Source: Eutreptiella sp. 'Long Island Sound 2002' (lineage: Eukaryota > Euglenozoa > Euglenophyceae > Eutreptiales > Eutreptiaceae). From it: 64,000 nucleotides of DNA. The stretch is taken from NCBI GenBank assembly GCA_964036045.1, contig OZ038382.1, forward strand, positions 134,034,442-134,098,441, given 5' to 3'. The position numbers and the translations under genes are program-made. Shown here in pieces: positions 1 through 64,000 of this stretch. The notes under the pieces were generated by a model. The model was not told the DNA's origin and did no database searches. It saw only the letters and a program-made list of their open reading frames with translations. Numbering within the stretch: position 1 is the first letter of the stretch; every line of letters begins with the position of its first letter.

Positions 1-581
1 CCTGGCATGCCGATTTGGAGGGCCACACCCTCCCCACCTGGTACAAGGGTACTGGGATGCACCCCTCCCTTTTCTTCCCCCTCACCACCACCCCCCTTTT
101 TGGTGTTGAACACCATCGTGTCTCCCCGTTGAGGTCGTCGATCATGGTCATGTCGACGACCTCAAGGATTTGCCCCAATGGGGGCATGCTTTCCAAACTG
201 GCTTCATTTCTGTCGATTGGATGGAGAAGCTTGAGGATGAGTATGGGGAACTTAGGTGGGATGCGGGGGTCAATGTTTTTACTGAGGATTGGCCCGCCGA
301 GACTCGTGCAGGGGACAGTGACACCCGCCGCACGGTCCACCGGAGGGGGGTGCAATGTACAGTTTTGCAAGGGAGGTCCTTATACCCCACTTGGAGACTC
401 ATTTGGGTTGGAAGTGTCCGGTCGTGAATGTTACCACCTTTATTGTGGTGAAGGCCGGTACAGTGGATGTGGAAAAAAACAGTGTTGGCACCGTGACATT
501 AACCTCAGCTATGTTACCGGTCCGGATTAACACCATGTTATTTGCTTGTTCCCGATGTTCAGCCCCACACCCGATGATGGT

Positions 582-1288
582 TGTAACTACGAAGCCAAGA
601 GATTCGCCAACTTGCTTCGGAATGCAGCCAAATAATGGCGGGTGTCTATTATGTTGTTACACTGGCTACCTAGGGATCTTTTCCTCCTTTTTGGTGTAAA
701 TGGAAACTTTTTACCAGGAAAACCCCCGGGTTTCATGCCCCTCTCGTGCTGAAAACACTCCTACGCGGTAAAAAAGTCCCAAAGTTGGCTTCCCAGGCCT
801 TGGCTCGCGCAAATTCGCAAGTAGGCGCGCGCCAAGTCCGGAGTTGGCGCGCCAAAACTGTCAAGTTGGCGCGCGCCAAGTGTCCCCCCACCGATCCAAC
901 CAAACAGACACGAAGAATGGGGCAGTATGCGCGCGCGACAACCGGACTTGGCGCGCGCCAACTTGACAGTTGGCGCGCGCCAAGTCCGGAGTTTGGCGCG
1001 CCAACTCCGGACTTTTGGCGCGCCAACTTGCGACTTGGCGCGCCAACTTGTGAAAAAACTTTGACTTGCCTTCCAAAAAGTTGGCTTCGACCCAAAAAAC
1101 CCACATATTGCAACATAACAACAAAGCAACGCAACCATAAGCTGTAAAATATGGATAGTTCCTCACGTTTCATGCACAAGGCGTAGCAACAACACACTGC
1201 ACAAGTACAAGCAAGTTGAATGCTCTCGACATGGAGTTGACCAGGAGTTGGCGAATGTACAGTATCTGGGGTTGGCTTCGTAGTTACA
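582..1288. mobile_element. MITE-like element F with 17-bp perfect TIRs
   Basis: Terminal inverted repeats TGTAACTACGAAGCCAA lie at 582-598 and, inverted, at 1272-1288. A 2-bp GT duplication flanks the element. The uninterrupted paralogous site in the inner gene copy (around 5205-5225) has a single GT, which confirms the insertion and its boundaries. The 707-bp element has no credible coding region; its centre is filled by palindromes (785-1055). A related end, inverted relative to this one's right end, occurs at 40486. Confidence 0.8.
785..1055. repeat. Array of TTGGCGCGCGCCAA palindromes
   Basis: About eight copies of TTGGCGCGCGCCAA or TTGGCGCGCCAA occur in both orientations, spaced irregularly and separated by short variable stretches such as ACTTG or GTCCGGAG. 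They fill the middle of the MITE. The reading frames crossing them on both strands simply translate the repeat and are not genes. The same motif recurs at 40715-40775. Confidence 0.85.
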
Positions 1289-2269
1289 GTTGTGGTGGGG
1301 ATTTCGTGGTTACATCCCACACGGGCCTCCCGGACCCTTGGGTGGTGGCCCCATTGGCCCCATTGGACATCGGGGATGTGTGGTTGGGCAATGCACTTGT
1401 TGTGCATCGAGGAGGTATTTGCCCTTCCACTAACCCCAATCGGCCCCGTGTTTTTGGTTTCATTTCGGTTAGTACCTCAAGGTTCGACTACAACAACACT
1501 CGCCCTGTTGTTGCTCCCCCTTGGGCCAACAAAGCGGCCGCATCCACCCATGGGTCTCAAGGCCCTCATGCCACTTGTGGTGCAGTTGGTTGTGAGGTGT
1601 TGCTAGATGTGAGTGATGATACCACAGCTTTTTGTGTTACATGTGGTAACGTGCCATTGTGTGCTGCCCACAACATGGAGGGGCAGTGCGGTGCCTGTCA
1701 TGCACGAGGGCGCTTGGAATCAAGGTGAGACAATGAAGCAACACATTGGTGTTGTGTGGGGTCGCTATCCGGTCCCATTGCAGTTCTTTATGCCCGTTGA
1801 TGGGGCTACTTTTTTTGCAATTCATGAAAATTTGAGCCCCTGCCCCCTTCGTGTTGATGTTGAGGGTCACCCTTCATCTGAGGAGTGCCCATTGCGGCAA
1901 ATGCATGCTAACCCCTTGCCTTCTGTGGGCTCTGATAGGACTTTCCTTGCTTGTCCCCCCGGTTCATTGGTGGTTTCGCTGTGTTTGATTGCTGGTGTTG
2001 CTTTGGCTTCCACCGATGCCACACTTCGCGGGGTTTTGCAGTGTCAATGGTTTGCTCTTGGACACAAGCACCACCTCATGGATGTTGCACGGGTGGAGAG
2101 CTACGGTCGGGTGATGTGTTGGCCATGCAAGGCCATCTCAAGAAAGAAGAAGTCGAAGCGAAAGCCCAGGCCAAAGTCAAGGAAGGGCAAGGAGAAGGCC
2201 GGTGAAGAAGTTGAGGACGTTGAGGAGGAACAAGAGGAGAAGAATGAGCTGTGGTGCATCTGCCATCAG

Positions 2270-3042
2270 GTATTTGTTGTGGGCCGTGGGCATGGGTGGA
2301 AGTGTGTTGTTGTTATTCATTAATTGTCATTCATTTCAGAACGTAGGGTCACCGGTGGGTTTTTTTTTTGTTTGCTTGTCGTCAGCGCCTCTCTATATGG
2401 TTGCGGTTCTTCGGGTTGAATTTTTCATTGATCGTCAACCTTTTCAGCTTCTTCGCAGCATTCTTGAATTGCCTACACACGTTTTTGCATGTTTGGGGGA
2501 ACTGGGGTTTGAACCAGGGACGTTACGTGCGCAAGTGTAGCATGCATACCTCTCACCCACACGGTGCCATGGTCTTGCAATACGGCCCTATACCCGCGGT
2601 ATACGGCCGTATACTCCCTCTCTAATTGTGTTCTAACTGTGTTCTAACTCTGCTCTAACTCTTTGAGCCCCCCCCAAAAAAAACATCCTTACGATGCGGG
2701 TTGTGTGGGGAAAGGAAGGGGACGGGGGGTTTTTGAGGGTGCCGAATCCATTTTTTTAGGTGGTTTGCCCCAAAATTGAGGCTAGGTGGGTGTTCCGGAA
2801 ATTGTGCTCTAACTAGGGGTTCCGCACCACGCCCTAGAATGCTGCATCCCACAGTATACGGCCGTATACCACGAGTATACGGCCGTATACCTGCCCACCC
2901 ATTCCGGGTATACAGCCGTATACTCGGGGGTATACGGCCGTATACTGTGGGGTATACGGCCGTATACTCATAGTATTTGTTGCCAATTTCAATCCATTTT
3001 GACTAGTTCATTGTTAGAATTCTACCCTTTCTTCCTATGCAG
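2270..3042 (+). other. Intron with family A palindromes (outer copy)
   Basis: The donor CAG|GTATTTG and the acceptor CTATGCAG|GTCCAG match the inner copy's intron (6181-6720) and join two exons in phase 0. The intron holds several copies of GTATACGGCCGTATAC or its degenerate half sites at about 2586-2620 and 2855-2968. Alignment of the two copies supports the splice sites. No cDNA is available. Confidence 0.7.
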
Positions 3043-3597
3043 GTCCAGTATGATCCCTGGCCACTGCGGAGCATCACTGATTACGAAGTGGCCAAGCCCG
3101 AGGTGGAGTTGGTGCCGCCGAGGGCTACCGCGGGTCAAGTGGTCTCCGGTCGGGAGTACCGGGAACCCATTGCCGTGGGGCGGAGGGATGTTGCCAATGC
3201 CCCCTCTGACGTACCTGGCATGCACCACTGGCAAGGACACTGGGTACTATTACCGACCAAATGTCCGTGCCAGTGGTGCACTGTATGATATTCGACTGCC
3301 CATCAGGGTGGTTGCAAATTTGAATGAGGGGGCAGTTGAGGCCCTTTGGGGGGCTGCAGTGTGGTCGAAGAGCTCGGGGAAGGTGCAGGTTTTTTTGAGC
3401 GCCATGGGGGAAAAATGGAGCATTTCGGACTCCATCGTGGTGCTCCAAAGTTTTGGGGGGAGCCTGTCCCCCGGAGTAATGCCAGGCCCTCCAGGCCGAG
3501 TTGGCCGCGAGGGCGGGAAAACAGCTTGGGGGGAGGGGACTGAAGCGGGCTCATAATGAGCCCGCTGAGGTGAGCGCCACCCCTGCAGCCCCCCCCA

Positions 3598-3631
3598 TAT
3601 GGTGAGCATAACCTGGCATACCAGGAATACC
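3598..3631 (+). repeat. Left terminal inverted repeat of A-inner
   Basis: The 34-base terminus starts TATGGTGAGCATAACCTGG and pairs with 17526-17559. The related terminus of the outer copy reads TGTGGTGAGC, so the family consensus probably starts TGTR, as in the MITE and family B. Confidence 0.85.
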
Positions 3632-3805
3632 TGGGAGTATACGGGTAAAAAAGCGGGTTTTGGGAGAAAGGGGTATGTGGCATGTACAGGTGGGTACGAA
3701 TGTATAATGCACAATGCATGCATAGGTGGGTTGGGGAATACCTCTAGTTTGCCAATTGTGATGATCAATGTTGTGTTTGAAACTACCCCATTTTGGGCTC
3801 TTGGG

Positions 3806-3899
3806 GTATACGGCCGTATACTCAAGGCTCCAATACCTCAGTATACGGCCGTATACTCTGGAGTATACGGCCGTATACTTAGAGTATACGGCCGTATAC
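3806..3899. repeat. Family A palindromes, left subterminal block
   Basis: Four perfect copies of the 16-bp palindrome GTATACGGCCGTATAC lie between 3806 and 3899, separated by short spacers. They stand between the left terminus and the oxygenase gene. Confidence 0.9.
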
Positions 3900-4128
3900 T
3901 GGGGGTATTTGTTTGCACCACGTGGTTGTTTCAAGTTGAAAAATTCCATTGTTGTGCCTTTTGTGCCCATCTTGTTGCATTCTTTGCCTTTGCCCAACAA
4001 TTGCACACCACTTGAAACCAATCTAGGCTCATACTTCACTCATGATTGCAATGTATGTCTCCATATGTGTCCATTCCAATCCATATTATGTTGCTTCTTG
4101 CTCTCCCAGGCCCTCTTTTTCTGCCACC

Positions 4129-6180
4129 ATGACTGATGCGGGCACTCATGCCTTGTTGAAGAAGTGGGCCGATGCCGTAGCTCTCCGCACAGTGCATAGA
4201 GGTGTTTACAGCCCCGACAGCACACGCACCGTGTCTTGGCCTTCTCTTGAGAACTGTGCTTGGTCCACCTTGGACACCCCTGTGACCCTGGTGAAGCTAA
4301 CGCACCCCGGCGTTGTTCAACCCCACAGCCTCACTGACCCTTTGTTGTCGTTGTTTGACAACAACCCTAATCTGCAAGCTATTGTGTTGCAGCTCCATGA
4401 TTCGGATGCCCGCGCTGTCGTGGAGCATGTTAAAAAAAGCTGTGGGGGGCCCAATAGGGGGATGAGTTTGTATTTGAGGGAATGGGAGATGCAGGATGGC
4501 TCTCCGGGGATTCATGTCTCGGGGGACGTGGCCGCTGGCTGGCGCAAATGGGAGTGCAAGGCCCAGCAAGTGCAGCAGGGGCATTGGGAGGACACCGCCC
4601 CCCTCTACTCCCTCCACTCCCAATCGCCATGGTCCTGGCATGCCGATTTGGAGGGCCACACCCTCCCCACCTGGTACAAGGGTACTGGGATGCACCCCTC
4701 CCTTTTCTTCCCCCTCACCACCACCCCCCTTTTTGGTGTTGAACACCATCGTGTCTCCCCGTTGAGGTCGTCGATCATCGTCATGTCGACGACCTCAAGG
4801 AATTGCCCCAATGGGGCCATGCTTTCCAATCTGGCTTCATTTCTGTCAATTGGATGGAGAAGCTTGAGGATGAGTATGGGGAACTTAGGTGGGATGCGGG
4901 GCTCAATATTTTTAATGAGGATTGGCCCGCCGAGACTCGTGCAGGGGACAGTGACACCCGCCACACAATGACTCCACCGGAGGGGGGTGCAATGTACAGT
5001 TTTGCAAGGGAGGTCCTCATACCCCACTTGGAGACTCATTTGGGTTGGAAGTGTCCGGTCGTGAATGTTACCACCTTTATTGTGGTGAAGGCCGGTACAG
5101 TGGATGTGGAAAAAAAACAGTGTTGGCACCGTGACATTAACCTCAGCTATGTTGCCGGCCCAGACCAACACCATGTTATTTGCTTGTTTCCGATGTTCTC
5201 CCCCACACCCGATGATGGTTGTGCTGGGGATTTTGTGGTTGCATCCCACACGGGCCTCCCCGATCCTTGGGTGGTGGCCCCAATGGCCCCATTGGACATC
5301 GGGGATGTGTGGTTGGGCAATGCACTGACTGTGCATTGCGGAGGTATTTGCCCTACCACAAACCCCCATCGGCCCCGTGTTTTTGGTTTCATTTCGGTTT
5401 GTACCTCCAGGTTCGACTACAACAACACTTGCCGTGTTGTTGTTCTCCCTTGGGCCGGCAAAGCGGCTGCATCCCCCGAAGGGTCTCAAGGCCCTCATGC
5501 CACTTGTGGTGCAGTTGGTTGTGAGGTGTTCTTGGATGTGAGTGATGCTACCACAGTTTTTTGTGTTACATGTGGTATTGTGCCATTGTGTGCCACCCAC
5601 GCCGTGGAGGGGCAGTGTGGTGCTTGTGCGGAGGGCGCTTGGAATCAGGGTGAGACATCGACGCAACACAGTGGTGTTGCATGGGGTCGTTGTCCGGCCC
5701 CACTGCAGTTCTACATGCCCGTTGATGGGGCTACTTTTTTTGCAGTTCATGAACATTTGTCCCCTAGCCCCCTTCGCGTTGGGGTTGAGGGTCACCCTTC
5801 ATATGAGGAGTGCCCATTGCGGCAAATGCATGCTAACCCCTTGCCTTCTGTGGGCTCGGATGGCACTTTCCTTGCTTGTCCCCCCGGTTCATTGGTGGTT
5901 TCGCGGGGTTGGTGTTGCTTTGGCTTCCACCGATACCACAATTGGCGGGGTTTTGCATTGGTTTGCACTTGGGCACAACCACCACCTCATGGATGTTGCA
6001 CTGGCGGAGAGCTATGGTTGGGTGAAGTGGTGGCCATTCAAGACGGTTTCGAGGAAGAAGAAGTCGAAGCCGAAGCCCAAGGCAAAGTCAAGGAAGGGCA
6101 AGGGGAAGGCCGGAGAAGAAGATGAGGACGTGGAGGAGGAGGAAGAGGAGAAGCAAGAGCTGTGGTGCATCTGCAATCAG
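4129..6180 (+). pseudogene. Family A 2OG-Fe(II) dioxygenase-like gene, first exon region (inner copy)
   Basis: The ATG at 4129 sits in a good context (CCACCATGA). The first part (to about 4760) encodes MTDAGTHALLKKWADAVAL and onward. The reading then moves back one base within TCCCCGTTGAG (4756-4766), a shift shared by the outer copy. From 4761 to about 5905 it encodes the catalytic-looking region: a WHRD iron-ligand motif near 5125-5140, then GDVWL, VHCGG and NPHRPRVFGFIS near 5310-5400, giving the HxD...H...R pattern of the 2OG/Fe(II) dioxygenase fold. A Cys-rich CxxC/CxxH segment follows near 5500-5630. An 8-base loss at about 5912 relative to the outer copy breaks the frame. The C-terminal part is Lys- then Glu-rich and ends WCICNQ at 6180. 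Substrate unknown; an epigenetic (DNA or histone) role is inferred. Confidence 0.65.
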
Positions 6181-6720
6181 GTATTTGTGGGATCCGGGCA
6201 TGGGTTGAACTGTGTTGTTGTTATTCATTAAGTCCCGTTTATCTCAAAAGGTAGGGTCACTGGTGGGTTTTTTTGTTTGGCCTGTCTTCAGCGCCTCCCT
6301 ATATGCATGGTTGCAGTTCTTCAGGTTGAGTTGAATTGAATTGATCATCAACCTCTTCAACTTCTTCCCAGGATTCTTCAATGGCCTACACATGTTTTTG
6401 CATGTTTGAGGGCAGTGGGGTTTGAACCAGGAACGTTTCGTTTGCAAGTGTAGCATGCATATCTCTCACCCACCCAGTGCCATGGTCTTGGAATACGGCC
6501 GTATACCTTGTGTATACAGCCGTATACCCACGGTATACGGCCGTATACTCCCAGTATACGGCCGTATACCGCGAGTATACGGCCGTATACCTGCCCACCC
6601 ATTTTGAGTATACGGCCGTATACTCCGAGGTATACGGCCGTATACTCATAGTATTTGTTGCCAATTTCAATCTATTTTGCCTAGTTCTTTGTTAGAATTC
6701 CACCCTTTCTTCCCATTCAG
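6181..6720 (+). other. Intron with eight family A palindromes (inner copy)
   Basis: The donor is CAATCAG|GTATTTG and the acceptor CCCATTCAG|GTCCAG, phase 0. Between 6490 and 6645 the intron carries about eight copies of GTATACGGCCGTATAC or one-base variants. The same intron in the outer copy carries the same repeat. Confidence 0.75.
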
Positions 6721-7722
6721 GTCCAGTATGATCCCTGGCCACTGCGGAGCATCACCGATTACGAGGTGGCCGAGCCCGAGGTGGAGTTGGTGGCGCCAAA
6801 GGCTGCCGCAGGGCAAGTGATCTCCGGTCGGGAGTACGTGGACTCCATTCCTGTGGGTCGGGGGGATGTTGCCAGTGCGCCCTCCGACCTGGCGTGCACC
6901 ACTGGCAAGGACACGGGATACTATTCCCGATTGAATGTCCGCGCCAGTGGTGCACTTTACGAGATTCGCCTGCCCATTAGGGTATTGGCGAATGTCAGAA
7001 AGGGGGGGGGGGTTGTGGAGGCCATTTGGGGGGCTGCGGTGTGGAGCAAGAGCTCCGGGAAGGTGCGGGTTTTTTTTAGCACCACGGGGGAAAAATGGAG
7101 CATTTTGGACTCCATTATGGTGCTCCAAAGTTTTTGGGGGGAGCCTGTCCCCGTGGAGCACTCCCTCGCCCTCCAGGCCGAGTTGGCCTCGAGGGCGGGG
7201 AAACAGCTTGGGGGAGGGGGCTGAAGCGGGCTCACGATGAGCCCGCTGAGCCAAGGGCCACCCCTGCACCCACCCCCACCCGGAAGGCCGCCAAGCCTTC
7301 CGGGTCTGGTGCTGCTGCTGTTGCTGTTGGCTCGGGGGGACTTGAGGGGTTTGGGGGGGTGGGGGGGATTGAAGCAGCTGCCCGCCGTGGCACATGCGAG
7401 GCCCTGGGGGACCTCGATGTGCCCAGCATTGCTGATATTGTCAGCGGTGTTGTGGCGGGCTTGGGGAAGTCCCGGCTGAACATCTCCCGAGACATCGGGG
7501 AGTTCAGCCGGACTTCCCTGACCTCCTGGAGGGAGGCCAATGCCTGCCTCAAGGAGGAGCTGAAGGTTGCCCATGCTGAGGGTGACGCCAAGGACAAGAG
7601 GATTGCGGACCTGGAGACCAGGTTGGCCGATGCCACCACAAGTGCCCATGACTGGCACCTCAAGGCCAAGGAGTTGGAGACGCAACTCCAAGCGGCCAAG
7701 GCCAACGAGGAGTGGGCGAGGT
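6721..7722 (+). pseudogene. Family A oxygenase gene, second exon: beta-rich domain plus coiled coil
   Basis: The exon opens VQYDPWPLRSITDYE in phase with 6180. A probable beta-domain includes GALYEIRLPIRVL. A 1-base loss in a G run near 7215 (compare 3522-3540 in the outer copy) shifts the frame. The correct continuation is an Ala/Pro/Gly linker and a C-terminal coiled coil (about 7440-7720) rich in heptads such as LKEELKVAHAEGDAKDKRIA. The family B gene has the same layout, including the opening V-x-[YF]-x-x-W. The exon is interrupted at 7723 by family B and continues at 14257. Confidence 0.6.
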
Positions 7723-7748
7723 TGTACCCTTCGTGAACCGGCCGTTTG

Positions 7749-8010
7749 AATCCGAGATTCACGGTACCGTGAATTTCACCCAATTTTGCTGTGTTTTGCT
7801 CGTAACTTGGTGCTATCGTGTGCTTTTGTTGTGCTACCTTCGCCCAAAGTAAGATGCAACAAATAGGTGCAATTTAGAGGTTTAAAGTCCCCGCATGGTT
7901 TAACAGATTTGGTGAGATTCACGTGAATGTGAGATTCACGCACCTAAATTCACGCAAAAATTCACGCTAGATTCACAGATTCGCAGTATGTGAAATTCGT
8001 ACGAATTTAC
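7749..8010. repeat. Family B left subterminal repeats
   Basis: Repeated GAGATTCACG, GTGAATTTCAC, TTCACGCAAA and TTCGTACGAA motifs in both orientations lie between the left terminus and the start codon at 8070. Confidence 0.7.
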
Positions 8011-8069
8011 CCTCATTTCCACTGTTTCGCTTTCCCACAGCTCAAGCTTTCTTCGCATTCTCTTTGACA

Positions 8070-9551
8070 ATGTCGCAGCAGACTATGTCTCAGCTTGCCA
8101 GCCTGGCCTCGCGCCCCGACCCCGCAGCCGACACCCTCGCCCACTACCAAGCCCTCCCCGTTGCCCACCATCAATTGGAGGAGGCAACGTACGAGTCGGA
8201 GGCACTGGGGGTGGATGCCATCGTGGGCTGGGCAGCCTCCCTGGACCCCTCCCCCGATGTCATCCACATCGACATGCGCAGCCCCACCCGCAACAGCTAC
8301 CTCGGGGGGAGGGGATGGGCCACAACCCTGTGGAGGGAACTGCGCCACCAACTCCCCACCCTCAAATTTCTCCATCTGACCCCTCTCCCCTCTAGTGTTG
8401 ACCAGCTCCTCAACTCGATGAGGAATAACCCTGTGGGGAAGCCTAAGGACGCCCACGTCCAGGTGTACCCCACCGCTAACCTCGTCCACACCCCCCCCCA
8501 CTGCGATATGGTGTGCCTGCAGGATCTTGCTGCAGGTGCACCAGCAGGCCACTCTTTTTTCCCCTTTTCTTGGCATCTTGCCAACCCCCGGTGGTGGGAT
8601 GATTTGGGCATCGCCCCTTTCCATCCCACCATCCCCCCCCAGGTGCACGTCCCCGACGTCACCCACCCCACCTTCTACAGCACAACTTCTTTGCAATGGT
8701 ACCGTGGTGCTTCATGCGCCCCCCCCTTCATTTCGAGTGAACCCCCCCTCCGCACCGAACCCCTTCCCGACCCCCCTCATGGGGTGACGGGCAGCCCTGA
8801 CCCCGCCCCCGACAGCCACCTGAGTAGCTTCCTCTGCTTGTCGAAGGACTAACAGGTGGCGGTGCAGGCGGGGACGGCCCTGGGGGAGGCGGCGGAGGCG
8901 CGCTGGGACACCGTTCAGCTGCATCGGGGGGACATGCTGCTGATGGTGGCCACCAGCCGCCATCATGGATTGCCTGCCCACCCTGACTCCAAGGATGGGC
9001 TGCAGGGGGCTCTTTTTAACTTGTGGACCCCCGACCCCCGACACAAACACCACCAGGCCAACACCACACACTTGGACGCCATCCCCCCCAAGGAGGCCCT
9101 GGACGTTGCTGGGGATTTGTCCAGCTGGGACCTCCCCAGCGTGGACCAGGTGTTGTGGGTGGGGAAGGGGGCGGTTGCGAGGGTGGGGTTGTGGGAGGGG
9201 GAGGCTGCCCAGGCCCTGTTCGCCGACCCCCCGCAGACGCTCCCGGCAGGCCCCCCCACCTGCCCCTTCCACCCCACCTTCATCTCCCGGTCGGCCCCGG
9301 CCGCCGACCTCGCCGTCATCGAGGTCGGCCCCCAGTGCATGCTGTTCTTCCTGGGCAGCGTGCACCAGCTGGAGGTCGTGAAGGGGGGCGATGTCGACGC
9401 GGAGTCGGAGATCCACTTCGCCTTGTCCGGCATTGCCCCCCCGGGTCGGCCGACCACGCTGTGGCACCTGGTGAACACGGTCCCAGCGTGGCGGTCGCCC
9501 AAGTGCGCGAGGACCGGGGCATGGAGCATCACCTGCCCATGCGACTGCAAG
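8070..9551 (+). CDS. Family B 2OG-Fe(II) dioxygenase-like protein, exon 1
   Basis: The ATG at 8070 starts MSQQTMSQLASLASRPDP. The frame stays open to 9551 except for one TAA at 8850-8852, which falls inside the domain between SKD and QVAVQAG; reading TAA as Gln restores one continuous exon. Fold markers, in order, are AHVQVYPTANLVHTPPHCDM near 8449-8508 (HxD-type iron ligands HCD), then RWDTVQLHRGDMLLMV and SRHHGLPAHPD near 8900-8985, then ALFNLWTPD. These align with the GDVWL...VHCGG...NPHRPR block of family A. The expected 2OG-binding Arg is not obvious (GLQGALFNL), so activity is uncertain. The exon ends CPCDCK at 9551, comparable to WCICNQ in family A. It is followed by an intron. Confidence 0.65.
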
Positions 9552-9858
9552 GTGTGCCTGCTTGTGTGTTTGCTTTGTGTATTTGCAACAATTGGACGAA
9601 ATTCACGTGAAATTCGTACGAAACTCGTACAAAATTCGTACGAATTTCGTACGAATTTCACGTGAATAAATTTGTGTGAATTTTCTCGAGATGTGAAATT
9701 CGTACGAAATTCGTACGAAATTCGTACGAATTTCGTACGAATTTCGTACGAATTTCTGTGAATTTCGTCCAATTTGCTCCTATTGCTCTTGCATTGCCCC
9801 GTCTCCACTCCCCCTTTCTCAATTTTTGCCTTGCACACCTCCCCACATCTGCATGCAG
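9552..9858 (+). other. Intron with family B palindromes
   Basis: The donor is CTGCAAG|GTGTGCC and the acceptor CATGCAG|GTCCCG, phase 0, in the same protein position as the family A intron. It contains about ten tandem AATTCGTACGAA units (9597-9765) forming overlapping palindromes. Confidence 0.75.
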
Positions 9859-11517
9859 GTCCCGTTCACCGCTTGGTCGCCGGATATTCGGCACCACACC
9901 AGGCGCCAGTACAAGCCCCGGCCCCGATTGCCTGAGGAGCACGCCGAGCCCGCCGAAGGCCCCGGTGGCGCCCAGCCCGCAGGCACCGGCGGTGGACGGG
10001 CACCAAGCGAGGCCGGCAGCGTGCGCAGTGTGGGGTCGCAGCGCTCTCGGCGTTCGGGAGGCAGCGAGGCCAGCACCGCCAGGGGGCATATGGCGCGCGA
10101 GGTGGTGGTGCCCCAGCCGTCCCGCGACGAGCTGGGCGAGGCCCACACCGACCCCCCCCTGGACCGGGTCACCCTGGCCGCCAGGCAGCCGGATCCGGCC
10201 TGGACCCCGCAGGTGCCGCCCGGGCCGGATGGGCGGCAGCGGCACCTCTGTGCCGTGTGGGACATGGAGTTGGAGTCGCGGGGGGTGCAGGGCACCCTCC
10301 GCATCTCCTTCCCCTGCCCCATTGTGCTCCGGGGGGGGTCCAACCTGCCTGCGGGGCAGGAGCTGGTGGGCATGTTTGCCTACCGGCTTGTGAGTGGGCA
10401 CTGGCGGGTGCAGACGGGGGTGTCGGGGATCGGGGAGGGGGGGATGGTGACGACGGCAGGGATTTGTGGGCTGAATGTGCTCACGGGTTGGGAGCAGCGG
10501 AGGCCGGAGTGGGTGGACGTGGCATGGGTTGCCATGCGCGTCCATGTGGGGAGGCAGCGGAAGATGGGGGTGGTGGCTGACGTCATTGACGTCGAGGAGG
10601 ACGAACCCCCCCCCACGCGCAAGCGGAAAGGGCGCCCCGAAGGGGACACGGGCCCCACCCCCCCCCCCAAAGCCCCGCGTACGGCCACCCCGGGGGAGCG
10701 GGCAGGGCGGGCGGAGCAGGCGGAGCCGTCGGGGGGGCGGGGGCAGAGGGGGGTGGTGCAGGAGTGGGTGGACCAGCAGCGGGCGGGGGCGTGGGAGGCA
10801 CGCGCCATCAGCGCGGAGGCCGCCAACCGCGACCTCGAGGCCCGTCTGCGGGACTACGAGTCGCGGTTGGCGGACGTCACCAGGGAGCGTGACCGGCTGG
10901 CCACCAAGGTGAAGACCCTGGAGCGTGACGTGGCGACGTTGCGCAAGGCAAAGCCAGCGGCACAGCCAGCAGAGGCAGTGGAGAGGGCTGAGGGTGCCGA
11001 GGCCCCCGCCCCCCCGGGTGACAGGGGGGGGGCCAGTGCTGCCGGTGTCCGGTACCTCCTGGCCGGCGCACAGGCCTGGCATGCCCAGGCCGAGGCATGC
11101 GCCGGCCAGGTGTCCGCAGTGTCCACCGGCCTGCGGATGGCCATGATGGCCAGTGGCCAGCAGGTCAATGTGGACAACGTGGCCCCGGACGCCCCCAAGG
11201 TGACTGCCGCAATGGAGGATGTGCGCCGGCAGTACCCCCCCCACCGCCTCACGTCGGCGGCCATGGACCCCTCCTTTGTGGAGGCGGTGGCGGAGCAGAG
11301 CTCCCAGGGCTCCGCTAGCCGGAGCTCTGCTCCCGGGGGGGGGGGTGTGTAGGTACCCTCCGGAGCACCTGTCCTTTCTAACCACGCCTTTCTAACCACG
11401 ACGAATGTTATCCTGCCCCCCCCCCCCCCCAAGCATGGGCAGTTTGACCGATATGTGGGGTACTCCCCCCCCACTGTGCGAAATTTTCTGCAGCACTGTT
11501 TGTACATTACCCCCTGA
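9859..11517 (+). CDS. Family B oxygenase gene, exon 2: beta domain, coiled coil, C-terminal extension
   Basis: The exon opens VPFTAWSPDIRHHTRR. It continues with a disordered Gly/Ser/Arg segment, a beta-domain with GTLRISFPCPIVL (compare GALYEIRLPIRVL in family A), a Pro-rich basic linker (TRKRKGRPEG), and a coiled coil from about 10785 to 10960 (ANRDLEARLRDYESRLADVT). The standard-code stop is TAG at 11350. If it is read as Gln, the frame continues 54 codons (KHGQFDRYVGYSPPTVRNF) to TGA at 11515-11517. High-GC antisense frames over this exon are shadows. The protein probably forms a dimer or larger assembly through the coiled coil. Function unknown. Confidence 0.6.
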
Positions 11518-12030
11518 CCTGATGTGCCCCCTGACCTGTTAACCTGTTAACCTGTTAATTTGCGATTCCTTTCTGCGGAACTGTTTGGGGCCACTTCAAT
11601 TTCATTACTGTTTGTATATTACACTGCTGGCTGAGTGACAGCCGGAACGACAGCATGAGACAATGACAATGACAATGACAGCATGAGCACCATCCTGAGC
11701 TTGCTTTGTGAGGGTCAACGAGGGCACAAGGATGAGGCTTTGGCAGAAATTCTGTGACAGTCATGTGAAATTCGCACGAAATTCGTACGAAATTCGTACG
11801 AATTTCGTACGAATGTCACATTTTCAGAATATTCACACATTTCTATTCATGTGGAATTCGTACGAAATTCGTACGAATTTCGTACGAATTTCGTACGAAT
11901 TTCGTGCGAATCTATGTGAATTTCTTTTAATTGCATGCGAATCACAGTAGAGAGAGTGGTCCGCGGCAGGGGGATGGTAGAAACTTTGCGATGACTGCCT
12001 GCCCATTCAACAGGTCCTGTATCTCACATC
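11518..12030. repeat. Family B intergenic segment with palindromes
   Basis: The segment holds repeated CTGTTAACCTG and GACAATGACA runs (11515-11680) and a block of AATTCGTACGAA palindromes at 11763-11925, between the two genes. No coding region is supported. CAACAG|GTCC at 12009-12015 could be a 3' splice site for the transposase leader. Confidence 0.7.
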
Positions 12031-13794
12031 ATGCCACGGCCCAAGGAGCCATTCCATCTGGTAGCGGATCGTACACGACGGCGGCGCGTACAAGAGCTCC
12101 AGGAGGTTGTTTCCAAGGAGCTTGCAGCACCCTACACCGTCAAGTACCTGCCCGACACGGGGCAAATAGTGCTCACCCCCGAAACAAGAATTGTAGCCAC
12201 CGTCCAGCCCGAGCCCACCCAGGAGGAGAGGTTGATTATGGCCGTGTGGAGGATCCGGTCATTGCACCTCTCTAGGACAGAGTCCCGGTACCTGGTGGGG
12301 AGCATGACGTACGGTGTGGTATGGGACCAGGTGTACGGCATGCTCCGGCAGCTAGCGTTGCCGGAGTCCCGGGCGTTTACTGCCTATACGGGTGACGACA
12401 CGGCCATCAATGGTGCGGCCTGCTACCTACCTGACCGCATCGCCCACCTATTGAAGTGTCGACCACCACCACCCTCGGCCATCATGCAGCCCGGGGACCG
12501 ACGGCTGCATTGGTTGCCTATTGCGGTGGACGGTACATCGAGGCATGAGGCCTCGTACGTCCATTGCACGCTTGGTGGCACCGCCAGCCCCAACCAACTA
12601 TCTAGTTGGTGGCTACTAGGGGGCAGTGAAAAGTGGGACACCCTCTACGCGGCCTCCCAGGAAATTGATTTTGATGATGAGTTGCGCAAGGCCGCAACCA
12701 TAAGTTTTAAGGATACGGCAGGGACCGATAGGCAGTCCCTTTTTTTTCTGTGTGCAGATGGTAAGGCACAGGTGCTCATGGCGGGCTGCCAAAACTGGAA
12801 GGCAGAATCCCCTGGTGCCACTGTGTGTTGGGTCTGCATGCGTAACCGTGCTCTGTGCCTTGCTACCTTTGGCACAGCAAGTGCGATAGACGGCAACTGG
12901 GAACCAGCCGTTGCCATAAGTGCTATATATAGGACCATTATGAGTGATAGGCGAGTGCCTGATTATGGCCTCCATGGGGTCCTTCGTGTCCTGTTGTGTG
13001 CAGTCAACGGGTTACGGGACCTAGTTGTACAATTGACAGGGAAGGCACCGGCCACTGTGGCACGCACCATGCTGCAACCGGTTTTAGATGAGGCACGGCT
13101 TGCTGCACGAACTTGCACCCGTGCCTCATTAAATAATGACAAGGCAAACAGCAAGGGGAAGGTGAGGATGGAGTGTGCTGCTGCCATCCATTTCATGCGC
13201 AATAAGGGTGGGGAGAAGATAATAGATGCTTGCCTAGAGCAGCCTAGTGTCAGGCAGCATCAAGTAGGGGGAAAAAGTTGGGAGTCGGTGTGCAAAACGT
13301 GGTGGGAGAATTTTGCAAGCATGTGTGTATACGCGTGGCGTTCCGCATGGTTCTCCGGGGCCGACTTGGGGCGGCTCCGGAACCATAGCATAGCCATGGG
13401 CGCTGCCCACAATGAGCTCCAGTGGGGCAAACTTCTGTGGACGCATCTTTGGATCGACCACATGTATTATTTTGCAAAGAAGTGGAGAATCTTGTCAAAG
13501 TTCTCCTGCTTTGCCATGGAGGGAAGTCACCGGAGGCTGAAGCGCATGTTGCGCCACAGCGGGGGCCTAAGCCTCCTCCGGGGGAGACTAGGGGTGCAAG
13601 TGGTTGTGGACAACCACACCATTGACGATAGCCTTTGGTTGCATGGGTGGGATGCGACCAAAAGGGCTCAACATGGGCAAGGGCCCATAAGTGTACAAAC
13701 GTATGCAAGCCGCACAAGAAGACGGCTTCTAACCGACATGCAGCACCTTCAGACTCTACAGCGGCGGTTCCGGTGCCGCAAGAGACGGACATGA
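12031..13794 (+). CDS. Family B transposase (DDE-type candidate)
   Basis: An uninterrupted 587-codon frame runs from ATG to TGA. Candidate catalytic acids are Asp167 in LPIAVDGTS, Asp243 in FLCADGKAQV and Glu497 in SCFAMEGSHRRLKR. A CWVC knuckle (266-269) follows the second Asp, and a WTHLWIDH segment precedes the Glu. The family A transposase has the same order and spacing (Asp134, Asp218, CWNC 230-233, WVHWVVCH, Glu455), so the two belong to one superfamily. I could not place it in a named superfamily. TET/JBP-linked KDZ elements are a possible relative because they also pair oxygenases with transposases, but the 2-bp duplication is a point of caution. This is the best preserved gene of the nest. 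Confidence 0.7.
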   Translation: MPRPKEPFHLVADRTRRRRVQELQEVVSKELAAPYTVKYLPDTGQIVLTPETRIVATVQPEPTQEERLIMAVWRIRSLHLSRTESRYLVGSMTYGVVWDQVYGMLRQLALPESRAFTAYTGDDTAINGAACYLPDRIAHLLKCRPPPPSAIMQPGDRRLHWLPIAVDGTSRHEASYVHCTLGGTASPNQLSSWWLLGGSEKWDTLYAASQEIDFDDELRKAATISFKDTAGTDRQSLFFLCADGKAQVLMAGCQNWKAESPGATVCWVCMRNRALCLATFGTASAIDGNWEPAVAISAIYRTIMSDRRVPDYGLHGVLRVLLCAVNGLRDLVVQLTGKAPATVARTMLQPVLDEARLAARTCTRASLNNDKANSKGKVRMECAAAIHFMRNKGGEKIIDACLEQPSVRQHQVGGKSWESVCKTWWENFASMCVYAWRSAWFSGADLGRLRNHSIAMGAAHNELQWGKLLWTHLWIDHMYYFAKKWRILSKFSCFAMEGSHRRLKRMLRHSGGLSLLRGRLGVQVVVDNHTIDDSLWLHGWDATKRAQHGQGPISVQTYASRTRRRLLTDMQHLQTLQRRFRCRKRRT

Positions 13795-14256
13795 GATGAC
13801 CTTACGAACCCAGACCATTGTTGCCTGTGACCGGGGTGCATGCTGGGGGGCTTACTAGGGGTGTGAGGACAAATCTGGGGGTGCACACGGGTAACATTTG
13901 TGTAAATTCACGTGAATTCACGTGAATTCACGTGAAATTCGTACGAAATTCGTACGAAATTCGTACGAATTTCACGTGAATTCACGTGAATTCACGCCTG
14001 TGAATCGGCTACAGGCTTGCCGGGTTCCGGCACCTCTCGTTTTGGGCACGGTGCGGTCATGATGCATGCTTTTGGGGCGGGACTTTCATTGGATGATGCG
14101 TAACAAAGCTAGGGGAGGAATTTTGGCCCCTCAAAGCCCTTGAAATGAACCAAGAATATGGCATTTTCCCCCAAAAACCTCAATTTTTGGGTAAATTCAC
14201 GTGAAATTCACGCAATTATTCAAACGGCCACTTAACGGCCGTTCACGAAGGGTACA
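13795..14256. repeat. Family B right subterminal region
   Basis: Tandem GTGAATTCAC and TTCGTACGAA palindromes occupy 13910-13996 and again 14190-14210, ahead of the right terminus at 14241-14256. The sequence between them is noncoding. Confidence 0.75.
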
Positions 14257-15001
14257 GTCCATTGGGGCCCATAGTGTCACACGGAGTGCACCCCCACCCC
14301 AAGGGTTCGGGATTCAGGGCAGTGGGAGTCAGGGCAGTCAGTCCGCCTCCCCAGCACGTGGCCTGCCCCCAAAGCCGGCAAGACTACCCCCTTCCAACCC
14401 CGCCCGTGCAGCTTTATGCCGAGAGTTGGTGTACCGCAAGGTGCACATCTTGGGTGTACAAGTGCACAATGTGCAGTTTGGGGCTACAAGGACACGCAGG
14501 CAGGGGAAGGATTGGTGCCGTGCGCGCTTGTGCAGCGGCAATGAAAGGCAAAGGGAGCTAATTTGCCTTTCAAATGCACATGCGCATGCGAATTTTCCAA
14601 GGTGGTTCCATTGGACCACCATTCAAGTGGTACAATGCCATACTTCACAAAGAATGCCGGGCCATCGCCATATGAGGGATCCTTCTCCGCTTTCCGCCAT
14701 CTGCGTTGTCGGGGCGCATAGTGGTGGGGAGGTCTGTGTTGAAACAGGTGGAGTGCTCCATAGTCCCATGCAAGGGACCCCGATGCGGTTGGATGTACAT
14801 GGAGGTGGTGTTGTGGATGCAAAGGCCTACAGGGGCTGGCCGGGTGTGGTTTTCAACTCCAAAGCCCACCACTGGCCTGCCCGATGGAGGGGGGAGCGCC
14901 ATGCCATTGTTTTCTACGATGGGTGCAACACAGATTACCTCCTCAATGAGTCTGTTGATGAGTTATTGGCCTATGGCTTTCGTCCTTGGGGCCACTAGTG
15001 A
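14257..15001 (+). CDS. Family A oxygenase gene, 3' part with PWWP/Tudor-like end (inner copy)
   Basis: This is the continuation of 7722 after the family B insertion; the outer copy shows the uninterrupted join at about 17995. The open frame encodes AHSVTRSAPPPQG, a Pro/Ser linker, LVYRKVHILGVQVHNVQFG, and a C-terminal segment DAKAYRGWPGVVF...HAIVFYDG...LLAYGF. That last pattern (GWPGVV, then V-x-F-x-DG, then a closing hydrophobic strand) resembles PWWP/Tudor chromatin-reader modules. The frame ends TAG TGA (14996-15001), so it terminates under either code. The reader assignment is tentative. Confidence 0.55.
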
Positions 15002-15007
15002 GCACCG

Positions 15008-15080
15008 TATACTACCAGTATACCTCCGAGTATACGGCCGTATACCTGGAAGTATACGGCCGTATACTCGAAGTATACGG
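15008..15080. repeat. Family A palindromes, intergenic block
   Basis: Two full GTATACGGCCGTATAC copies plus half sites lie between the oxygenase and transposase genes of A-inner. The same block is at 26240-26300 in the outer copy. Confidence 0.85.
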
Positions 15081-15204
15081 CGAAAGATTTGTGCTAAATC
15101 GTACATGTTGTGCGCCTATTGCATGCGCCTGTGTGCACGGTTTCGCTGGGCAACTGGCCCACATATGCCCGGCACATCTGTCCACAGCAATTATTGTAAG
15201 CAAT

Positions 15205-15427
15205 ATGTTTGCAAATGCCCATCCGAAGGAGAAGGGGCTTTGTTTGGAGAGCATTTAAGATTTTTGTGAGGGAATCAAACGCCGGCATTTGACCCCCTAT
15301 GCAGTATGTGCTCCGCATCCACAAACGTCAACGCCAGCACCCTATTTTGTTTCACATGTTATGGCCCACCCTGTTTTTTTTACAATAGGATTGCGGGGAA
15401 AGAGGGCAACGGCAAAGACGTTTGTGG
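15205..15427 (+). CDS. Possible upstream coding part of the family A transposase
   Basis: From ATG 15205 the frame reads MFANAHPKEKGLCLESI, then TAA at 15256-15258, then DFCEGIK and onward. In the outer copy the same protein (26435-26659) has CAA Gln at the TAA position. A 1-base loss in the T run near 15374 shifts the frame before the main ORF. Whether this is a separate exon or a continuous N-terminus is unclear. Confidence 0.4.
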
Positions 15428-17029
15428 ATGCAATCGGTAGCATCAGCATTGCTTGGTGACGATGTACTTTTGCGACCCCATGCCCAAGGCCTCATGATTA
15501 TTTTAAAAGATGGTGAGGTGGATGTGGCCGACAAGGAGGCAATTAACCTACTCCGATGGATGCGGCGGCACCACCTTTCCATCCGGGCATTGAAGGGTTG
15601 CGTGAGGACCACATGCACTTGGGACCATGTGATGGCAATGCGTAAGACCCTCACACCTTACCCGTCCAAGGGGAGGGTATTGGAGGTGGCCACTAAAGGG
15701 GGCACCCGGACATGTGGGGTGGTGGAATTCCATGATATCATCACCACCATGGTTGCATGTGCCCATGCCGAAGACAGCATTCGGAAGTATGAGGAGAGTA
15801 CACATTTGGCCGTTGTAATCCGTTCTGATGCCACTATTTTTCATAATGCCAGTGCCACACGTTGTGACGTGTTTGTGGACCTATGGGAGGATAGGGGGGC
15901 ACACCATGATGGTCAGGCATGGGCCTCATGGTGGGTTTTTGATGGGGGGGACGATATGGCCCATCTGCAAAGGATGGATGCCGTGGGGAAATTGAATGAC
16001 CAAGTCAAAAAACTTGAAGCAGAGGGCGGCATAGAAATTGGGGGTACTCCCAAAAAATTATTGTTTTTTAAAAGTGGGGATGGGAAAGTCATGATGTCGG
16101 GTTCGTGTGGGAAATGTTGGAATTGCAATCTCAAGTATGACCAATTTCAAGCCCATTTGTTTGCAATTGCAGATTTTCCAGTCCTTCCTCGCATTGGGTC
16201 TCTTATGTCTTGCATCCCTCATGTCCGCAATGTTGGAGATGTGGCACATTGTTGTGCAAGGGTGGGGACAGGCATTGGGAGACGTCTCAAGGACAGCGCC
16301 CGCACATGGGGTTCAACAGGAGCTCTAAGGGCCGTGTCCCATTTCATTTCTAACCTCCGGCAAGAAGCAAAGCACATCCCTGTGGCTGAGAGAGTGATGG
16401 GTGCTCCCTCGAAAGAGAAGGAACACACTCTCGACATTAACGCCTCCCGTCTTTTTTTCCAAACACCTGAGTTGCACGCCGAGTTGGTGCGCATTGTTGC
16501 AATGTATTGTAGCCATGTTGTGAAGTGGGAGGGCAACAAGTGGCTCAAAACCAGTGCCGTCCTGCACCTCATGTTGCAGGCCCGTTACTACATGCAAAAG
16601 ATTTGGCGCCAGGTGCGTCTTGTTCCCATGGATCAACGCCAACGTTATGCATCCATGGTTACACCATTCACCAAGGCATGGGGGGCATTGGGGTGGAGTG
16701 TTCCGGTTTGGGTGCATTGGGTGGTGTGCCACAGTGGGGCACACCTCCAAAGGTGGGGGAATTTTATTAAGTTTTCCTCCATTCCCACGGAATGGAGGAA
16801 CAAAAGTTTTAAAATGGACATCCGCCATTGTTTTCAAGGGTGGAAGCTTAGCAAGCCTTATGTCACCCGATGGGGACTAAGGCATGCTCTGCACCTGGAT
16901 GCCCTTGATTGGGGCATCCGGTTGTGGTTTGGGGAAAAGGGTTTGGGTAGAGAGGGGATCAAGTTTGGCATGCAACGCATGCGGAAGAAGCATCGTGCAC
17001 CAAAGCACGTGTAGGTATATATCATGTGA
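15428..17029 (+). CDS. Family A transposase (DDE-type candidate), inner copy
   Basis: From ATG 15428 the frame is open for 528 codons to TAG at 17012; under a TAG = Gln code it would end at TGA 17027-17029. Landmarks are Asp134 (VVIRSDATIF), Asp218 (FKSGDGKVMMSG), a CWNC knuckle at 230-233, WVHWVVCHSGAHLQRW near 428-443 and Glu455 (SSIPTEWRNKSFKMD), followed by a conserved basic C-terminus. The outer copy (26641-28225) has the same residues but several frameshifts. It probably acts on the TATGGTGAGC termini. The superfamily is shared with the family B transposase. Confidence 0.7.
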
Positions 17030-17559
17030 TGTGCAATATGCGTAAGTGTGTATATTAGGTATATATAACATGGGGAAGTGGATCACATTTGACGTTTCGC
17101 ATGGGGCATCAAACAAGGTTGCTTCTTGTGGTCTTCTGCTTTGCTCATATGGTGCTCTTTTGTGTGTACAATGTGTTTGGGGGTTGCAGGGTCATGAGTA
17201 AATGCAAGGGGGGGGGTAGGTGATGAGAATGGTGGCATGGGTGGGAGGCAGAAAGTCCCCGTATACTCCAAGTATACGGCCGTATACTTCTGAGTATACG
17301 GCCGTATACTCCGAAGTATACGGCAAGAATACTTCTTCAATACTTCGAGTATACTGACAAATACCTCAAAAAGTGTAGATTGCCACACACAGGTGTGGGT
17401 GTATGGAATTGGCTTTCTGGTTTTTTGACCCCCCCCCCTATTTTCAGGGTGCTAAACTCATTTTTTTATATCTCATGGGCACACGGAATGACTAGGTACA
17501 TGTGCCAAAATGGCTGTTTTGGGGGGGTATTCTTGGTATGCCAGGTTATGCTCACCATA
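17030..17559. repeat. Family A right subterminal region and terminus (inner copy)
   Basis: Palindromes GTATACGGCCGTATAC and near copies occupy 17262-17345. The right terminal repeat is 17526-17559. The segment is noncoding and is closely matched by 34728-35128 in the outer copy. Confidence 0.8.
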
Positions 17560-18741
17560 CACCCGGAAGGCCCCCAAGCCTTCTGGCTCTGCTGCTGCTG
17601 CTGCTGTCGCTGTGGGCTCGGGGGGGCTTGGGGGGTGGAGGGGATTGAGGCAGCTCCCCGCCGTGGCGCATGCGAGGCCTTGGGGGACCTCGCTGTGCCA
17701 ACCACCACTGACGTTGTCAGTGTGGTGGTGGCGGGCTTGGGGAAGTCCCGGCTAAACATCTCCAAGGAGATGACAGAGATCAGCCGGACTTCCCTGACCT
17801 CCTTGAGGGAGGCCATTGCCTCCCTCAAGGAGGAGTTGAAGGTTGCCCATGCTTAGGGTGACGCCAAGGATAGGAGGATCGTGGACCTGGAGGCCAAGTT
17901 GGCCGAGGCCACCTTAAGTGCCCATGAGTGGCGTCTCAAGGCCAAGGATTTGGAAACGCAACTCCAAGCGGCCAAGGCCAATGAGGAATGGGCGAGGTAC
18001 ATTGTTGCCCATAGTGTCACACGGTCTGCACCCCCACCCCAAGGGTCCGGGAGTCAGGGGAGTGGGAGTCAGGTTAGTCAATCTCCCTCCCCAGCACGTG
18101 GCCTGCCCCCAAAGCCGGCAAGACTACCCCCTTCCAACCCCGCCCTTGCAGCTTTGTGCCGAGAGTTGGTGTACCGCAAGGTGCACATCTTGGGTGTACA
18201 AGTGCACAATGTGCAGTTTGGGGCTACAGGGACACGCAGGCATGGGAAGGATTGGGGCTGTGCGCTTGTGCAGCGGGAATGAAAGGCAAAGGGAGCTAAT
18301 TTGCCTTTCAAATGCACATGCGCATGCAAATTTTCAAAGGTGGTTCCATTTGTCCACCATTCAAGTGGTACAATGCAGTACCTCACAAAGAATGCCGGGC
18401 CATCGCCATATGAGGGATCCTTCTCCTCTTTCCACCATTTGCGTTGTGGCAGCACATACTGGAGGGGAGGTTTGTGTTGAATCAAGTGGAGTGCTCCATA
18501 GTCCCACGCAAGGGACCCCAATGCGGTTAGATGTATATGGAGGTGGTGTTGTGGATGCTAAGTCGTACAAGGGCTGGCCGGGAGTGGTTTTGAACTGCAA
18601 AGCCTACCATGGGCCTGCCCCACGGAGGAGGGAGCGCTATGCTACTGTTTTGTACAATGGTGGCAACACATATTACCTCCCTGATGAATCTATTGAAGAC
18701 TTATTGGCCTATGCCTTTCGTCTTTGGGGCCACTAGGGAGC
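17560..18741 (+). pseudogene. Family A oxygenase gene, outer copy, 3' part
   Basis: The gene resumes immediately after A-inner: Ala/Gly linker, coiled coil (LNISKEMTEISRTSLTSLRE region near 17750-17980), then the Pro-rich linker and the PWWP/Tudor-like end (GWPGVVLNCKAYHG...YATVLYNGGN...LLAYAF). A TAG at 17854 stands where the inner copy has GAG (Glu). A frameshift near 18260 separates the linker from the reader segment. It ends GH-TAG at 18736 and is then broken by the next insertion. Confidence 0.7.
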
Positions 18742-19049
18742 ACGGTACACATGTACCACCGGTGCCCAGCATAGAACATTGGAAGAGAGACCAATATCGT
18801 CCCTTTTCCGGTGGCAATTTTAGGAAATCCGTACCAACGCGCATGCGATATGCTTCGGTCCGCTGCTTGGAAGTTTTCGAAAAACCCTTGGAAAGATGCT
18901 CGGAAGTTTTGGCAGCCAGATCGGCCCCCCCAAGCACAACCGATATCGGTAGGAATGTTCTATGGACTTCTCAGCTGACCGTGCCAAGGGAGCTCGGAAG
19001 AAATTTTTTAGCGGGAATCCAGTGGGACTTTGGTTGGATGCTTGGTGCC

Positions 19050-19310
19050 TATCTGAGCTGCAAGATGCCATGGAGAACAATACGTTGAAGCTAATGGTTG
19101 TCTACCCTTTGTCTGCTTTGCCTACAAAGTTGCATGGAGAACATTGTGCTCAAGCTTATGATTGCTGCCCCTTTGAGCTCCTTTGTGAATCTGCACTTTT
19201 GGTTTTGACATGTGCAATGCCAGTTTGATCCTTGGTGCCTGCTTTGCCTACAAACTTGCATGGAGAACAATGTACTCAAGCTTATGACTGTTTGCCCTTT
19301 GTGCCTTGTG
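19050..19310 (+). repeat. Three imperfect tandem units of about 100 bp
   Basis: Units centred on CATGGAGAACA (19069, 19133 and 19260) are each preceded by TTTGCCTACAAA or a variant and followed by CTCAAGCTTATGA or CGTTGAAGCTAATGG. They are noncoding. Confidence 0.6.
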
Positions 19311-19465
19311 AAGCTTTGTGCCTGCTTTTGTGGTTTTCTTTTTGCATGTGTGTCGCTTTTTCATCTTGGCCCCTTTGAGTAGACTCACTATTGTACTGGT
19401 AGCCAAGGTAGTGCCGCTAGTGCCTTGTCTTCGTCCGCTCAGCCCCCCCCCCCCAGCCCGTTCAG

Positions 19466-20012
19466 CAGCTTTGTGAACCAGATTTGGAGTTTGAGGGCGA
19501 GCTCATTGACGCGGACACAGCCAATGCTGAAGTGCCCGAACCGGGTGATACACAACCGCCCCTCCAACACGCCTTGGCAGCACTGTGCCTGCGGCATAAG
19601 CCGTCAGAGTCCATTGAACCAAGGATGCTAAGGGTTTTTTTTAGAGAGGGTCGTCCCTGATGCATACCGCATCCGGCCGAAGGATACCTTGCTGGCTATG
19701 CCGATGCATAAACATTTTTCAATCCCAGTCTTGACGACACGGGAGGCTGTGGGCAAGACAAGCCCCAGCAAACATGAAACTTCTTACGGTGTACAATACA
19801 GAAACCTTTGCATTGTTGGTCCGGATGCGAAATGCAACACGCACCGGACCTTTGCACAGGAATCTGATGAGAGGCTGTGTGTACATTACATGTACTTGAA
19901 ATCAATACTGTCCACACACCCGGACAGTACCATTCGCGAGTTAAAGTGGAGGCAGAGCGATGTAGTTACTTGGTTCAAAGAGGCCAAGGTGAAAAGCGGT
20001 CCAAAAAAGTAG
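19466..20012 (+). pseudogene. Unidentified gene fragment with one frameshift
   Basis: Coding-like sequence QLCEPDLEFEGELIDADTAN starts after a pyrimidine-rich tract at 19447-19458. It shifts frame in the T run at 19636-19643 and continues as DAYRIRPKDTLLAMPMHKHF to STIRELKWRQSDVVTWF, ending at TAG 20010. A relative of its last 30 residues is encoded on the minus strand at 25652-25846. I do not recognise the family. Confidence 0.4.
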
Positions 20013-20099
20013 TTACCTGCAATGTGCAGTTCTCCCCCCTCTCATTTATTCATGTTCCGTTGGAGGTTTTCAGGGTTATCATAAACGATGCCTTCTGTA

Positions 20100-20180
20100 T
20101 GTCGCCCAGGTCTGGCAGTTTCAAATAACACCGGGCTCAAAATCATGAAAGTCGGGCGCCTGGGCGAAATCTCGCCCAGC
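20100..20180 (-). repeat. Inverted remnant of family C with its palindrome
   Basis: This stretch is the reverse complement of about 31146-31215 in family C, including the palindrome CTGGGCGAAATCTCGCCCAG. It marks another family C-related insertion or capture. Confidence 0.6.
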
Positions 20181-20533
20181 CGGAAGCACAATAGCATATA
20201 ATACAATCAAATCAATCCCAACCCTGTGTACTCCGTCCCAACTCCTCTTCCTCATGAAGGCTTTTTTGGAAAGCCCCGACCTGTAGCTCTCACCAAAACT
20301 ATCGTTTGCTGTGTAAACGGTGGTTTCTGTGTTGGCTCCCAGCCTGACTGTATGTTACACAGATTATTTATTGTTTGTTAGGGCTAGACAGCCTAGTGGC
20401 CTTGCATCGGACTGTTGTTTTGTTCTTCTTTCTCCTCTTACTTCCGTAACCGACTGTGTTGGCAAAGAGTGCCAACACATATTTTGTTGCGCAGAGCTCG
20501 AGTTCTTAATCGACATCGACCTCTACCGCTGAT

Positions 20534-21539
20534 ATGCCGTCGGACAACAGCAATAAGAAGCGCCCTGCGGAGGAAGAGCTTGAGTTGGCGGCAGTACGGG
20601 CGTTCATCGAGCACGCTTTCCCACTATGGGTGACCAGGGTATCGCCGGATAAGCTCGCCAACGGCGTGGCTGAGCTGTCGGTTCGATGGTTCCAGGCTGG
20701 CCACAATGTACCACAAGAGTCAAATGCCTTCAAGACCCTACGAACTATGGACATCCCACCAGAGAAGATACTGGACATTCTGTTCGCCTGGGAGGAGGTA
20801 CACAAATCCCGATACCTACCAGAGACTGGCAAATTTGTACCACTGAGACCGGCCAGTGGATCGCGCAAGTCATCCACATCCGAGTCCCAGAAGAAGTCGT
20901 CTATAAGAATCCTGGAGTCCAAGATCGAGTCAACTGGAAAAGGGGTTGGCTAAGGCAGAGAAAGAGAGATCCCGGTCAAGCAGGGAGCACTAGCTTGCCC
21001 TCCCCCTCACGGTGCAAACGATCCACGACTATAGAGACTCCACCACTGGCCTGACTGGATGGATGATTGATGTCCTGGACATGGTGTCGAGTGCTGTCGA
21101 AGAAAACATCCTGGATGACCCTCCTATGGTCCAGGCCAGTGACATTTGGGCCTTGGTGGTGAAGGCCCAAAAGCAGTATGAGCGCAAGTACGCCAGGTTC
21201 GGTAAGGGGTCTAAGACCTCTAAGAAAAAGCGACGATCCAAGTCCCGATCGCCCAGGAGGTCGAGATCCGACAGGGGGCAACGACACCGTCGCTCCAGAT
21301 CCCGCTCACGTTCCAACTCTGGATGTGCCCGTTCAGAATTTGTCGAATCGTCAGGGGACGATACCGAGGTCGAGTACTGCTATCGTGGGAAGTTCCGATT
21401 CTGCGAGATCGATGGAATTGAGTATGTTGTCTCTGTCAGCGGCAAACGGTGGCGCACCGACCGTCCCCCGCCCGGCGATTGCGACTTCTGCGGAGGGCGC
21501 CATTTGGAGTGGAAATGCTCCCGGCGTCACAGGCGATGA
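20534..21539 (+). CDS. DIRS-like gag with CCHC knuckle (two frames)
   Basis: ATG 20534 opens MPSDNSNKKRPAEEELELAA; frame breaks near 20945 separate it from 21012-21539. The second part has an Arg/Ser-rich basic region (KKKRRSKSRSPRRSRSDRG) and a zinc knuckle CDFCGGRHLEWKC just before TGA 21537. It is a nucleic-acid-binding structural protein by analogy with DIRS gag. Confidence 0.6.
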
Positions 21540-21559
21540 AGCGGCTCCTCAGGATCCAG

Positions 21560-22873
21560 GCAGGGCAGTGAGCACGAGCCCTGTCCACCTGATGAGTTGG
21601 AAGAAGGTTTCTCACAATGGGCCCAAAGACTTGACGACCTGCACCAAAAAGAAAACCCATCGGACGGGAGGAGTGTCGCACTCGCATCGTGGGCCAACTG
21701 GACACTCCAGATCTACGCCAGTCACATTGGAGCCATGGCTGCCACGCAATTTGCCTCAGAGGCCAAAGACCCCAAGGTCGTCCTACGGAAATACCTATTC
21801 GGGGTTGGCTCAAAGGCCCACCACGGCATCAGGTATGCGACAGGCGATCAGTGCGTGCAGGCTACTAGAGGAGCTTGACATCTGCCCCACCTTTGTCCCG
21901 TCCAACGCATGGAGACTCGTTCGTGGTAAAGAGAGACTCGCAGGCGCGGGCAGATCGCAACGTTGGGGCTCCTTGGAGGTCTTGGAAGTCATGGGACACA
22001 GGGCACAGTCGCCGCACGAACGACTGGTTGCGGCGCTAGCCGTCCCATCTACAGCGTAACGCCTCAGAATTGGGGAAGCGGCCAGCATTCGAGCCGTCGA
22101 CCTACTGCAGAGCAAATCCTCTATCTGTTTCTTCGACCAAAAGACCAAACGACAGTGGGTCACCAGGCTGGCTGGGAGCTATATTGACAGACTATCCGGC
22201 TTCCTGCGGCTTCAAGTCAGCATCCAAGGGTCGGTCACCGTACCTCCCTATCATCGCCGGAGGCACTCGAGCCCTGTCCGCGACAATGTCTAGGCCCCTC
22301 GAAGGCACGGAGTTCCACGGTATCACATGGCACGCATGGCGGCGTGCGGGGGCTACCATGTTTATGCGCGCGGGCGGTACGATGCCGGAGCTAGTGCAGT
22401 TGGATCGCCGGAAGTCACTGCGGGTGGCTAGGAAATACGCTGCCCGATGGGACGGAGTACCGTGGGCGCGAGGCAAGGTCCCATGGCCAGTCGTTATTCC
22501 AGGGTCGGTGGGAGACTGGCGATACGAATGGCAAGAGTTCAAGGCCAACAGCCTATGGCCCCCCCGTCAGTTCATCCGAGACACGGATTTGGAGTGCTGC
22601 ACGGACGACTCGGGAGCTGAGGACATGGACGACCAGTCCGGTGCCCCTGATGTTCAGTTTGACGTGGGAATTCCAGTCCACGGAGTCAAGAGGACGGCAC
22701 GCTCGGCGGCACCAGACGTTCCCGAACCTAAGAAGAGGCCTGGGGCCGACACCTCAGCAAAAGCATCACCTCCAGTACGTCCAGAGGTCACGAAACACCG
22801 TCAGTACCGGCAGACGCATGCCCCGGAAACTCCCGGCCAGGCACAAACGGCGGGCTACAGTCAACGTCTCTAA
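21560..22873 (+). pseudogene. DIRS-like tyrosine recombinase
   Basis: Box I is visible as RLRIGEAASIRAVDLL (about 22060-22107), directly after a TAA at 22057-22059. Box II follows as FHGITWHAWRRAGATMF (about 22315-22365), with the final Tyr in ARKYAARW (near 22430). The N-terminal SAM-like part (21597-21990) is in other frames. At least two frameshifts are needed, one near 22200, and the TAA in Box I is consistent with a Gln codon. The downstream tail is basic. Confidence 0.6.
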
Positions 22874-23339
22874 GGATACCGCCCGCCTCGCGTCGCTTGC
22901 CAACAAGGCTCGCAGGACAGCACAGACCTTGGGGGCCGGAATTCGATGATGCACTGTCCATGCGACCTTTGCATGGTCATTCCTCTCGTCAAATTCACCA
23001 GTGGCGGTCCCAACTATGGCGATCGGCTCGGCGCATCAGGCTGCCACCACGCTGGACGTTTGCTCAGCTGTGGAAGCCTCTGTTTGCTGTGTTTATGGTG
23101 GCGGTGGAGTTTGTTCGTAGGTTAGGCTGGTTTCAATATGTTCAGTTTGTGTTGGACACTGTCAACCATTTGCAATTTGCTCAGCTCCTGGCCACATGTA
23201 TTGGCCTGTCCCCTACTAGTCCCAAGAAGGGGGCATCTCCAGGTCCAGGGTGTACCAGCCAGCGGGGTCACTTGCAAGTGCCGGTTCAGGTCGCTAAGAT
23301 GGGGCTGGGGCTTGCAGGGGAAGTCCCAATACCTTAGGA

Positions 23340-24899
23340 TATTTGGGATAGCATTGCCACGCATCAGGCGCTTTCTGCTATGTCCAATGTGGAGGTGCCC
23401 CGAAAGCACCTGCGTCCTGCGGAATTAGCTATGACTCGGGCACTAATTCGACAGGGTCATTTGTCTGTCCTTCACGACGGCATGCGCGATTCCACACGTG
23501 CGCCCAGTGCACCCATTTTTGTCATCCCTAAAACTGTCACTAAATGTTCCTTTATAGTTAAATGTACCCTAGGCAACCGGGCCCATCGTGGACCTAAGCC
23601 TCGGATGGTCCTGCCCAATTTGCACACAGTGAGGCACAAGTTCATTCGGTGGGCCGCCATGCCCCGCAGTGCTTCTCCCAATAGGTGGCTCATTAAACCG
23701 GATCTTACGAATTGTTTCCCGTCGCTCCGGCTTCCTGAGTCTGCTTGGGGCACTTTTCGGGTCCAGGGCCCGCCTGACTCCACCTGCGATGTGCGCTCCC
23801 TGCCGTTCGGGTGGAAACTATCCCCTGCCATCTGCCAGGAAGTTATGCGTAGGTCTGTGACAACCAGCCTGTCTTGCATGGCAGGTCCACAGCCGAACAC
23901 TGACGGTAGTACGGTTGATTATGACCACTACCTCAATGATCTACTTTTTGTCCAGGAAGACAAACCCTGGTTGGAGATGTGTGGTCACATGCTGCCGGAG
24001 ATTTTACAACTACAGGGTTATATTATCTCTCATAAAAGCCAACTCCAGCCTGTCCAATCCACCACCTGGTTGGGCAAGGACATAGATCTGCGGCGGTTGT
24101 TTGTGGGAAATTCTCAGCACCTGCGCAGCGTGTATTTTCGGCTCTTATAAATATCCATGGACGTGTTGTGCGCGGTGGGACTGTGGTGCGTGTCCTGGGT
24201 CTCATGGGCTGGCTCGCAGCCCCCAAGAAGGGGCACCTCCCATTTGTGGCCGGCGTTTGGACGGCTGTTTCTTACAATCGATGTGAATATATCCGGGTAA
24301 GCGGTACCTTCTCCAGATCTCTTGTCTCCGCAGCCCTTGTAGCCATGCCTGATTTCAGGCCGCCCCCTGTCTTATCTCAGTCCTTAGTGTATGCTAAATG
24401 GCTGGCGGTCCATGCTGCCCAATACGTGAATAGCCAGGTACGAGTGCGCTACAGAGTGGGACTGTATACCTATGGCAGGGGCTGGGTGTTTGAATGTCCA
24501 TCCTGGGTTTCAACCCAACAGATCGCCGAGACGTATGGTATGTCTGTCCTAGTCAAGTTTTCGGTTTCGAGACAGCTCCCTCAGGTCACTATGCTCCAGG
24601 ATAACATGCGGACTGTGTGGGGAACTATCAACCTGAGAGCACGAACTCAGCACTGGAAACAGCAGCGTATCCTCAGGACAGTCATCCACAGGCTCCGAAC
24701 GTCCCAGCTCATGCTGCATGTGACCTGGGTACCGAGCCACTTACAGCCCGCTGACCCACTGTCACGGGTCCAGTCCCTCCATGCCAGTCACGTCAGGGAT
24801 GCTACCCGACAGGCACCTGATATATGGTCTAAACTAACACAGTCTCTCGATCAAGTGAAACCATGCGGTGTGGTCTTTGTGCCCCATCAAACATGGTGA
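23340..24899 (+). pseudogene. DIRS-like reverse transcriptase / RNase H
   Basis: The RT region (23380-24150) shows motif A as LIKPDLTNCF, SLPFGWKLSPAICQEVM, and YLNDLLF where YxDD is expected, so the first Asp is Asn. STTWLGKDID follows. After a frameshift at about 24145 the RNase H part (24168-24899) ends with VTWVPSHLQPADPLSR, a typical DIRS/gypsy RNase H signature, and TGA at 24897. The Asn in the YLND box may make the copy inactive. Confidence 0.7.
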
Positions 24900-25097
24900 C
24901 CACTACGATCTTGCGAATTTTTTTTCTTCTTTACGTTCTCTCTCGTCTCTTATTGGACCAACAGTCTGTTGGCAAGGCCCGTTTGAAACCCTTGCACACC
25001 CAGGGGCTTCCAGTGTTGAGGTACATAAGGGCAAGAAAGAGGCCTAGGTGGTTCCTACTATTGCCATGAATTTGCTGCGTTTTGATGCATGTATCAC

Positions 25098-25680
25098 TGA
25101 AACTATCGTTTGCTGTGTAAACGGTGGTTTCTGTGTTGGCTCCCAGCCTGACTGTATGTTACGCAGATTATTTATTGTTTCTTAGGGCTAGACAGCCCAG
25201 TGGCCCCCCCCGCTCGCCCCTTGCCTGTCTTTTGTACTACGCACTTGCCATGTTTAACTGCCACCGGCTGAGGCCTAGGTGGTTCCTGCTATTGCAATGA
25301 ACTTACTGTGTTTTGATGCATGTATCACTGCAACTTTATTTTAGGTCATTTGCTCACACCCACACAAAGATCTGGAGGCTCAAAAAGTGGTCTACTATCC
25401 GCCCCCTTCCAGGGGCCCACTGTCTCTGTTTCTAGCAAACAAGGCTTTTTTGGAAAGCCCCGACCAGTAGCTCTCACCAAAACTTTATTTTACGTCATTA
25501 GCTCACACCCACACAGAGATCTGGAGGCTCAAAAAGTGCCCTACCATCCTCCCCCTTCCAGGGGCCCACTAATTCAGTTTCTAGCAAACAAGGCTTTTTT
25601 GGAAAGCCCCGACCAGTGGCTCTCACCAGAACTTTATTTTAGGTCATGAGCTCACACCCACACAAAGATCTGGAGGCTGT
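25098..25680 (+). repeat. Right-hand split repeats of the DIRS-like element
   Basis: 25098-25205 repeats 20297-20404 nearly exactly. 25335-25480, 25480-25625 and 25625-25680 are tandem units containing CACACCCACACAAAGATCTGG and GGCTTTTTTGGAAAGCCCC, the latter also at 20262. Confidence 0.75.
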
Positions 25681-25846
25681 CCTCACAAACATCGAATGGC
25701 CTTTTCACCTGGGCCTCTTTCAACCAAGTCACTATGTGGCTCTTGGTCCACTTTAACTCGCGAATGGATACAAGTAGTGGACTTGTATTGTACACCGTAA
25801 GAGGTTTTATATTTACAGGGCGTTGTCTTGCGCACTGAACGTTCAC
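25652..25846 (-). pseudogene. Inverted fragment related to 19466-20012
   Basis: The minus-strand frame encodes VYNTSPLLVSIRELKWTKSH and VTWLKEAQVKRPF, similar to STIRELKWRQSDVVTWFKEA at 19930-20000. Together the two inverted pieces bracket the DIRS-like element. Confidence 0.5.
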
Positions 25847-25969
25847 ATTTCAAGCTTGAGTCATGCTTGTCTTTTTGTGTGTTTCTTTGATGCGATGTGG
25901 GATTTGGGAACCAAGAACGATGTAGTTCATGGTACAAAAAACCAATGGAAAAACGCCTGGAGGTTTTTG

Positions 25970-26110
25970 AAATCCCCGGGAAGATGCTCGGAAGTTTTGG
26001 CAGCCAGATCGGGTCCCAAAACGCAACCGATATCGGTAGGAATGTTCCATGGACTTCCCAGCCGACCGTTCCGGGGGAGCTCAAAAGAAATTTTGGCTGG
26101 GACTTCCGAA
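25970..26110 (+). repeat. Dispersed repeat also at 18885-19010
   Basis: AAGATGCTCGGAAGTTTTGG, CAACCGATATCGGTAGGAATG and neighbouring words occur in the same orientation at 18895-18990. Noncoding; it probably belongs to the composite insertion. Confidence 0.6.
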
Positions 26111-26434
26111 ATCAACCCTGCAATATGAGTCCCATTTGCTGAACATAAATGCCGAGCATCCCCAAATATCGTGAGCAATATGCTGAGCATTTTCTTGCCA
26201 TTTTTTACCTTCTATGCTGTGCGTTCCAGCACCATTGGTGTACGGCCGTATACCTCCGAGTATACGGCCGTATATCTGTCAATATACGGCCGTATGCTGG
26301 AAGTATATGGCGAACGGTTTGCACTGAATCTTGCATGCTGTGCCCGTGTTGCATGAGCTTGTGCGCACGGTTCCATCCGGCAACTGGCCCACATATGCCT
26401 GGAACATGTTTCTGCAGCAATTATTGTTACAACT

Positions 26435-28225
26435 ATGTTTACCAATGCCCATCCGAAGGAGAAGGGGCTCTGTTTGGAGAGTATTCAAGAATTTTGTGAG
26501 GGAATCAAATGCCGGCATTTGACCCCCTATGCAGTATGTGATCTGCATCCACAAACGTCAACGCCACCACATTCTTTTGTTTCACATCATATGGCCCACC
26601 CTGATTTTTTTGACATTAGGATTGCGGCGAAAGAGGGCAACGGCAAAGACGTTTGTTGATGCAATTGCTAGCATCAGCATTGCTTGGTGCTGATGTATTT
26701 TTACGACCCCATGCCCAAGGCCTCATGCTTATTTTAAAAGATGGTGAGGTAGATGCAGCCGACAAGGAGGCAATTAATCTACTCCGATGGATGCGGCGGC
26801 ACCATCTTTCCATCCGGGCATTGGAGGGTTGCATGAGGACAACATGCACGTGAGACCATGTGATGGCAATGCGTAAGACCATCACACCTTACCTGTCCAA
26901 GGGGAGGGTATTGGAGGTGGCCGCCAAAGGGGGTACGCGGACATGTGGGGTGGTGGAATTCCATGATATCATCACCACCATGGTTGCATGTGCCCATGCT
27001 GAGGACAACATTCGGAAGTATGAGGAAAATACACATTTGGCCGTTGTAATCTGTTCTGATGCCACTGTTTTTCATAATGCCACCGCCACACGCTGTGACG
27101 TGTTTGTGGACCTATGGGAGGATAGGGGGGCACACCATGATGGTCAGGCGTGGGCCTCATGGTGGTTTTTTGATGGGGGGGGATGATATGGCCCATCTGC
27201 AAAGGATGGATGCCGTGGGGAAATTGAATGAACAAGTCAAAAAACTTGAAGCAGAGGGCGGCATAGAAATTTGGGGAACTCCCAAAAAATTATTGTGTTT
27301 TAAAAGTGGGGATGGGAAAGTCATGATGTCGGGTTCGTGTGGGAAATGTTGGAATTGCAATCTCAAGTATGACCAATTCCAAGCCTTTTTTTTTTTTGCA
27401 ATTATGTCTTGCACCCCTCCCGTCTGCAATGTTGGAAATGTGGCACATTGTTGTGCAAGGGTCGGGACAGACATTGGGAAATGTCTCAAGGACAGTGCCC
27501 GCACATGGGGCTCACCACGAGCCCTAAAGGCCGTGTCCCATTTCATTTCTAACTTCCGACAAGAGGCGAAGCACATCCCTATGGCTGAGAGAGTGATGCG
27601 TGCCCCCTCTAAAGAGAAGGAACACACTCTTGACATTAACGCCTGCCGCCTTTTTTTTGAAACACCTAAGTTGCACGCCGAGTTGGTGCGCATTGTTGCA
27701 ATGTTTTGTACCCATGTTGTGAGGTGGGAGGGCAACAGGTGGCTGAGAACCAATGCCGTCCTGCACCTCACGTTGCAGGCCTGTTACCATATGCAAAAGA
27801 TTTGGCGCCATGTGGGTCCCGTTCCCATGGATCAACGCCAACGTTATGCATGAATTGTTGCACGTTTCACCAATGCATGGAAAGCACCGGGGTGGAGTGT
27901 TCCGGTTTGGGTGCATTGGGTGGTGTGCCACGGTGGTGCACACCTCCAAAGGTGGGGTATTTATTACGTTTTCCTCCATTCCCACGGAATGGAGGAACAA
28001 AAGTTTTAAAATGGATATCCGCCAGCGTATCCAAGGGTGGAAGCTTAGCAACCCTTATGTCACCCGATGGGGACTAAGGCATTCTCTGCACCCGGATGCC
28101 CTTGATTGGGGCATCCGTTTGTGGTTTGGGGAAAAGGCCTTGGGTAGAGAGGGCATCAGGTTTAGCATGCAATGCATGCGGAAGAAGCATCGTGCACCAA
28201 AACACATCTAGGTATATATCATGTG
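26435..28225 (+). pseudogene. Family A transposase, outer copy
   Basis: Similar throughout to 15205-17029. It has a CAA (Gln) at 26486 where the inner copy has TAA. Damage includes TGA for Trp near 26851, a frameshift in a G run at about 27180, a roughly 30-base loss near 27390, TGA at 27851 and further shifts to the end. The candidate acids and CWNC knuckle (near 27347-27356) are still readable. It is split from its right end by family C. Confidence 0.8.
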
Positions 28226-28566
28226 ATATGATATGATGTGCAATATGCATAAGTTCGTATATTAAGTATATATAATACGCATAAGTGGATCACATTTGAC
28301 ATTCGGATGGGACATCACGCACGGATGCTTCTTGTGGTCTTCTAGTTTGCTCATATGGTGCTCTTTTGTCTTAGGCCACGCTAACTACCCGCCCCTTACG
28401 ACCCAAACATGTGCACTTTGTCGCCTTTTTTGTGTCTTGTTTTTGTTCCTATGTTTTCCATGTGTCGCCTGTACTGCAATAGGCGGTGATGAATAACTGT
28501 ACATTTATTGCGTGTACTATGCATACACACTTTGAAACTCAAATTCACTGTCTCTTTTTGCCAATT

Positions 28567-28860
28567 TGCCAAGGCCTGGGCGAAATTTCCCCCAGCCCCC
28601 CCGGATAGCAAAAAAGGCATACATATTTTGATGCCTTGATGACCCTAGGCGAAATTTCGCCCAACTCCGCTTGTTCCGCAAAATATACAGCTTAAAAACA
28701 CCAATCAGTGATCCCGGGCGAAATTTCTTCCAGCCCCCCCCCGCCCCTGTTGTTTCTTTCCTTGTGCTATGCATGATATGTTGCCCTTTGCCTGCCTGTT
28801 ACTTAGGCCCACCAGTTGATAAAGTTGAACCTGGGCGAAATTTCTTCCAGCTTGCCTTGA
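28567..28860. repeat. Family C palindromes, left subterminal block
   Basis: Four copies of GGGCGAAATTT followed by full or degenerate CGCCCAG occur at about 28569, 28647, 28719 and 28834, ahead of the first ORF. Confidence 0.75.
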
Positions 28861-28943
28861 CAACCTTTACCTACAGGGTGGTACCTCTGTTGGGTTTTGT
28901 TCACTAACTCTTAGGGGTGCTTCTGCCAATGTGGCTGTGAGAC

Positions 28944-30644
28944 GTGATTGATGTGCGCTTTCTTCAAACAGCCGTGGGGGGTACTCGCGTTCGTACCCCG
29001 AAGGCTCTCATTCGGGTGGCATTGAACAAAGGGAGGACACTCCCGCTGTTGCAGCTGGCACTGGATTTGCGTCACAATAGAAAGAGTAGACGTAATGTTG
29101 GGAATGTGCGGGCTGCCTTCGGTTCTAGTCGCCCACCAAGATGGTTGATGGTGCTGCAGAAGCAAGTTTTCTCACTGTATATGATTGTGCGAGTGCTGAC
29201 ATATCCCCGTGCTGAGAGAGCCACTGGAGCCTCATATTGCGGTACAATGACCCGGTCCATCCGCCGTAAGCCGGCAATGGCAGGGGAATGCACTATCAAT
29301 GCCCCTACTATCTCGGCCCAGGCGAGTGTTCAAGCTTCACACTTGTGGGATTCATTTGAGAGACAGCAAATTACCTTGTGGTTCAACAATTACCGTTGCT
29401 GCATCAATGGGGTGGACACCCATAGCCTTGATAAGACTCTGGATGTGACTGCTGTCCGTGTGTTGCAAACTACTGAGCTGCCCCAGTATTATGGTCCGCC
29501 CGTTTTGGGTGCTGTTGCACAATGTATCCCCGGGGTTGTCGACTACCTTGTTCGCTGTGTTGGGTTGTTGTTGCAAAGAAGTAAAGTCCCAGCTGGGCCT
29601 ATTCTGCGGACCCGCGTTCGTGCACCTCTGGACTATGCGCACAATGCTGTGGTATCCCTCAACTAGAGGCCCTTTCTGTTATCCCACCGGAAATGCGGAA
29701 GTCATGTTGAGTTATTGGAGTTTGTCAAGGGGCTAGAATGCTTGCCGGTGACGACGAGACGGACTGTGCCATTTCTGATTCACATGAAGATCTTTTACGC
29801 ACTCCTGAAAATGTCGTTCGGAGCAAGCTATGCCCCCTGGCACGTAGACCAGTTCCTGTTGGGACACCCGTTGCTTTGCGGTGTCTAGCACCCGTATAAG
29901 TATTTTGTGGAAATAACCTACAAGGCATTTGCCCCTATTATTAAATTTCTTGAGTAGGGTTGGGACCTGAAGGCTGAAGCTCTGGTGCCCATGGAAGTCA
30001 AACTGCGTCACATGGAAAAAACCATTGTTGGTTTGTTCCTGGCTACAGCTGCTAACAAAGCACGGCTTGCTAGTACTACCCAGGTCCTTTCGAGTACTCT
30101 TGCCGAGTTGTCTGATGCTCAAAGACTGGGTCAAAAATGTGTGTTAGCCCTGAAGGCCCTGTTATACTCGTACTGCTCAGCACTTCTAGCACTAGGGGTT
30201 CTTGTGCGTGAATGTAACTGGAACTGTCGCTCTCTGAATTCCAGTGCAGTTGCAAAAGAATGCATTGGAATGAGTACTGTCTTGATGATGAATATCATAC
30301 CTTCTGAAAAGTGGGTGAGCACTGAATACCCGCGTACCAATACTGTAGCACTACTTTTTAGGTCCGACTGGCACACCCGGGCACTTGGTTGCCTGTTTTC
30401 TGAGGAGTACGGCGAAGCAATGCTTAGTCGCCTAGTCATGAGGTCAAGGGAGGTTGGTAATGCCCAGTCAGTGCAGCAGACAACCGATATTTTTTTTAAC
30501 TCTCCCCCCCACACTTCCAGGAGAGAAAAAGTGCCAGGGTGTCCTGACGCAGAAGTTTGTGGACAAGTACACAAAGCACGTGCGTTTGTTCATTCAGAAC
30601 ATGTCACATCCTTGGTTCCCCATTGCTGTCCTGGAAGAGGATAA
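28944..30644 (+). CDS. Family C ORF 1, unidentified, three in-frame TAG codons
   Basis: One reading frame runs 567 codons interrupted only by TAG at 29664, 29886 and 29955. Reading these as Gln gives continuous protein, for example PLLCGV-Q-HPYKYFVEITYK and IIKFLE-Q-GWDLKAEAL. Composition is normal for a folded protein; Trp/Tyr/His-rich stretches such as FGASYAPWHVDQFLLG are evident. A frameshift near 30500 leads into the frame of FIQNMSHPWFPIAVLEEDKY. Possibly a transposase, but no DDE motif is clear. Confidence 0.5.
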
Positions 30645-31114
30645 GTATGTGGTCAAACGTCTTGATGAAGCCCCCGCATGCAATTTCGGGGAGTGCCGTC
30701 GCGTACAAGGGTTACACAGCAGCAACTTTTGAGCCTTGTTCGGCATAGCCTACGGTGTCTAGTTGCCAAGACAAAAATACCCAATGGTGTTGAGGCTTTT
30801 CTAAATGCATACAGTCAGAAACGCTCCAACGTTCATCGGAGGCAGCGAAGTGCACACTACCACAGTATCAACACAGCTCCAAACCCGGCTCCAAAACCAG
30901 CCGCCAAACCCCCAGCGCGCGGTGTGCCAGTGGACGTCCCCCAAGCCCCCCCCCCTCCTCCCAGACCCCCATGCCTGCTGTTGTATCGGTGGTAGATGAT
31001 TTCAATTATGCTGACAGTGCCAGTGAGGGCCCAGAAGAGGTGCGCACTGACTCGTTCCTGGAAGTGCTTGATGAGGAAGAGGAGTTGGGACGGAGTACAC
31101 AGGGTTGGGACTGA
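30521..31114 (+). pseudogene. Family C continuation, acidic C-terminal end
   Basis: Coding-like stretches CQGVLTQKFVDKYTKHVRLF (30530-30590) and LVAKTKIPNGVEAFLNAYSQ (30760-30820), a Pro-rich linker, and the acidic end EVRTDSFLEVLDEEEELGRS terminate at TGA 31112. They need two frame changes. It is probably the 3' part of the same gene as 28944-30644. Confidence 0.4.
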
Positions 31115-31145
31115 TTTCACTCTTTTTATGCTATTGTGCTTCTAG

Positions 31146-31235
31146 CTGGGCGAAATTTCGCCCAGGCGCCCGACTTTCATGATTTTAAGCCTGGTATTAT
31201 TTGAAACTATCAAAGGTGGGCGAAATTTCGTCCAG
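31146..31235. repeat. Family C palindromes between ORFs
   Basis: A perfect CTGGGCGAAATTTCGCCCAG lies at 31146-31165, and a variant at 31215-31234 (GGGCGAAATTTCGTCC). They occupy the gap between two coding blocks. Confidence 0.8.
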
Positions 31236-31372
31236 CTTTCAAGTCAAAGTGAATTTGGCATCCTTCAGCACTGTATCATCCCTGTTGCGCAGCAGTGTGT
31301 GTTTTTGAACCTTGGTTCTCCAAATTTGATCTAATTTGGCTAATATCTCTGTTTGAGCACCGGGATATCACC

Positions 31373-32205
31373 ATGTCTGCACTCTGCACCTGCTGTTTTG
31401 TTACCTTCCAAGCAATGTCTTCCATGGAAATCTCTCAAAATGTTGGTACACCGCCCGAAAACCTGGCCAATGATGATGATTATCTTAGTGGAAGTGAGGG
31501 AACTCCTGCTGCTGAAGCCCCTGCACCAGAACCACAGCCCAAACCAGCCGCCAAACCGAAGCCAAAGCCCAAACCCAAAGGAAAGGCACACATCAATCTG
31601 GCCAATTACCCCACTTCCACAAATTGCATTCGTGTCCGATGGGATCACATCCTCATTGATAGACACCGCTCTGAAGGCCACGTTCGTGGGCTGAACCCCG
31701 ACCGAGTCCAAGCCCCTATGACGATTTATTACGGGCACCACCACCTGATTGTATTGATGATTTGCTGGTGGTGCCTGGCGTGCGTATCTTCTGCCGTGTC
31801 CGGTTTTCGATTGTACTCGATCTTTAGCCCATTTGATTTTACTCTGTACTGCCTTTCCCCTAATGTACAGCTGGGTTTTGGTATGCCATCGGAGGTCAGC
31901 ACATCTACACGGCTGCTATGCAACATCGCAAGGAAAAGGAAGCCAAAAATCACCCCCTGCCTACATGGACGAGAGAGTTTGAAGGCTTGGAGGTTAGACG
32001 AGACACTCCTTTGCCCATACAAAGAACGCTAGCTGGGCTTCATCAAGTGCAGACCACAAGCGGTAGTGTGTCAACAACCAGTGAGCGGATGGCACTCCTA
32101 GTAGAGCATATGGCGGAGGATCCAGAATCCCCCGTGCTCACCCATACTCAGAACATGTTGGGTGAAATTGGTATTACAGCTGTTGAAGGCAATATGGTAT
32201 GTTGA
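31373..32205 (+). CDS. Family C ORF 2, ParB-like candidate
   Basis: ATG 31373 opens MSALCTCCFVTF. A Pro/Lys-rich linker (PKPAAKPKPKPKPKGKAH) is followed by INLANYPTSTNCIRVRWDH and LNPDRVQAPMTIYYG. After a probable intron (near 31735-31875) comes FWYAIGGQHIYTAAMQHRKE. The GxQHxYxA pattern after an N-P...R...V segment resembles ParB/sulfiredoxin-like folds (GQHR box). It continues to EGNMV near 32197, followed by a candidate donor. The ParB-like assignment is weak. Confidence 0.4.
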
Positions 32206-32269
32206 ACGTTTCGAGTGTATCCGTTATACATTACTGTAGGCCTCTGTTTTTACTTGTCTCTTGCTGTCT

Positions 32270-33163
32270 TAAGGTCACTGTATCAAGGCGTTGGGCAGGG
32301 TTGGGCAAGCTTGTCAAATTCATTTGGCAACCAAGTGTTGACGCAGTCTATGGGATGGAGAAGCGAGATGTTGAAACGGCGCTTGGGGTTTTCAAAGAGT
32401 GCGAAGGATTGATGCCAGACAGACTGTCAAGCATTGTCCTCTACATGTCGGGTACTAAAACCTTAGTACTGGGTATCAAACGTGAAATAAAGTTGGCTAG
32501 AGTAGAGCAGTTGTGGAGTTGGCATATGCTCCATCCGGATGCAGTCACAGAGGGGTTTGTGCACGAGTCCAGGGGTATGCTGACTTTTTCTGCATTATTC
32601 TGCAGTGTCAGTGGTAGTGATTTCGTGGTATTTATTTCGTTGCTGACGCTAAGGTGGGCGAAATTTCGCCCAGGTCTCTCGATTTTCGTTCATGAGCATG
32701 CTATTTTTGAACTGCCTCATTCGTGTCCCGTGTATACCCTCTGCAGCAAATCTGGGTACTGGGACCATGTGCAAAGAACAATGTCGTATTATGGCCCATA
32801 TCCGGGTCCTGTATGGTAGCCGGGTGTGGAGTCCCGAGTCACCTTGGCCACCGTGGGCTTCTGTTGCCAAGGCAGTCTTTTGGACCGCCGACCTTTACCA
32901 AGGGTTATGTGACAGGCTTCGCAAGCCCCGTGTGACACCCTGTATTGAAAAGGCTGACGGTGGGCATATGAGTCTCAAGTTGGGTGACACCATTATTGAG
33001 ACAAACACGAGGAAAATTCTGAAGGAGGAGGGTAGCGTTGAGCTACTCCCTTTGTGGGCAGGCTGCCCTGTTCCTTGCTTTATTAGTGCACTGTCATTTG
33101 TTTGCATCCTGATTGAGGTCCCACGTATGTGGACGTTGGCCCTGCACAATATTGTGGCATAAT
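32270..33163 (+). CDS. Family C ORF 3 with palindrome-bearing intron
   Basis: VTVSRRWAGLGKLVKFIWQP and onward runs to HESRG at about 32573. A candidate intron 32574-32746 (AGG|GTATGC ... CTCTGCAG|CAAATC) contains GTGGGCGAAATTTCGCCCAG. The next exon reads SGYWDHVQRTMSYYGPYPGP and, shifted, KPRVTPCIEKADGGHMSLKL to 33161. Family unknown. Confidence 0.4.
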
Positions 33164-33168
33164 TTGTA

Positions 33169-34059
33169 TTGAATGGTATTTTGGTGGAAGTCACTAGTGA
33201 GACTGCTATTGTTCGGGCCTGTGTTAGCAACCTGAAAGCTGTCTGTGCTGAGCAATTTTTCCATGCTGATGTATGTGTGTACAACCTGTCCAAACCATCC
33301 GCACTGTCAAGCATGGGACAGACTGCTCTTGCACTGTGTAGTGTGCACCAGTTTTTTGCACGCCTACCTCGATATCTTTCTTATATTTAGGGCCCCCTGA
33401 CGACTGCCATTCGTGTCGAAGTGTTATGCTATTTGCTGTATTCTTTGGATTGGATTCAGCAGAATAGTACATGGGTAATGGGTGGCACACGGCAGCAAGA
33501 TTTTCTGCAGCCCTGTCCATTCAGAGTATGTTTCCTGTGAACATTGCAGTTGCATACTTGTGTGAGGAGAAGTCCATTCCTGAGTCATTTGTTACTGGTT
33601 TGAGGGTTGTTGTGTCGAACTGCGACACTGTGGCACCAATCCAGTGGGACCGAGTGTGTGAAGACCTTGCAGATGGGTTTCCAGTAGATTGTACGGGAAG
33701 GAGGTATGTAGAGCAAGAAGAGGAGGCCACCCAACCAGAGGAAGAGGATGGTGAATCCCAGAAACGCCCCCCCCCCCCAAAAGCAACCGGCAAGCAGGGG
33801 GACGGCACCCCCGCCAAGGCCACAAAATCAAAGGCTGGAGCAAGCCCCTCACAGCAGAGCCCCAAGCCTGGAGCAAAGCCTACACCCAACAAGGCGCTCG
33901 GCACGTTTGCAGCCCACTGCACACCGTCCCAGCAAACACAGAATGAACGTGGTGCCACTGGTAGTGCTAACAGTGAGATGCTTGGTGATGCTTGGCAGCG
34001 CAAGCAAATGGTAGGCAGTTTACTGGTAAGGTTGCGAAACCAAAGGCACCTGGCCTGAG
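33169..34059 (+). CDS. Family C ORF 4 with Lys/Pro/Gln-rich tail
   Basis: The frame 33169-33390 continues through TAG 33388 as YI-Q-GPLTTAIRVEVLCYLLYS. One frameshift near 33520 leads to VNIAVAYLCEEKSIPESFVT and a low-complexity tail (EEEATQPEEEDGES...KATKSKAGASPSQQSPK), ending at TGA 34057. Function unknown. Confidence 0.4.
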
Positions 34060-34199
34060 GAAGCGGCGATAGAGTGACACTGGTGTGTGCTCTGACTTCT
34101 GTGTCGTATGTTTTCCTTGTTACACGTCAGAATGGCGTTCTGCGCTGTCTTTGCAGATACCATTGACGTTTTGCGCACTATTTTTTTGTGTTTTACTAA

Positions 34200-34290
34200 A
34201 GTTGGAAGAAATTGCGCCCAGGTTCAGCCATTTCTTGGAGTACACCGTTGGTTTTTACATTTTTGCAACGCTGGACTAAATTTCGCCCAA
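34200..34290. repeat. Family C degenerate palindromes, right subterminal
   Basis: GAAATTGCGCCCAGG at about 34208 and TAAATTTCGCCCAAAGG at about 34277 are half sites of the family C palindrome, 3' of the last ORF. Confidence 0.65.
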
Positions 34291-34727
34291 AGGTCTCATT
34301 AATGGCAAATAGAGACCATGATTATGATGCATGAATTTAGTGACTGTCAATTGACAGTTTTTGGGCACACACAGGCTGCACGAACCCTTGCCAAGTGTGT
34401 GCTGCCCTTCTTCTTGCACTGCATCGCTTCGCAGGTTGATACATTCGTGTGTAACACAGAAAAGTTTGTTATACTGAAGAAACGCGCGTTCTTTCTCTGC
34501 TTTTCCAGTATGCATACATGCTTATTGTGTTTTGACGATTAGGATGCGGTTACATGAGAATGGCATTTTAGGTAAATAGAGATACTCATTTTTTCCTACC
34601 AAGAGCACGGGGTCCCCTAGGTGCAAAAATCATATCCTGTTTTTTTTTGGGGGGGGGGTTACAGTATGGCCCCGTGGAGTCCTGCCAGTGGGTAGGGGGG
34701 TGGGCAGTTAGCGTGGCCTAAGTTTGT

Positions 34728-35128
34728 TTGTACAATGTGTTTGGGGGTTGGAGAGTCATGCATACTTGCAGGGGGGGGGGGGGTAGTTGATGAGAAAGGT
34801 CGCATGTGTGGAAGGCAGAAAGTCCCCGTATGCTCCAAGTATCCCGCCGTATACTTCCGAGTATACGGCCGTATACTCCGAAGTATACGGCAAGAATACT
34901 TCTCCAATACTTCGAGTATACTGACAAATACCTCGATAAGTGTAGATTGCCACACACAGGTGTGGTTGCATGGAATCGGCTTTGTGGTTTTTTTACCCCC
35001 ACCCCCCCTATTTTCAGGGTGCTACACTCTTTTTTTCATATCCCATGGGCACACGGAACAACTAGGTACATGTGGCAAATTGGCTGTTTTGGGGGGGTAT
35101 TCTTGGTCTGCCAGGTTATGCTCACCAC
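34728..35128. repeat. Right end of A-outer with palindromes and terminus
   Basis: Matches 17158-17559: GTATACGGCCGTATAC copies at 34826-34890 and the right terminal repeat at about 35095-35128. Confidence 0.85.
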
Positions 35129-35259
35129 ATCCATCTAACATTTATCGGCCTAAAAATTGCTAAAGCTGTTGGATTGGAAAAATTGTGTGTCAAATTCCAA
35201 AAAAGCACGCAATACCACCCACAATCTTGTTGAACCATTTGGGCCACCTTAGCAATTTC

Positions 35260-36123
35260 ATTTTCAGTGTTCACAAAACTTGCGAATTCGGAGGTTAGTG
35301 TGGCCGATGCAGCCAAATATTGGGGTGTTCCCCAAAAAACGTTTGCGGTGTACCATCGTGTTGCCCTTGATATTCTTATCAAGGCTGCAAACTCAATGAA
35401 GATGACATTGTGTCATCTAACGCCAAGGGGCCTAGCCTCTTGGACGGAGCCTTCCTTTTGGAAGGAACTTCTCTCGGCATTGCCAAAAACAATGACGAGG
35501 TTGTGGCTACAATTGCCCCTTTTGCCGAAGAAATTCGTCATTTACAATCCTCGTTGTGTGAATCGTTGGGATCTTTGCGTGAGTATGTGCTTGTCGGGGT
35601 GCAATCGCCGAGCAAAGATGTGCATGCCTCACGTGCTTCTATTCACCCATCCTTGGGATTTTTGAGTGGTCTGTCTGTAGATCTCCTTGAGGAGGAGAAC
35701 TCCGCACAGTCTTTGAATGAGGATGATAGTGAGTGGGATGACGACAAACGGCCTCTCACGCAGCCCTCCCCCAGGCGTTCCCTCCAGATGCCCGTGAAAT
35801 TTATAGGACTGCGACTTGGGAGGCCCCAACGGCACCCGAGGGAGCCGCGGTAAATGAGGATTTCTCCAATGTACCGCAACCATTCAAGCAAATGTGCCGC
35901 CCCAGGTATCCTCCAAGGCATGTACCACGGGAGAATACGTGCACCAAGTGTTCCTGCGAGATTTTTTGTTTGGCGCCGCTTGGGTGCAGGTGCTGCCCGC
36001 ATTCAGTGCAAAGTGTGCAATGCACCTTACCATGAGTCTTGCTTTTATGCTACCTCGTCTACTTCTACCATGAAAGTGGACGATCGTGTGGGTCCTTGTT
36101 GTCGCGAGTAATTTGACTATTGA
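35260..36123 (+). pseudogene. Unidentified gene fragment with Cys-rich zinc-binding end
   Basis: Coding-like frames encode VSVADAAKYWGVPQKTFAVY (35290-35350), then LLDGAFLLEGTSLGIAKNND and an acidic stretch SLNEDDSEWDDDKRP, then Cys pairs TCTKCSCEIF and IQCKVCNAPYHESCF with a closing CC, resembling a PHD/RING-type finger. Frameshifts occur near 35398 and in the T run at 35963. TAA at 36109 is followed four codons later by TGA 36121. It is not a recognised family. Confidence 0.4.
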
Positions 36124-37944
36124 CCATCCATTTTGCTTGGCAACCATGTCATTATGGGAACGCCACACATTGGATTTCAACTGAAAGAGACCGGTACCCA
36201 TCACCACAAGTACAGTGATCACGCAGTTTATACTTAAAGCTAGTAACACATTCGCCCATGTGTTGTTCCCCGTGCTTGCTCCCTACCGTTTCCTCGGAGC
36301 TTACCCAGCCACGGCGGGCCATCGGAAAGTGTGCCACGGCACGTGCCGTGACATGGGTAAGGTCCCTCCCCTTGGTTGCAACCTGATACCCGGGGCTTGC
36401 CACAATGAGCTAGGGGCTAGATGCCGCTGATATTCATCTAACGAATATCGTCCTGAAAACTCCCCTCTCTATCTAACACTTTTCTGGGGTGCCGAGTTTT
36501 CAGGTCCATAAGTGTTAGATGGGAACGATTATGTAATCGAAATGCTCAACAGAACATGTGTGCCCAGAATTTACGAAACAGTCGAACGAGTGGCTGCACA
36601 ACGGGAGGCAGGCACACACGGACCCACTGCAGCTATGGGATTTAGATGTGAAAGAGATGTTCCCATCTATCGGCCGTGACTGTCTCTTCAATCTTTATCT
36701 ACATCCCCTTATGTGCAACCACTTCGCCGAAAAATAAAAAGTTTTCAAAAGTTGGAAACCCTAGAAGTTTGGACCTCAACCACGTCTTAGAAACGTCCGT
36801 TTTGTCTAATTCCATCAAAAAAGTCACTTTTCGATTTTTGCAACCCCCTCCCGCAGATGTTTTCCACCCCTTTGCAACCCATGGAGGGCCCCATTGACAT
36901 GAACCTAGTTTTGCGGGTTGCAACCAAAAAAAAGCGGTGTCATTGAGCGGTTGGACATCATCATCTTCGCTTTGTAGTGGTTGCAAGCCGTGCGGCGGTT
37001 GCGTAGGGTTGCATTTCTTTTGATTTGTCACACGCTTTGTCCAGAAAGGTCCTTGTGGCACTTCTTCTTCTGTTGTGCAAGTCCACCTGACGACGGTTGG
37101 GTGTGTTGCTACGTGTGCTTTTGCTCGGTTGTTTTGTGTTGTCCCACTTTGTCAATGTTAGTCTTAGGGTGTAATTCCCCATGCCATGCTGATGACGATG
37201 AACCGCGGCTGCCGCTCCACAGGGCGTACCGCAGGAAGGACTACTACACCTCAGTGCTTTCGAAAAACACAATGAAGGGATACTCCCCTTTTGTTTTGCA
37301 GATCCCTTTTCCTCTCATTTGTTCTGGAACTTACTGCACGCCCGTTTGTGTCCGTCCATTAATTAAAAAAGACAGGATCCGGTCTCTCGCAACCTCTTGT
37401 GCAGCTACTGAAGCCCAAGGGTCTATACGTGGTTGGATGCGTCCACCGCGTCAACAGACAAAAGAAGAAAATGGAGTTCACCAACGTCCAAGAGTCTGCG
37501 CCGCGGGAGTTCGAAAACACGGACGGTAGATTGGTCAACAAGGTTTCTCCAATGTTTGTGAATACGGTTTTCGCAATGTATGCCCCATTCCAGTGCTTTT
37601 CCGGGGTGCCTTGGAATGCACTTTTTCTTGCCACTTTCTTGTTTCAGTTGCCCGAAAGCTTAAAAAAGTGTGCGGTTGCAGGTGGCTTTTCAGCGGTGTC
37701 ACAAGGCGGTTGCACGATGAAGCGGTTGCACACCGGCGGTGTCATCAGGCAGTTGCATGTCTCCAACCCTTTTTCCCTTCTGTTTCATAGCCTATCAATG
37801 TTTGGGGTTTTTACAAGAAGGAGCCGCCAAAGTTGAAGCCCAAGCCGCTGCAGCACAAGCCCATAACGACCGCCGCAAGTATCCGGCCACCAAAAGTGTG
37901 CCAGCCCCAAGAAGTATGCCCTGCCCCGTGGACGGTGACTCGGT

Positions 37945-38000
37945 CAATGGTCCATGGTCCATGGTCCATGGTCCATGGTTGGTCCATGGTTGCCACACCA
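37945..38000. repeat. TGGTCCATGG microsatellite-like array
   Basis: Five near-perfect tandem TGGTCCA units form overlapping CCATGG palindromes. Confidence 0.85.
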
Positions 38001-38369
38001 TGGGACGAACAGCTCCACCAATTGGGAGCATTCTGCCAAGCAGTCACGCAGTAATAGCATGTGCAACAGGGTATATTGTGTGCACCAGAGTTTGATGTGG
38101 TGGGGGTTTCACCTGCTACATGGCTGTGCAAAGCAATGGCTGTTCACCTAATCCTAAATACGGCATATAGTCATGGTATTGTCCATTTGGGATTTGGCGT
38201 GGGCATCGTATGCACCACACTGGCACATGCATGTAGGCGGTCGGAAATGATTCTGCGGCACTTTGCGCCTAAACATATTCTTTTATCTCAGTTACTTACG
38301 GCCAAGTATATGGGGTGGGGTAACATTTTTTTGCCCTGGTTTTTTTCTTTGAGAAAATAGCAAATCTGT

Positions 38370-38510
38370 GCTTCAAGGTGCGGTTACAAGTGCGGTTACA
38401 CACGGTAACACACGCGGTAACAAGCCCGGTTGCAAGGTGTTGTGCTGTTACCTGGTCACAACTGAGTGCGGTTACGCACCCGGTAACAGGTCCGGTTACA
38501 CCACACAACC
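38370..38510. repeat. CGGTTAC / GTAACCG family array
   Basis: About nine copies of GCGGTTAC, CGGTAACA or CGGTTACA occur in both orientations within 140 bases, reminiscent of the element-specific palindrome blocks elsewhere in the window. Confidence 0.7.
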
Positions 38511-38737
38511 AGTCATTTTCGTATTTGCCGGTTTCCCAATTTGATCCTCATTATTGGAACCATCCCCAAACAGTTGCTACCGCGAGGTTCATCTTGTTTC
38601 TTGCCCTTCCACTCTTCGAGAGCACCCATGAATGCCTTTGCAACCGCTGGCATTGGCAATCCTGCCTGTGAGACGTTGGCTTCTTTTTTGGACATTATTG
38701 AGGTACTCTAAAAGGATGGGAGAAACAAACTAGTGCT

Positions 38738-38860
38738 AACGTTTCTTAGCCAAGAAACGTTATCTACTCACATTTCTTCGCCAAGAAATGTTATCTACTC
38801 ACATTTCTTCGCCAAGAAACGTTACCAGCTAGCGGGGTCAGTGATCACATTTCTTCGTCG
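38738..38860. repeat. TTTCTTNGCCAAGAAA palindromes, 32-33 bp period
   Basis: Three palindromic units ([AC]A[CT]GTTTCTT-GCCAAGAAA type) at about 38738, 38771 and 38803, with a degenerate fourth near 38848, are separated by TATCTACTCA spacers. Confidence 0.85.
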
Positions 38861-40485
38861 ACAAATTGTGAGACTGAAAACGGATACGACAAAAAAAAAT
38901 CTTCGCAGACTATTGCAGCAACTACTTGCTGCCAAAGCATCTTTTGTGCATGGGGATGCTGCATTCTCCACGATAGAAAGAAGTTTGCCCGTGTTACACC
39001 CTACGGAGCTGCGCCAGGCAGGAGGGGGGGGGGGTTCGGCCAACTAGCTATTCGATCTACAACCCCGGTTCTGTCTACACGTGTGCATTTGTTGGGCATG
39101 CCAACGAAATCACACATTTTAACTTATTCAAAAAATGCATGCAATGAGGCATCTCCATGTATGCTTGCCGACATTAGTTGGACACCGGGACGTTACAACA
39201 CCATGCAACGACAATTGTGTTGCTGATTGTGCAACCGGACCACTAGGTCCGGATTCCCACACGAGCAAACAACCCACAACCCGATCCCGATGCATGATGT
39301 GCCTTGTTTAAAGGGAAGGAAATTTTACCACACATTCCATGGATCGGTGACAACATCTTGAGATCTTGAGAGCAAGGGCGGTGAGGCAAATTAACGTGCA
39401 TGTGAAAAGCAATGGTGCCTGGTTAGGTGGATGACATGTGTAGGTGGCTGGCTAGGTGGCTGGCTCGCTGGGTGGCTGCGTTGGGGTCCCACGTTTGAGG
39501 AAGACATTGATGGCTTGCAACAGGCACATGAAAAAAAGGCCAAGATAACCAAGGTGCTAGCGGCAGATAAAATTTTTGATTGGGACAATTGTCACATATG
39601 TTGACAATGAGTCAGTTTACCTTGTAGAGACCATGCGGGCTGTTGTTGGTCACCTGACCTTTCAGGTAGAGGTTTTGCGGCCCCGTCCCGCGGCATTCCA
39701 AACCATTCCAGGCTCCTTGATTTGCGAATGGGATGGGGGAAACAAAACATTTCCTTTTGCGAATGTGGTGCATGATGACTTGCCTCCTTCCCATGACAAG
39801 TAGCAAGGTTACTATGTTCTAACCCAAAAGTGTATGTTTTTGTGTTGGGTTACATGTCCCGGAATGAGGAGTCGGATACATAAGTGTTCTTTGGAAAGGT
39901 GCCTTGGGATATGTATCGCAAAATGGATGGTATATATTTCGGACTTAGGACAATTTTGTACTTTAAGGTATTGGAGGCAACCCCTTTACATTGGTAACAA
40001 GAACATTTTTAGTTGAACATTCGTTTGATGCGGTGATTCCATTGGCATGACATATTTTGTGTTTTTGGTCTTTATGGGAGGTTCGAAAGGCAAGGCAACT
40101 TGGAGTATGAGGTAGGGGTGTTCTAGAAAGGTGGTTGACCCCCCCCCCACCCTTGCAAACCCATGTCCCCCCCCATACCATGCGTGAGAAGAGGCGGTAA
40201 AATGCTGCATTTTGGCTTTTTTCCGGGGGCGCGCCCAGCAGCCAGCTAGCCGGGGGGGGGGGGGGTTCCAAAGCCTCCCAGCCACCCAGCTGCGGCTGAG
40301 CGCAGCCTGTACATACACCACGGGGCGGCATGCGAATTGGAATATGTACATCCTTAGCCTGTGTTTTAAAGTGGTCTGGCACGAGTTGCTCAGCAAGGTT
40401 CCACTGAAATCCCAAAGGCATGTCTTCCGTGGGACCAGACCACTTCGTCGACGAATCGTGAATGTGTTCACATTGCAATACCTTA

Positions 40486-40775
40486 TGTAACTACGAGGCC
40501 AAGTCCAGATACTTTACTTTCGCCAACTCCAGGCCAACTCCATGTCTAGAGCGTGCAACTCGTATGTTTTGTGCACAATGCTTTGGTTGTCCCTCTTGCA
40601 TGCAATGTGAGGAACTAATGCCTTTTTGCACGTTTTGGCTCTTTTGCTCAATTTTTGTTATGCGTTATGTGTGCTTTCTTAACCGAGCCAACCTTTTTGA
40701 CACCAAGTGGTAGTCGGCGCGCCAAGTCCTCACTTGGCGCGCGCCAAGTCACCAATTGGCGCGCGCCAAGTTGTT
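40486..40775. mobile_element. End of a family F element (MITE relative)
   Basis: TGTAACTACGAGGCCAA at 40486 and the next 75 bases match the reverse complement of 1212-1288. TTGGCGCGCGCCAA copies follow at 40715-40775. No right-hand terminus was found, so this is a truncated copy or the left end of a larger element that includes the following gene. Confidence 0.65.
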
Positions 40776-41204
40776 CAATTGCTTCTTTCTCCATTGCTTT
40801 CACTCCCTACACCTCTCCCCGTGTCATGTTACTTGTTTGAACAGACTCCCAATCCCATTTCCCATTTCCTTCCTTGGCTCCCAAAAGCAAAACCGGGAAA
40901 ACCGTCACCATGCAAACTGGTGGCGCCCCCAAACACTCCTCCCCAATGATGACGTTCAACTGGTCATCGAGGAGCATCAGGCTCGCTCCCATGCTGAGCA
41001 CTTCCCCGCGGGCTTCCTCCCCATGGCCTACCGGCTCACCGCCGAGGATATGTCCACTGTCCCCAACTCACCCCAAGGGCCGGTGGATGCCCAAGGGAGC
41101 CTTTTGGCCGAGGCACGGTCGACTTTCAAGAGCACGAGGAGCCTTTCTACATTTGGCGAATCAATTGCACGCACGTGCATTTTGCCTTCCCTAGGTACCT
41201 GTAT

Positions 41205-41290
41205 GAAAAGTAGTATTTTTCATAATTCATCTTTCATATATGATCGATTCATATATGAACCATGAATTATGAATAGCTTTTATGAACGCT
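41205..41290. repeat. Family D intron 1 with TTCATAA/TTATGAA pairs
   Basis: Begins with a candidate donor GGTACCTGTATG at about 41194 and contains TTTTTCATAATTCATC, TTCATATATGA and ATGAATTATGAA inverted words. Confidence 0.6.
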
Positions 41291-42035
41291 TCTTTGTCCA
41301 CGGTTTTTATGATGTCTTACCCTTACTCCGTCTTTACGGAGCTAATCATGATGGTTGTTCGGCTCAGTGGTGCCACCAATCTTTGGGACAGCAAGTGTCT
41401 CCGACCTGTTGGCCCAATGGATGTCATCGTCCCCCCTCATCCTGCCCCGTTTCTCGGAGGCAATGGACCACGCTCCCCTCCCAGCGGTCCACAAAACCAA
41501 GGCGCACGCCATCTGTACGTATGCGGAGGCCCTCTTTCCTGCACTCTATCTGATAGGGCTCCTTTTGGAATTGGGTGCACCGCGGTCCGGCTTCCGTGTG
41601 TTGTCTGAGTACATCACCCGCCGGGGCGATGCCTACACCGCTCGCACCGGGCTGCCCTTCCCACGGCCCATCCCCACACGGGACCAATTTGACGCAATGT
41701 GGAAGTCATTGATCGCTCCGCTTGCGTAATCCCCCCCGGTGGAATGTGCCGAGCCTCCATCGTCGGGTCATTGTTGGCCCCTACCGTCGTGGGCACAATA
41801 CATGCAATCCCGGCCAGCCTTGTGCCAGTCTATTGACCGGACCCGCCCCCACACCTTGGTGGTGCAAGGTGACGGGTATCCTTGCACCGGTGGCAATTGG
41901 TCGCAACTATTGGTTGGGCTATTGAAGCATGGGGTAAAGTCGAGAACACCCGCCTTCCTATGGGTCATCGGCATGGCCGTCACGGGGCACAAGGTTATGG
42001 TTGTCCTAGGCCAAGTTTGGGCTCAGGTGCTGCAG

Positions 42036-42185
42036 GTTTGTGGTCTGCATTTTCGTGTTCATATGTTGTTCATAATTTGCGCGTTCACAATTTGAAAACT
42101 ACTGTCATAAAACGCCGTACTGCCGATTTATGAATCATCAACGCGATTTATCAACATAAATTATGAACACCTTTTATTAACGTAG
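42036..42185 (+). other. Family D intron 2 with TTCATAA palindromes
   Basis: The donor is GCTGCAG|GTTTGTGG and the acceptor TTAACGTAG|GTCCTGC. The exon after it aligns with the family E exon that starts at 51971 on the minus strand. It contains GTTCATAATT, TTTATGAATC and AATTATGAACA. Confidence 0.7.
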
Positions 42186-43317
42186 GTCCTGCAATCCATT
42201 ATTGACTACAAAAAATCTTACTGGTGCAACGGATGGGTGTTGGCAGCGGTCCTCCTTTGGGGGGGGGGGGGGGGGGCAACCGTGGCTGCGGCGGCTGCTG
42301 GGCATCAGCGTGGCTCCCCAAGTGGGGAGTATTTTCAATCAGGCCGTGCGGGACAATACGGCCAAGCGCAAGAATGACGTCGCGGCTCGGAAGACAACCG
42401 AGTTAGATGCCACCAATCATCGTCGGTATCGGGTGTCCGGCAAAAGTTTGGATGCGGCAGGATGCACTGGCGAGCCATTGCTGGTCATAGCCAGAAACCG
42501 AGTATTTTTGTGCATTTTGCACTATTGCATGGCCTTTGGAAGGCTTTTCATGGCCTTCGTGGAGGCCCACGTGGGAAATGATCCCCCTGAGGTTGCAGGG
42601 GAGGTACATAAAATTTTGTACCGCAACCGGTGGGGCATGCGGTTGGGGGCGCACATCGGAACGTGCGGGGAGGAGGCCCGCATCGTACGTGTTCTGGGCC
42701 TTGGAACATATTGCGCCCCTGCTCGCATACGTCGAGGAGGACCCCACGTGGCAAGCGGTTATGAGGCTGCGAACATTGCTACGCACTTTGTACTCGCCAA
42801 TTCCCGTAGTGCCACACCCTTGGTGCCGACCTGTTGCTGCTGTGTTTCGGAAACACTGCTGCGGGGAGTTGGGGTCGCAGTATTTGTTGTTCCTCTAAGA
42901 GGATTGTGATACAATGCTTGAGAGTGTTGATGCATGCAGGGTGGGATTGGCTTTCCGTGTCGGGGGACGTTGTGGAGAGCACCAATTACATTTTGAAGAA
43001 GGGGTACAATGGGCATAGTTCTAGGGGTGGGGATGCGGGGAAGAGTGCAATGGAACGGGAAGCAATGGTTGTCCAGCAAGTTTGGGTATGGTGGTTTCTA
43101 ATCTTTGACCTACCATTGTTGCACTATAACACCCCACACACCGCGGTGTGCACCGCCGCTTCACTTCTAAGCAGCACCCCCCAAGCACCCTCCACCCAAG
43201 CGCCCTCTGTGACCCAGCTTTATTACTCTTCGCCCACCCATGGATGCCGCCGAGCCGAGGAAGCTGCTGGAGGAGAGTCAGAAGGCGACCCTCGCCCCGG
43301 TGGTATGCTGTCCGTCT

Positions 43318-43425
43318 GCTGTTCTTCGTGTCCATATTGCGTTCATCATTCGGCGTTCATAAAACTGAAACTGCCGTCATAAATGAATTATGAATGGATT
43401 TGTGAACTTATGACTTATGAACCGG
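43318..43425. repeat. Family D intron 3 with GTTCATAA motifs
   Basis: GCGTTCATCATT, GCGTTCATAAAA, AATGAATTATGAAT and CTTATGAACC lie in a short noncoding gap between coding blocks. Confidence 0.65.
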
Positions 43426-43429
43426 TTTT

Positions 43430-44313
43430 AGGGAAGATTTTTTGAACAACGTCCCCCACGTCCACAAGAGCAGCAGCTGGCGGCCCAAGCACCAACTCAA
43501 GCTCAAGCTCAATCTCAAACTCCACCCCCACCTCCACCTCAAGCTCCTCCACCCCCTCAAGCCCACTCCTCCGGGCGACCCCCCACCGCTCACCCCGCCT
43601 CCCCACCCGCCGGCGACTCCTCGGGTTAGGAGTCCTCGGACACGTCGGAGCAGGAGAGGAAGAGCACGAAAGAGGAGAAGGAGAAGGAGGAGAAGAGGAA
43701 GAAGCAGGAGGAAAACAGGAAGAAGAAGAAGGCAGTGGGGGGGAGGGGGGTGAAAGAGGAGGAAACCGGCTCAAGACATCGAGGAGGTGAAGGCCGAGAA
43801 GGAGGAGGCAGTGGAAGACGCAAGGGGTAGAGGGGGGCAGGGGGTTTTGGTTGTGACCCCGTGGTTGAAGGGGGAGGCCGGCCATGCATGGGGCGTGAGC
43901 CACGCCAACTAGCGCCATGTGCTAACCCTCCCCTGGGTGCAGGGAGCGCTATACACTGGGTACTCCCCTGATGCCCCCCTTTTTTCGGCATCCGACGTGG
44001 CGTACGTCGCCCTGCGCTGGGCATTTCGCCGCCTTTTGCGGCACCGCATCCGCAACAACGGTGCGGGGGGGGGGGGGGAGGGCTGGCGGCACACAGAGGG
44101 GGCATGGACATGGAAACCCCTGCCGGGAAAACCCCTGTCCCCCATCCGCGAACCAAATCGTTCCGGGGATTTGACGCAGGCGAAAGTTTTTACGGGCCCG
44201 CGGGGGGCCTTGATGCGGGGTCCGATTGGGAACTGTGCTTCCTCCACTGGGAGGAAAAGGGGTGGGTGAAGCTGCAGCGCTCCGGGCGCAAGTTGGAGTG
44301 CATCCCCTAGTGA
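43430..44313 (+). pseudogene. Family D gene, Pro/Gln-rich, charged and aromatic-rich segments
   Basis: In the frame of 43442-43840 the sequence is Gln/Pro-rich, then AGDSSG-TAG(43627)-ESSDTSEQERKSTKE, a highly charged Lys/Glu helix. Reading the TAG as Gln keeps one frame. A later block (about 43920-44310) ends DWELCFLHWEEKGWVKLQRS and ...ECIP, then TAG TGA (44308-44313). Frame changes occur between blocks. Confidence 0.4.
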
Positions 44314-44547
44314 GAATCCATTTTGGGGGTGAAGTGTATGACCCCGGGCAGGAGGCCTCGTACAAAGGGCCCTTGAGGGCCTCAGCATCAGCCGCCCCAT
44401 CAAGCCCCTTGGCCGGGCAGCCCCGGCCACAAGCAACACCACGGCCCCTACGGGCGCCCCCCGGGGCACCCCTCCCAGCGCAGCTGCGCATCTCCGGACC
44501 GCCTTGGGCGCGCGCCATGGGCACCGCCATACCAGAGCCAGATTTAG

Positions 44548-44690
44548 AGGTATGTGCGTTCATAATTCGTTCATAATTCGTTCATAATTGGCCGTTCATA
44601 ATTCTGTGACGCTGCATTGCCCGTTCATGAACCATGAACACGTTTTATGAAGCCGTTTTATGAACGCAATTTACGAACGGCGCTGTCACA
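44548..44690. repeat. Family D intron 4 / gap with GTTCATAATT array
   Basis: Three direct GTTCATAATTC units, then GTTCATGAACCATGAAC, TTTATGAAGC and TTTATGAACG. It stands between AIPEPDLE (about 44550) and MDAEVNPADVARVLIRYRPG (44695). Confidence 0.75.
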
Positions 44691-44694
44691 GATC

Positions 44695-45638
44695 ATGGAC
44701 GCGGAAGTGAACCCGGCGGACGTCGCGAGGGTTCTCATCCGCTACCGGCCGGGCACCGCCGAGTTCAGCATCGCCGTGTCCGCCGTGTACCAGCAGCTCC
44801 TCCTCAACGGGGGTGCTCTATCGTGTCCGGGTTGCGGGAATGGGAACGGTCCTGCCGCCTAAAGGACACTTGGGCGGCGAATACACTGTGCTGGGCTAGC
44901 CTGGGTGAGTTGGGGTGGGAGGGCTGTGCGGACGAGGAGATTGTGCTGTCTAGTTGTGGGTTGAGCCCCCCCACCCCCTTGCAGCGCCTCCCTAGCAAAG
45001 CCGCCCCCCCCCCCCCGCCCGCCGACAAACCCGAACCCCCCGCCCTGCCCCCCCCCCAAAACCCACCAAACCCAAAAAGCCCCCCACACACAAGCGCAAG
45101 TCCTTCGAATCGAGCAGCAGCTCATCGTCCGACCACGCACTCCCCCGTGGACATGGGAAGGACGTGAAGGGGAAGCAGCCGCAGCAGCAAAAGCGGCGCG
45201 CGGAACCCCCCTCTTTGGAGGGGGATGAGTCACCTAACCCCCTGCTTGGTGCACAGGTTTTTGTGCCCTATACCGAAGGTGTCTACCCGGGGGTTGTAAC
45301 CTTGGTTGTGGGGGAGGGGCGCGGGGGGTGTGTGTGGGTGGAACACCCAGGGGAAAAGGAGATGTTCCGGGTTGAGAGGCATCTATTGTATGCCTCTCAT
45401 GCTTCAGCACTGACCCATTGGGAGTAGCAGAAGGCTGCAACAGCAGCTAAGAAGGCCGCCAAGGCCGAAGGAAGCCTAACCCCAAACCGGACGATGACCC
45501 TCCGGCTAAGCCAGCCCCCAAGCCCGCAAAGCCTGATCCCAAGCCTGAGGCTAAGCAGGCCGCCCAGCCCTAGCCCAAAGCTGCCCCTCAGGCCGCCCCC
45601 ATGGAGGTGGATGCCCCAGCGCAACCCTAGGCCAAACG
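44695..45638 (+). pseudogene. Family D gene, C-terminal Tudor-like segment and Ala/Pro/Gln-rich tail
   Basis: The sequence reads MDAEVNPADVARVLIRYRPG, a Pro-rich linker, then GAQVFVPYTEGVYPGVVTLV...GCVWVEHPGEKEMFRVE (45260-45400), which resembles a Tudor/BAH-type beta-barrel reader. The frame meets TAG at 45425 ([16 protein letters not shown]). After a shift it gives a Lys/Pro/Ala/Gln-rich tail with TAG at 45571 ([14 protein letters not shown]) and 45628 (APAQP-Q-AKRPAQ). TAG falls where the repeat pattern expects Gln. Confidence 0.45.
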
Positions 45639-45639
45639 C

Positions 45640-45890
45640 CCAGCCCAACCTTCTACGTACCTGGTATGGACCTCAGCGCAACAAGTGGTTGGGCCCATCT
45701 TCTGTTGGTGCCGTGCCGGAGTGGTTTACTGGGGAACACCATGGGGACTACGGCTGCGGCACTGCTGGTCTAGCGGCCGACCCCGTCACCTTCGGGAGGT
45801 ACCGTGAGGCCGACCTGGTGCACAACCGGTGGACCATGCTGGGCACCTTGGGAGGCCTGACGCCCGAACTTCTCGGCAAGGCTAGGTTCC
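45640..45890 (+). pseudogene. Captured fragment of a light-harvesting chlorophyll a/b-binding protein gene
   Basis: The frame encodes [40 protein letters not shown] and [24 protein letters not shown]. This is the N-terminal to helix-B region of LHC proteins: the YGP..KWLGP start, the GDYG.DTAGL.ADP block, and the E..H.RW.MLG helix with its chlorophyll-binding Glu and His (here E, H and N/R). After PELLG the similarity stops, so the rest of the protein is missing. It lies directly downstream of the family D C-terminus and looks like host sequence captured by a transposon. Not functional as an antenna protein. Confidence 0.8.
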
Positions 45891-46015
45891 CCAGGCTGGG
45901 CAACTCCGGCTTGTACCTTGAACTGCACAAAGGTCGTGTCTTGGGCGGACCACATATGGTACGCGGCAGTGTGTGCCCAAGCGGAGGCTGCCCGCCTGCC
46001 TCAAGGATTTGCTAG

Positions 46016-46776
46016 TAAGGGCCTTTCTGAGTTTTGCCCTTCTGTGGAATTTGTGAGTGGGAGGTGGGAGGAACCAGGGCACGCCCTGCGGCATTTACAG
46101 AATCACAACGGTGGTCATTCCGCCGGCCGTGGGGTGTGACTGGTGATGCTTGCCTCCCTATTGTTTCTTTTGAGTGTTTTGGGGTATATATTGTGCCTTT
46201 GCTGCGCTGCACCTGGTTCCTCGTGCCGTTCGAACACCGCCCTTAGTGTGTGGCCTTTGTGGGTATATTGCAGGAGTATGGTGTAGTACGCGGCCAGGCT
46301 GCCGAACATGCCTCTTGCGAGCGTCCATAATTGCTATAGCTGGGTGTTGCGGTCAGCTTTGCGCTGCAGGCATGAACGCTTAGGGGCGGGCTTTGTGACG
46401 CACAGGGTTGTATACCATGTGTTGCCAGGCCGGTGGGGGGAGGGGGTGGGGTTCACTTTCTTGGGGTAAGCTCAAGGCCCTTAGGTTTTGGCTACTTTGT
46501 GCCCATCAAGACGGTGTGAGGTTGTGGAGAATATATGCCGCTGGCTAATCCTGCAATTCTCTTGGTGCTTGTGCTGCCGGCATGGAAAACGACTGTGTGG
46601 CTCATATGCTGGACAGTTGTTTTCCTCTGGGTCCCTTGGGACATGCCACCCTGGGCTGTGTATATGGTTTTTCACCCTTTATGATGTCACCCTTTATGAG
46701 TGCCCACCCTAACCCTTGCCGCCCAATAACTATTGTTCAGGCCCTTGGGGTTTGAGAGCTTGAGGGGACGGACTTA
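46016..46776. other. Interval without supported gene
   Basis: Short ORFs only. A possible intron-like stretch GTGTTTTGGGG...TATATTGCAG spans about 46180-46272. Nothing else is recognisable. Confidence 0.4.
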
Positions 46777-47261
46777 TTGCCCTTTTGGGGTATGGATAGT
46801 GTGGCCCGTGATTTCTGGCGACACGGTACTGTCGGAGCAGCACGGTATCTAGTGAGCCTTGAGCATGATGTAGATACCATGTTGCAGAACATTCATCCAT
46901 TTGGGTTGGCCATGTTCTCGGGTGACATTTCGCAAAGCATCTACCGCTTTCTGAAACATGGTCACAACGAGCACAGCAACCGGGGGGGGGGGGGGGCTGT
47001 TGGGGGGGTGGACGAGGTGTCGGGTCGTCAGTGGTCGGCCATCCACAGGGAGGCCAATGTGCAAGCACAGTGCATGACATGGCTGTTTGCATACTTTGAC
47101 GTGTTGTGGGTTGTGCATGGGGGGCCGCGGTCGCAAGTGCCATGCTCGGGCAGGGATGCCATGGAGGTAAGGAGGGGCCAGGGTCACATGCAGGCTTCCC
47201 TCAACCGGAATATTGACCAACAACATGGCATCGCGGGAGTTGATGGACGAGCTGCTCCGCG

Positions 47262-47411
47262 AGGTATTTTGTCTCGTTGTGTGTTCCAACGCTGATCTAG
47301 GGAAGTGCTGTAGTGTTGATCTAGGCAGCACGATCCGTCGCTAAAACGTCGCTAGAACGCCGCTAGAACGGTTGCCTAGAACGCCGCTAGAACGCTCCTG
47401 TTTTTCCTATA
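47262..47411. repeat. Family E intron with CGCTAGAACG repeats
   Basis: The donor is CGCGAG|GTATTTTG and the acceptor TTTTTCCTATAG|AATGCG. It contains GTTGATCTAGG and four GTCGCTAGAACG/GCCGCTAGAACG units at 47338-47396. Confidence 0.75.
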
Positions 47412-48718
47412 GAATGCGGCGACCCAGGCGCTGATTGCGCAGGTGATGGCGGCGCAGCAGCAGGCGCAAGCCGAGCAGGCCGAGGCCAAGCCCAAGACCA
47501 AGCCATCCCCCCTCATCAAGCCCCAGCCCCAACCTCAAGCCCCACCTCCACCATTGCCACCCCCTCACCCGTTGGCCGCCAGGAAGTCGGCGGTGGCGGC
47601 CCCGGAGGACCCCGAGGTGAGGAAATGCGGGGGGAGCTCAAAGGGCTCTCGGCTTCCCTCGCAGCCTCCAAGGGGGCAAAGGCCAGGCTGGAGACCAATG
47701 TCTCCCAATGGGAGACCAAGCTGGCCGAGGTGCGGGAGATGGGGGATGAGGAGAGGATCCGCATGGCGGAGGACACTCTCCGCAAGGCGAAGGCCAAGGT
47801 GGTGGAGAAGGAGAAGGCGATCGAGGCGCTGGATCGCAGCGTGCGGAGGACGGAGCTGGTGTTAGCGAGGGCGGTGGATAAGGTGAAGGAGGAGGAGGAG
47901 GACGAGGTGGTGGAGGTGGACGTGGAGCCGGAGGAGATGGAGCAAGAGATGGTGAAGTAGGAGGTGGAGGCAAAGGTGGTGGTGGAGACGCCGGCGGGGG
48001 CTGAGCCAGTGGCTCAGGGTGATGATGGGGTCGAGGGATGCGGGGGCCATCCAGGACCTGCCATGGGACCCGGCTGTCCCGGCAGGCCTGCACCCCCAAA
48101 CTTGGACACCCCCCTCCCCGTCGCCCCGGAGAGTCCGGTTTGGACTCTCCGGTTTTTGTTGCAGCGGGTGCACCAGCGGCTGTTGGGGGGTGGGGGGTGG
48201 GTATGGGTGGACGAGGGGGGGGGGTCCACCTGGACAAGCCGGTGCGCCTAGGGGTGGTCAAAGGGTGTCGGGGGTGGCAACGTGAGTTGCCAGGGCCGGG
48301 GAAGAGATGGGGAGAGGTGCGCCCCGCCCCCCCCCCGAAATGGGGGTGAAGATGTTCGAGTTGGCGCAAACCAACCTCTTCACCCGAGAGGAAAAAGGGG
48401 GGGGGCACCCACTGGTGATTCGTCGCCAACTGCTGGCAGGGGCTGGGCTTGGGAGGGATGGAGTATGTGGGGAAGGCCTGGACCTGGACGCCAACGTGGT
48501 CGGCGCTCATGGACATGGGGGGTTTCAACCCGGAGGCGGCGAACCGGGGGGCGTATGCCGGGTTGGTGCACGGCATCGCCTCCCGGCCCAAGTCCAAGCC
48601 CAAGCCCGCCGCAACCCCCGGTGGGGGCCCCCCGCAGCCGCACCCCCCCAACCTCCGGGACGCCTTCGCCAAGGCCTTGGGGGCCATCTCCCCCGCCCTG
48701 GACCGCCAAGGCACGATA

Positions 48719-48870
48719 TGTTGATTGCGTTCTAGCGTTGATCTAGCGAACCGTTCTAGCGTTGATCTAGCCACCGCCGTCCCGCCGCCGTTAGAACGTC
48801 GCTAGAACGCCGCTAGAACAGTTGCCTAGAGCACCGCTAGAACGCACCCGCATTATGTTTCTGTCCTCAG
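48719..48870. repeat. Family E intron with CTAGAACG / CGTTCTAG repeats
   Basis: GCGTTCTAGCGTTGATCTAG occurs twice and CGCTAGAACG three times, in inverted orientation. The acceptor is TGTCCTCAG|GTTGTCAGC at 48871. Confidence 0.75.
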
Positions 48871-49149
48871 GTTGTCAGCGTGCAGACATGTGGAGCCGAC
48901 CCCCGCGGGGTGCACGTGGAGTGGCGCGATGGCGGAGGCCGGGCGCGCCTCGTGGGGGTCACCAAGTTGGGCCGGATGATGGGGACAGACCCCAATTTGG
49001 CCCTCTCGGTGCTGGAGGGTTCGGGTAGGTGGGAAGCGGGCAGGAGTGCGGGGGGCATGGACCCGCAGCGCAAGGGTTGGGTGAGGTTGCAGGACCGGGC
49101 GGGGGAGACCAGCAACGGCAGCAGCAGCAGCAGCAACACCAGCAGCGGG

Positions 49150-52100
49150 GGGCACCCCCCTTGTCACCCCCCTCCCCCTTGTCACCACCCTCGTCCCCCT
49201 CGTCATCCCCGTCGTCCCCGTCGTCCCCCTCCCGCAAGGCCTCCCGGAGGTGGGCCTCCACCTCCTCCCGGGTGAGGAAGAGGAGCTCCCCCGCCACCCG
49301 GAAGGTGCCCCCCTCTTGCTCCCGCTTCATCTTCTTCCCCTTCTTCCCCTTCTTCCCCCCCTCCCCATTGGACCCCTGCGACACCACCCACCACTCCCCC
49401 GGGTCCGACTCCTCATCCCAATCCCCCAACGCCGTCACTTGGCTGACGGTACCCCCATTGCCCCCCTCCTCCCAAGGGACATACCGGGTGTACCCCACAC
49501 CCGGCACATTCCCATAGGGGTCCCGGCCCCTATCTTGCAAGGGGGGGGCTTGGGGTTTGGGGGGGGGGCTGGCTTTGCCCTTGCCCTTGCCCTTGGGCTT
49601 GGCCTTGGCCTTGGGCTTCCTCTGCTGGGCTTGGGGGGGGGGGCGTCTTCCTCGCTACTCTAGAAGCGGGGTTTTTGGTTGGGGGCCTTGGGGGGGGGGT
49701 TTGGGGGCCTTGGGGGGGGGGGTGTCCTCGGTGCCGGGAGCAAGGATGAGCCCGGGGAACCCCCCACCACGCAAGAGGGGTAACCTGCGTGTCGCGACTC
49801 GCGATGGGGGCCAGGGGGGAGGGGGGGCTAATTGGGCTAACCGGGCTAATCGGGCTAACCCACCACCAAGTGACCCGGCGCCGGCCTGCCAAGTGACCTT
49901 CCAAGTGACCTATGGGGTGCGTTGGGGGGCTAACCGGGCTAACCGGGGGGTGGGAGGGGGGGAACCCGGCGCTCCGTGAGTCAGGTCCAGCATCGGGACC
50001 CTGGCCATGGTAGCCGGGGCAGCTTCTCTTTGAGGAGTGGCGGAGCATTCATATATATTGTTCTAGCGGCGTTCTAGCGAACCGTTCTGGCGGCGCTCGC
50101 GGCGCTCGAGATTGCGTCTTCCAGCGTGTACCAAAGGTAGGGGCTGCGAACATGCGGACTACCCGTTCCAACTGCGGAATTTGAAACCTCGTTGGCTTCC
50201 TAACATCTACCTTATTAATGCCACAACACGCGGAAACCAGGGAACATTTTTGTGAGCTTTCTGGTATCACTGTGGCCTTGCTAGTTCGGTGCTTGTTGTG
50301 AGATTTCTTGAGTGGCCCCGCGGACCTGATGCTATCGAGCATGGCCTAGACGGCCGGGCACTCCACTGTCAGAACCCCATTGGCATATTTCTTGTCCCAC
50401 GCGGTGTAGACGAGCAGCAAGCTTGCCGGCAAGTTTTTGTGCCACAACGAGGATGCCACCGCCACTCCGCAATGTCCCACCGGTTAGAGGCATGATACCC
50501 CCCTTCGGACCCGGGACAGACCTGAAGGGACTTGCTTGGGGGGAGAGCGTCAGTAGAATCATCACCACGATGATCTGCTCCGCCATGCGGTGCCCCAACG
50601 AAAAATCTCTATGCGGGATTTAGAAGCCCTTCCACGGGGGAGCATCCCAGCGATCGATGAATTTGGGACACAACGGTTCCAAACCATTAAGCTCCAGGAT
50701 GCCCTCCCTAAGGTGGGCCACCAAATCGTGCTCGAGGTCTTTAGACAACCAGTTGGCCAGACTGGTTGCCTTGGTCTTATACCTGCCTCGCCCTCCACTG
50801 GGGCTTGCAGGTCCACCGTCTCCACCCATTCCAAAGGCAATTCTGTTGTTGCCAAGGGTTGCAACCTCATCCACCTGAGGGGGGAGATGGTGAGGAAATA
50901 CTTGTGGTACCCTGCTGCCAGGAAACCCTCATCGGAGCTAATGGGTGCGGTGGGGATGGGGTGGTGGGAGATGGAGTAGGAGTTGTGGAGGGAAGGATGG
51001 GGGCACCCCGTTCCGATCATGGTGAAAGGGGCGGCCGTGGTGGAAACCGTGGGTTGGGTGATGTCCTCCAGGTGCGTACGAAGGGACTTGGAGGCACAAA
51101 AATCTATGGGTGCCGCCGCCTCCCACGGTTGCACCTTGCAATAATTATACCGCACCAGGGCATCCGTTGTGGTCCGCCCACATCCACCTTTGGTCCCCAT
51201 CAACATCATCAGGCTGTTTTGTGCTGAGTTTTTGCACATTGACAAAGTCTTTGTCACTGGCTGAAGCACACAGCTTGATAGTGTTGTTGAGAGCCAAAGA
51301 TGTCTTGTGGTTTAGCAGGAACAGCCAGCGGGGGCCACGGCAGCACAGTTCAATGGGTTAGGGCCCTAATATGTACAATAGAGGGCCTGCAGCAGGTCCC
51401 ACATGTTCGCGATGGCCTTGTACTTGGCCGTGCTCGGCCCAATGCCGAGGCACCTAGCAATATCCGGCCATGCGTCAAAAAAATTGGCCGTCTCTTCCCC
51501 GTCCGGGGAAGCTGACCCATAAACGCTCCAACCTGCACGCCTCTCCGACAGGAGAACTTGCAGGTCTTGACGGAGCGCAGGGGTGACCGACCTAGCCTCC
51601 CGGTCGACAAACTCCCCCAACAAGCGGCCCATGGCCATTGTCAAGTGCAAAATGCACAAGACGACCCAGGCACGTGGCAATTTCAAAATCCGCTGCGTAC
51701 TGCAGCCAGCGGCTTGCAAGGAAGGCGTCCCAAGGAGGAAGGCCGTGTAGTTGGCCCAATCACGCTCCATGGTCCGCGGGATAGCACTACCCTCCCAAGT
51801 CTTCTTTTGGGCATTCCATATCCCCTCATTGAACATGGAGCCTACTTGGGGGCATGTGGACACCCCGATCACCCTTCGTGTCCACGGTTGATCCCCCCCG
51901 AGGATCACCTTTGCCTCCTCCTTGGAGGCCCCCCATTGGACGAGCCCCGTGTCGATGATGTCTTGAATCACCTAAACACAAGACATGGGGGGTGGTTAAT
52001 TTCGTTCTAGTCTAGTGTAATCTAGCTTCTAGCGAGCGGTGTTCGAGGCTAACTAGATCAAAACTAGAACGAGCGAAAGGCACTAGGTGAGAGGCCTACC

Positions 52101-52867
52101 TCCCAATTGCTCTTCCACAACGTCCCAAGGGTGTCCATGGCCTTGTCATTGCATTTGGCCATGCTCAACACCCAAAGGCCCGCGGGGGAGCGGGCCAAGC
52201 GGTCGAAGTTGGCCAAGGAGATGGTGAGTTGGGTCCAATTGCCCCCGGCCACAGGGTAGGCATCTCCCCGGACGATGAACGTCAATGGGAAGTTGCGGTT
52301 GATTGACCGCACCAAGCCCGGCCGGGAGAGGATGTATGTGACCCATGAGGCGAAGGGCCATGAGATCCCGCCGGCCTTGGGCAACACCGTGGCAACGGGC
52401 TCATCCAATTGCACGGGGGCGACCAACTCCTGCCAACGGGCTTGGAAATCCCGCTCAGTACAAATTGGACGGGAGTAGGGGCCACCGGGGACGGTGCGGT
52501 GATACTCCAACTTACGGAGCGTGTAGAGCTCCGAGAGGGTCCTCCACGAGGACTTGGGGGCCCTCATGTTGAGCACTAGTTCACACATGGAGGTGGGGGG
52601 GAGAAGGGAGGCGGCGTATGCCTCAACGGCGGCCTTGCATGCCTCACCCGTGGTATGGGTAGAAGTGGCGGAGTTCACACATTGGACGGCGTTGTTGAAT
52701 TGCCGCCGTGCTAGGGGGCATGATAGCGCCCACGTGGCCAAGTAATGGCCCACCCGCTCATCCTTGAGGTTTGAAGCCCCACTCAACTCCCGTAGTCCCT
52801 TAGACAAGAGGGAAGTATCCTTCCCGGTTGAGGAGGGAGCAAGGGGGGAAGTGGCGGGGCGTTTCAT
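49150..52867 (-). pseudogene. Family E minus-strand transposase-like gene
   Basis: The probable start is ATG 52867 (MKRPATSPLAPSSTGKDTSL). Exon 1 runs 52867-52100 and contains LTFIVRGDAYPVAGGNWTQL, matching VVQGDGYPCTGGNWSQLL in family D. The intron is 52099-51972. Exon 2 from 51971 reads VIQDIIDTGLVQWGASKEEA, ILGGDQPWTRRVIGVSTCPQ and LCILHLTMAMGRLLGEFVDR. Downstream frames (51365-50332) are interrupted only by TAA/TAG in places, for example around 50620 between AHLREGILELNGLEPLCPK...PPWKGF and LGHRMAEQIIVVMILLTLSP. The gene ends with a Lys-rich segment and an Asp/Gly repeat (49663-49150) that meets the plus-strand gene. Likely a DDE-type transposase; decayed. Confidence 0.55.
51972..52099 (-). 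other. Family E intron with CTAG-rich repeats (minus strand)
   Basis: On the minus strand the donor is TGGGAG|GTAGGCC and the acceptor GTGTTTAG|GTGATTC, phase 0. It contains TTCTAGTCTAG, CTAGCTTCTAGCGAGCGG and AACTAGAACGAGCG. Confidence 0.75.
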
Positions 52868-52984
52868 TGCAAAGAAATGTGTAATATCTAAGCGCGAGAG
52901 AAGGAAGCATGGAACAATGAACTGCGGACAATAGCAAGCATGCACGGGGGAACAATGAAGGGATTGGGATATGTGGGTAGACAT

Positions 52985-53045
52985 TATATCGTTCTAGTAT
53001 TGATCTAATCTAGGCTAGAACATCTGGGCTAGCATGTTCTACGCT
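52985..53045. repeat. Family E end-proximal CTAGAAC repeats
   Basis: CGTTCTAGTATTGATCTAATCTAGG and GCTAGAACA, GCTAGCATGTTCTACGCTAG inverted words lie just 5' of the minus-strand gene and next to the rDNA. No clean terminus could be defined. Confidence 0.6.
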
Positions 53046-53049
53046 AGAT

Positions 53050-53241
53050 CCGAGACGCGCCCGTGCATGCATGCACGGTTTGGAGAGCTTCGGTTCTCCG
53101 TGGTTTGATGCAGTCAACGATGGATTGGCTCCTTCACGGGGCGTCCGTCGGAGAGCGTGGCTCACGGCAAGCCACCGGAGAGGCCATTGACACCCCTTCA
53201 TGGGGTTCGATGGTCGCTCCTGGGCATGATGCAGTCGAGTG
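53050..53241 (+). other. Spacer upstream of SSU (external transcribed spacer portion)
   Basis: 192 bases between the transposon-derived repeats and the start of the SSU. It contains CATGCATGCATG and the inverted pair CTCCGTGG / CCACGGAG-like words. A normal promoter region is not recognisable, so the upstream intergenic spacer may have been replaced by family E. Confidence 0.5.
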
Positions 53242-55467
53242 ATTCTGGTTGATCCTACCAGTTGTCATATGCTTCTCTCAAGGACTAAGCCATGCAAGTG
53301 TCAGAATACATGGGATTGAGAGTGAATCTGTGAATGGCTCATTACACCGGCGACAATTTGATGACTGTGCACTGGTTGCTTGGGGCCCTCGTGGTCCCCT
53401 GTGACATCGGTCCGGATATTCACCTCAACTGGGTGGCTAATACATGGAAGCTCAGAGCTGTGGCCCGTTCAGGGTCACTGGCAGTTGGCCGATATCAAGA
53501 CCTGCGCCCGTACAGGGCAGCGTGCAAGGGTGATTCAGGCCGTTTTCTGTGATGGCAAAGATGGTTCTACCATGAATGCTCCACAGTGTGAGTCTCTGAC
53601 CTATCAGCTCTGGTTGGTGGTGTAGTGGACCACCATGGCTATCACGGGTAACGGGAAATCAGGGTTTGATTCCGGAGAGGGAGCCTAAGAAACGGCTACC
53701 ATTGCCAAGGCGAGCAGCAGGCGCGCAAATTGTCCACTGCCGACACTGGTCTGGCGAGACAGCGATGAGCCATAGCAGCCCTGCTCACCCTGTGTGGTGG
53801 GTGGGACTCCGCAATCAATGCTATCCAAACGCAGCAATGAGTATCAACTGGAGGGCAAGTCTGGTGCCAGCAGCTGCGGTAATTCCAGCTCCAAGAGCGT
53901 ATACAAATGTTGCTGCTGTTGAAAAGCTCGTAGTCAACCCCTGGGCATGGGGCTGCAGGGCGTCCGGCCGCTCTGCTGGGGCTGTCTCCCGGCCGTCAGG
54001 CCGGGTGGCGGCCTCCGTGGATGCGCTGCTGGATTCAAACCCCCTGCAAATGATCCCCGTGCCCGCTTTGCATGGGTTCGGACCGCTCCGGCAAGAAGCC
54101 TCCTTCAGTGGTGGCTGATGCGGTCATGCCTCTGACATGGGCGCGGGTCACTTGCGACCCGACCTCGGAGCCGTCCATGGATGCCACTGTGAACAACTCA
54201 GCGCGTCCAAAGCAAACGTGACTTGATTGCATGATTCAGCGCGGGATGGCAAAGGATCGACCATATGTGGACACAGCTGTTCTGCTGAGTCTCAGGGTCC
54301 GCAAAGGGCAACGCAGTGCTGGTGCCCCCAGATGGCCGGAGGCTATCCGCTCCGGCGGTGGCCTTCACCGGGCAGCTGGGCGGTGCTGGCTCTGAACGGC
54401 AGTGATGGGTCTGTTCGTCGTGATGGATATTGACACGCCAGAGGTGAAATTCTCAGACCGCTGTGGGATCAACTGCGGCAAAGGCGTTCCACTGGAGCAT
54501 GTTCGTCGATCAAGAACGAGAGTGTGGGGAGCGAAGATGATCAGATACCATCGTAGTCTACTGCTGTAAACTATGTCAGCTCGGTCTCGGTGGGCCATAA
54601 TCTCCTCAACAGGATGCCATCGGTTTCACTCCTCTGCAGCGAGAAATCAAAGCTTACGGATTCAGGGGGGAGTACGGTCTCAAGGCTGAAACTTAAAGGA
54701 ATTGATGGAATGGCACCACAAGGCGTGGAGTATGCGGCTTAATTTGACTCAACACGGGGAATGTTTCCAGGTCAGGACGCAGTCGGGATTGACAGATTGA
54801 GGGTTCTTTCTTGATCCTCTGGACGGTGGTGCATGGCCGCTCCTGATTGGTGGAGTGATTTGTCTGGTTGATTCCGATAACGAGTGAGACCTCTGCCTCT
54901 GAATAGTCCCCGGTCTCGCATTCATGTAGGACGGAACACCTGACCCGTGGGTCGGCTTGCCGGTCCCAGCGGGGCTCGTGGATTACCCGTCTGAGAGTGC
55001 CGGGTATGCTGCTTCTCTCGGGTGCCGTGCATGTTCGCCAAGTGCACGCAAGCCAGAGCCAACAGCAGGTCTGTGATGCTCCTAGATGTTCTGGGCCGCA
55101 CGCGCACTGCACTGGTCCAGTGAACAAGCCTTGGTGTCCCATCCATGGGACCGTCCTGCCCAGAAGTGGGCGGGCAACCTTTGCAGCTGTGAATGCGTGT
55201 TTGGGATTGATGCTTGCAACTATCTGTCATGAACAAGGAATGCCTGGTATGTGCACGTCATCAGCTTGCACAGATTATGTCCCTGCCATTTATACACACC
55301 GCCCATCGTTGCTACTGATGGCAGAATGATAAAGCCCTCAGGAACTCAAGCTGATTGGCACTCGTGCACGTCAATGTCTTGTCATGGAATTTGGGCGATG
55401 TTCTGTTGCTAGAGGAAGCAAAAGTTGTAACAAGGTTGCTGTAGGTGAACCTGCAGCAGGATCATTG
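53242..55467 (+). rRNA. Small-subunit (18S-type) rRNA gene
   Basis: It starts ATTCTGGTTGATCCTACCAG and ends CTGCAGCAGGATCATTG. Conserved marks in canonical order include GTGCCAGCAGCTGCGGTAAT (53871), AAAGGAATTGATGG (54695), GGTCTGTGATGCTCCTAGAT (55069) and TACACACCGCCCATCG (55294). The length of about 2.2 kb reflects an expanded V4 region (53940-54410). Divergence is marked: CTACCAG for CTGCCAG, GATGGAATGG for GACGGAAGGG, and CCGCCCATC for CCGCCCGTC. It could be a functional fast-evolving gene or an inactive copy. Confidence 0.9.
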
Positions 55468-55608
55468 TCGAAGCTTTGCAACGCCACCTGCTGGTCAACC
55501 AGTGGGTGGCGGCGCTGAGGGCTCTCCCGCGCCAGGGAGCAGAGATGGTTGATTTGTGGGCTGTGCAGAGATGTGATGCGCATCGGACCCCATCGGGTCT
55601 GATCGTCC
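55468..55608 (+). other. Internal transcribed spacer 1
   Basis: The 141 bases between the SSU end and the 5.8S start. No other feature seen. Confidence 0.7.
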
Positions 55609-55785
55609 AACCTGCTGCAGTGGATGCCTTGGTCCATGTGATGTGGAAGAACGGAGTAGCCTTCGATACGGGAATTGCGAAATGCAGAGACTCGTGAGCT
55701 TTGTGGAGATGACTACCTTTGAACGCAACAGGCAAGTGGAGACCAGCGGTTCAATGCCGGTTTCTCCCTTTCGATGCTTCAGTGT
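55609..55785 (+). rRNA. 5.8S rRNA gene (divergent)
   Basis: The aligned core is GTGGATGCCTTGGTCC (for CGGATATCTTGGCTC), GAAGAACGGAG, CGATACGGGAATTGCGAAATG and CTTTGAACGCAAC, then a hairpin and a GATGCTTCAGTGTC end. Order and spacing fit a 5.8S gene, but similarity to plant 5.8S is low. The 3' end is approximate. Confidence 0.8.
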
Positions 55786-56237
55786 CTGAGTCGGAATCGT
55801 TATCCAATACGGCTGCAATGATGCCATGGGATCCCATGTTCATCATGGGGTCTTGGCTTGCAGAGCAGCGCGGAGGGGTCCTCCCTCTCCGCGCGCAGAG
55901 GCTTGATCATGGAGCCCACGGACCGCGGCCCAGCCGCGACTCCGCGGGCTCAGAGCGGGGCGGTGCCAACGGCCTCTGGAGACAGAGACCCGTGGTGTTG
56001 CCCTCCGATTGGCCTTCGGACGCCCGTTGATGAGAACCGTTGGAGCATGCTGCATTGTGGAGTGATTTGAACCGTTTCATCACCCGCGGCCAAGCCCTGC
56101 ACAGCGCTGGAACCATCATGGCGCGCGGCGCTGGTGTTGGGCCTTCTCCGGCCGCGGGTGATGGGTTTGACACTCCCGGTGCACGGCTCTGATGGATGAT
56201 TCATCGGGTTGCATTGCTTCGCAATGCCATCGGCTGG
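55786..56237 (+). other. Internal transcribed spacer 2
   Basis: GC-rich spacer with several inverted words (GCGCGCAGAGG, CGCGGCCCAGCCGCG and GGCCGCGGGTGATGGGTTTGA) between 5.8S and LSU. Confidence 0.7.
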
Positions 56238-59200
56238 CGACCTTATGCACAGAGAGCTGCCTGCTGAATTTAAGCATATCACTTGGCAGAGGAAGAGACA
56301 GCAATCGCGATGGCTTCAGTAATGGCGAATGAACCAGATTGACATGGTCTACCCGTATCGTTGTTGGTCACCTGATGCGGTGAGCACTGGGTGCACTCCG
56401 GGATGCAATGCTGGCATGGGGATGGCTGTCACGGCTGCACAGACCTACTATGGCGCCGATCCAGAGTCAGAGTGGCCTGGGATGGTCCGCGATACCTGGG
56501 CTACAGCCCTCCTGTCAAGAGGACTGGTCGGTGTTCTTAGCCATGGTGTGCACACACGCCAGACCCTGGAGTAGAGCTGCTTGGGACTGTAGGTCAAACG
56601 GCCAGGCATGTCTGTGGCAAGGCTGCATACAGACATGGGACCGATAGCTAACAAGTAGACTGATCGAAACGTGCAAAGGACTCTGCAAAGAGGGTTCAAA
56701 GTGCCTGAAGCTGCGGCAGGCGACCGGTGGTGGATGCTTCCCTGACACAGAGGATTGCGATGCGGCCCCGGACCGTGAAGTGGCTGGCGAGACCATCCGT
56801 GGCTCTCGCACAGGCATTGGCGGTCGTGGGGCCCTTCCCGGCTTTTGGACAAGCGACCTCGGGTCTGGCCTGCAGCTGGCTGCAGAGCCCCACTCTCTGG
56901 TGGGATCGATTCGCAGTGGCATTCTGGCAGAGGCACTCCGCCTGTCTGGACCTGGGGGCATGCATTTGGTCGCTGTGACCTATGCCCCAAAGGAGAAGAG
57001 GCTTCATTGGCTGGGATTCTGGATGGCTTCCGGGCTTGGCTTTGCTCTTTGGTGCTCTGCTGTCCCGCCCGGAGCTGTAACCCATGTCACGGAGCATCAT
57101 CCTTCGAGAGGGCAAATGTGGCAAGGCAGAATGGCCCTGTGGGTGTCCGGTGTGCCCCTGTGTGGTGCACCGGATGCATGTGCCTACCAACCGCGCCGGG
57201 TGCAATCAGTGGGAGAGCTAGTGGTGTGCAGGCCCTCCAGGTCTCTCATCCCGGCTCTCGGTAATCTGGTTGGTGCACAGTGGTGCAAAGGTGTCAAGAG
57301 TGGCTTGGCAAGGCAGGGACATCCCCTGCCCGTCTTGAAACAGGGACCAAGGAGTCTATCGGAGGCCGCAGGCAATGCTGTGCGTGTAGTCAAAGCTGGT
57401 ACGGAGCAACTGGTGGCGGGGCTCGCTGTGCCGCCGCCTTGGCCGGGTTTGGCCTCTGCGACCCAACCCAGGCGTGGCTTGCAGCAGTGGCTGCAGCTGC
57501 CGATTCTCCCGAACGTTGCCTGGTTAAAGCGAACGGACCACTTTCTCTGCGGTGCTACTGTGTTTCACCGCGCCTTTGGGGACTCTGAAGAGCGTGTGGC
57601 CATGCCTCTGGGGACTCTGCGCCGCGGTGCTGCCTCTTGGATCCATGCGGGATCTATGGTGCTGCGTGCCGCATGTGTCTCCATGGCGTGCAATGGCAAA
57701 CCGATCTGATGCAAGAGCTGCCAAGCCTGAATCCAATGGACACTGGTTCTGAGTGCGAGGTGTCCTCCATGGGACCCGAAAGATGGTGAATTATACCTGG
57801 CTACGGCGAAGCCGTGGGAAACTGCGGTGGAGGCCGGTCGCAATCCTGACGTGCAAATCGTGTTGTCTGAGCGGGGCCTAGGGGTGAATGGCCAATCGAA
57901 CCATCTAGTAGCTGGTTTCCGCCCAAGTTTCCCTCAGGATAGCTGGGGCTGGGAGTGTGTCCGAATTCGTCGATCGTGATGCGGCTTTTGTCCGGTAAAG
58001 CAATGCATGAGAGGCATTCTGGGGAGTCTATCAGTCCTCAACCTATTCTCAAACTATGAATGGGCAAGCATCGGAGGCACACTTCTCTGCATCCGGCGTC
58101 TGTGTGTGGCGCGTCAAAGGCCATCCCTGGCCGACGGCGTGCCCAACGCAGCCCGCTGTGCCTGAGTGTGTTTGAGAGATGGTGGCAGCCTTCTGGCCTC
58201 AGCGGGGTGGCGCATTCTGCCCGGGCATCCGCTGAGGCCGCTGGGGCCCAACCCGGAACAGTGTGCAGCCCCATGTGGGCCGTTACTGGTAAGCAGTGCT
58301 GGCGATGCGGGATGATCCGAGAGCGCGGTTGCAGGGTTCAAGTGCTGGCTCATACATAGAATCCACAAAGGACGTTGTCCGCTAGAGATAGCAGGGCAGT
58401 GGCCATGAAGGTTGGAATCCGCTTAGGAGTGTGTAACAACCCACCTGCCGAAGCGGGCAGCTTCGAAAATGGATGATGCTCAAGCCAGAGGCGTTGTTTG
58501 ACTTACACCGCGCCGCTGCTGTGGCAGCAGGGCAGGTGCAGCAGTGCGTAGGCGAGACGCAAGGGTTCGCGGTGCTGGCTCCGGGGTGACCCGGAGGGAA
58601 GTATCCCTGGGTGCAGATCTTGGTTGCAGTAGCGAGTATTCTTTCTGGTGGCTCATGCAGGCTCTCTCTTGCAGAGGCCTGCTGCTGGCCTGAGTGGTTG
58701 AGGACTGGAGTGGAGCAGGCTTCCATACCAACAGCCGTTGAATATGGGTCAGTCGATTGTAAGCCAGATGGCAATGCTCATGGATACGGCAAAGGCTGCA
58801 AAGTTCGGGGCCTCTGGCTCCGGGTCGCCCGTCCCGCGGTTGGCGCCGTGCTGGTCCCCCACTGGGTGCCATGGGGTGCGCGGCGCTGTGCCCTTCGGGT
58901 GAAGCTCAGTGCCAGGGCTCTGCCTTGCAGGAGTGGCGAACAGGCAGACGAATCTAATATTCCGACACGCTGGTACCAGGGTCTTGGCTGATGATACTCA
59001 GAACGCTTTCTCGGAGAGATTGCTGGGAAGGGCCAGTGGCAACGCTGGTGTTCTCAAGTCCGGTGCTGCGGGGCCGCGTCTCGGTGGCGCCCCTGTGGAG
59101 TTGTCTTTTCCATCTGACAGCTGGAGTGTGTGGGCTATCCACTGACATGCTGCATGGCGACATAGCTCTCTGCTTGCCAAGATGGTGCTGCATTGGTACC

Positions 59201-59379
59201 ATTGGACTTACGCGTGCCCTGCTCTGAGGGTTTGGCCTTGGCCGACCCGCCATGCCTTTGGTGGCCATCGACGTGCAAAGAAGAGAGGCTGTGCCCTCGG
59301 GTGCGGCCTGGCTTCAGTTCCCGTGGGCGGGGAGATGGCCGACCTGAGACGTCGGCCCCATCCGTGGCACCCACGTGTG
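56238..59379 (+). rRNA. Large-subunit rRNA gene, 5' two thirds in canonical order
   Basis: Recognisable blocks in order are CTGAATTTAAGCATATCAC (56269), GGGACCGATAGCTAACAAGTA (56638), CCGTCTTGAAACAGGGACCA (57328), AGATGGTGAATTATACC (57780), TCGAACCATCTAGTAGCTGG (57896), GGCGATGCGGGATGA (58300), GGAATCCGCTTAGGAGTGTG (58411) and GTTGTCTTTTCCATCTGACAG (59099). Protein-like frames in this region, for example 56780-57709, are spurious. Confidence 0.9.
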
Positions 59380-59520
59380 GTCTACTCGGAACTGTGTACT
59401 ACGCAGGGGAATCTGACTGTTTAATTGAAACACAGCTTTGCGATGGGACCTGCTGGCTGGTTCCGCGAGGTGATTTCTGCCCGGTGCTCTGATTGTCAAG
59501 CGAAGTTGTGCAACAAAGCG
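59380..59520 (+). rRNA. LSU module B, out of canonical position
   Basis: It reads CTCGGAACTGTGTACTACGCAG, GGGGAATCTGACTGTTTAAT, GTGATTTCTGCCCGGTGCTCTG and ATTGTCAAGCGAAG. In yeast and plant LSU this block comes after the module found here at 59583-59712 and directly before CAAGCGCGGGTAAAC. Here it precedes that module. Confidence 0.75.
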
Positions 59521-59582
59521 TGAACCCTTGGTGACCAAACCGGGACAAGCCCCCATCTGGGGGCTCTCATCCGATTGGAATG

Positions 59583-59728
59583 GCTCCGTACCGAATCACC
59601 GCAGCTGGTCTCTTCGGCTAGACGCCGCTGGTCAACAGTGCAAATGCAGCTAAGGGAAATCGGCAAACTGGTTGTGTACCTTCGGAAGATGCGGTGGCTC
59701 CAAGGGCCAGGGTGTCAGGCCTGCCCGT
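59583..59728 (+). rRNA. LSU module A, displaced downstream of module B
   Basis: It reads CGTACCGAATCACCGCAGCTGG, GCTAAGGGAAATCGGCAAAC, GTACCTTCGGAAGATGCGG and TGGCTCCAAGGG, homologous to the ACTGATAACCGCAGCAGG ... GGGAAGTCGGCAAA ... GTAACTTCGGGA ... TTGGCTCTAAGGG block. It is interrupted shortly after by the 59738-62863 element. Confidence 0.75.
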
Positions 59729-59751
59729 CGGGATTGCGGGTCCGTGGTAAA

Positions 59752-60070
59752 ACTGAGTAAAAAAAATTTTTTTTAAAAAAAAAATTTTTTACTCAGTTTC
59801 AAACTGAGTAAAAAAATTTTTTTTTACTCAGTAAGTGGGGTTTCTACTCAGTTGCGAAACTGAGTAGAAAAAAAAATTATTTTTTTTACTCAGTGAAAAA
59901 CTGAGTAGAAAAAAAAATTTTTTTTTTACTCAGTAAAAAACTGAGTAGAAAAAAAAAATTTTTTTTTACTCAGTAAAAAACTGAGTAGAAAAAAAAAATT
60001 TTTTTTACTCAGTAAAAAACTGAGTAGAAAAAAAAATTTTTTTTTTACTCAGTAAAAAAATTAGTAGAAA
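59752..60070. repeat. ACTGAGTA / TACTCAGT poly-A/poly-T palindromes
   Basis: Seven tandem palindromic units of AAACTGAGTAGAAAAA plus TTTTTTTTACTCAGT form long potential hairpins at the left end of the rDNA element. A shorter version lies at 62730-62856 at the right end. Confidence 0.9.
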
Positions 60071-60082
60071 AAAGCCCTTTTT

Positions 60083-60710
60083 TCTGATTTTGCCCCCCGC
60101 TCTGAAGCGGTGGGGATCCCCGATACGGCAGGGGTGAGGTAGCCACTTTGCCCACTTGTGGGCCACTTCTGATTCTGCCCCCCGCTCTGAAGCGGTGGGG
60201 ATCCCCGATACGGCAGGGGTGAGGTAGCCACTTTGCCCACTTGTGGGCCACTTCTGATTCTGCCCCCCGCTCTGAAGCGGTGGGGATCCCCGATACGGCA
60301 GGGGTGAGGTAGCCATTTTGCCCACTTGTGGGCCACTTCTGATTTTGCCCCCCGCTCTGAAGCGGTGGGGATCCCCGATACGGCAGGGGTGAGGTAGCCA
60401 CTTTGCCCACTTGTGGGCCACTTCTGATTCTGCCCCCCGCTCTGAAGCGGTGGGGATCCCCGATACGGTAGGGGTGAGGTAGCCATTTCGCCCACTTGTG
60501 GGCCACTTCTGATTTTGCCCCCCGCTCTGAAGCGGTGGGGATCCCCGATACGGCAGGGGTGAGGTAGCCACTTTGCCCACTTGTGGGCCACTTCTGATTC
60601 TGCCCCCCGCTCTGAAGCGGTGGGGATCCCCGATACGGTAGGGGTGAGGTAGCCACTTTGCCCACTTGTGGGCCACTTCTGATTTTGCCCCCCGCTCTGA
60701 TCGTACCCAC
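60083..60710. repeat. 85-bp tandem repeat, about 7 copies
   Basis: The unit includes CCGCTCTGAAGCGGTGGGGA, CCCGATACGGCAGGGGTGAG and the palindrome GCCCACTTGTGGGC, with period 85. Copies differ at C/T positions (GATTCTG/GATTTTG, GGCAGG/GGTAGG). The three long minus-strand frames over it are repeat translations, not genes. Confidence 0.9.
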
Positions 60711-61042
60711 CGTGCTTAGCTGGTTTTCGAACATTTTTTTTTTCTGTTAAGGACACCCCTACTAAAGAACATAGAATCATTTGTTCCTCTTTGCGGACTC
60801 CCCAGGCGGCATGTGATCCATTTTTTTTCTAATGCCCTTCGTGCATGCAACAGTGTCCTCCATTAGCAAAGCTCTGCGGATGGCACCGAGGCATGCACGA
60901 AGAAATCGGCTACAACGAGTCCCGTGGGCACGGATGATACCCTTGGAATACACATGCAGTGTACTGTTGCTTGGTTGTTTGTGAATCTTTACCCTTGAGC
61001 TGATGACGGAGCTTATTCATCATTCATGGGTGTCGCCCTGCA

Positions 61043-62506
61043 GAACAAATCCTTGCTAATGTGTGCAAGGCACTCAGTGATAGCCATGGCTCGTTTCGCC
61101 CATCCTTGGCAGAGGTCGAGGCATTGCTTGGTGACGATTGGGGGCCGCCACTACATGCCACGGTTCCAGGTCCATCGGCTCAACAATATGAGTTCGAGGC
61201 ACGCCATTTTAGGGACCTCACCTCCGAGAGCTATGTCACAGACGGTGCTCAAATTGTGGTGTATTACTGGTGGGCAGCCCAGACCGCTCTCAGTGCAGAT
61301 TGGGACACAATGGGTGTGGCATGGGCAGTCCGTGATTCGTTGTGGAATGCGTCATGCGCCAGTCCACAACGCCGACAGGCGTTGGTTGAATCATGGGCGC
61401 GTAGCACTTTGGAACGCGCGTCCATTGATATGTCTTTTGCACCACCGTTGATTGTGGCGCAGATATATAATTCGCGTAATTTCCATTGGGTGCTCCGCTT
61501 GTTGCTGATTGCCCCTACCCGTGGATACCTTTGCCTTAAGTTTGACCCCCTCCTTGACAAGCCACACATTGTTGGGGCAAACAAGGAGGAGTTGGCTGTT
61601 GTGGATGAGCTTGCGGAGCGAGAAGGCATCCAACCACAACCGCGGAGGAAGTGGGCAACGTTTTTGGATGCTTTCGGTTCCCTTGCATTTGCAATTGCAC
61701 CCCTGTATTCCACCTTCATCAGGCAGGATGATTTTGTCAGTTGCCATCCGGCATGTCTGTTGATGTTGCATTGTGCCTTGTCTAGACGTGTTGTCAAAGG
61801 CAATTTGCAAGTGCCACGGGATAGATTGTGGTTATTGCGTGAGATGGCACAAGCTACTTTGTACTACAGTGGTTCCAAGTTGGCCCCCACACCCCGGACC
61901 CGGTCAATGCATTGGGAGGTGTCTCGGTTGTACCCCACGCCCAAATCTGCAGACCCCCCTGACACATGCTTTTTTTGCGATGGCACACCCGCCATAGCGT
62001 GTCAGGAATGCAAGGTTCTTCATTGTACCTTCCATACCACTGTCTTGTGTCAGTCTGAGATTTGTGTAGGATTGCGCCAATTCCGGGCGGCCCCCGTTGC
62101 TGCTGCTGCTGCTGCTGTTGTTGCTTTTGCTGCAGTTACTGCTGCCAATGCCACGCATGCCACTCCTGGCAATGCCAATGCCACTGATGACACCCGTCCC
62201 GGTGTGTGGATCTGTCGGAAGTGGTATGCGTTGCCTCCTCAATACCCCCAAAATGCTGATGGTCAATTGGAAAATGACCAAGCATTTTGCAGACAGCTGC
62301 ATCTGGAAAAGAAAGAAGATCTTTTTGAGAGATGCAAGCTGAATCCTACCCCGAGAGGCAAGCCTCACAAGAGAGATACTAAGGCCGACTTGATCTTCAA
62401 GCGTGTCTTTTGTAACTACTTGTAAGTAGTTGGCCCCACCCTCCCTCCCTCCTCTGTGCATGCATGCATACGATACTCAACCCTCTTTGGTGAAGTGGTT
62501 GTGTGA
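61043..62506 (+). CDS. Ulp1-like cysteine peptidase candidate of the rDNA transposon
   Basis: The frame is open from before 61043, where CCTGCAG|AACAAATCC may be a splice acceptor, to TAA at 62423; under a TAA = Gln code it closes at TGA 62504. Numbering from Cys codon 61064 minus one, the catalytic pattern is H142-W (NSRNFHWVLRLLL), D162 (LKFDPLLDK), Q222 (FIRQDDF) and C228 (VSCHPACLL). The Gln-Cys gap of six and the HW start match the C48/Ulp1 fold. A CxxC/CxxC/H cluster (CFFCDGTPAIACQECKVLHC) follows near 61970-62040, then an Ala-rich stretch and a basic end. Likely a SUMO/ubiquitin-like deconjugating enzyme; activity is inferred. Confidence 0.6.
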
Positions 62507-62600
62507 TCCCTCCCTCCTCTGTGCATGCATGCAGACGGTACTCAACCCTCCTTGGTGAAGCGGTTGTGTGATATATATATGTATATGATGGTTTGGCCCG
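62427..62600. repeat. Duplicated 3' segment of the rDNA element
   Basis: CCTCCCTCCTCTGTGCATGCATGCA and TACTCAACCCTC(C/T)TTGGTGAAG occur twice, at 62443-62500 and 62509-62570, a tandem duplication of about 66 bp. Confidence 0.8.
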
Positions 62601-62863
62601 GGTGGGGCGCCACTAACAAAAGTGGCCGGGAATCGACTCGGGGGCCTTGTGCCCTTAAACAAAAGTACCACCTACCATCAAAGTGTGCAGTTTTTTGTGC
62701 ATTTTTTTTCAAAAAAAAATTGTCTTTTTACTGAGTAAAAAAAAAAAAATTTTAAAATTTTTTTTAAAAAATTTTTTTTACTCAGTTTTACCTCAAATCT
62801 ACTCAGTTTTACCACATTTTACTCAGTTTTACCTCGTCTGGTACTCAGTTTTACCAAATACCC

Positions 62864-63049
62864 CGGGATTGCACGGAACCCTCCGGGGCTTGGTTGTCCT
62901 GTGCTAGGGCTGGCTTCCCAGCCGTCCTCTGGCCATGGGCGTCCAGACCCCACCTCAGCCGAAGGCCGCTTCTCCAGCGGGCGTGATCCTTGTGCCTCGG
63001 AACAGCCAAGCACGCCCCGCCGCGGCTCTTGGGTGGAGATGCAAAGAGA
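62864..63049 (+). rRNA. LSU variable segment after module A
   Basis: GC-rich sequence continuing module A after the transposon (one copy of the 9-bp duplication), corresponding in position to the variable expansion that canonically precedes module B. Module B is absent here. Confidence 0.6.
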
Positions 63050-63080
63050 TTTAGCCAAGCGCGGGTAAACAGCGGGAGTG

Positions 63081-63115
<35 letters not shown>

Positions 63116-63478
63116 GACTGATTATTGACGCGCATGAATGGATCAACGAGATTCCTGCTGTCCCTAGATGCTGGCTGGTGAACCAACCGCCAAGGGTGTT
63201 CCAGCGGGGAAAGAAGACCCTGTTGAGTTTGACTCTCGTCTGACAGAGTGCAGCAGCATGGAGGGTGTAGCACAGGTGGGAAGTGCGCGCCAACTCATGG
63301 CATTGATTGGGCCTTCGCGGCCATCTCGACTGTCGGCTCTTCCTTATGGATGAGGCTCCGCGCTGCTACGCGCAAGCTTGCAATGAAATACCACTACCTC
63401 CACAGCTGCTTTACTAATCGGATGATTCGGGTACGGCAGCCGCTGGCACCTCTTGGTGCCCGACCTAGAGGCACGTCC
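63050..63478 (+). rRNA. LSU module C, canonical order resumes
   Basis: Blocks are AGCCAAGCGCGGGTAAAC, GACTATGACTCTCTTAAGG, TAGCCAAATGCCTCGTC, GACGCGCATGAATGGATCAA, GGGGAAAGAAGACCCTGTTG and GAAATACCACTACC. The R2/R1 retrotransposon target site (CTCTTAAGG|TAGCC) is empty. Confidence 0.9.
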
Positions 63479-63681
63479 GAGAAGGTCGCGTAGTTCAGCG
63501 GTCATGCACGTGACGCCAGAACTAGAGGTGCTCGGTTCGAATCCTGGTGGGGTCGGAACGCAGTGTCCTAGGCGCTAGGGTGTCTGTGACCCCGCGAGCC
63601 GGAAGGGATGCTGCGAGGGACAGGTAGGGATCACGGATACGCTGGAGTTCGGAGAGCGCCCGAGCACTTTACCTTTACCTT
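63479..63681 (+). mobile_element. tRNA-derived SINE inserted in LSU rDNA
   Basis: It is flanked by the 16-bp direct repeat ACCTAGAGGCACGTCC (63463-63478 and 63682-63697). It contains pol III promoter boxes: box A TAGTTCAGCGGT at 63491-63502 and box B GGTTCGAATCC at 63534-63544, at normal tRNA spacing. The 3' end is a short TTACCTTTACC repeat tail. Total length is about 200 bp. The size, internal promoter and long duplications fit a SINE rather than a real tRNA gene. Confidence 0.85.
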
Positions 63682-64000
63682 ACCTAGAGGCACGTCCCTT
63701 GCGTCGTGCCTCACGGCCTCACCGCTTCGTGTGCCAAGCACAGTTCCGGGCCCTCGGGCCCGTGTGCGACCCAGGTGCTTTGTTCGCCGCAGCTTCGGGA
63801 CACTGCTCAGATGGGGAGTTTGGCTGGGGCGGCACACCTGTTACAGGACAACGCAGGTGTCCCGAAGCACTGCTCAGGCGGGACGGAAACCCCTCACAGA
63901 GGAGCAGGTCAAAGGCACTGCTGATGCAGTCACTTTCAGTAAGAGTCCACAATGTGCAAGCGCGGCCTTGCGATCCTTTGGTCAAGCACGCGAGTTCCGG
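63682..64000 (+). rRNA. LSU rRNA gene, 3' part (runs off the window)
   Basis: GGGGAGTTTGGCTGGGGCGG (63813), CACCTGTTACAGGACAACGC and TGCGATCCTTTGGTC match the conserved domain V region. The gene continues past 64000. Confidence 0.9.

Follow-up and report, generated by a model that had tools for sequence, protein, structure and literature searches.

CACTA (En/Spm) transposons carry subterminal repeats that are bound by TnpA, which the element encodes in addition to its transposase, and that serve synapsis. VANDAL elements, a group of MULEs, encode the anti-silencing proteins known as VANC (PMC5735166; PMC10398659). In the parts of this literature drawn on here, Arabidopsis VANC21 is described as binding family-specific motifs in the introns, intergenic DNA and terminal noncoding DNA of VANDAL21 (PMC5735166), and VANC targets are described as rapidly diverging tandem repeats whose motif varies between related families (PMC5735166; PMC10398659). 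Fungal DNA transposons have been described that carry TET/JBP genes (PMC12730594).

We analysed a 64,000-nucleotide stretch of the genome of Eutreptiella sp. 'Long Island Sound 2002' (the window), in which several DNA transposon families each carry a private short DNA word, often palindromic, repeated in their noncoding parts. The words lie in element ends, gaps and long introns, and the coding sequence of families A and B is free of them. This was the core observation of the first-pass annotation, and it holds; the accompanying statement that no described transposon class has such a layout does not, since VANDAL elements with their VANC proteins come close (PMC5735166).

Families A and B

The nested family A element A2 (3599–17559, forward strand) has TIRs TATGGTGAGCATAACCTGGCATACCA at both ends and is interrupted by a family B element. 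Its identity to L005, a complete family A copy elsewhere in the 2.28-Gb genome that served as our reference, is 96.8% and 97.6%. The left subterminal array (3806–3899) holds four palindromes at spacings of 35, 22 and 21 bp, which recur in other genomic A copies. Exon 1 of gene 1 (4129–6180, forward), in which an oxygenase-like motif is seen by eye, has a frame that is broken here and open in L005; it is followed by a GT-AG intron (6181–6720, forward) with a palindrome array at 6491–6645, the gene 1 intron of L005 lying at 2772–3353 of that copy in phase 0. Further on come an intergenic array (15008–15081), the main transposase exon (15389–17014, forward) and a right subterminal array (17259–17336; the right block has also been noted as reaching 17345). 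The outer copy A1, whose first visible piece occupies 1–3598 (forward), has an intron array at 2578–2968, a decayed intergenic array at 26238–26297 and a right array at 34826–34891.

The palindrome was confirmed at each place at which it had been reported for family A (left block, intron, gap and right block), with 19 exact copies of GTATACGGCCGTATAC in the window; at up to two mismatches there are 26 sites in positions 1–53060, of which 15 lie in A2 and the other 11, by their coordinates, in A1. 'Every noncoding segment' was too strong a wording: no motif is present in an intron-like gap of ∼85 bp, identified by eye, that precedes the A transposase exon. In L005 the left block, intron, gap and right block hold four, eight, three and two palindromes, and none of these 17 lies in coding sequence, which by our own gene models makes up 72.5% of the copy. 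The same four-block layout is found in a copy at C1:24.017–24.047 Mb, judged from listed positions and three pieces. Genome-wide, the 16-mer occurs 4078 times in 2.28 Gb, against a single occurrence of the reversed control, and among the first 50 sites listed all 34 gaps shorter than 200 bp measure 21, 22, 33 or 35 bp.

The family B element (7723–14256, forward; TIR TGTACCCTTCGTGAAC, outermost bases placed by eye) is inserted in A2. Exon 1 of its gene 1 (8070–9551, forward) lacks a piece present in another B copy, L036, in which the open frame is longer. The GT-AG intron (9552–9858, forward) carries an array at 9602–9753 composed of two sub-arrays of 11-bp spacing, 53 bp apart, and exon 2 (9859–11352, forward) gives a weak ATG16 match below cut-off that probably reflects a coiled coil. 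An intergenic array (11782–11900), an open transposase frame (12031–13794, forward) and a right subterminal array of TTCACGTGAA, GTGAATTCAC and TTCGTACGAA (13905–13997) follow. The motifs had been assigned to the same four places as in family A, which is borne out for intron, gap and right block (19 TTCGTACGAA, nine TTCACGTGAA and four GTGAATTCAC), but the left block (7917–8005) is weak, with one TTCACGTGAA (7918) and one TTCGTACGAA (7996). None of 28 palindrome sites falls in coding sequence, ∼73% of the window copy by our own gene models. The B transposase has 74 scored genomic matches, the window copy included, at 98–100% identity, 65 of them stop-free; it is a distant relative of the A transposase (24%, E 2e-5). 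A further locus, L009, combines a B left end with TTCGTACGAA in three blocks; the stretch examined yielded no B gene, and because its right end was not seen the arrays could derive from more than one element.

Comparison of A copies with L005 shows that the palindromes are better conserved than the spacers between them. Over every A alignment of at least 200 bp, substitutions affect 20/1241 palindrome positions against 29/508 in spacers (Fisher p 9e-6), 251/7371 in other noncoding DNA (p 4e-4) and 675/18004 in CDS (p 2.6e-5; the L005 CDS bounds behind these counts extended 57 bases into the gene 1 intron), a pooled figure that is biased towards palindromes because L001–L015 were retrieved by exact A 16-mers and the reference has perfect sites. 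Outer A1, a window copy that was not chosen through the exact-site search, on its own gives 9/192 against 17/63 in spacers (p 4e-6) and 119/1176 in other noncoding DNA (p 0.016); the difference from CDS (421/4894) is not significant (p 0.06). In the right block of subfamily A' (L015), whose transposase pieces are 65 and 78% identical to those of A and which retains the 22-bp spacing, the motif has 2/49 changes against 10/17 in spacers (p 5e-6), or 2/33 once the exact site that recruited L015 is removed (p 9e-5). L013, however, is contrary, its palindromes having changed at 4/64 positions, more than its coding DNA (9/627), and in L012 the figure for palindromes is 3/63.

Families C to F and the spacing of sites

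Family C (28370–34722, forward; TIR CTTAGGCCACGCTAACT) had been credited with a palindrome at 28569, 31146, 32652 and 34208. At up to five mismatches we find nine sites (28576, 28645, 28714, 28831, 31146, 31216, 32654, 34202 and 34271), against a mean of 0.03 and a maximum of 1 in shuffles, but the perfect 20-mer occurs only once, at 31146. The spacing is 69–70 bp, in three separate blocks.

Family D (40487–46500, forward) has a gene with intron-like stretches bearing GTTCATAA words, in clusters at 41218–41287, 42068–42168, 43341–43423 and 44557–44665. There are 16 GTTCATAAT sites at up to one mismatch, against 0.63 in shuffles, and 15 of them lie in the four clusters; the intron at 42036–42185 is supported by comparison with family E and the rest were placed by eye. 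The left terminal block (40717–40771) carries a different motif, TTGGCGCGCGCCAA, rather than the D intron word; the right end was not found, and left block and introns do not necessarily form one element. Family E (46500–53060), whose minus-strand exons are related to D, has arrays of CGCTAGAACG / CTAGAAC words at 47339–47394, 48728–48845, 50059–50092, 52004–52070 and 52991–53050, with 13 CGCTAGAACG sites at up to one mismatch against 0.05 in shuffles; its ends were not found. The genes of D and E share one intron position (51972–52100 in E), and there the motif has been replaced, each family filling it with different words. A short element, F (583–1288; TIR GTAACTACGAAGCCAA), has no evident gene and carries a TTGGCGCGCGCCAA array at ∼22-bp spacing.

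The sites of A, B, C and F show dyad symmetry. The reported inverted words in each D intron, and the motif in each E intron, are real word arrays, but the words are not palindromes; the C sites are mostly imperfect. A randomly chosen stretch of 200 kb contains none of the A, B, C or F motifs, while the D word is found there 29 times and the E word five times. No palindrome core is present there three times within 80-bp steps; a laxer scan does pick up other word arrays and palindrome-bearing repeats.

Sites often lie 11 or 22 bp apart, which corresponds to roughly one or two helical turns, and a tandem-repeat finder reports units of these lengths; C, at 69–70 bp, differs. The case for strict 10.5-bp phasing was weakened: the signal comes mostly from the 11- and 22-bp spacings, the C spacing is a misfit, and a test of seven longer gaps picked by hand shows only a weak signal (best period 9.95; at 10.5 bp, R 0.76 and p 0.0125).

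Element proteins and the function of the arrays

By eye, gene 1 shows residues resembling those of a 2OG-Fe(II) oxygenase, in which HxD...H...R sits in a double-stranded beta helix: A has HRD...H...R, and a B copy with an open frame has HTD...H. No A or B protein tested gave a Pfam or NCBIfam match at curated cut-off, no weaker match was to an oxygenase, and there was no PDB match. With Pfam relaxed to E up to 10, one A gene 1 region, its C-terminal domain and one B gene 1 frame gave no oxygenase family, and fold prediction for the A oxygenase-like region from a three-row alignment (pLDDT 31) yielded no usable fold. Identity as a TET/JBP-carrying transposon was considered and not adopted; the A and B proteins tested gave no match to the Tet_JBP profile. 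Homology between A and B gene 1 was dropped, since residues flanking the intron hinted at it but the proteins did not align significantly. For the transposases at E up to 5, Pfam returned nothing for B and only unrelated sub-cut-off families for A, the MULE and KDZ (Kyakuja-Dileera-Zisupton) transposase profiles being among those unmatched. A search of viral contigs turned up nothing related to B gene 1 or to the B transposase.

Because the sites are excluded from coding sequence, better conserved than spacers in A, regularly spaced and family-specific, putative self-recognition sites for element proteins, as first proposed, remain the best reading; the oxygenase or reader attached to that proposal amounts to residues seen by eye. 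We put at about 0.55 the probability of a private cis-acting code in each family: short sites, arrayed through the element's long noncoding segments, by which a protein of the same element holds off host silencing. The binder would most likely be the gene 1 product, with its probable coiled coil and oxygenase-like motif, although the transposase and host factors are also candidates. It would bind as a dimer where sites are palindromic, coat the noncoding DNA and keep silencing off that one family, much in the manner of VANC proteins on VANDAL elements; copies whose genes no longer work could use it in trans, provided that they retain arrays. Joint drift of protein and sites would explain why motifs differ from family to family, and would keep families independent and spare host genes.

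Base J is reported from the nuclear DNA of Euglena gracilis. For strain UTEX 753, nanopore sequencing that called 5mC and 5hmC has been described (PMC12455990). More tentatively, each family may encode an oxygenase that its own palindrome steers to the noncoding parts of its own copies, there to rewrite 5-methylcytosine or base J as a silencing mark of the host. The transposon would then carry both address and eraser, and would be a VANC analogue of independent origin that brings its own enzyme.

Of the alternatives, the one that survives best, though we think it unlikely, is that the sites serve transposition only, binding transposase or accessory protein for synapsis, with internal arrays as by-products or sinks. 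Both A subterminal regions and the right one of B have arrays, F and the B-ended L009 retain them, and the B right block is as palindrome-rich as the intron (12 against 10 in the window copy). However, synapsis has no need of intron or intergenic sites, and internal arrays equal or exceed those at the ends (eight plus three against four plus two in L005; ten TTCGTACGAA in the intron and eight in the gap of L036).

Sites for a host DNA-binding protein, such as an enhancer or insulator factor recruited by each family, are improbable: regular spacing and symmetry would suit any dimeric DNA-binding protein, but such a factor would be expected to have its own targets, and neither the random stretch, free of the A, B, C and F motifs, nor the genome-wide count of the A 16-mer fits this. 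Somewhat less probable again is the earlier suggestion of RNA hairpins that affect splicing, here widened to pre-mRNA hairpins that influence editing or dsRNA processing. Intron arrays do fold far better than 40 shuffles (z -5.8 in A, -9.1 in B), and Euglena is described, in the part of the source used here, as having structured nonconventional introns (PMC11170887). Hairpins are disfavoured because element ends carry the same arrays, both intron strands fold about equally (-5.8 and -5.1 in A; -9.1 and -7.9 in B) and sites are regularly spaced; moreover, the A and B introns are GT-AG and the D and E words nonpalindromic. Least probable is neutral growth of short-unit tandem arrays by slippage in unconstrained DNA, with exons free because they are selected, for although the 11- or 22-bp repeat units, the family-specific arrays that local duplication would give and the arrays and repeats of the random stretch are in its favour, sites are conserved while spacers change, one motif recurs across separate segments of the same element, and the random 200 kb has no array of three perfect palindrome cores.

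Comparison with known systems

Like the fungal TET/JBP transposons, as far as the available text describes them, the elements here may combine a transposase with a 2-oxoglutarate oxygenase; that text makes no mention of 'subterminal', and its sole 'palindromic' denies such a sequence at gene borders (PMC12730594). Short repeated sites cluster near the ends, as in CACTA elements (both ends of A, right end of B). Unlike CACTA, the termini begin TATGGTGAGC in A, TGTACCCTTCG in B and CTTAGGCCACG in C, none of them CACTA, and the arrays reach into the intron and intergenic gap.

The closest likeness would be to VANDAL elements. As in the published descriptions consulted, arrays occupy introns, intergenic and terminal noncoding DNA (four places in A; three in B, the left being weak), and related families, here D and E, have different motifs. 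In contrast, the VANC21 motif YAGTATTAY and the VANC6 motifs given there are not palindromes (PMC5735166; PMC10398659), the proteins tested here have no MULE transposase match, sites here are often 11 or 22 bp apart, and the accessory protein looks oxygenase-like by eye. If our reading is right, address codes against silencing that are private to a family, known from one plant transposon group, would seem to have had a separate origin in a distant eukaryote; new DNA-binding specificities, for long palindromic sites, may also be found here. A test bed is offered by the near-identical B copies whose transposase frame is open, and by the families that fill one shared intron position with different motifs.

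Motif arrays in the window and in control DNA

In the window, exact counts came to 19 sites of GTATACGGCCGTATAC for family A and, for family B, 19 of TTCGTACGAA, 9 of TTCACGTGAA and 4 of GTGAATTCAC. Family C has a single perfect CTGGGCGAAATTTCGCCCAG; allowing up to 5 mismatches yields 9 sites, against a shuffle mean of 0.03 and a maximum of 1. With one mismatch allowed, the word of family D (40487..46500) is found at 16 sites and that of family E (46500..53060) at 13, compared with 0.63 and 0.05, respectively, in 60 shuffles. Arrays with three or more identical, perfect palindrome cores were seen ten times in the window, three of them overlapping in the right block of B, and not once in any of five first-order shuffles or in 200 kb taken at random from another chromosome. 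No A, B, C or F motif occurs in the random 200 kb; the E word is found there 5 times and the D word 29 times (0.145 per kb, versus 2.66 per kb within the D element). A laxer word scan of the random 200 kb does detect word arrays, for example a 600-bp repeat bearing GACGATCGTC palindromes alongside GAGTGCACA words. The first-pass annotation had assigned a palindrome to every family. Given these counts and controls, we therefore retain palindromes for A, B and C (mostly imperfect in C), and describe D and E as carrying direct or inverted words instead.

Among other genomic stretches fetched, L016-L025 (C2:50.00-50.10 Mb) hold a repeat of ∼600 bp with TTTTCAGGACGATCGTCCTGAAA palindromes, some at 22-bp steps, together with ACTAGGACC...GGTCCTAGT inverted words. 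Arrayed GAGTGCACA words occur in L026 and L032-L034, several of them spaced by 11, 22 and 33 bp, in the same 200-kb stretch as relatives of the C-terminal region of A gene 1 (L031, L033). Arrays of other words, at L013 784-857, L011 373-457 and L015 1330-1755 (AGCGCGCGCT, GCGTCCGTTT, GACCGGTC / CACTTTAGC), suggest further families of the same kind.

Copies elsewhere and relations between families

The 2.28-Gb genome has 4078 occurrences of the A 16-mer and a single one of a reversed control. In L005 (7.9 kb of C1) the A element is complete, ∼7.49 kb long and bounded by TIRs that match. Its exact sites lie in the left end (385-463), the gene-1 intron (2772-3353; sites at 3123-3263, plus one with a single mismatch at 3102), the intergenic gap (5116-5160) and the right end (7381-7403); by our own gene models, none lies inside any of the three coding stretches. 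A copy at C1:24.0 Mb, judged from listed positions and three pieces, has the same layout over a larger span. Within the A intron, sequence similar to a tRNA B box (GGTTTGAACC) was noticed by eye, at 2500-2570 and 6420-6480 of the window. The outer A copy is split by an insertion (20099-25770) whose ORFs look by eye like those of a tyrosine-recombinase retroelement; nearby sequence (20099-20259) is in common with family C.

For the B transposase, 74 genomic matches were scored out of 8531 first-look candidates; all are 98-100% identical, and 65 of the 74 are without a stop. In L036, a further B copy in a stretch that excludes the left end, TTCGTACGAA occurs 10 times within the intron, 8 times in the gap and 3 times in the right block, where TTCACGTGAA and GTGAATTCAC are present as well. 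On the reverse strand, L009 shows B terminal sequence, three TTCGTACGAA blocks and, by eye, an apparent 28S rRNA fragment, with no B gene detectable in the stretch examined.

Related families carry different motifs. The D and E proteins are 35-37% identical, and an intron falls at the identical place and phase in both, before V-[LI]-Q-x-I-I as read by eye; it holds GTTCATA-type words in D (42036-42185) and CTAG-type words in E (51972-52100). The A transposase is distantly related to that of B (24% over 251 aa, E 2e-5), and the palindromes of the two families are unrelated. Directly after E lies a ribosomal RNA unit (53242-64000) comprising a 2.2-kb small-subunit gene, 5.8S and split large-subunit matches, between which 40-bp repeats precede 85-bp tandem repeats (59997-60785).

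Spacing and conservation of the sites

Sites are regularly spaced. In A, B and the short element F (583..1288) they are mostly 11, 21-22 or 33-35 bp apart; among the first 50 A sites listed, the 34 gaps below 200 bp measure 21, 22, 33 or 35 bp, and B has two sub-arrays separated by 53 bp in intron and gap alike. Family C has a 69-70 bp spacing in three separate blocks. Phase concentration peaks at 10.5 bp among nine periods tried, a peak that stems from the short gaps. For seven longer gaps picked by hand, the concentration at 10.5 bp was 0.76 (p 0.0125) and the best period 9.95. Only for A and B is helical phasing a possibility.

In the fetched A copies (alignments of at least 200 bp), 20/1241 palindrome positions differ from L005, against 29/508 in within-array spacers, 675/18004 in coding DNA and 251/7371 in other noncoding DNA; the p-values of Fisher tests on these pooled counts are optimistic, because L006-L015 were chosen for containing exact 16-mers and a given site can enter the counts through more than one related copy. 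The outer window copy, unlike L006-L015, was not so chosen, and alone gives 9/192 for palindromes versus 17/63 for spacers (p 4e-6), 119/1176 for other noncoding DNA (p 0.016) and 421/4894 for CDS (p 0.06). L013 opposes the trend (palindrome 4/64, CDS 9/627). L015 represents a diverged A subfamily (transposase pieces 65 and 78% identical) whose right block retains two palindromes and two half sites at 22-bp steps; a by-eye count on the alignment gives 2/49 changes in motif versus 10/17 in spacer, or 2/33 versus 10/17 (p 9e-5) once the exact site used to select L015 is removed. In coding DNA, the rate of change at CpG sites is ∼2.6 times that at other sites, and 170/285 of the CpG changes are to TG or CA, a pattern that is compatible with cytosine methylation but no proof of it. 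Palindrome CpGs are less changed (9/310 versus 120/1454).

A candidate role for gene 1

By eye, the patterns in gene 1 of A (...CWHRDINLS...VHRGG...RPRVFGF...) and of B in L036 (...LPHTDV...RLHGLP...) resemble 2-oxoglutarate oxygenases. A second conserved region comes after gene 1 of A, with relatives at 28-29% identity in the random stretch. Profile and structure libraries did not confirm the oxygenase reading of either gene 1, or A's second region, and structure prediction of the A oxygenase-like region gave no usable fold.

Family-private, symmetric, evenly spaced and conserved sites in long noncoding segments are what an array-binding protein would need. That sites lie in the intron and gap too argues against a role in synapsis only. 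Taken with the parallel to VANC, the Arabidopsis anti-silencing protein of VANDAL transposons, these features lead us to prefer the reading that gene 1 encodes an anti-silencing protein acting on the arrays; here we infer the binding, the protein that binds and the mark that would be removed. Base J is reportedly present in Euglena gracilis nuclear DNA.

Among the papers listed on palindromic or subterminal repeats, introns and transposases, or on Euglena DNA transposons and transposon-encoded dioxygenases, we found no description of these elements, in a search whose coverage mostly excludes subscription papers. The VANC21 ChIP signal covers noncoding parts of VANDAL21, whether intronic, intergenic or terminal, and VANC6, a relative of VANC21, has other motifs (PMC5735166); VANC targets are described as rapidly diverging tandem repeats (PMC10398659). 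VANC21 and VANDAL21 form the closest described case we found.
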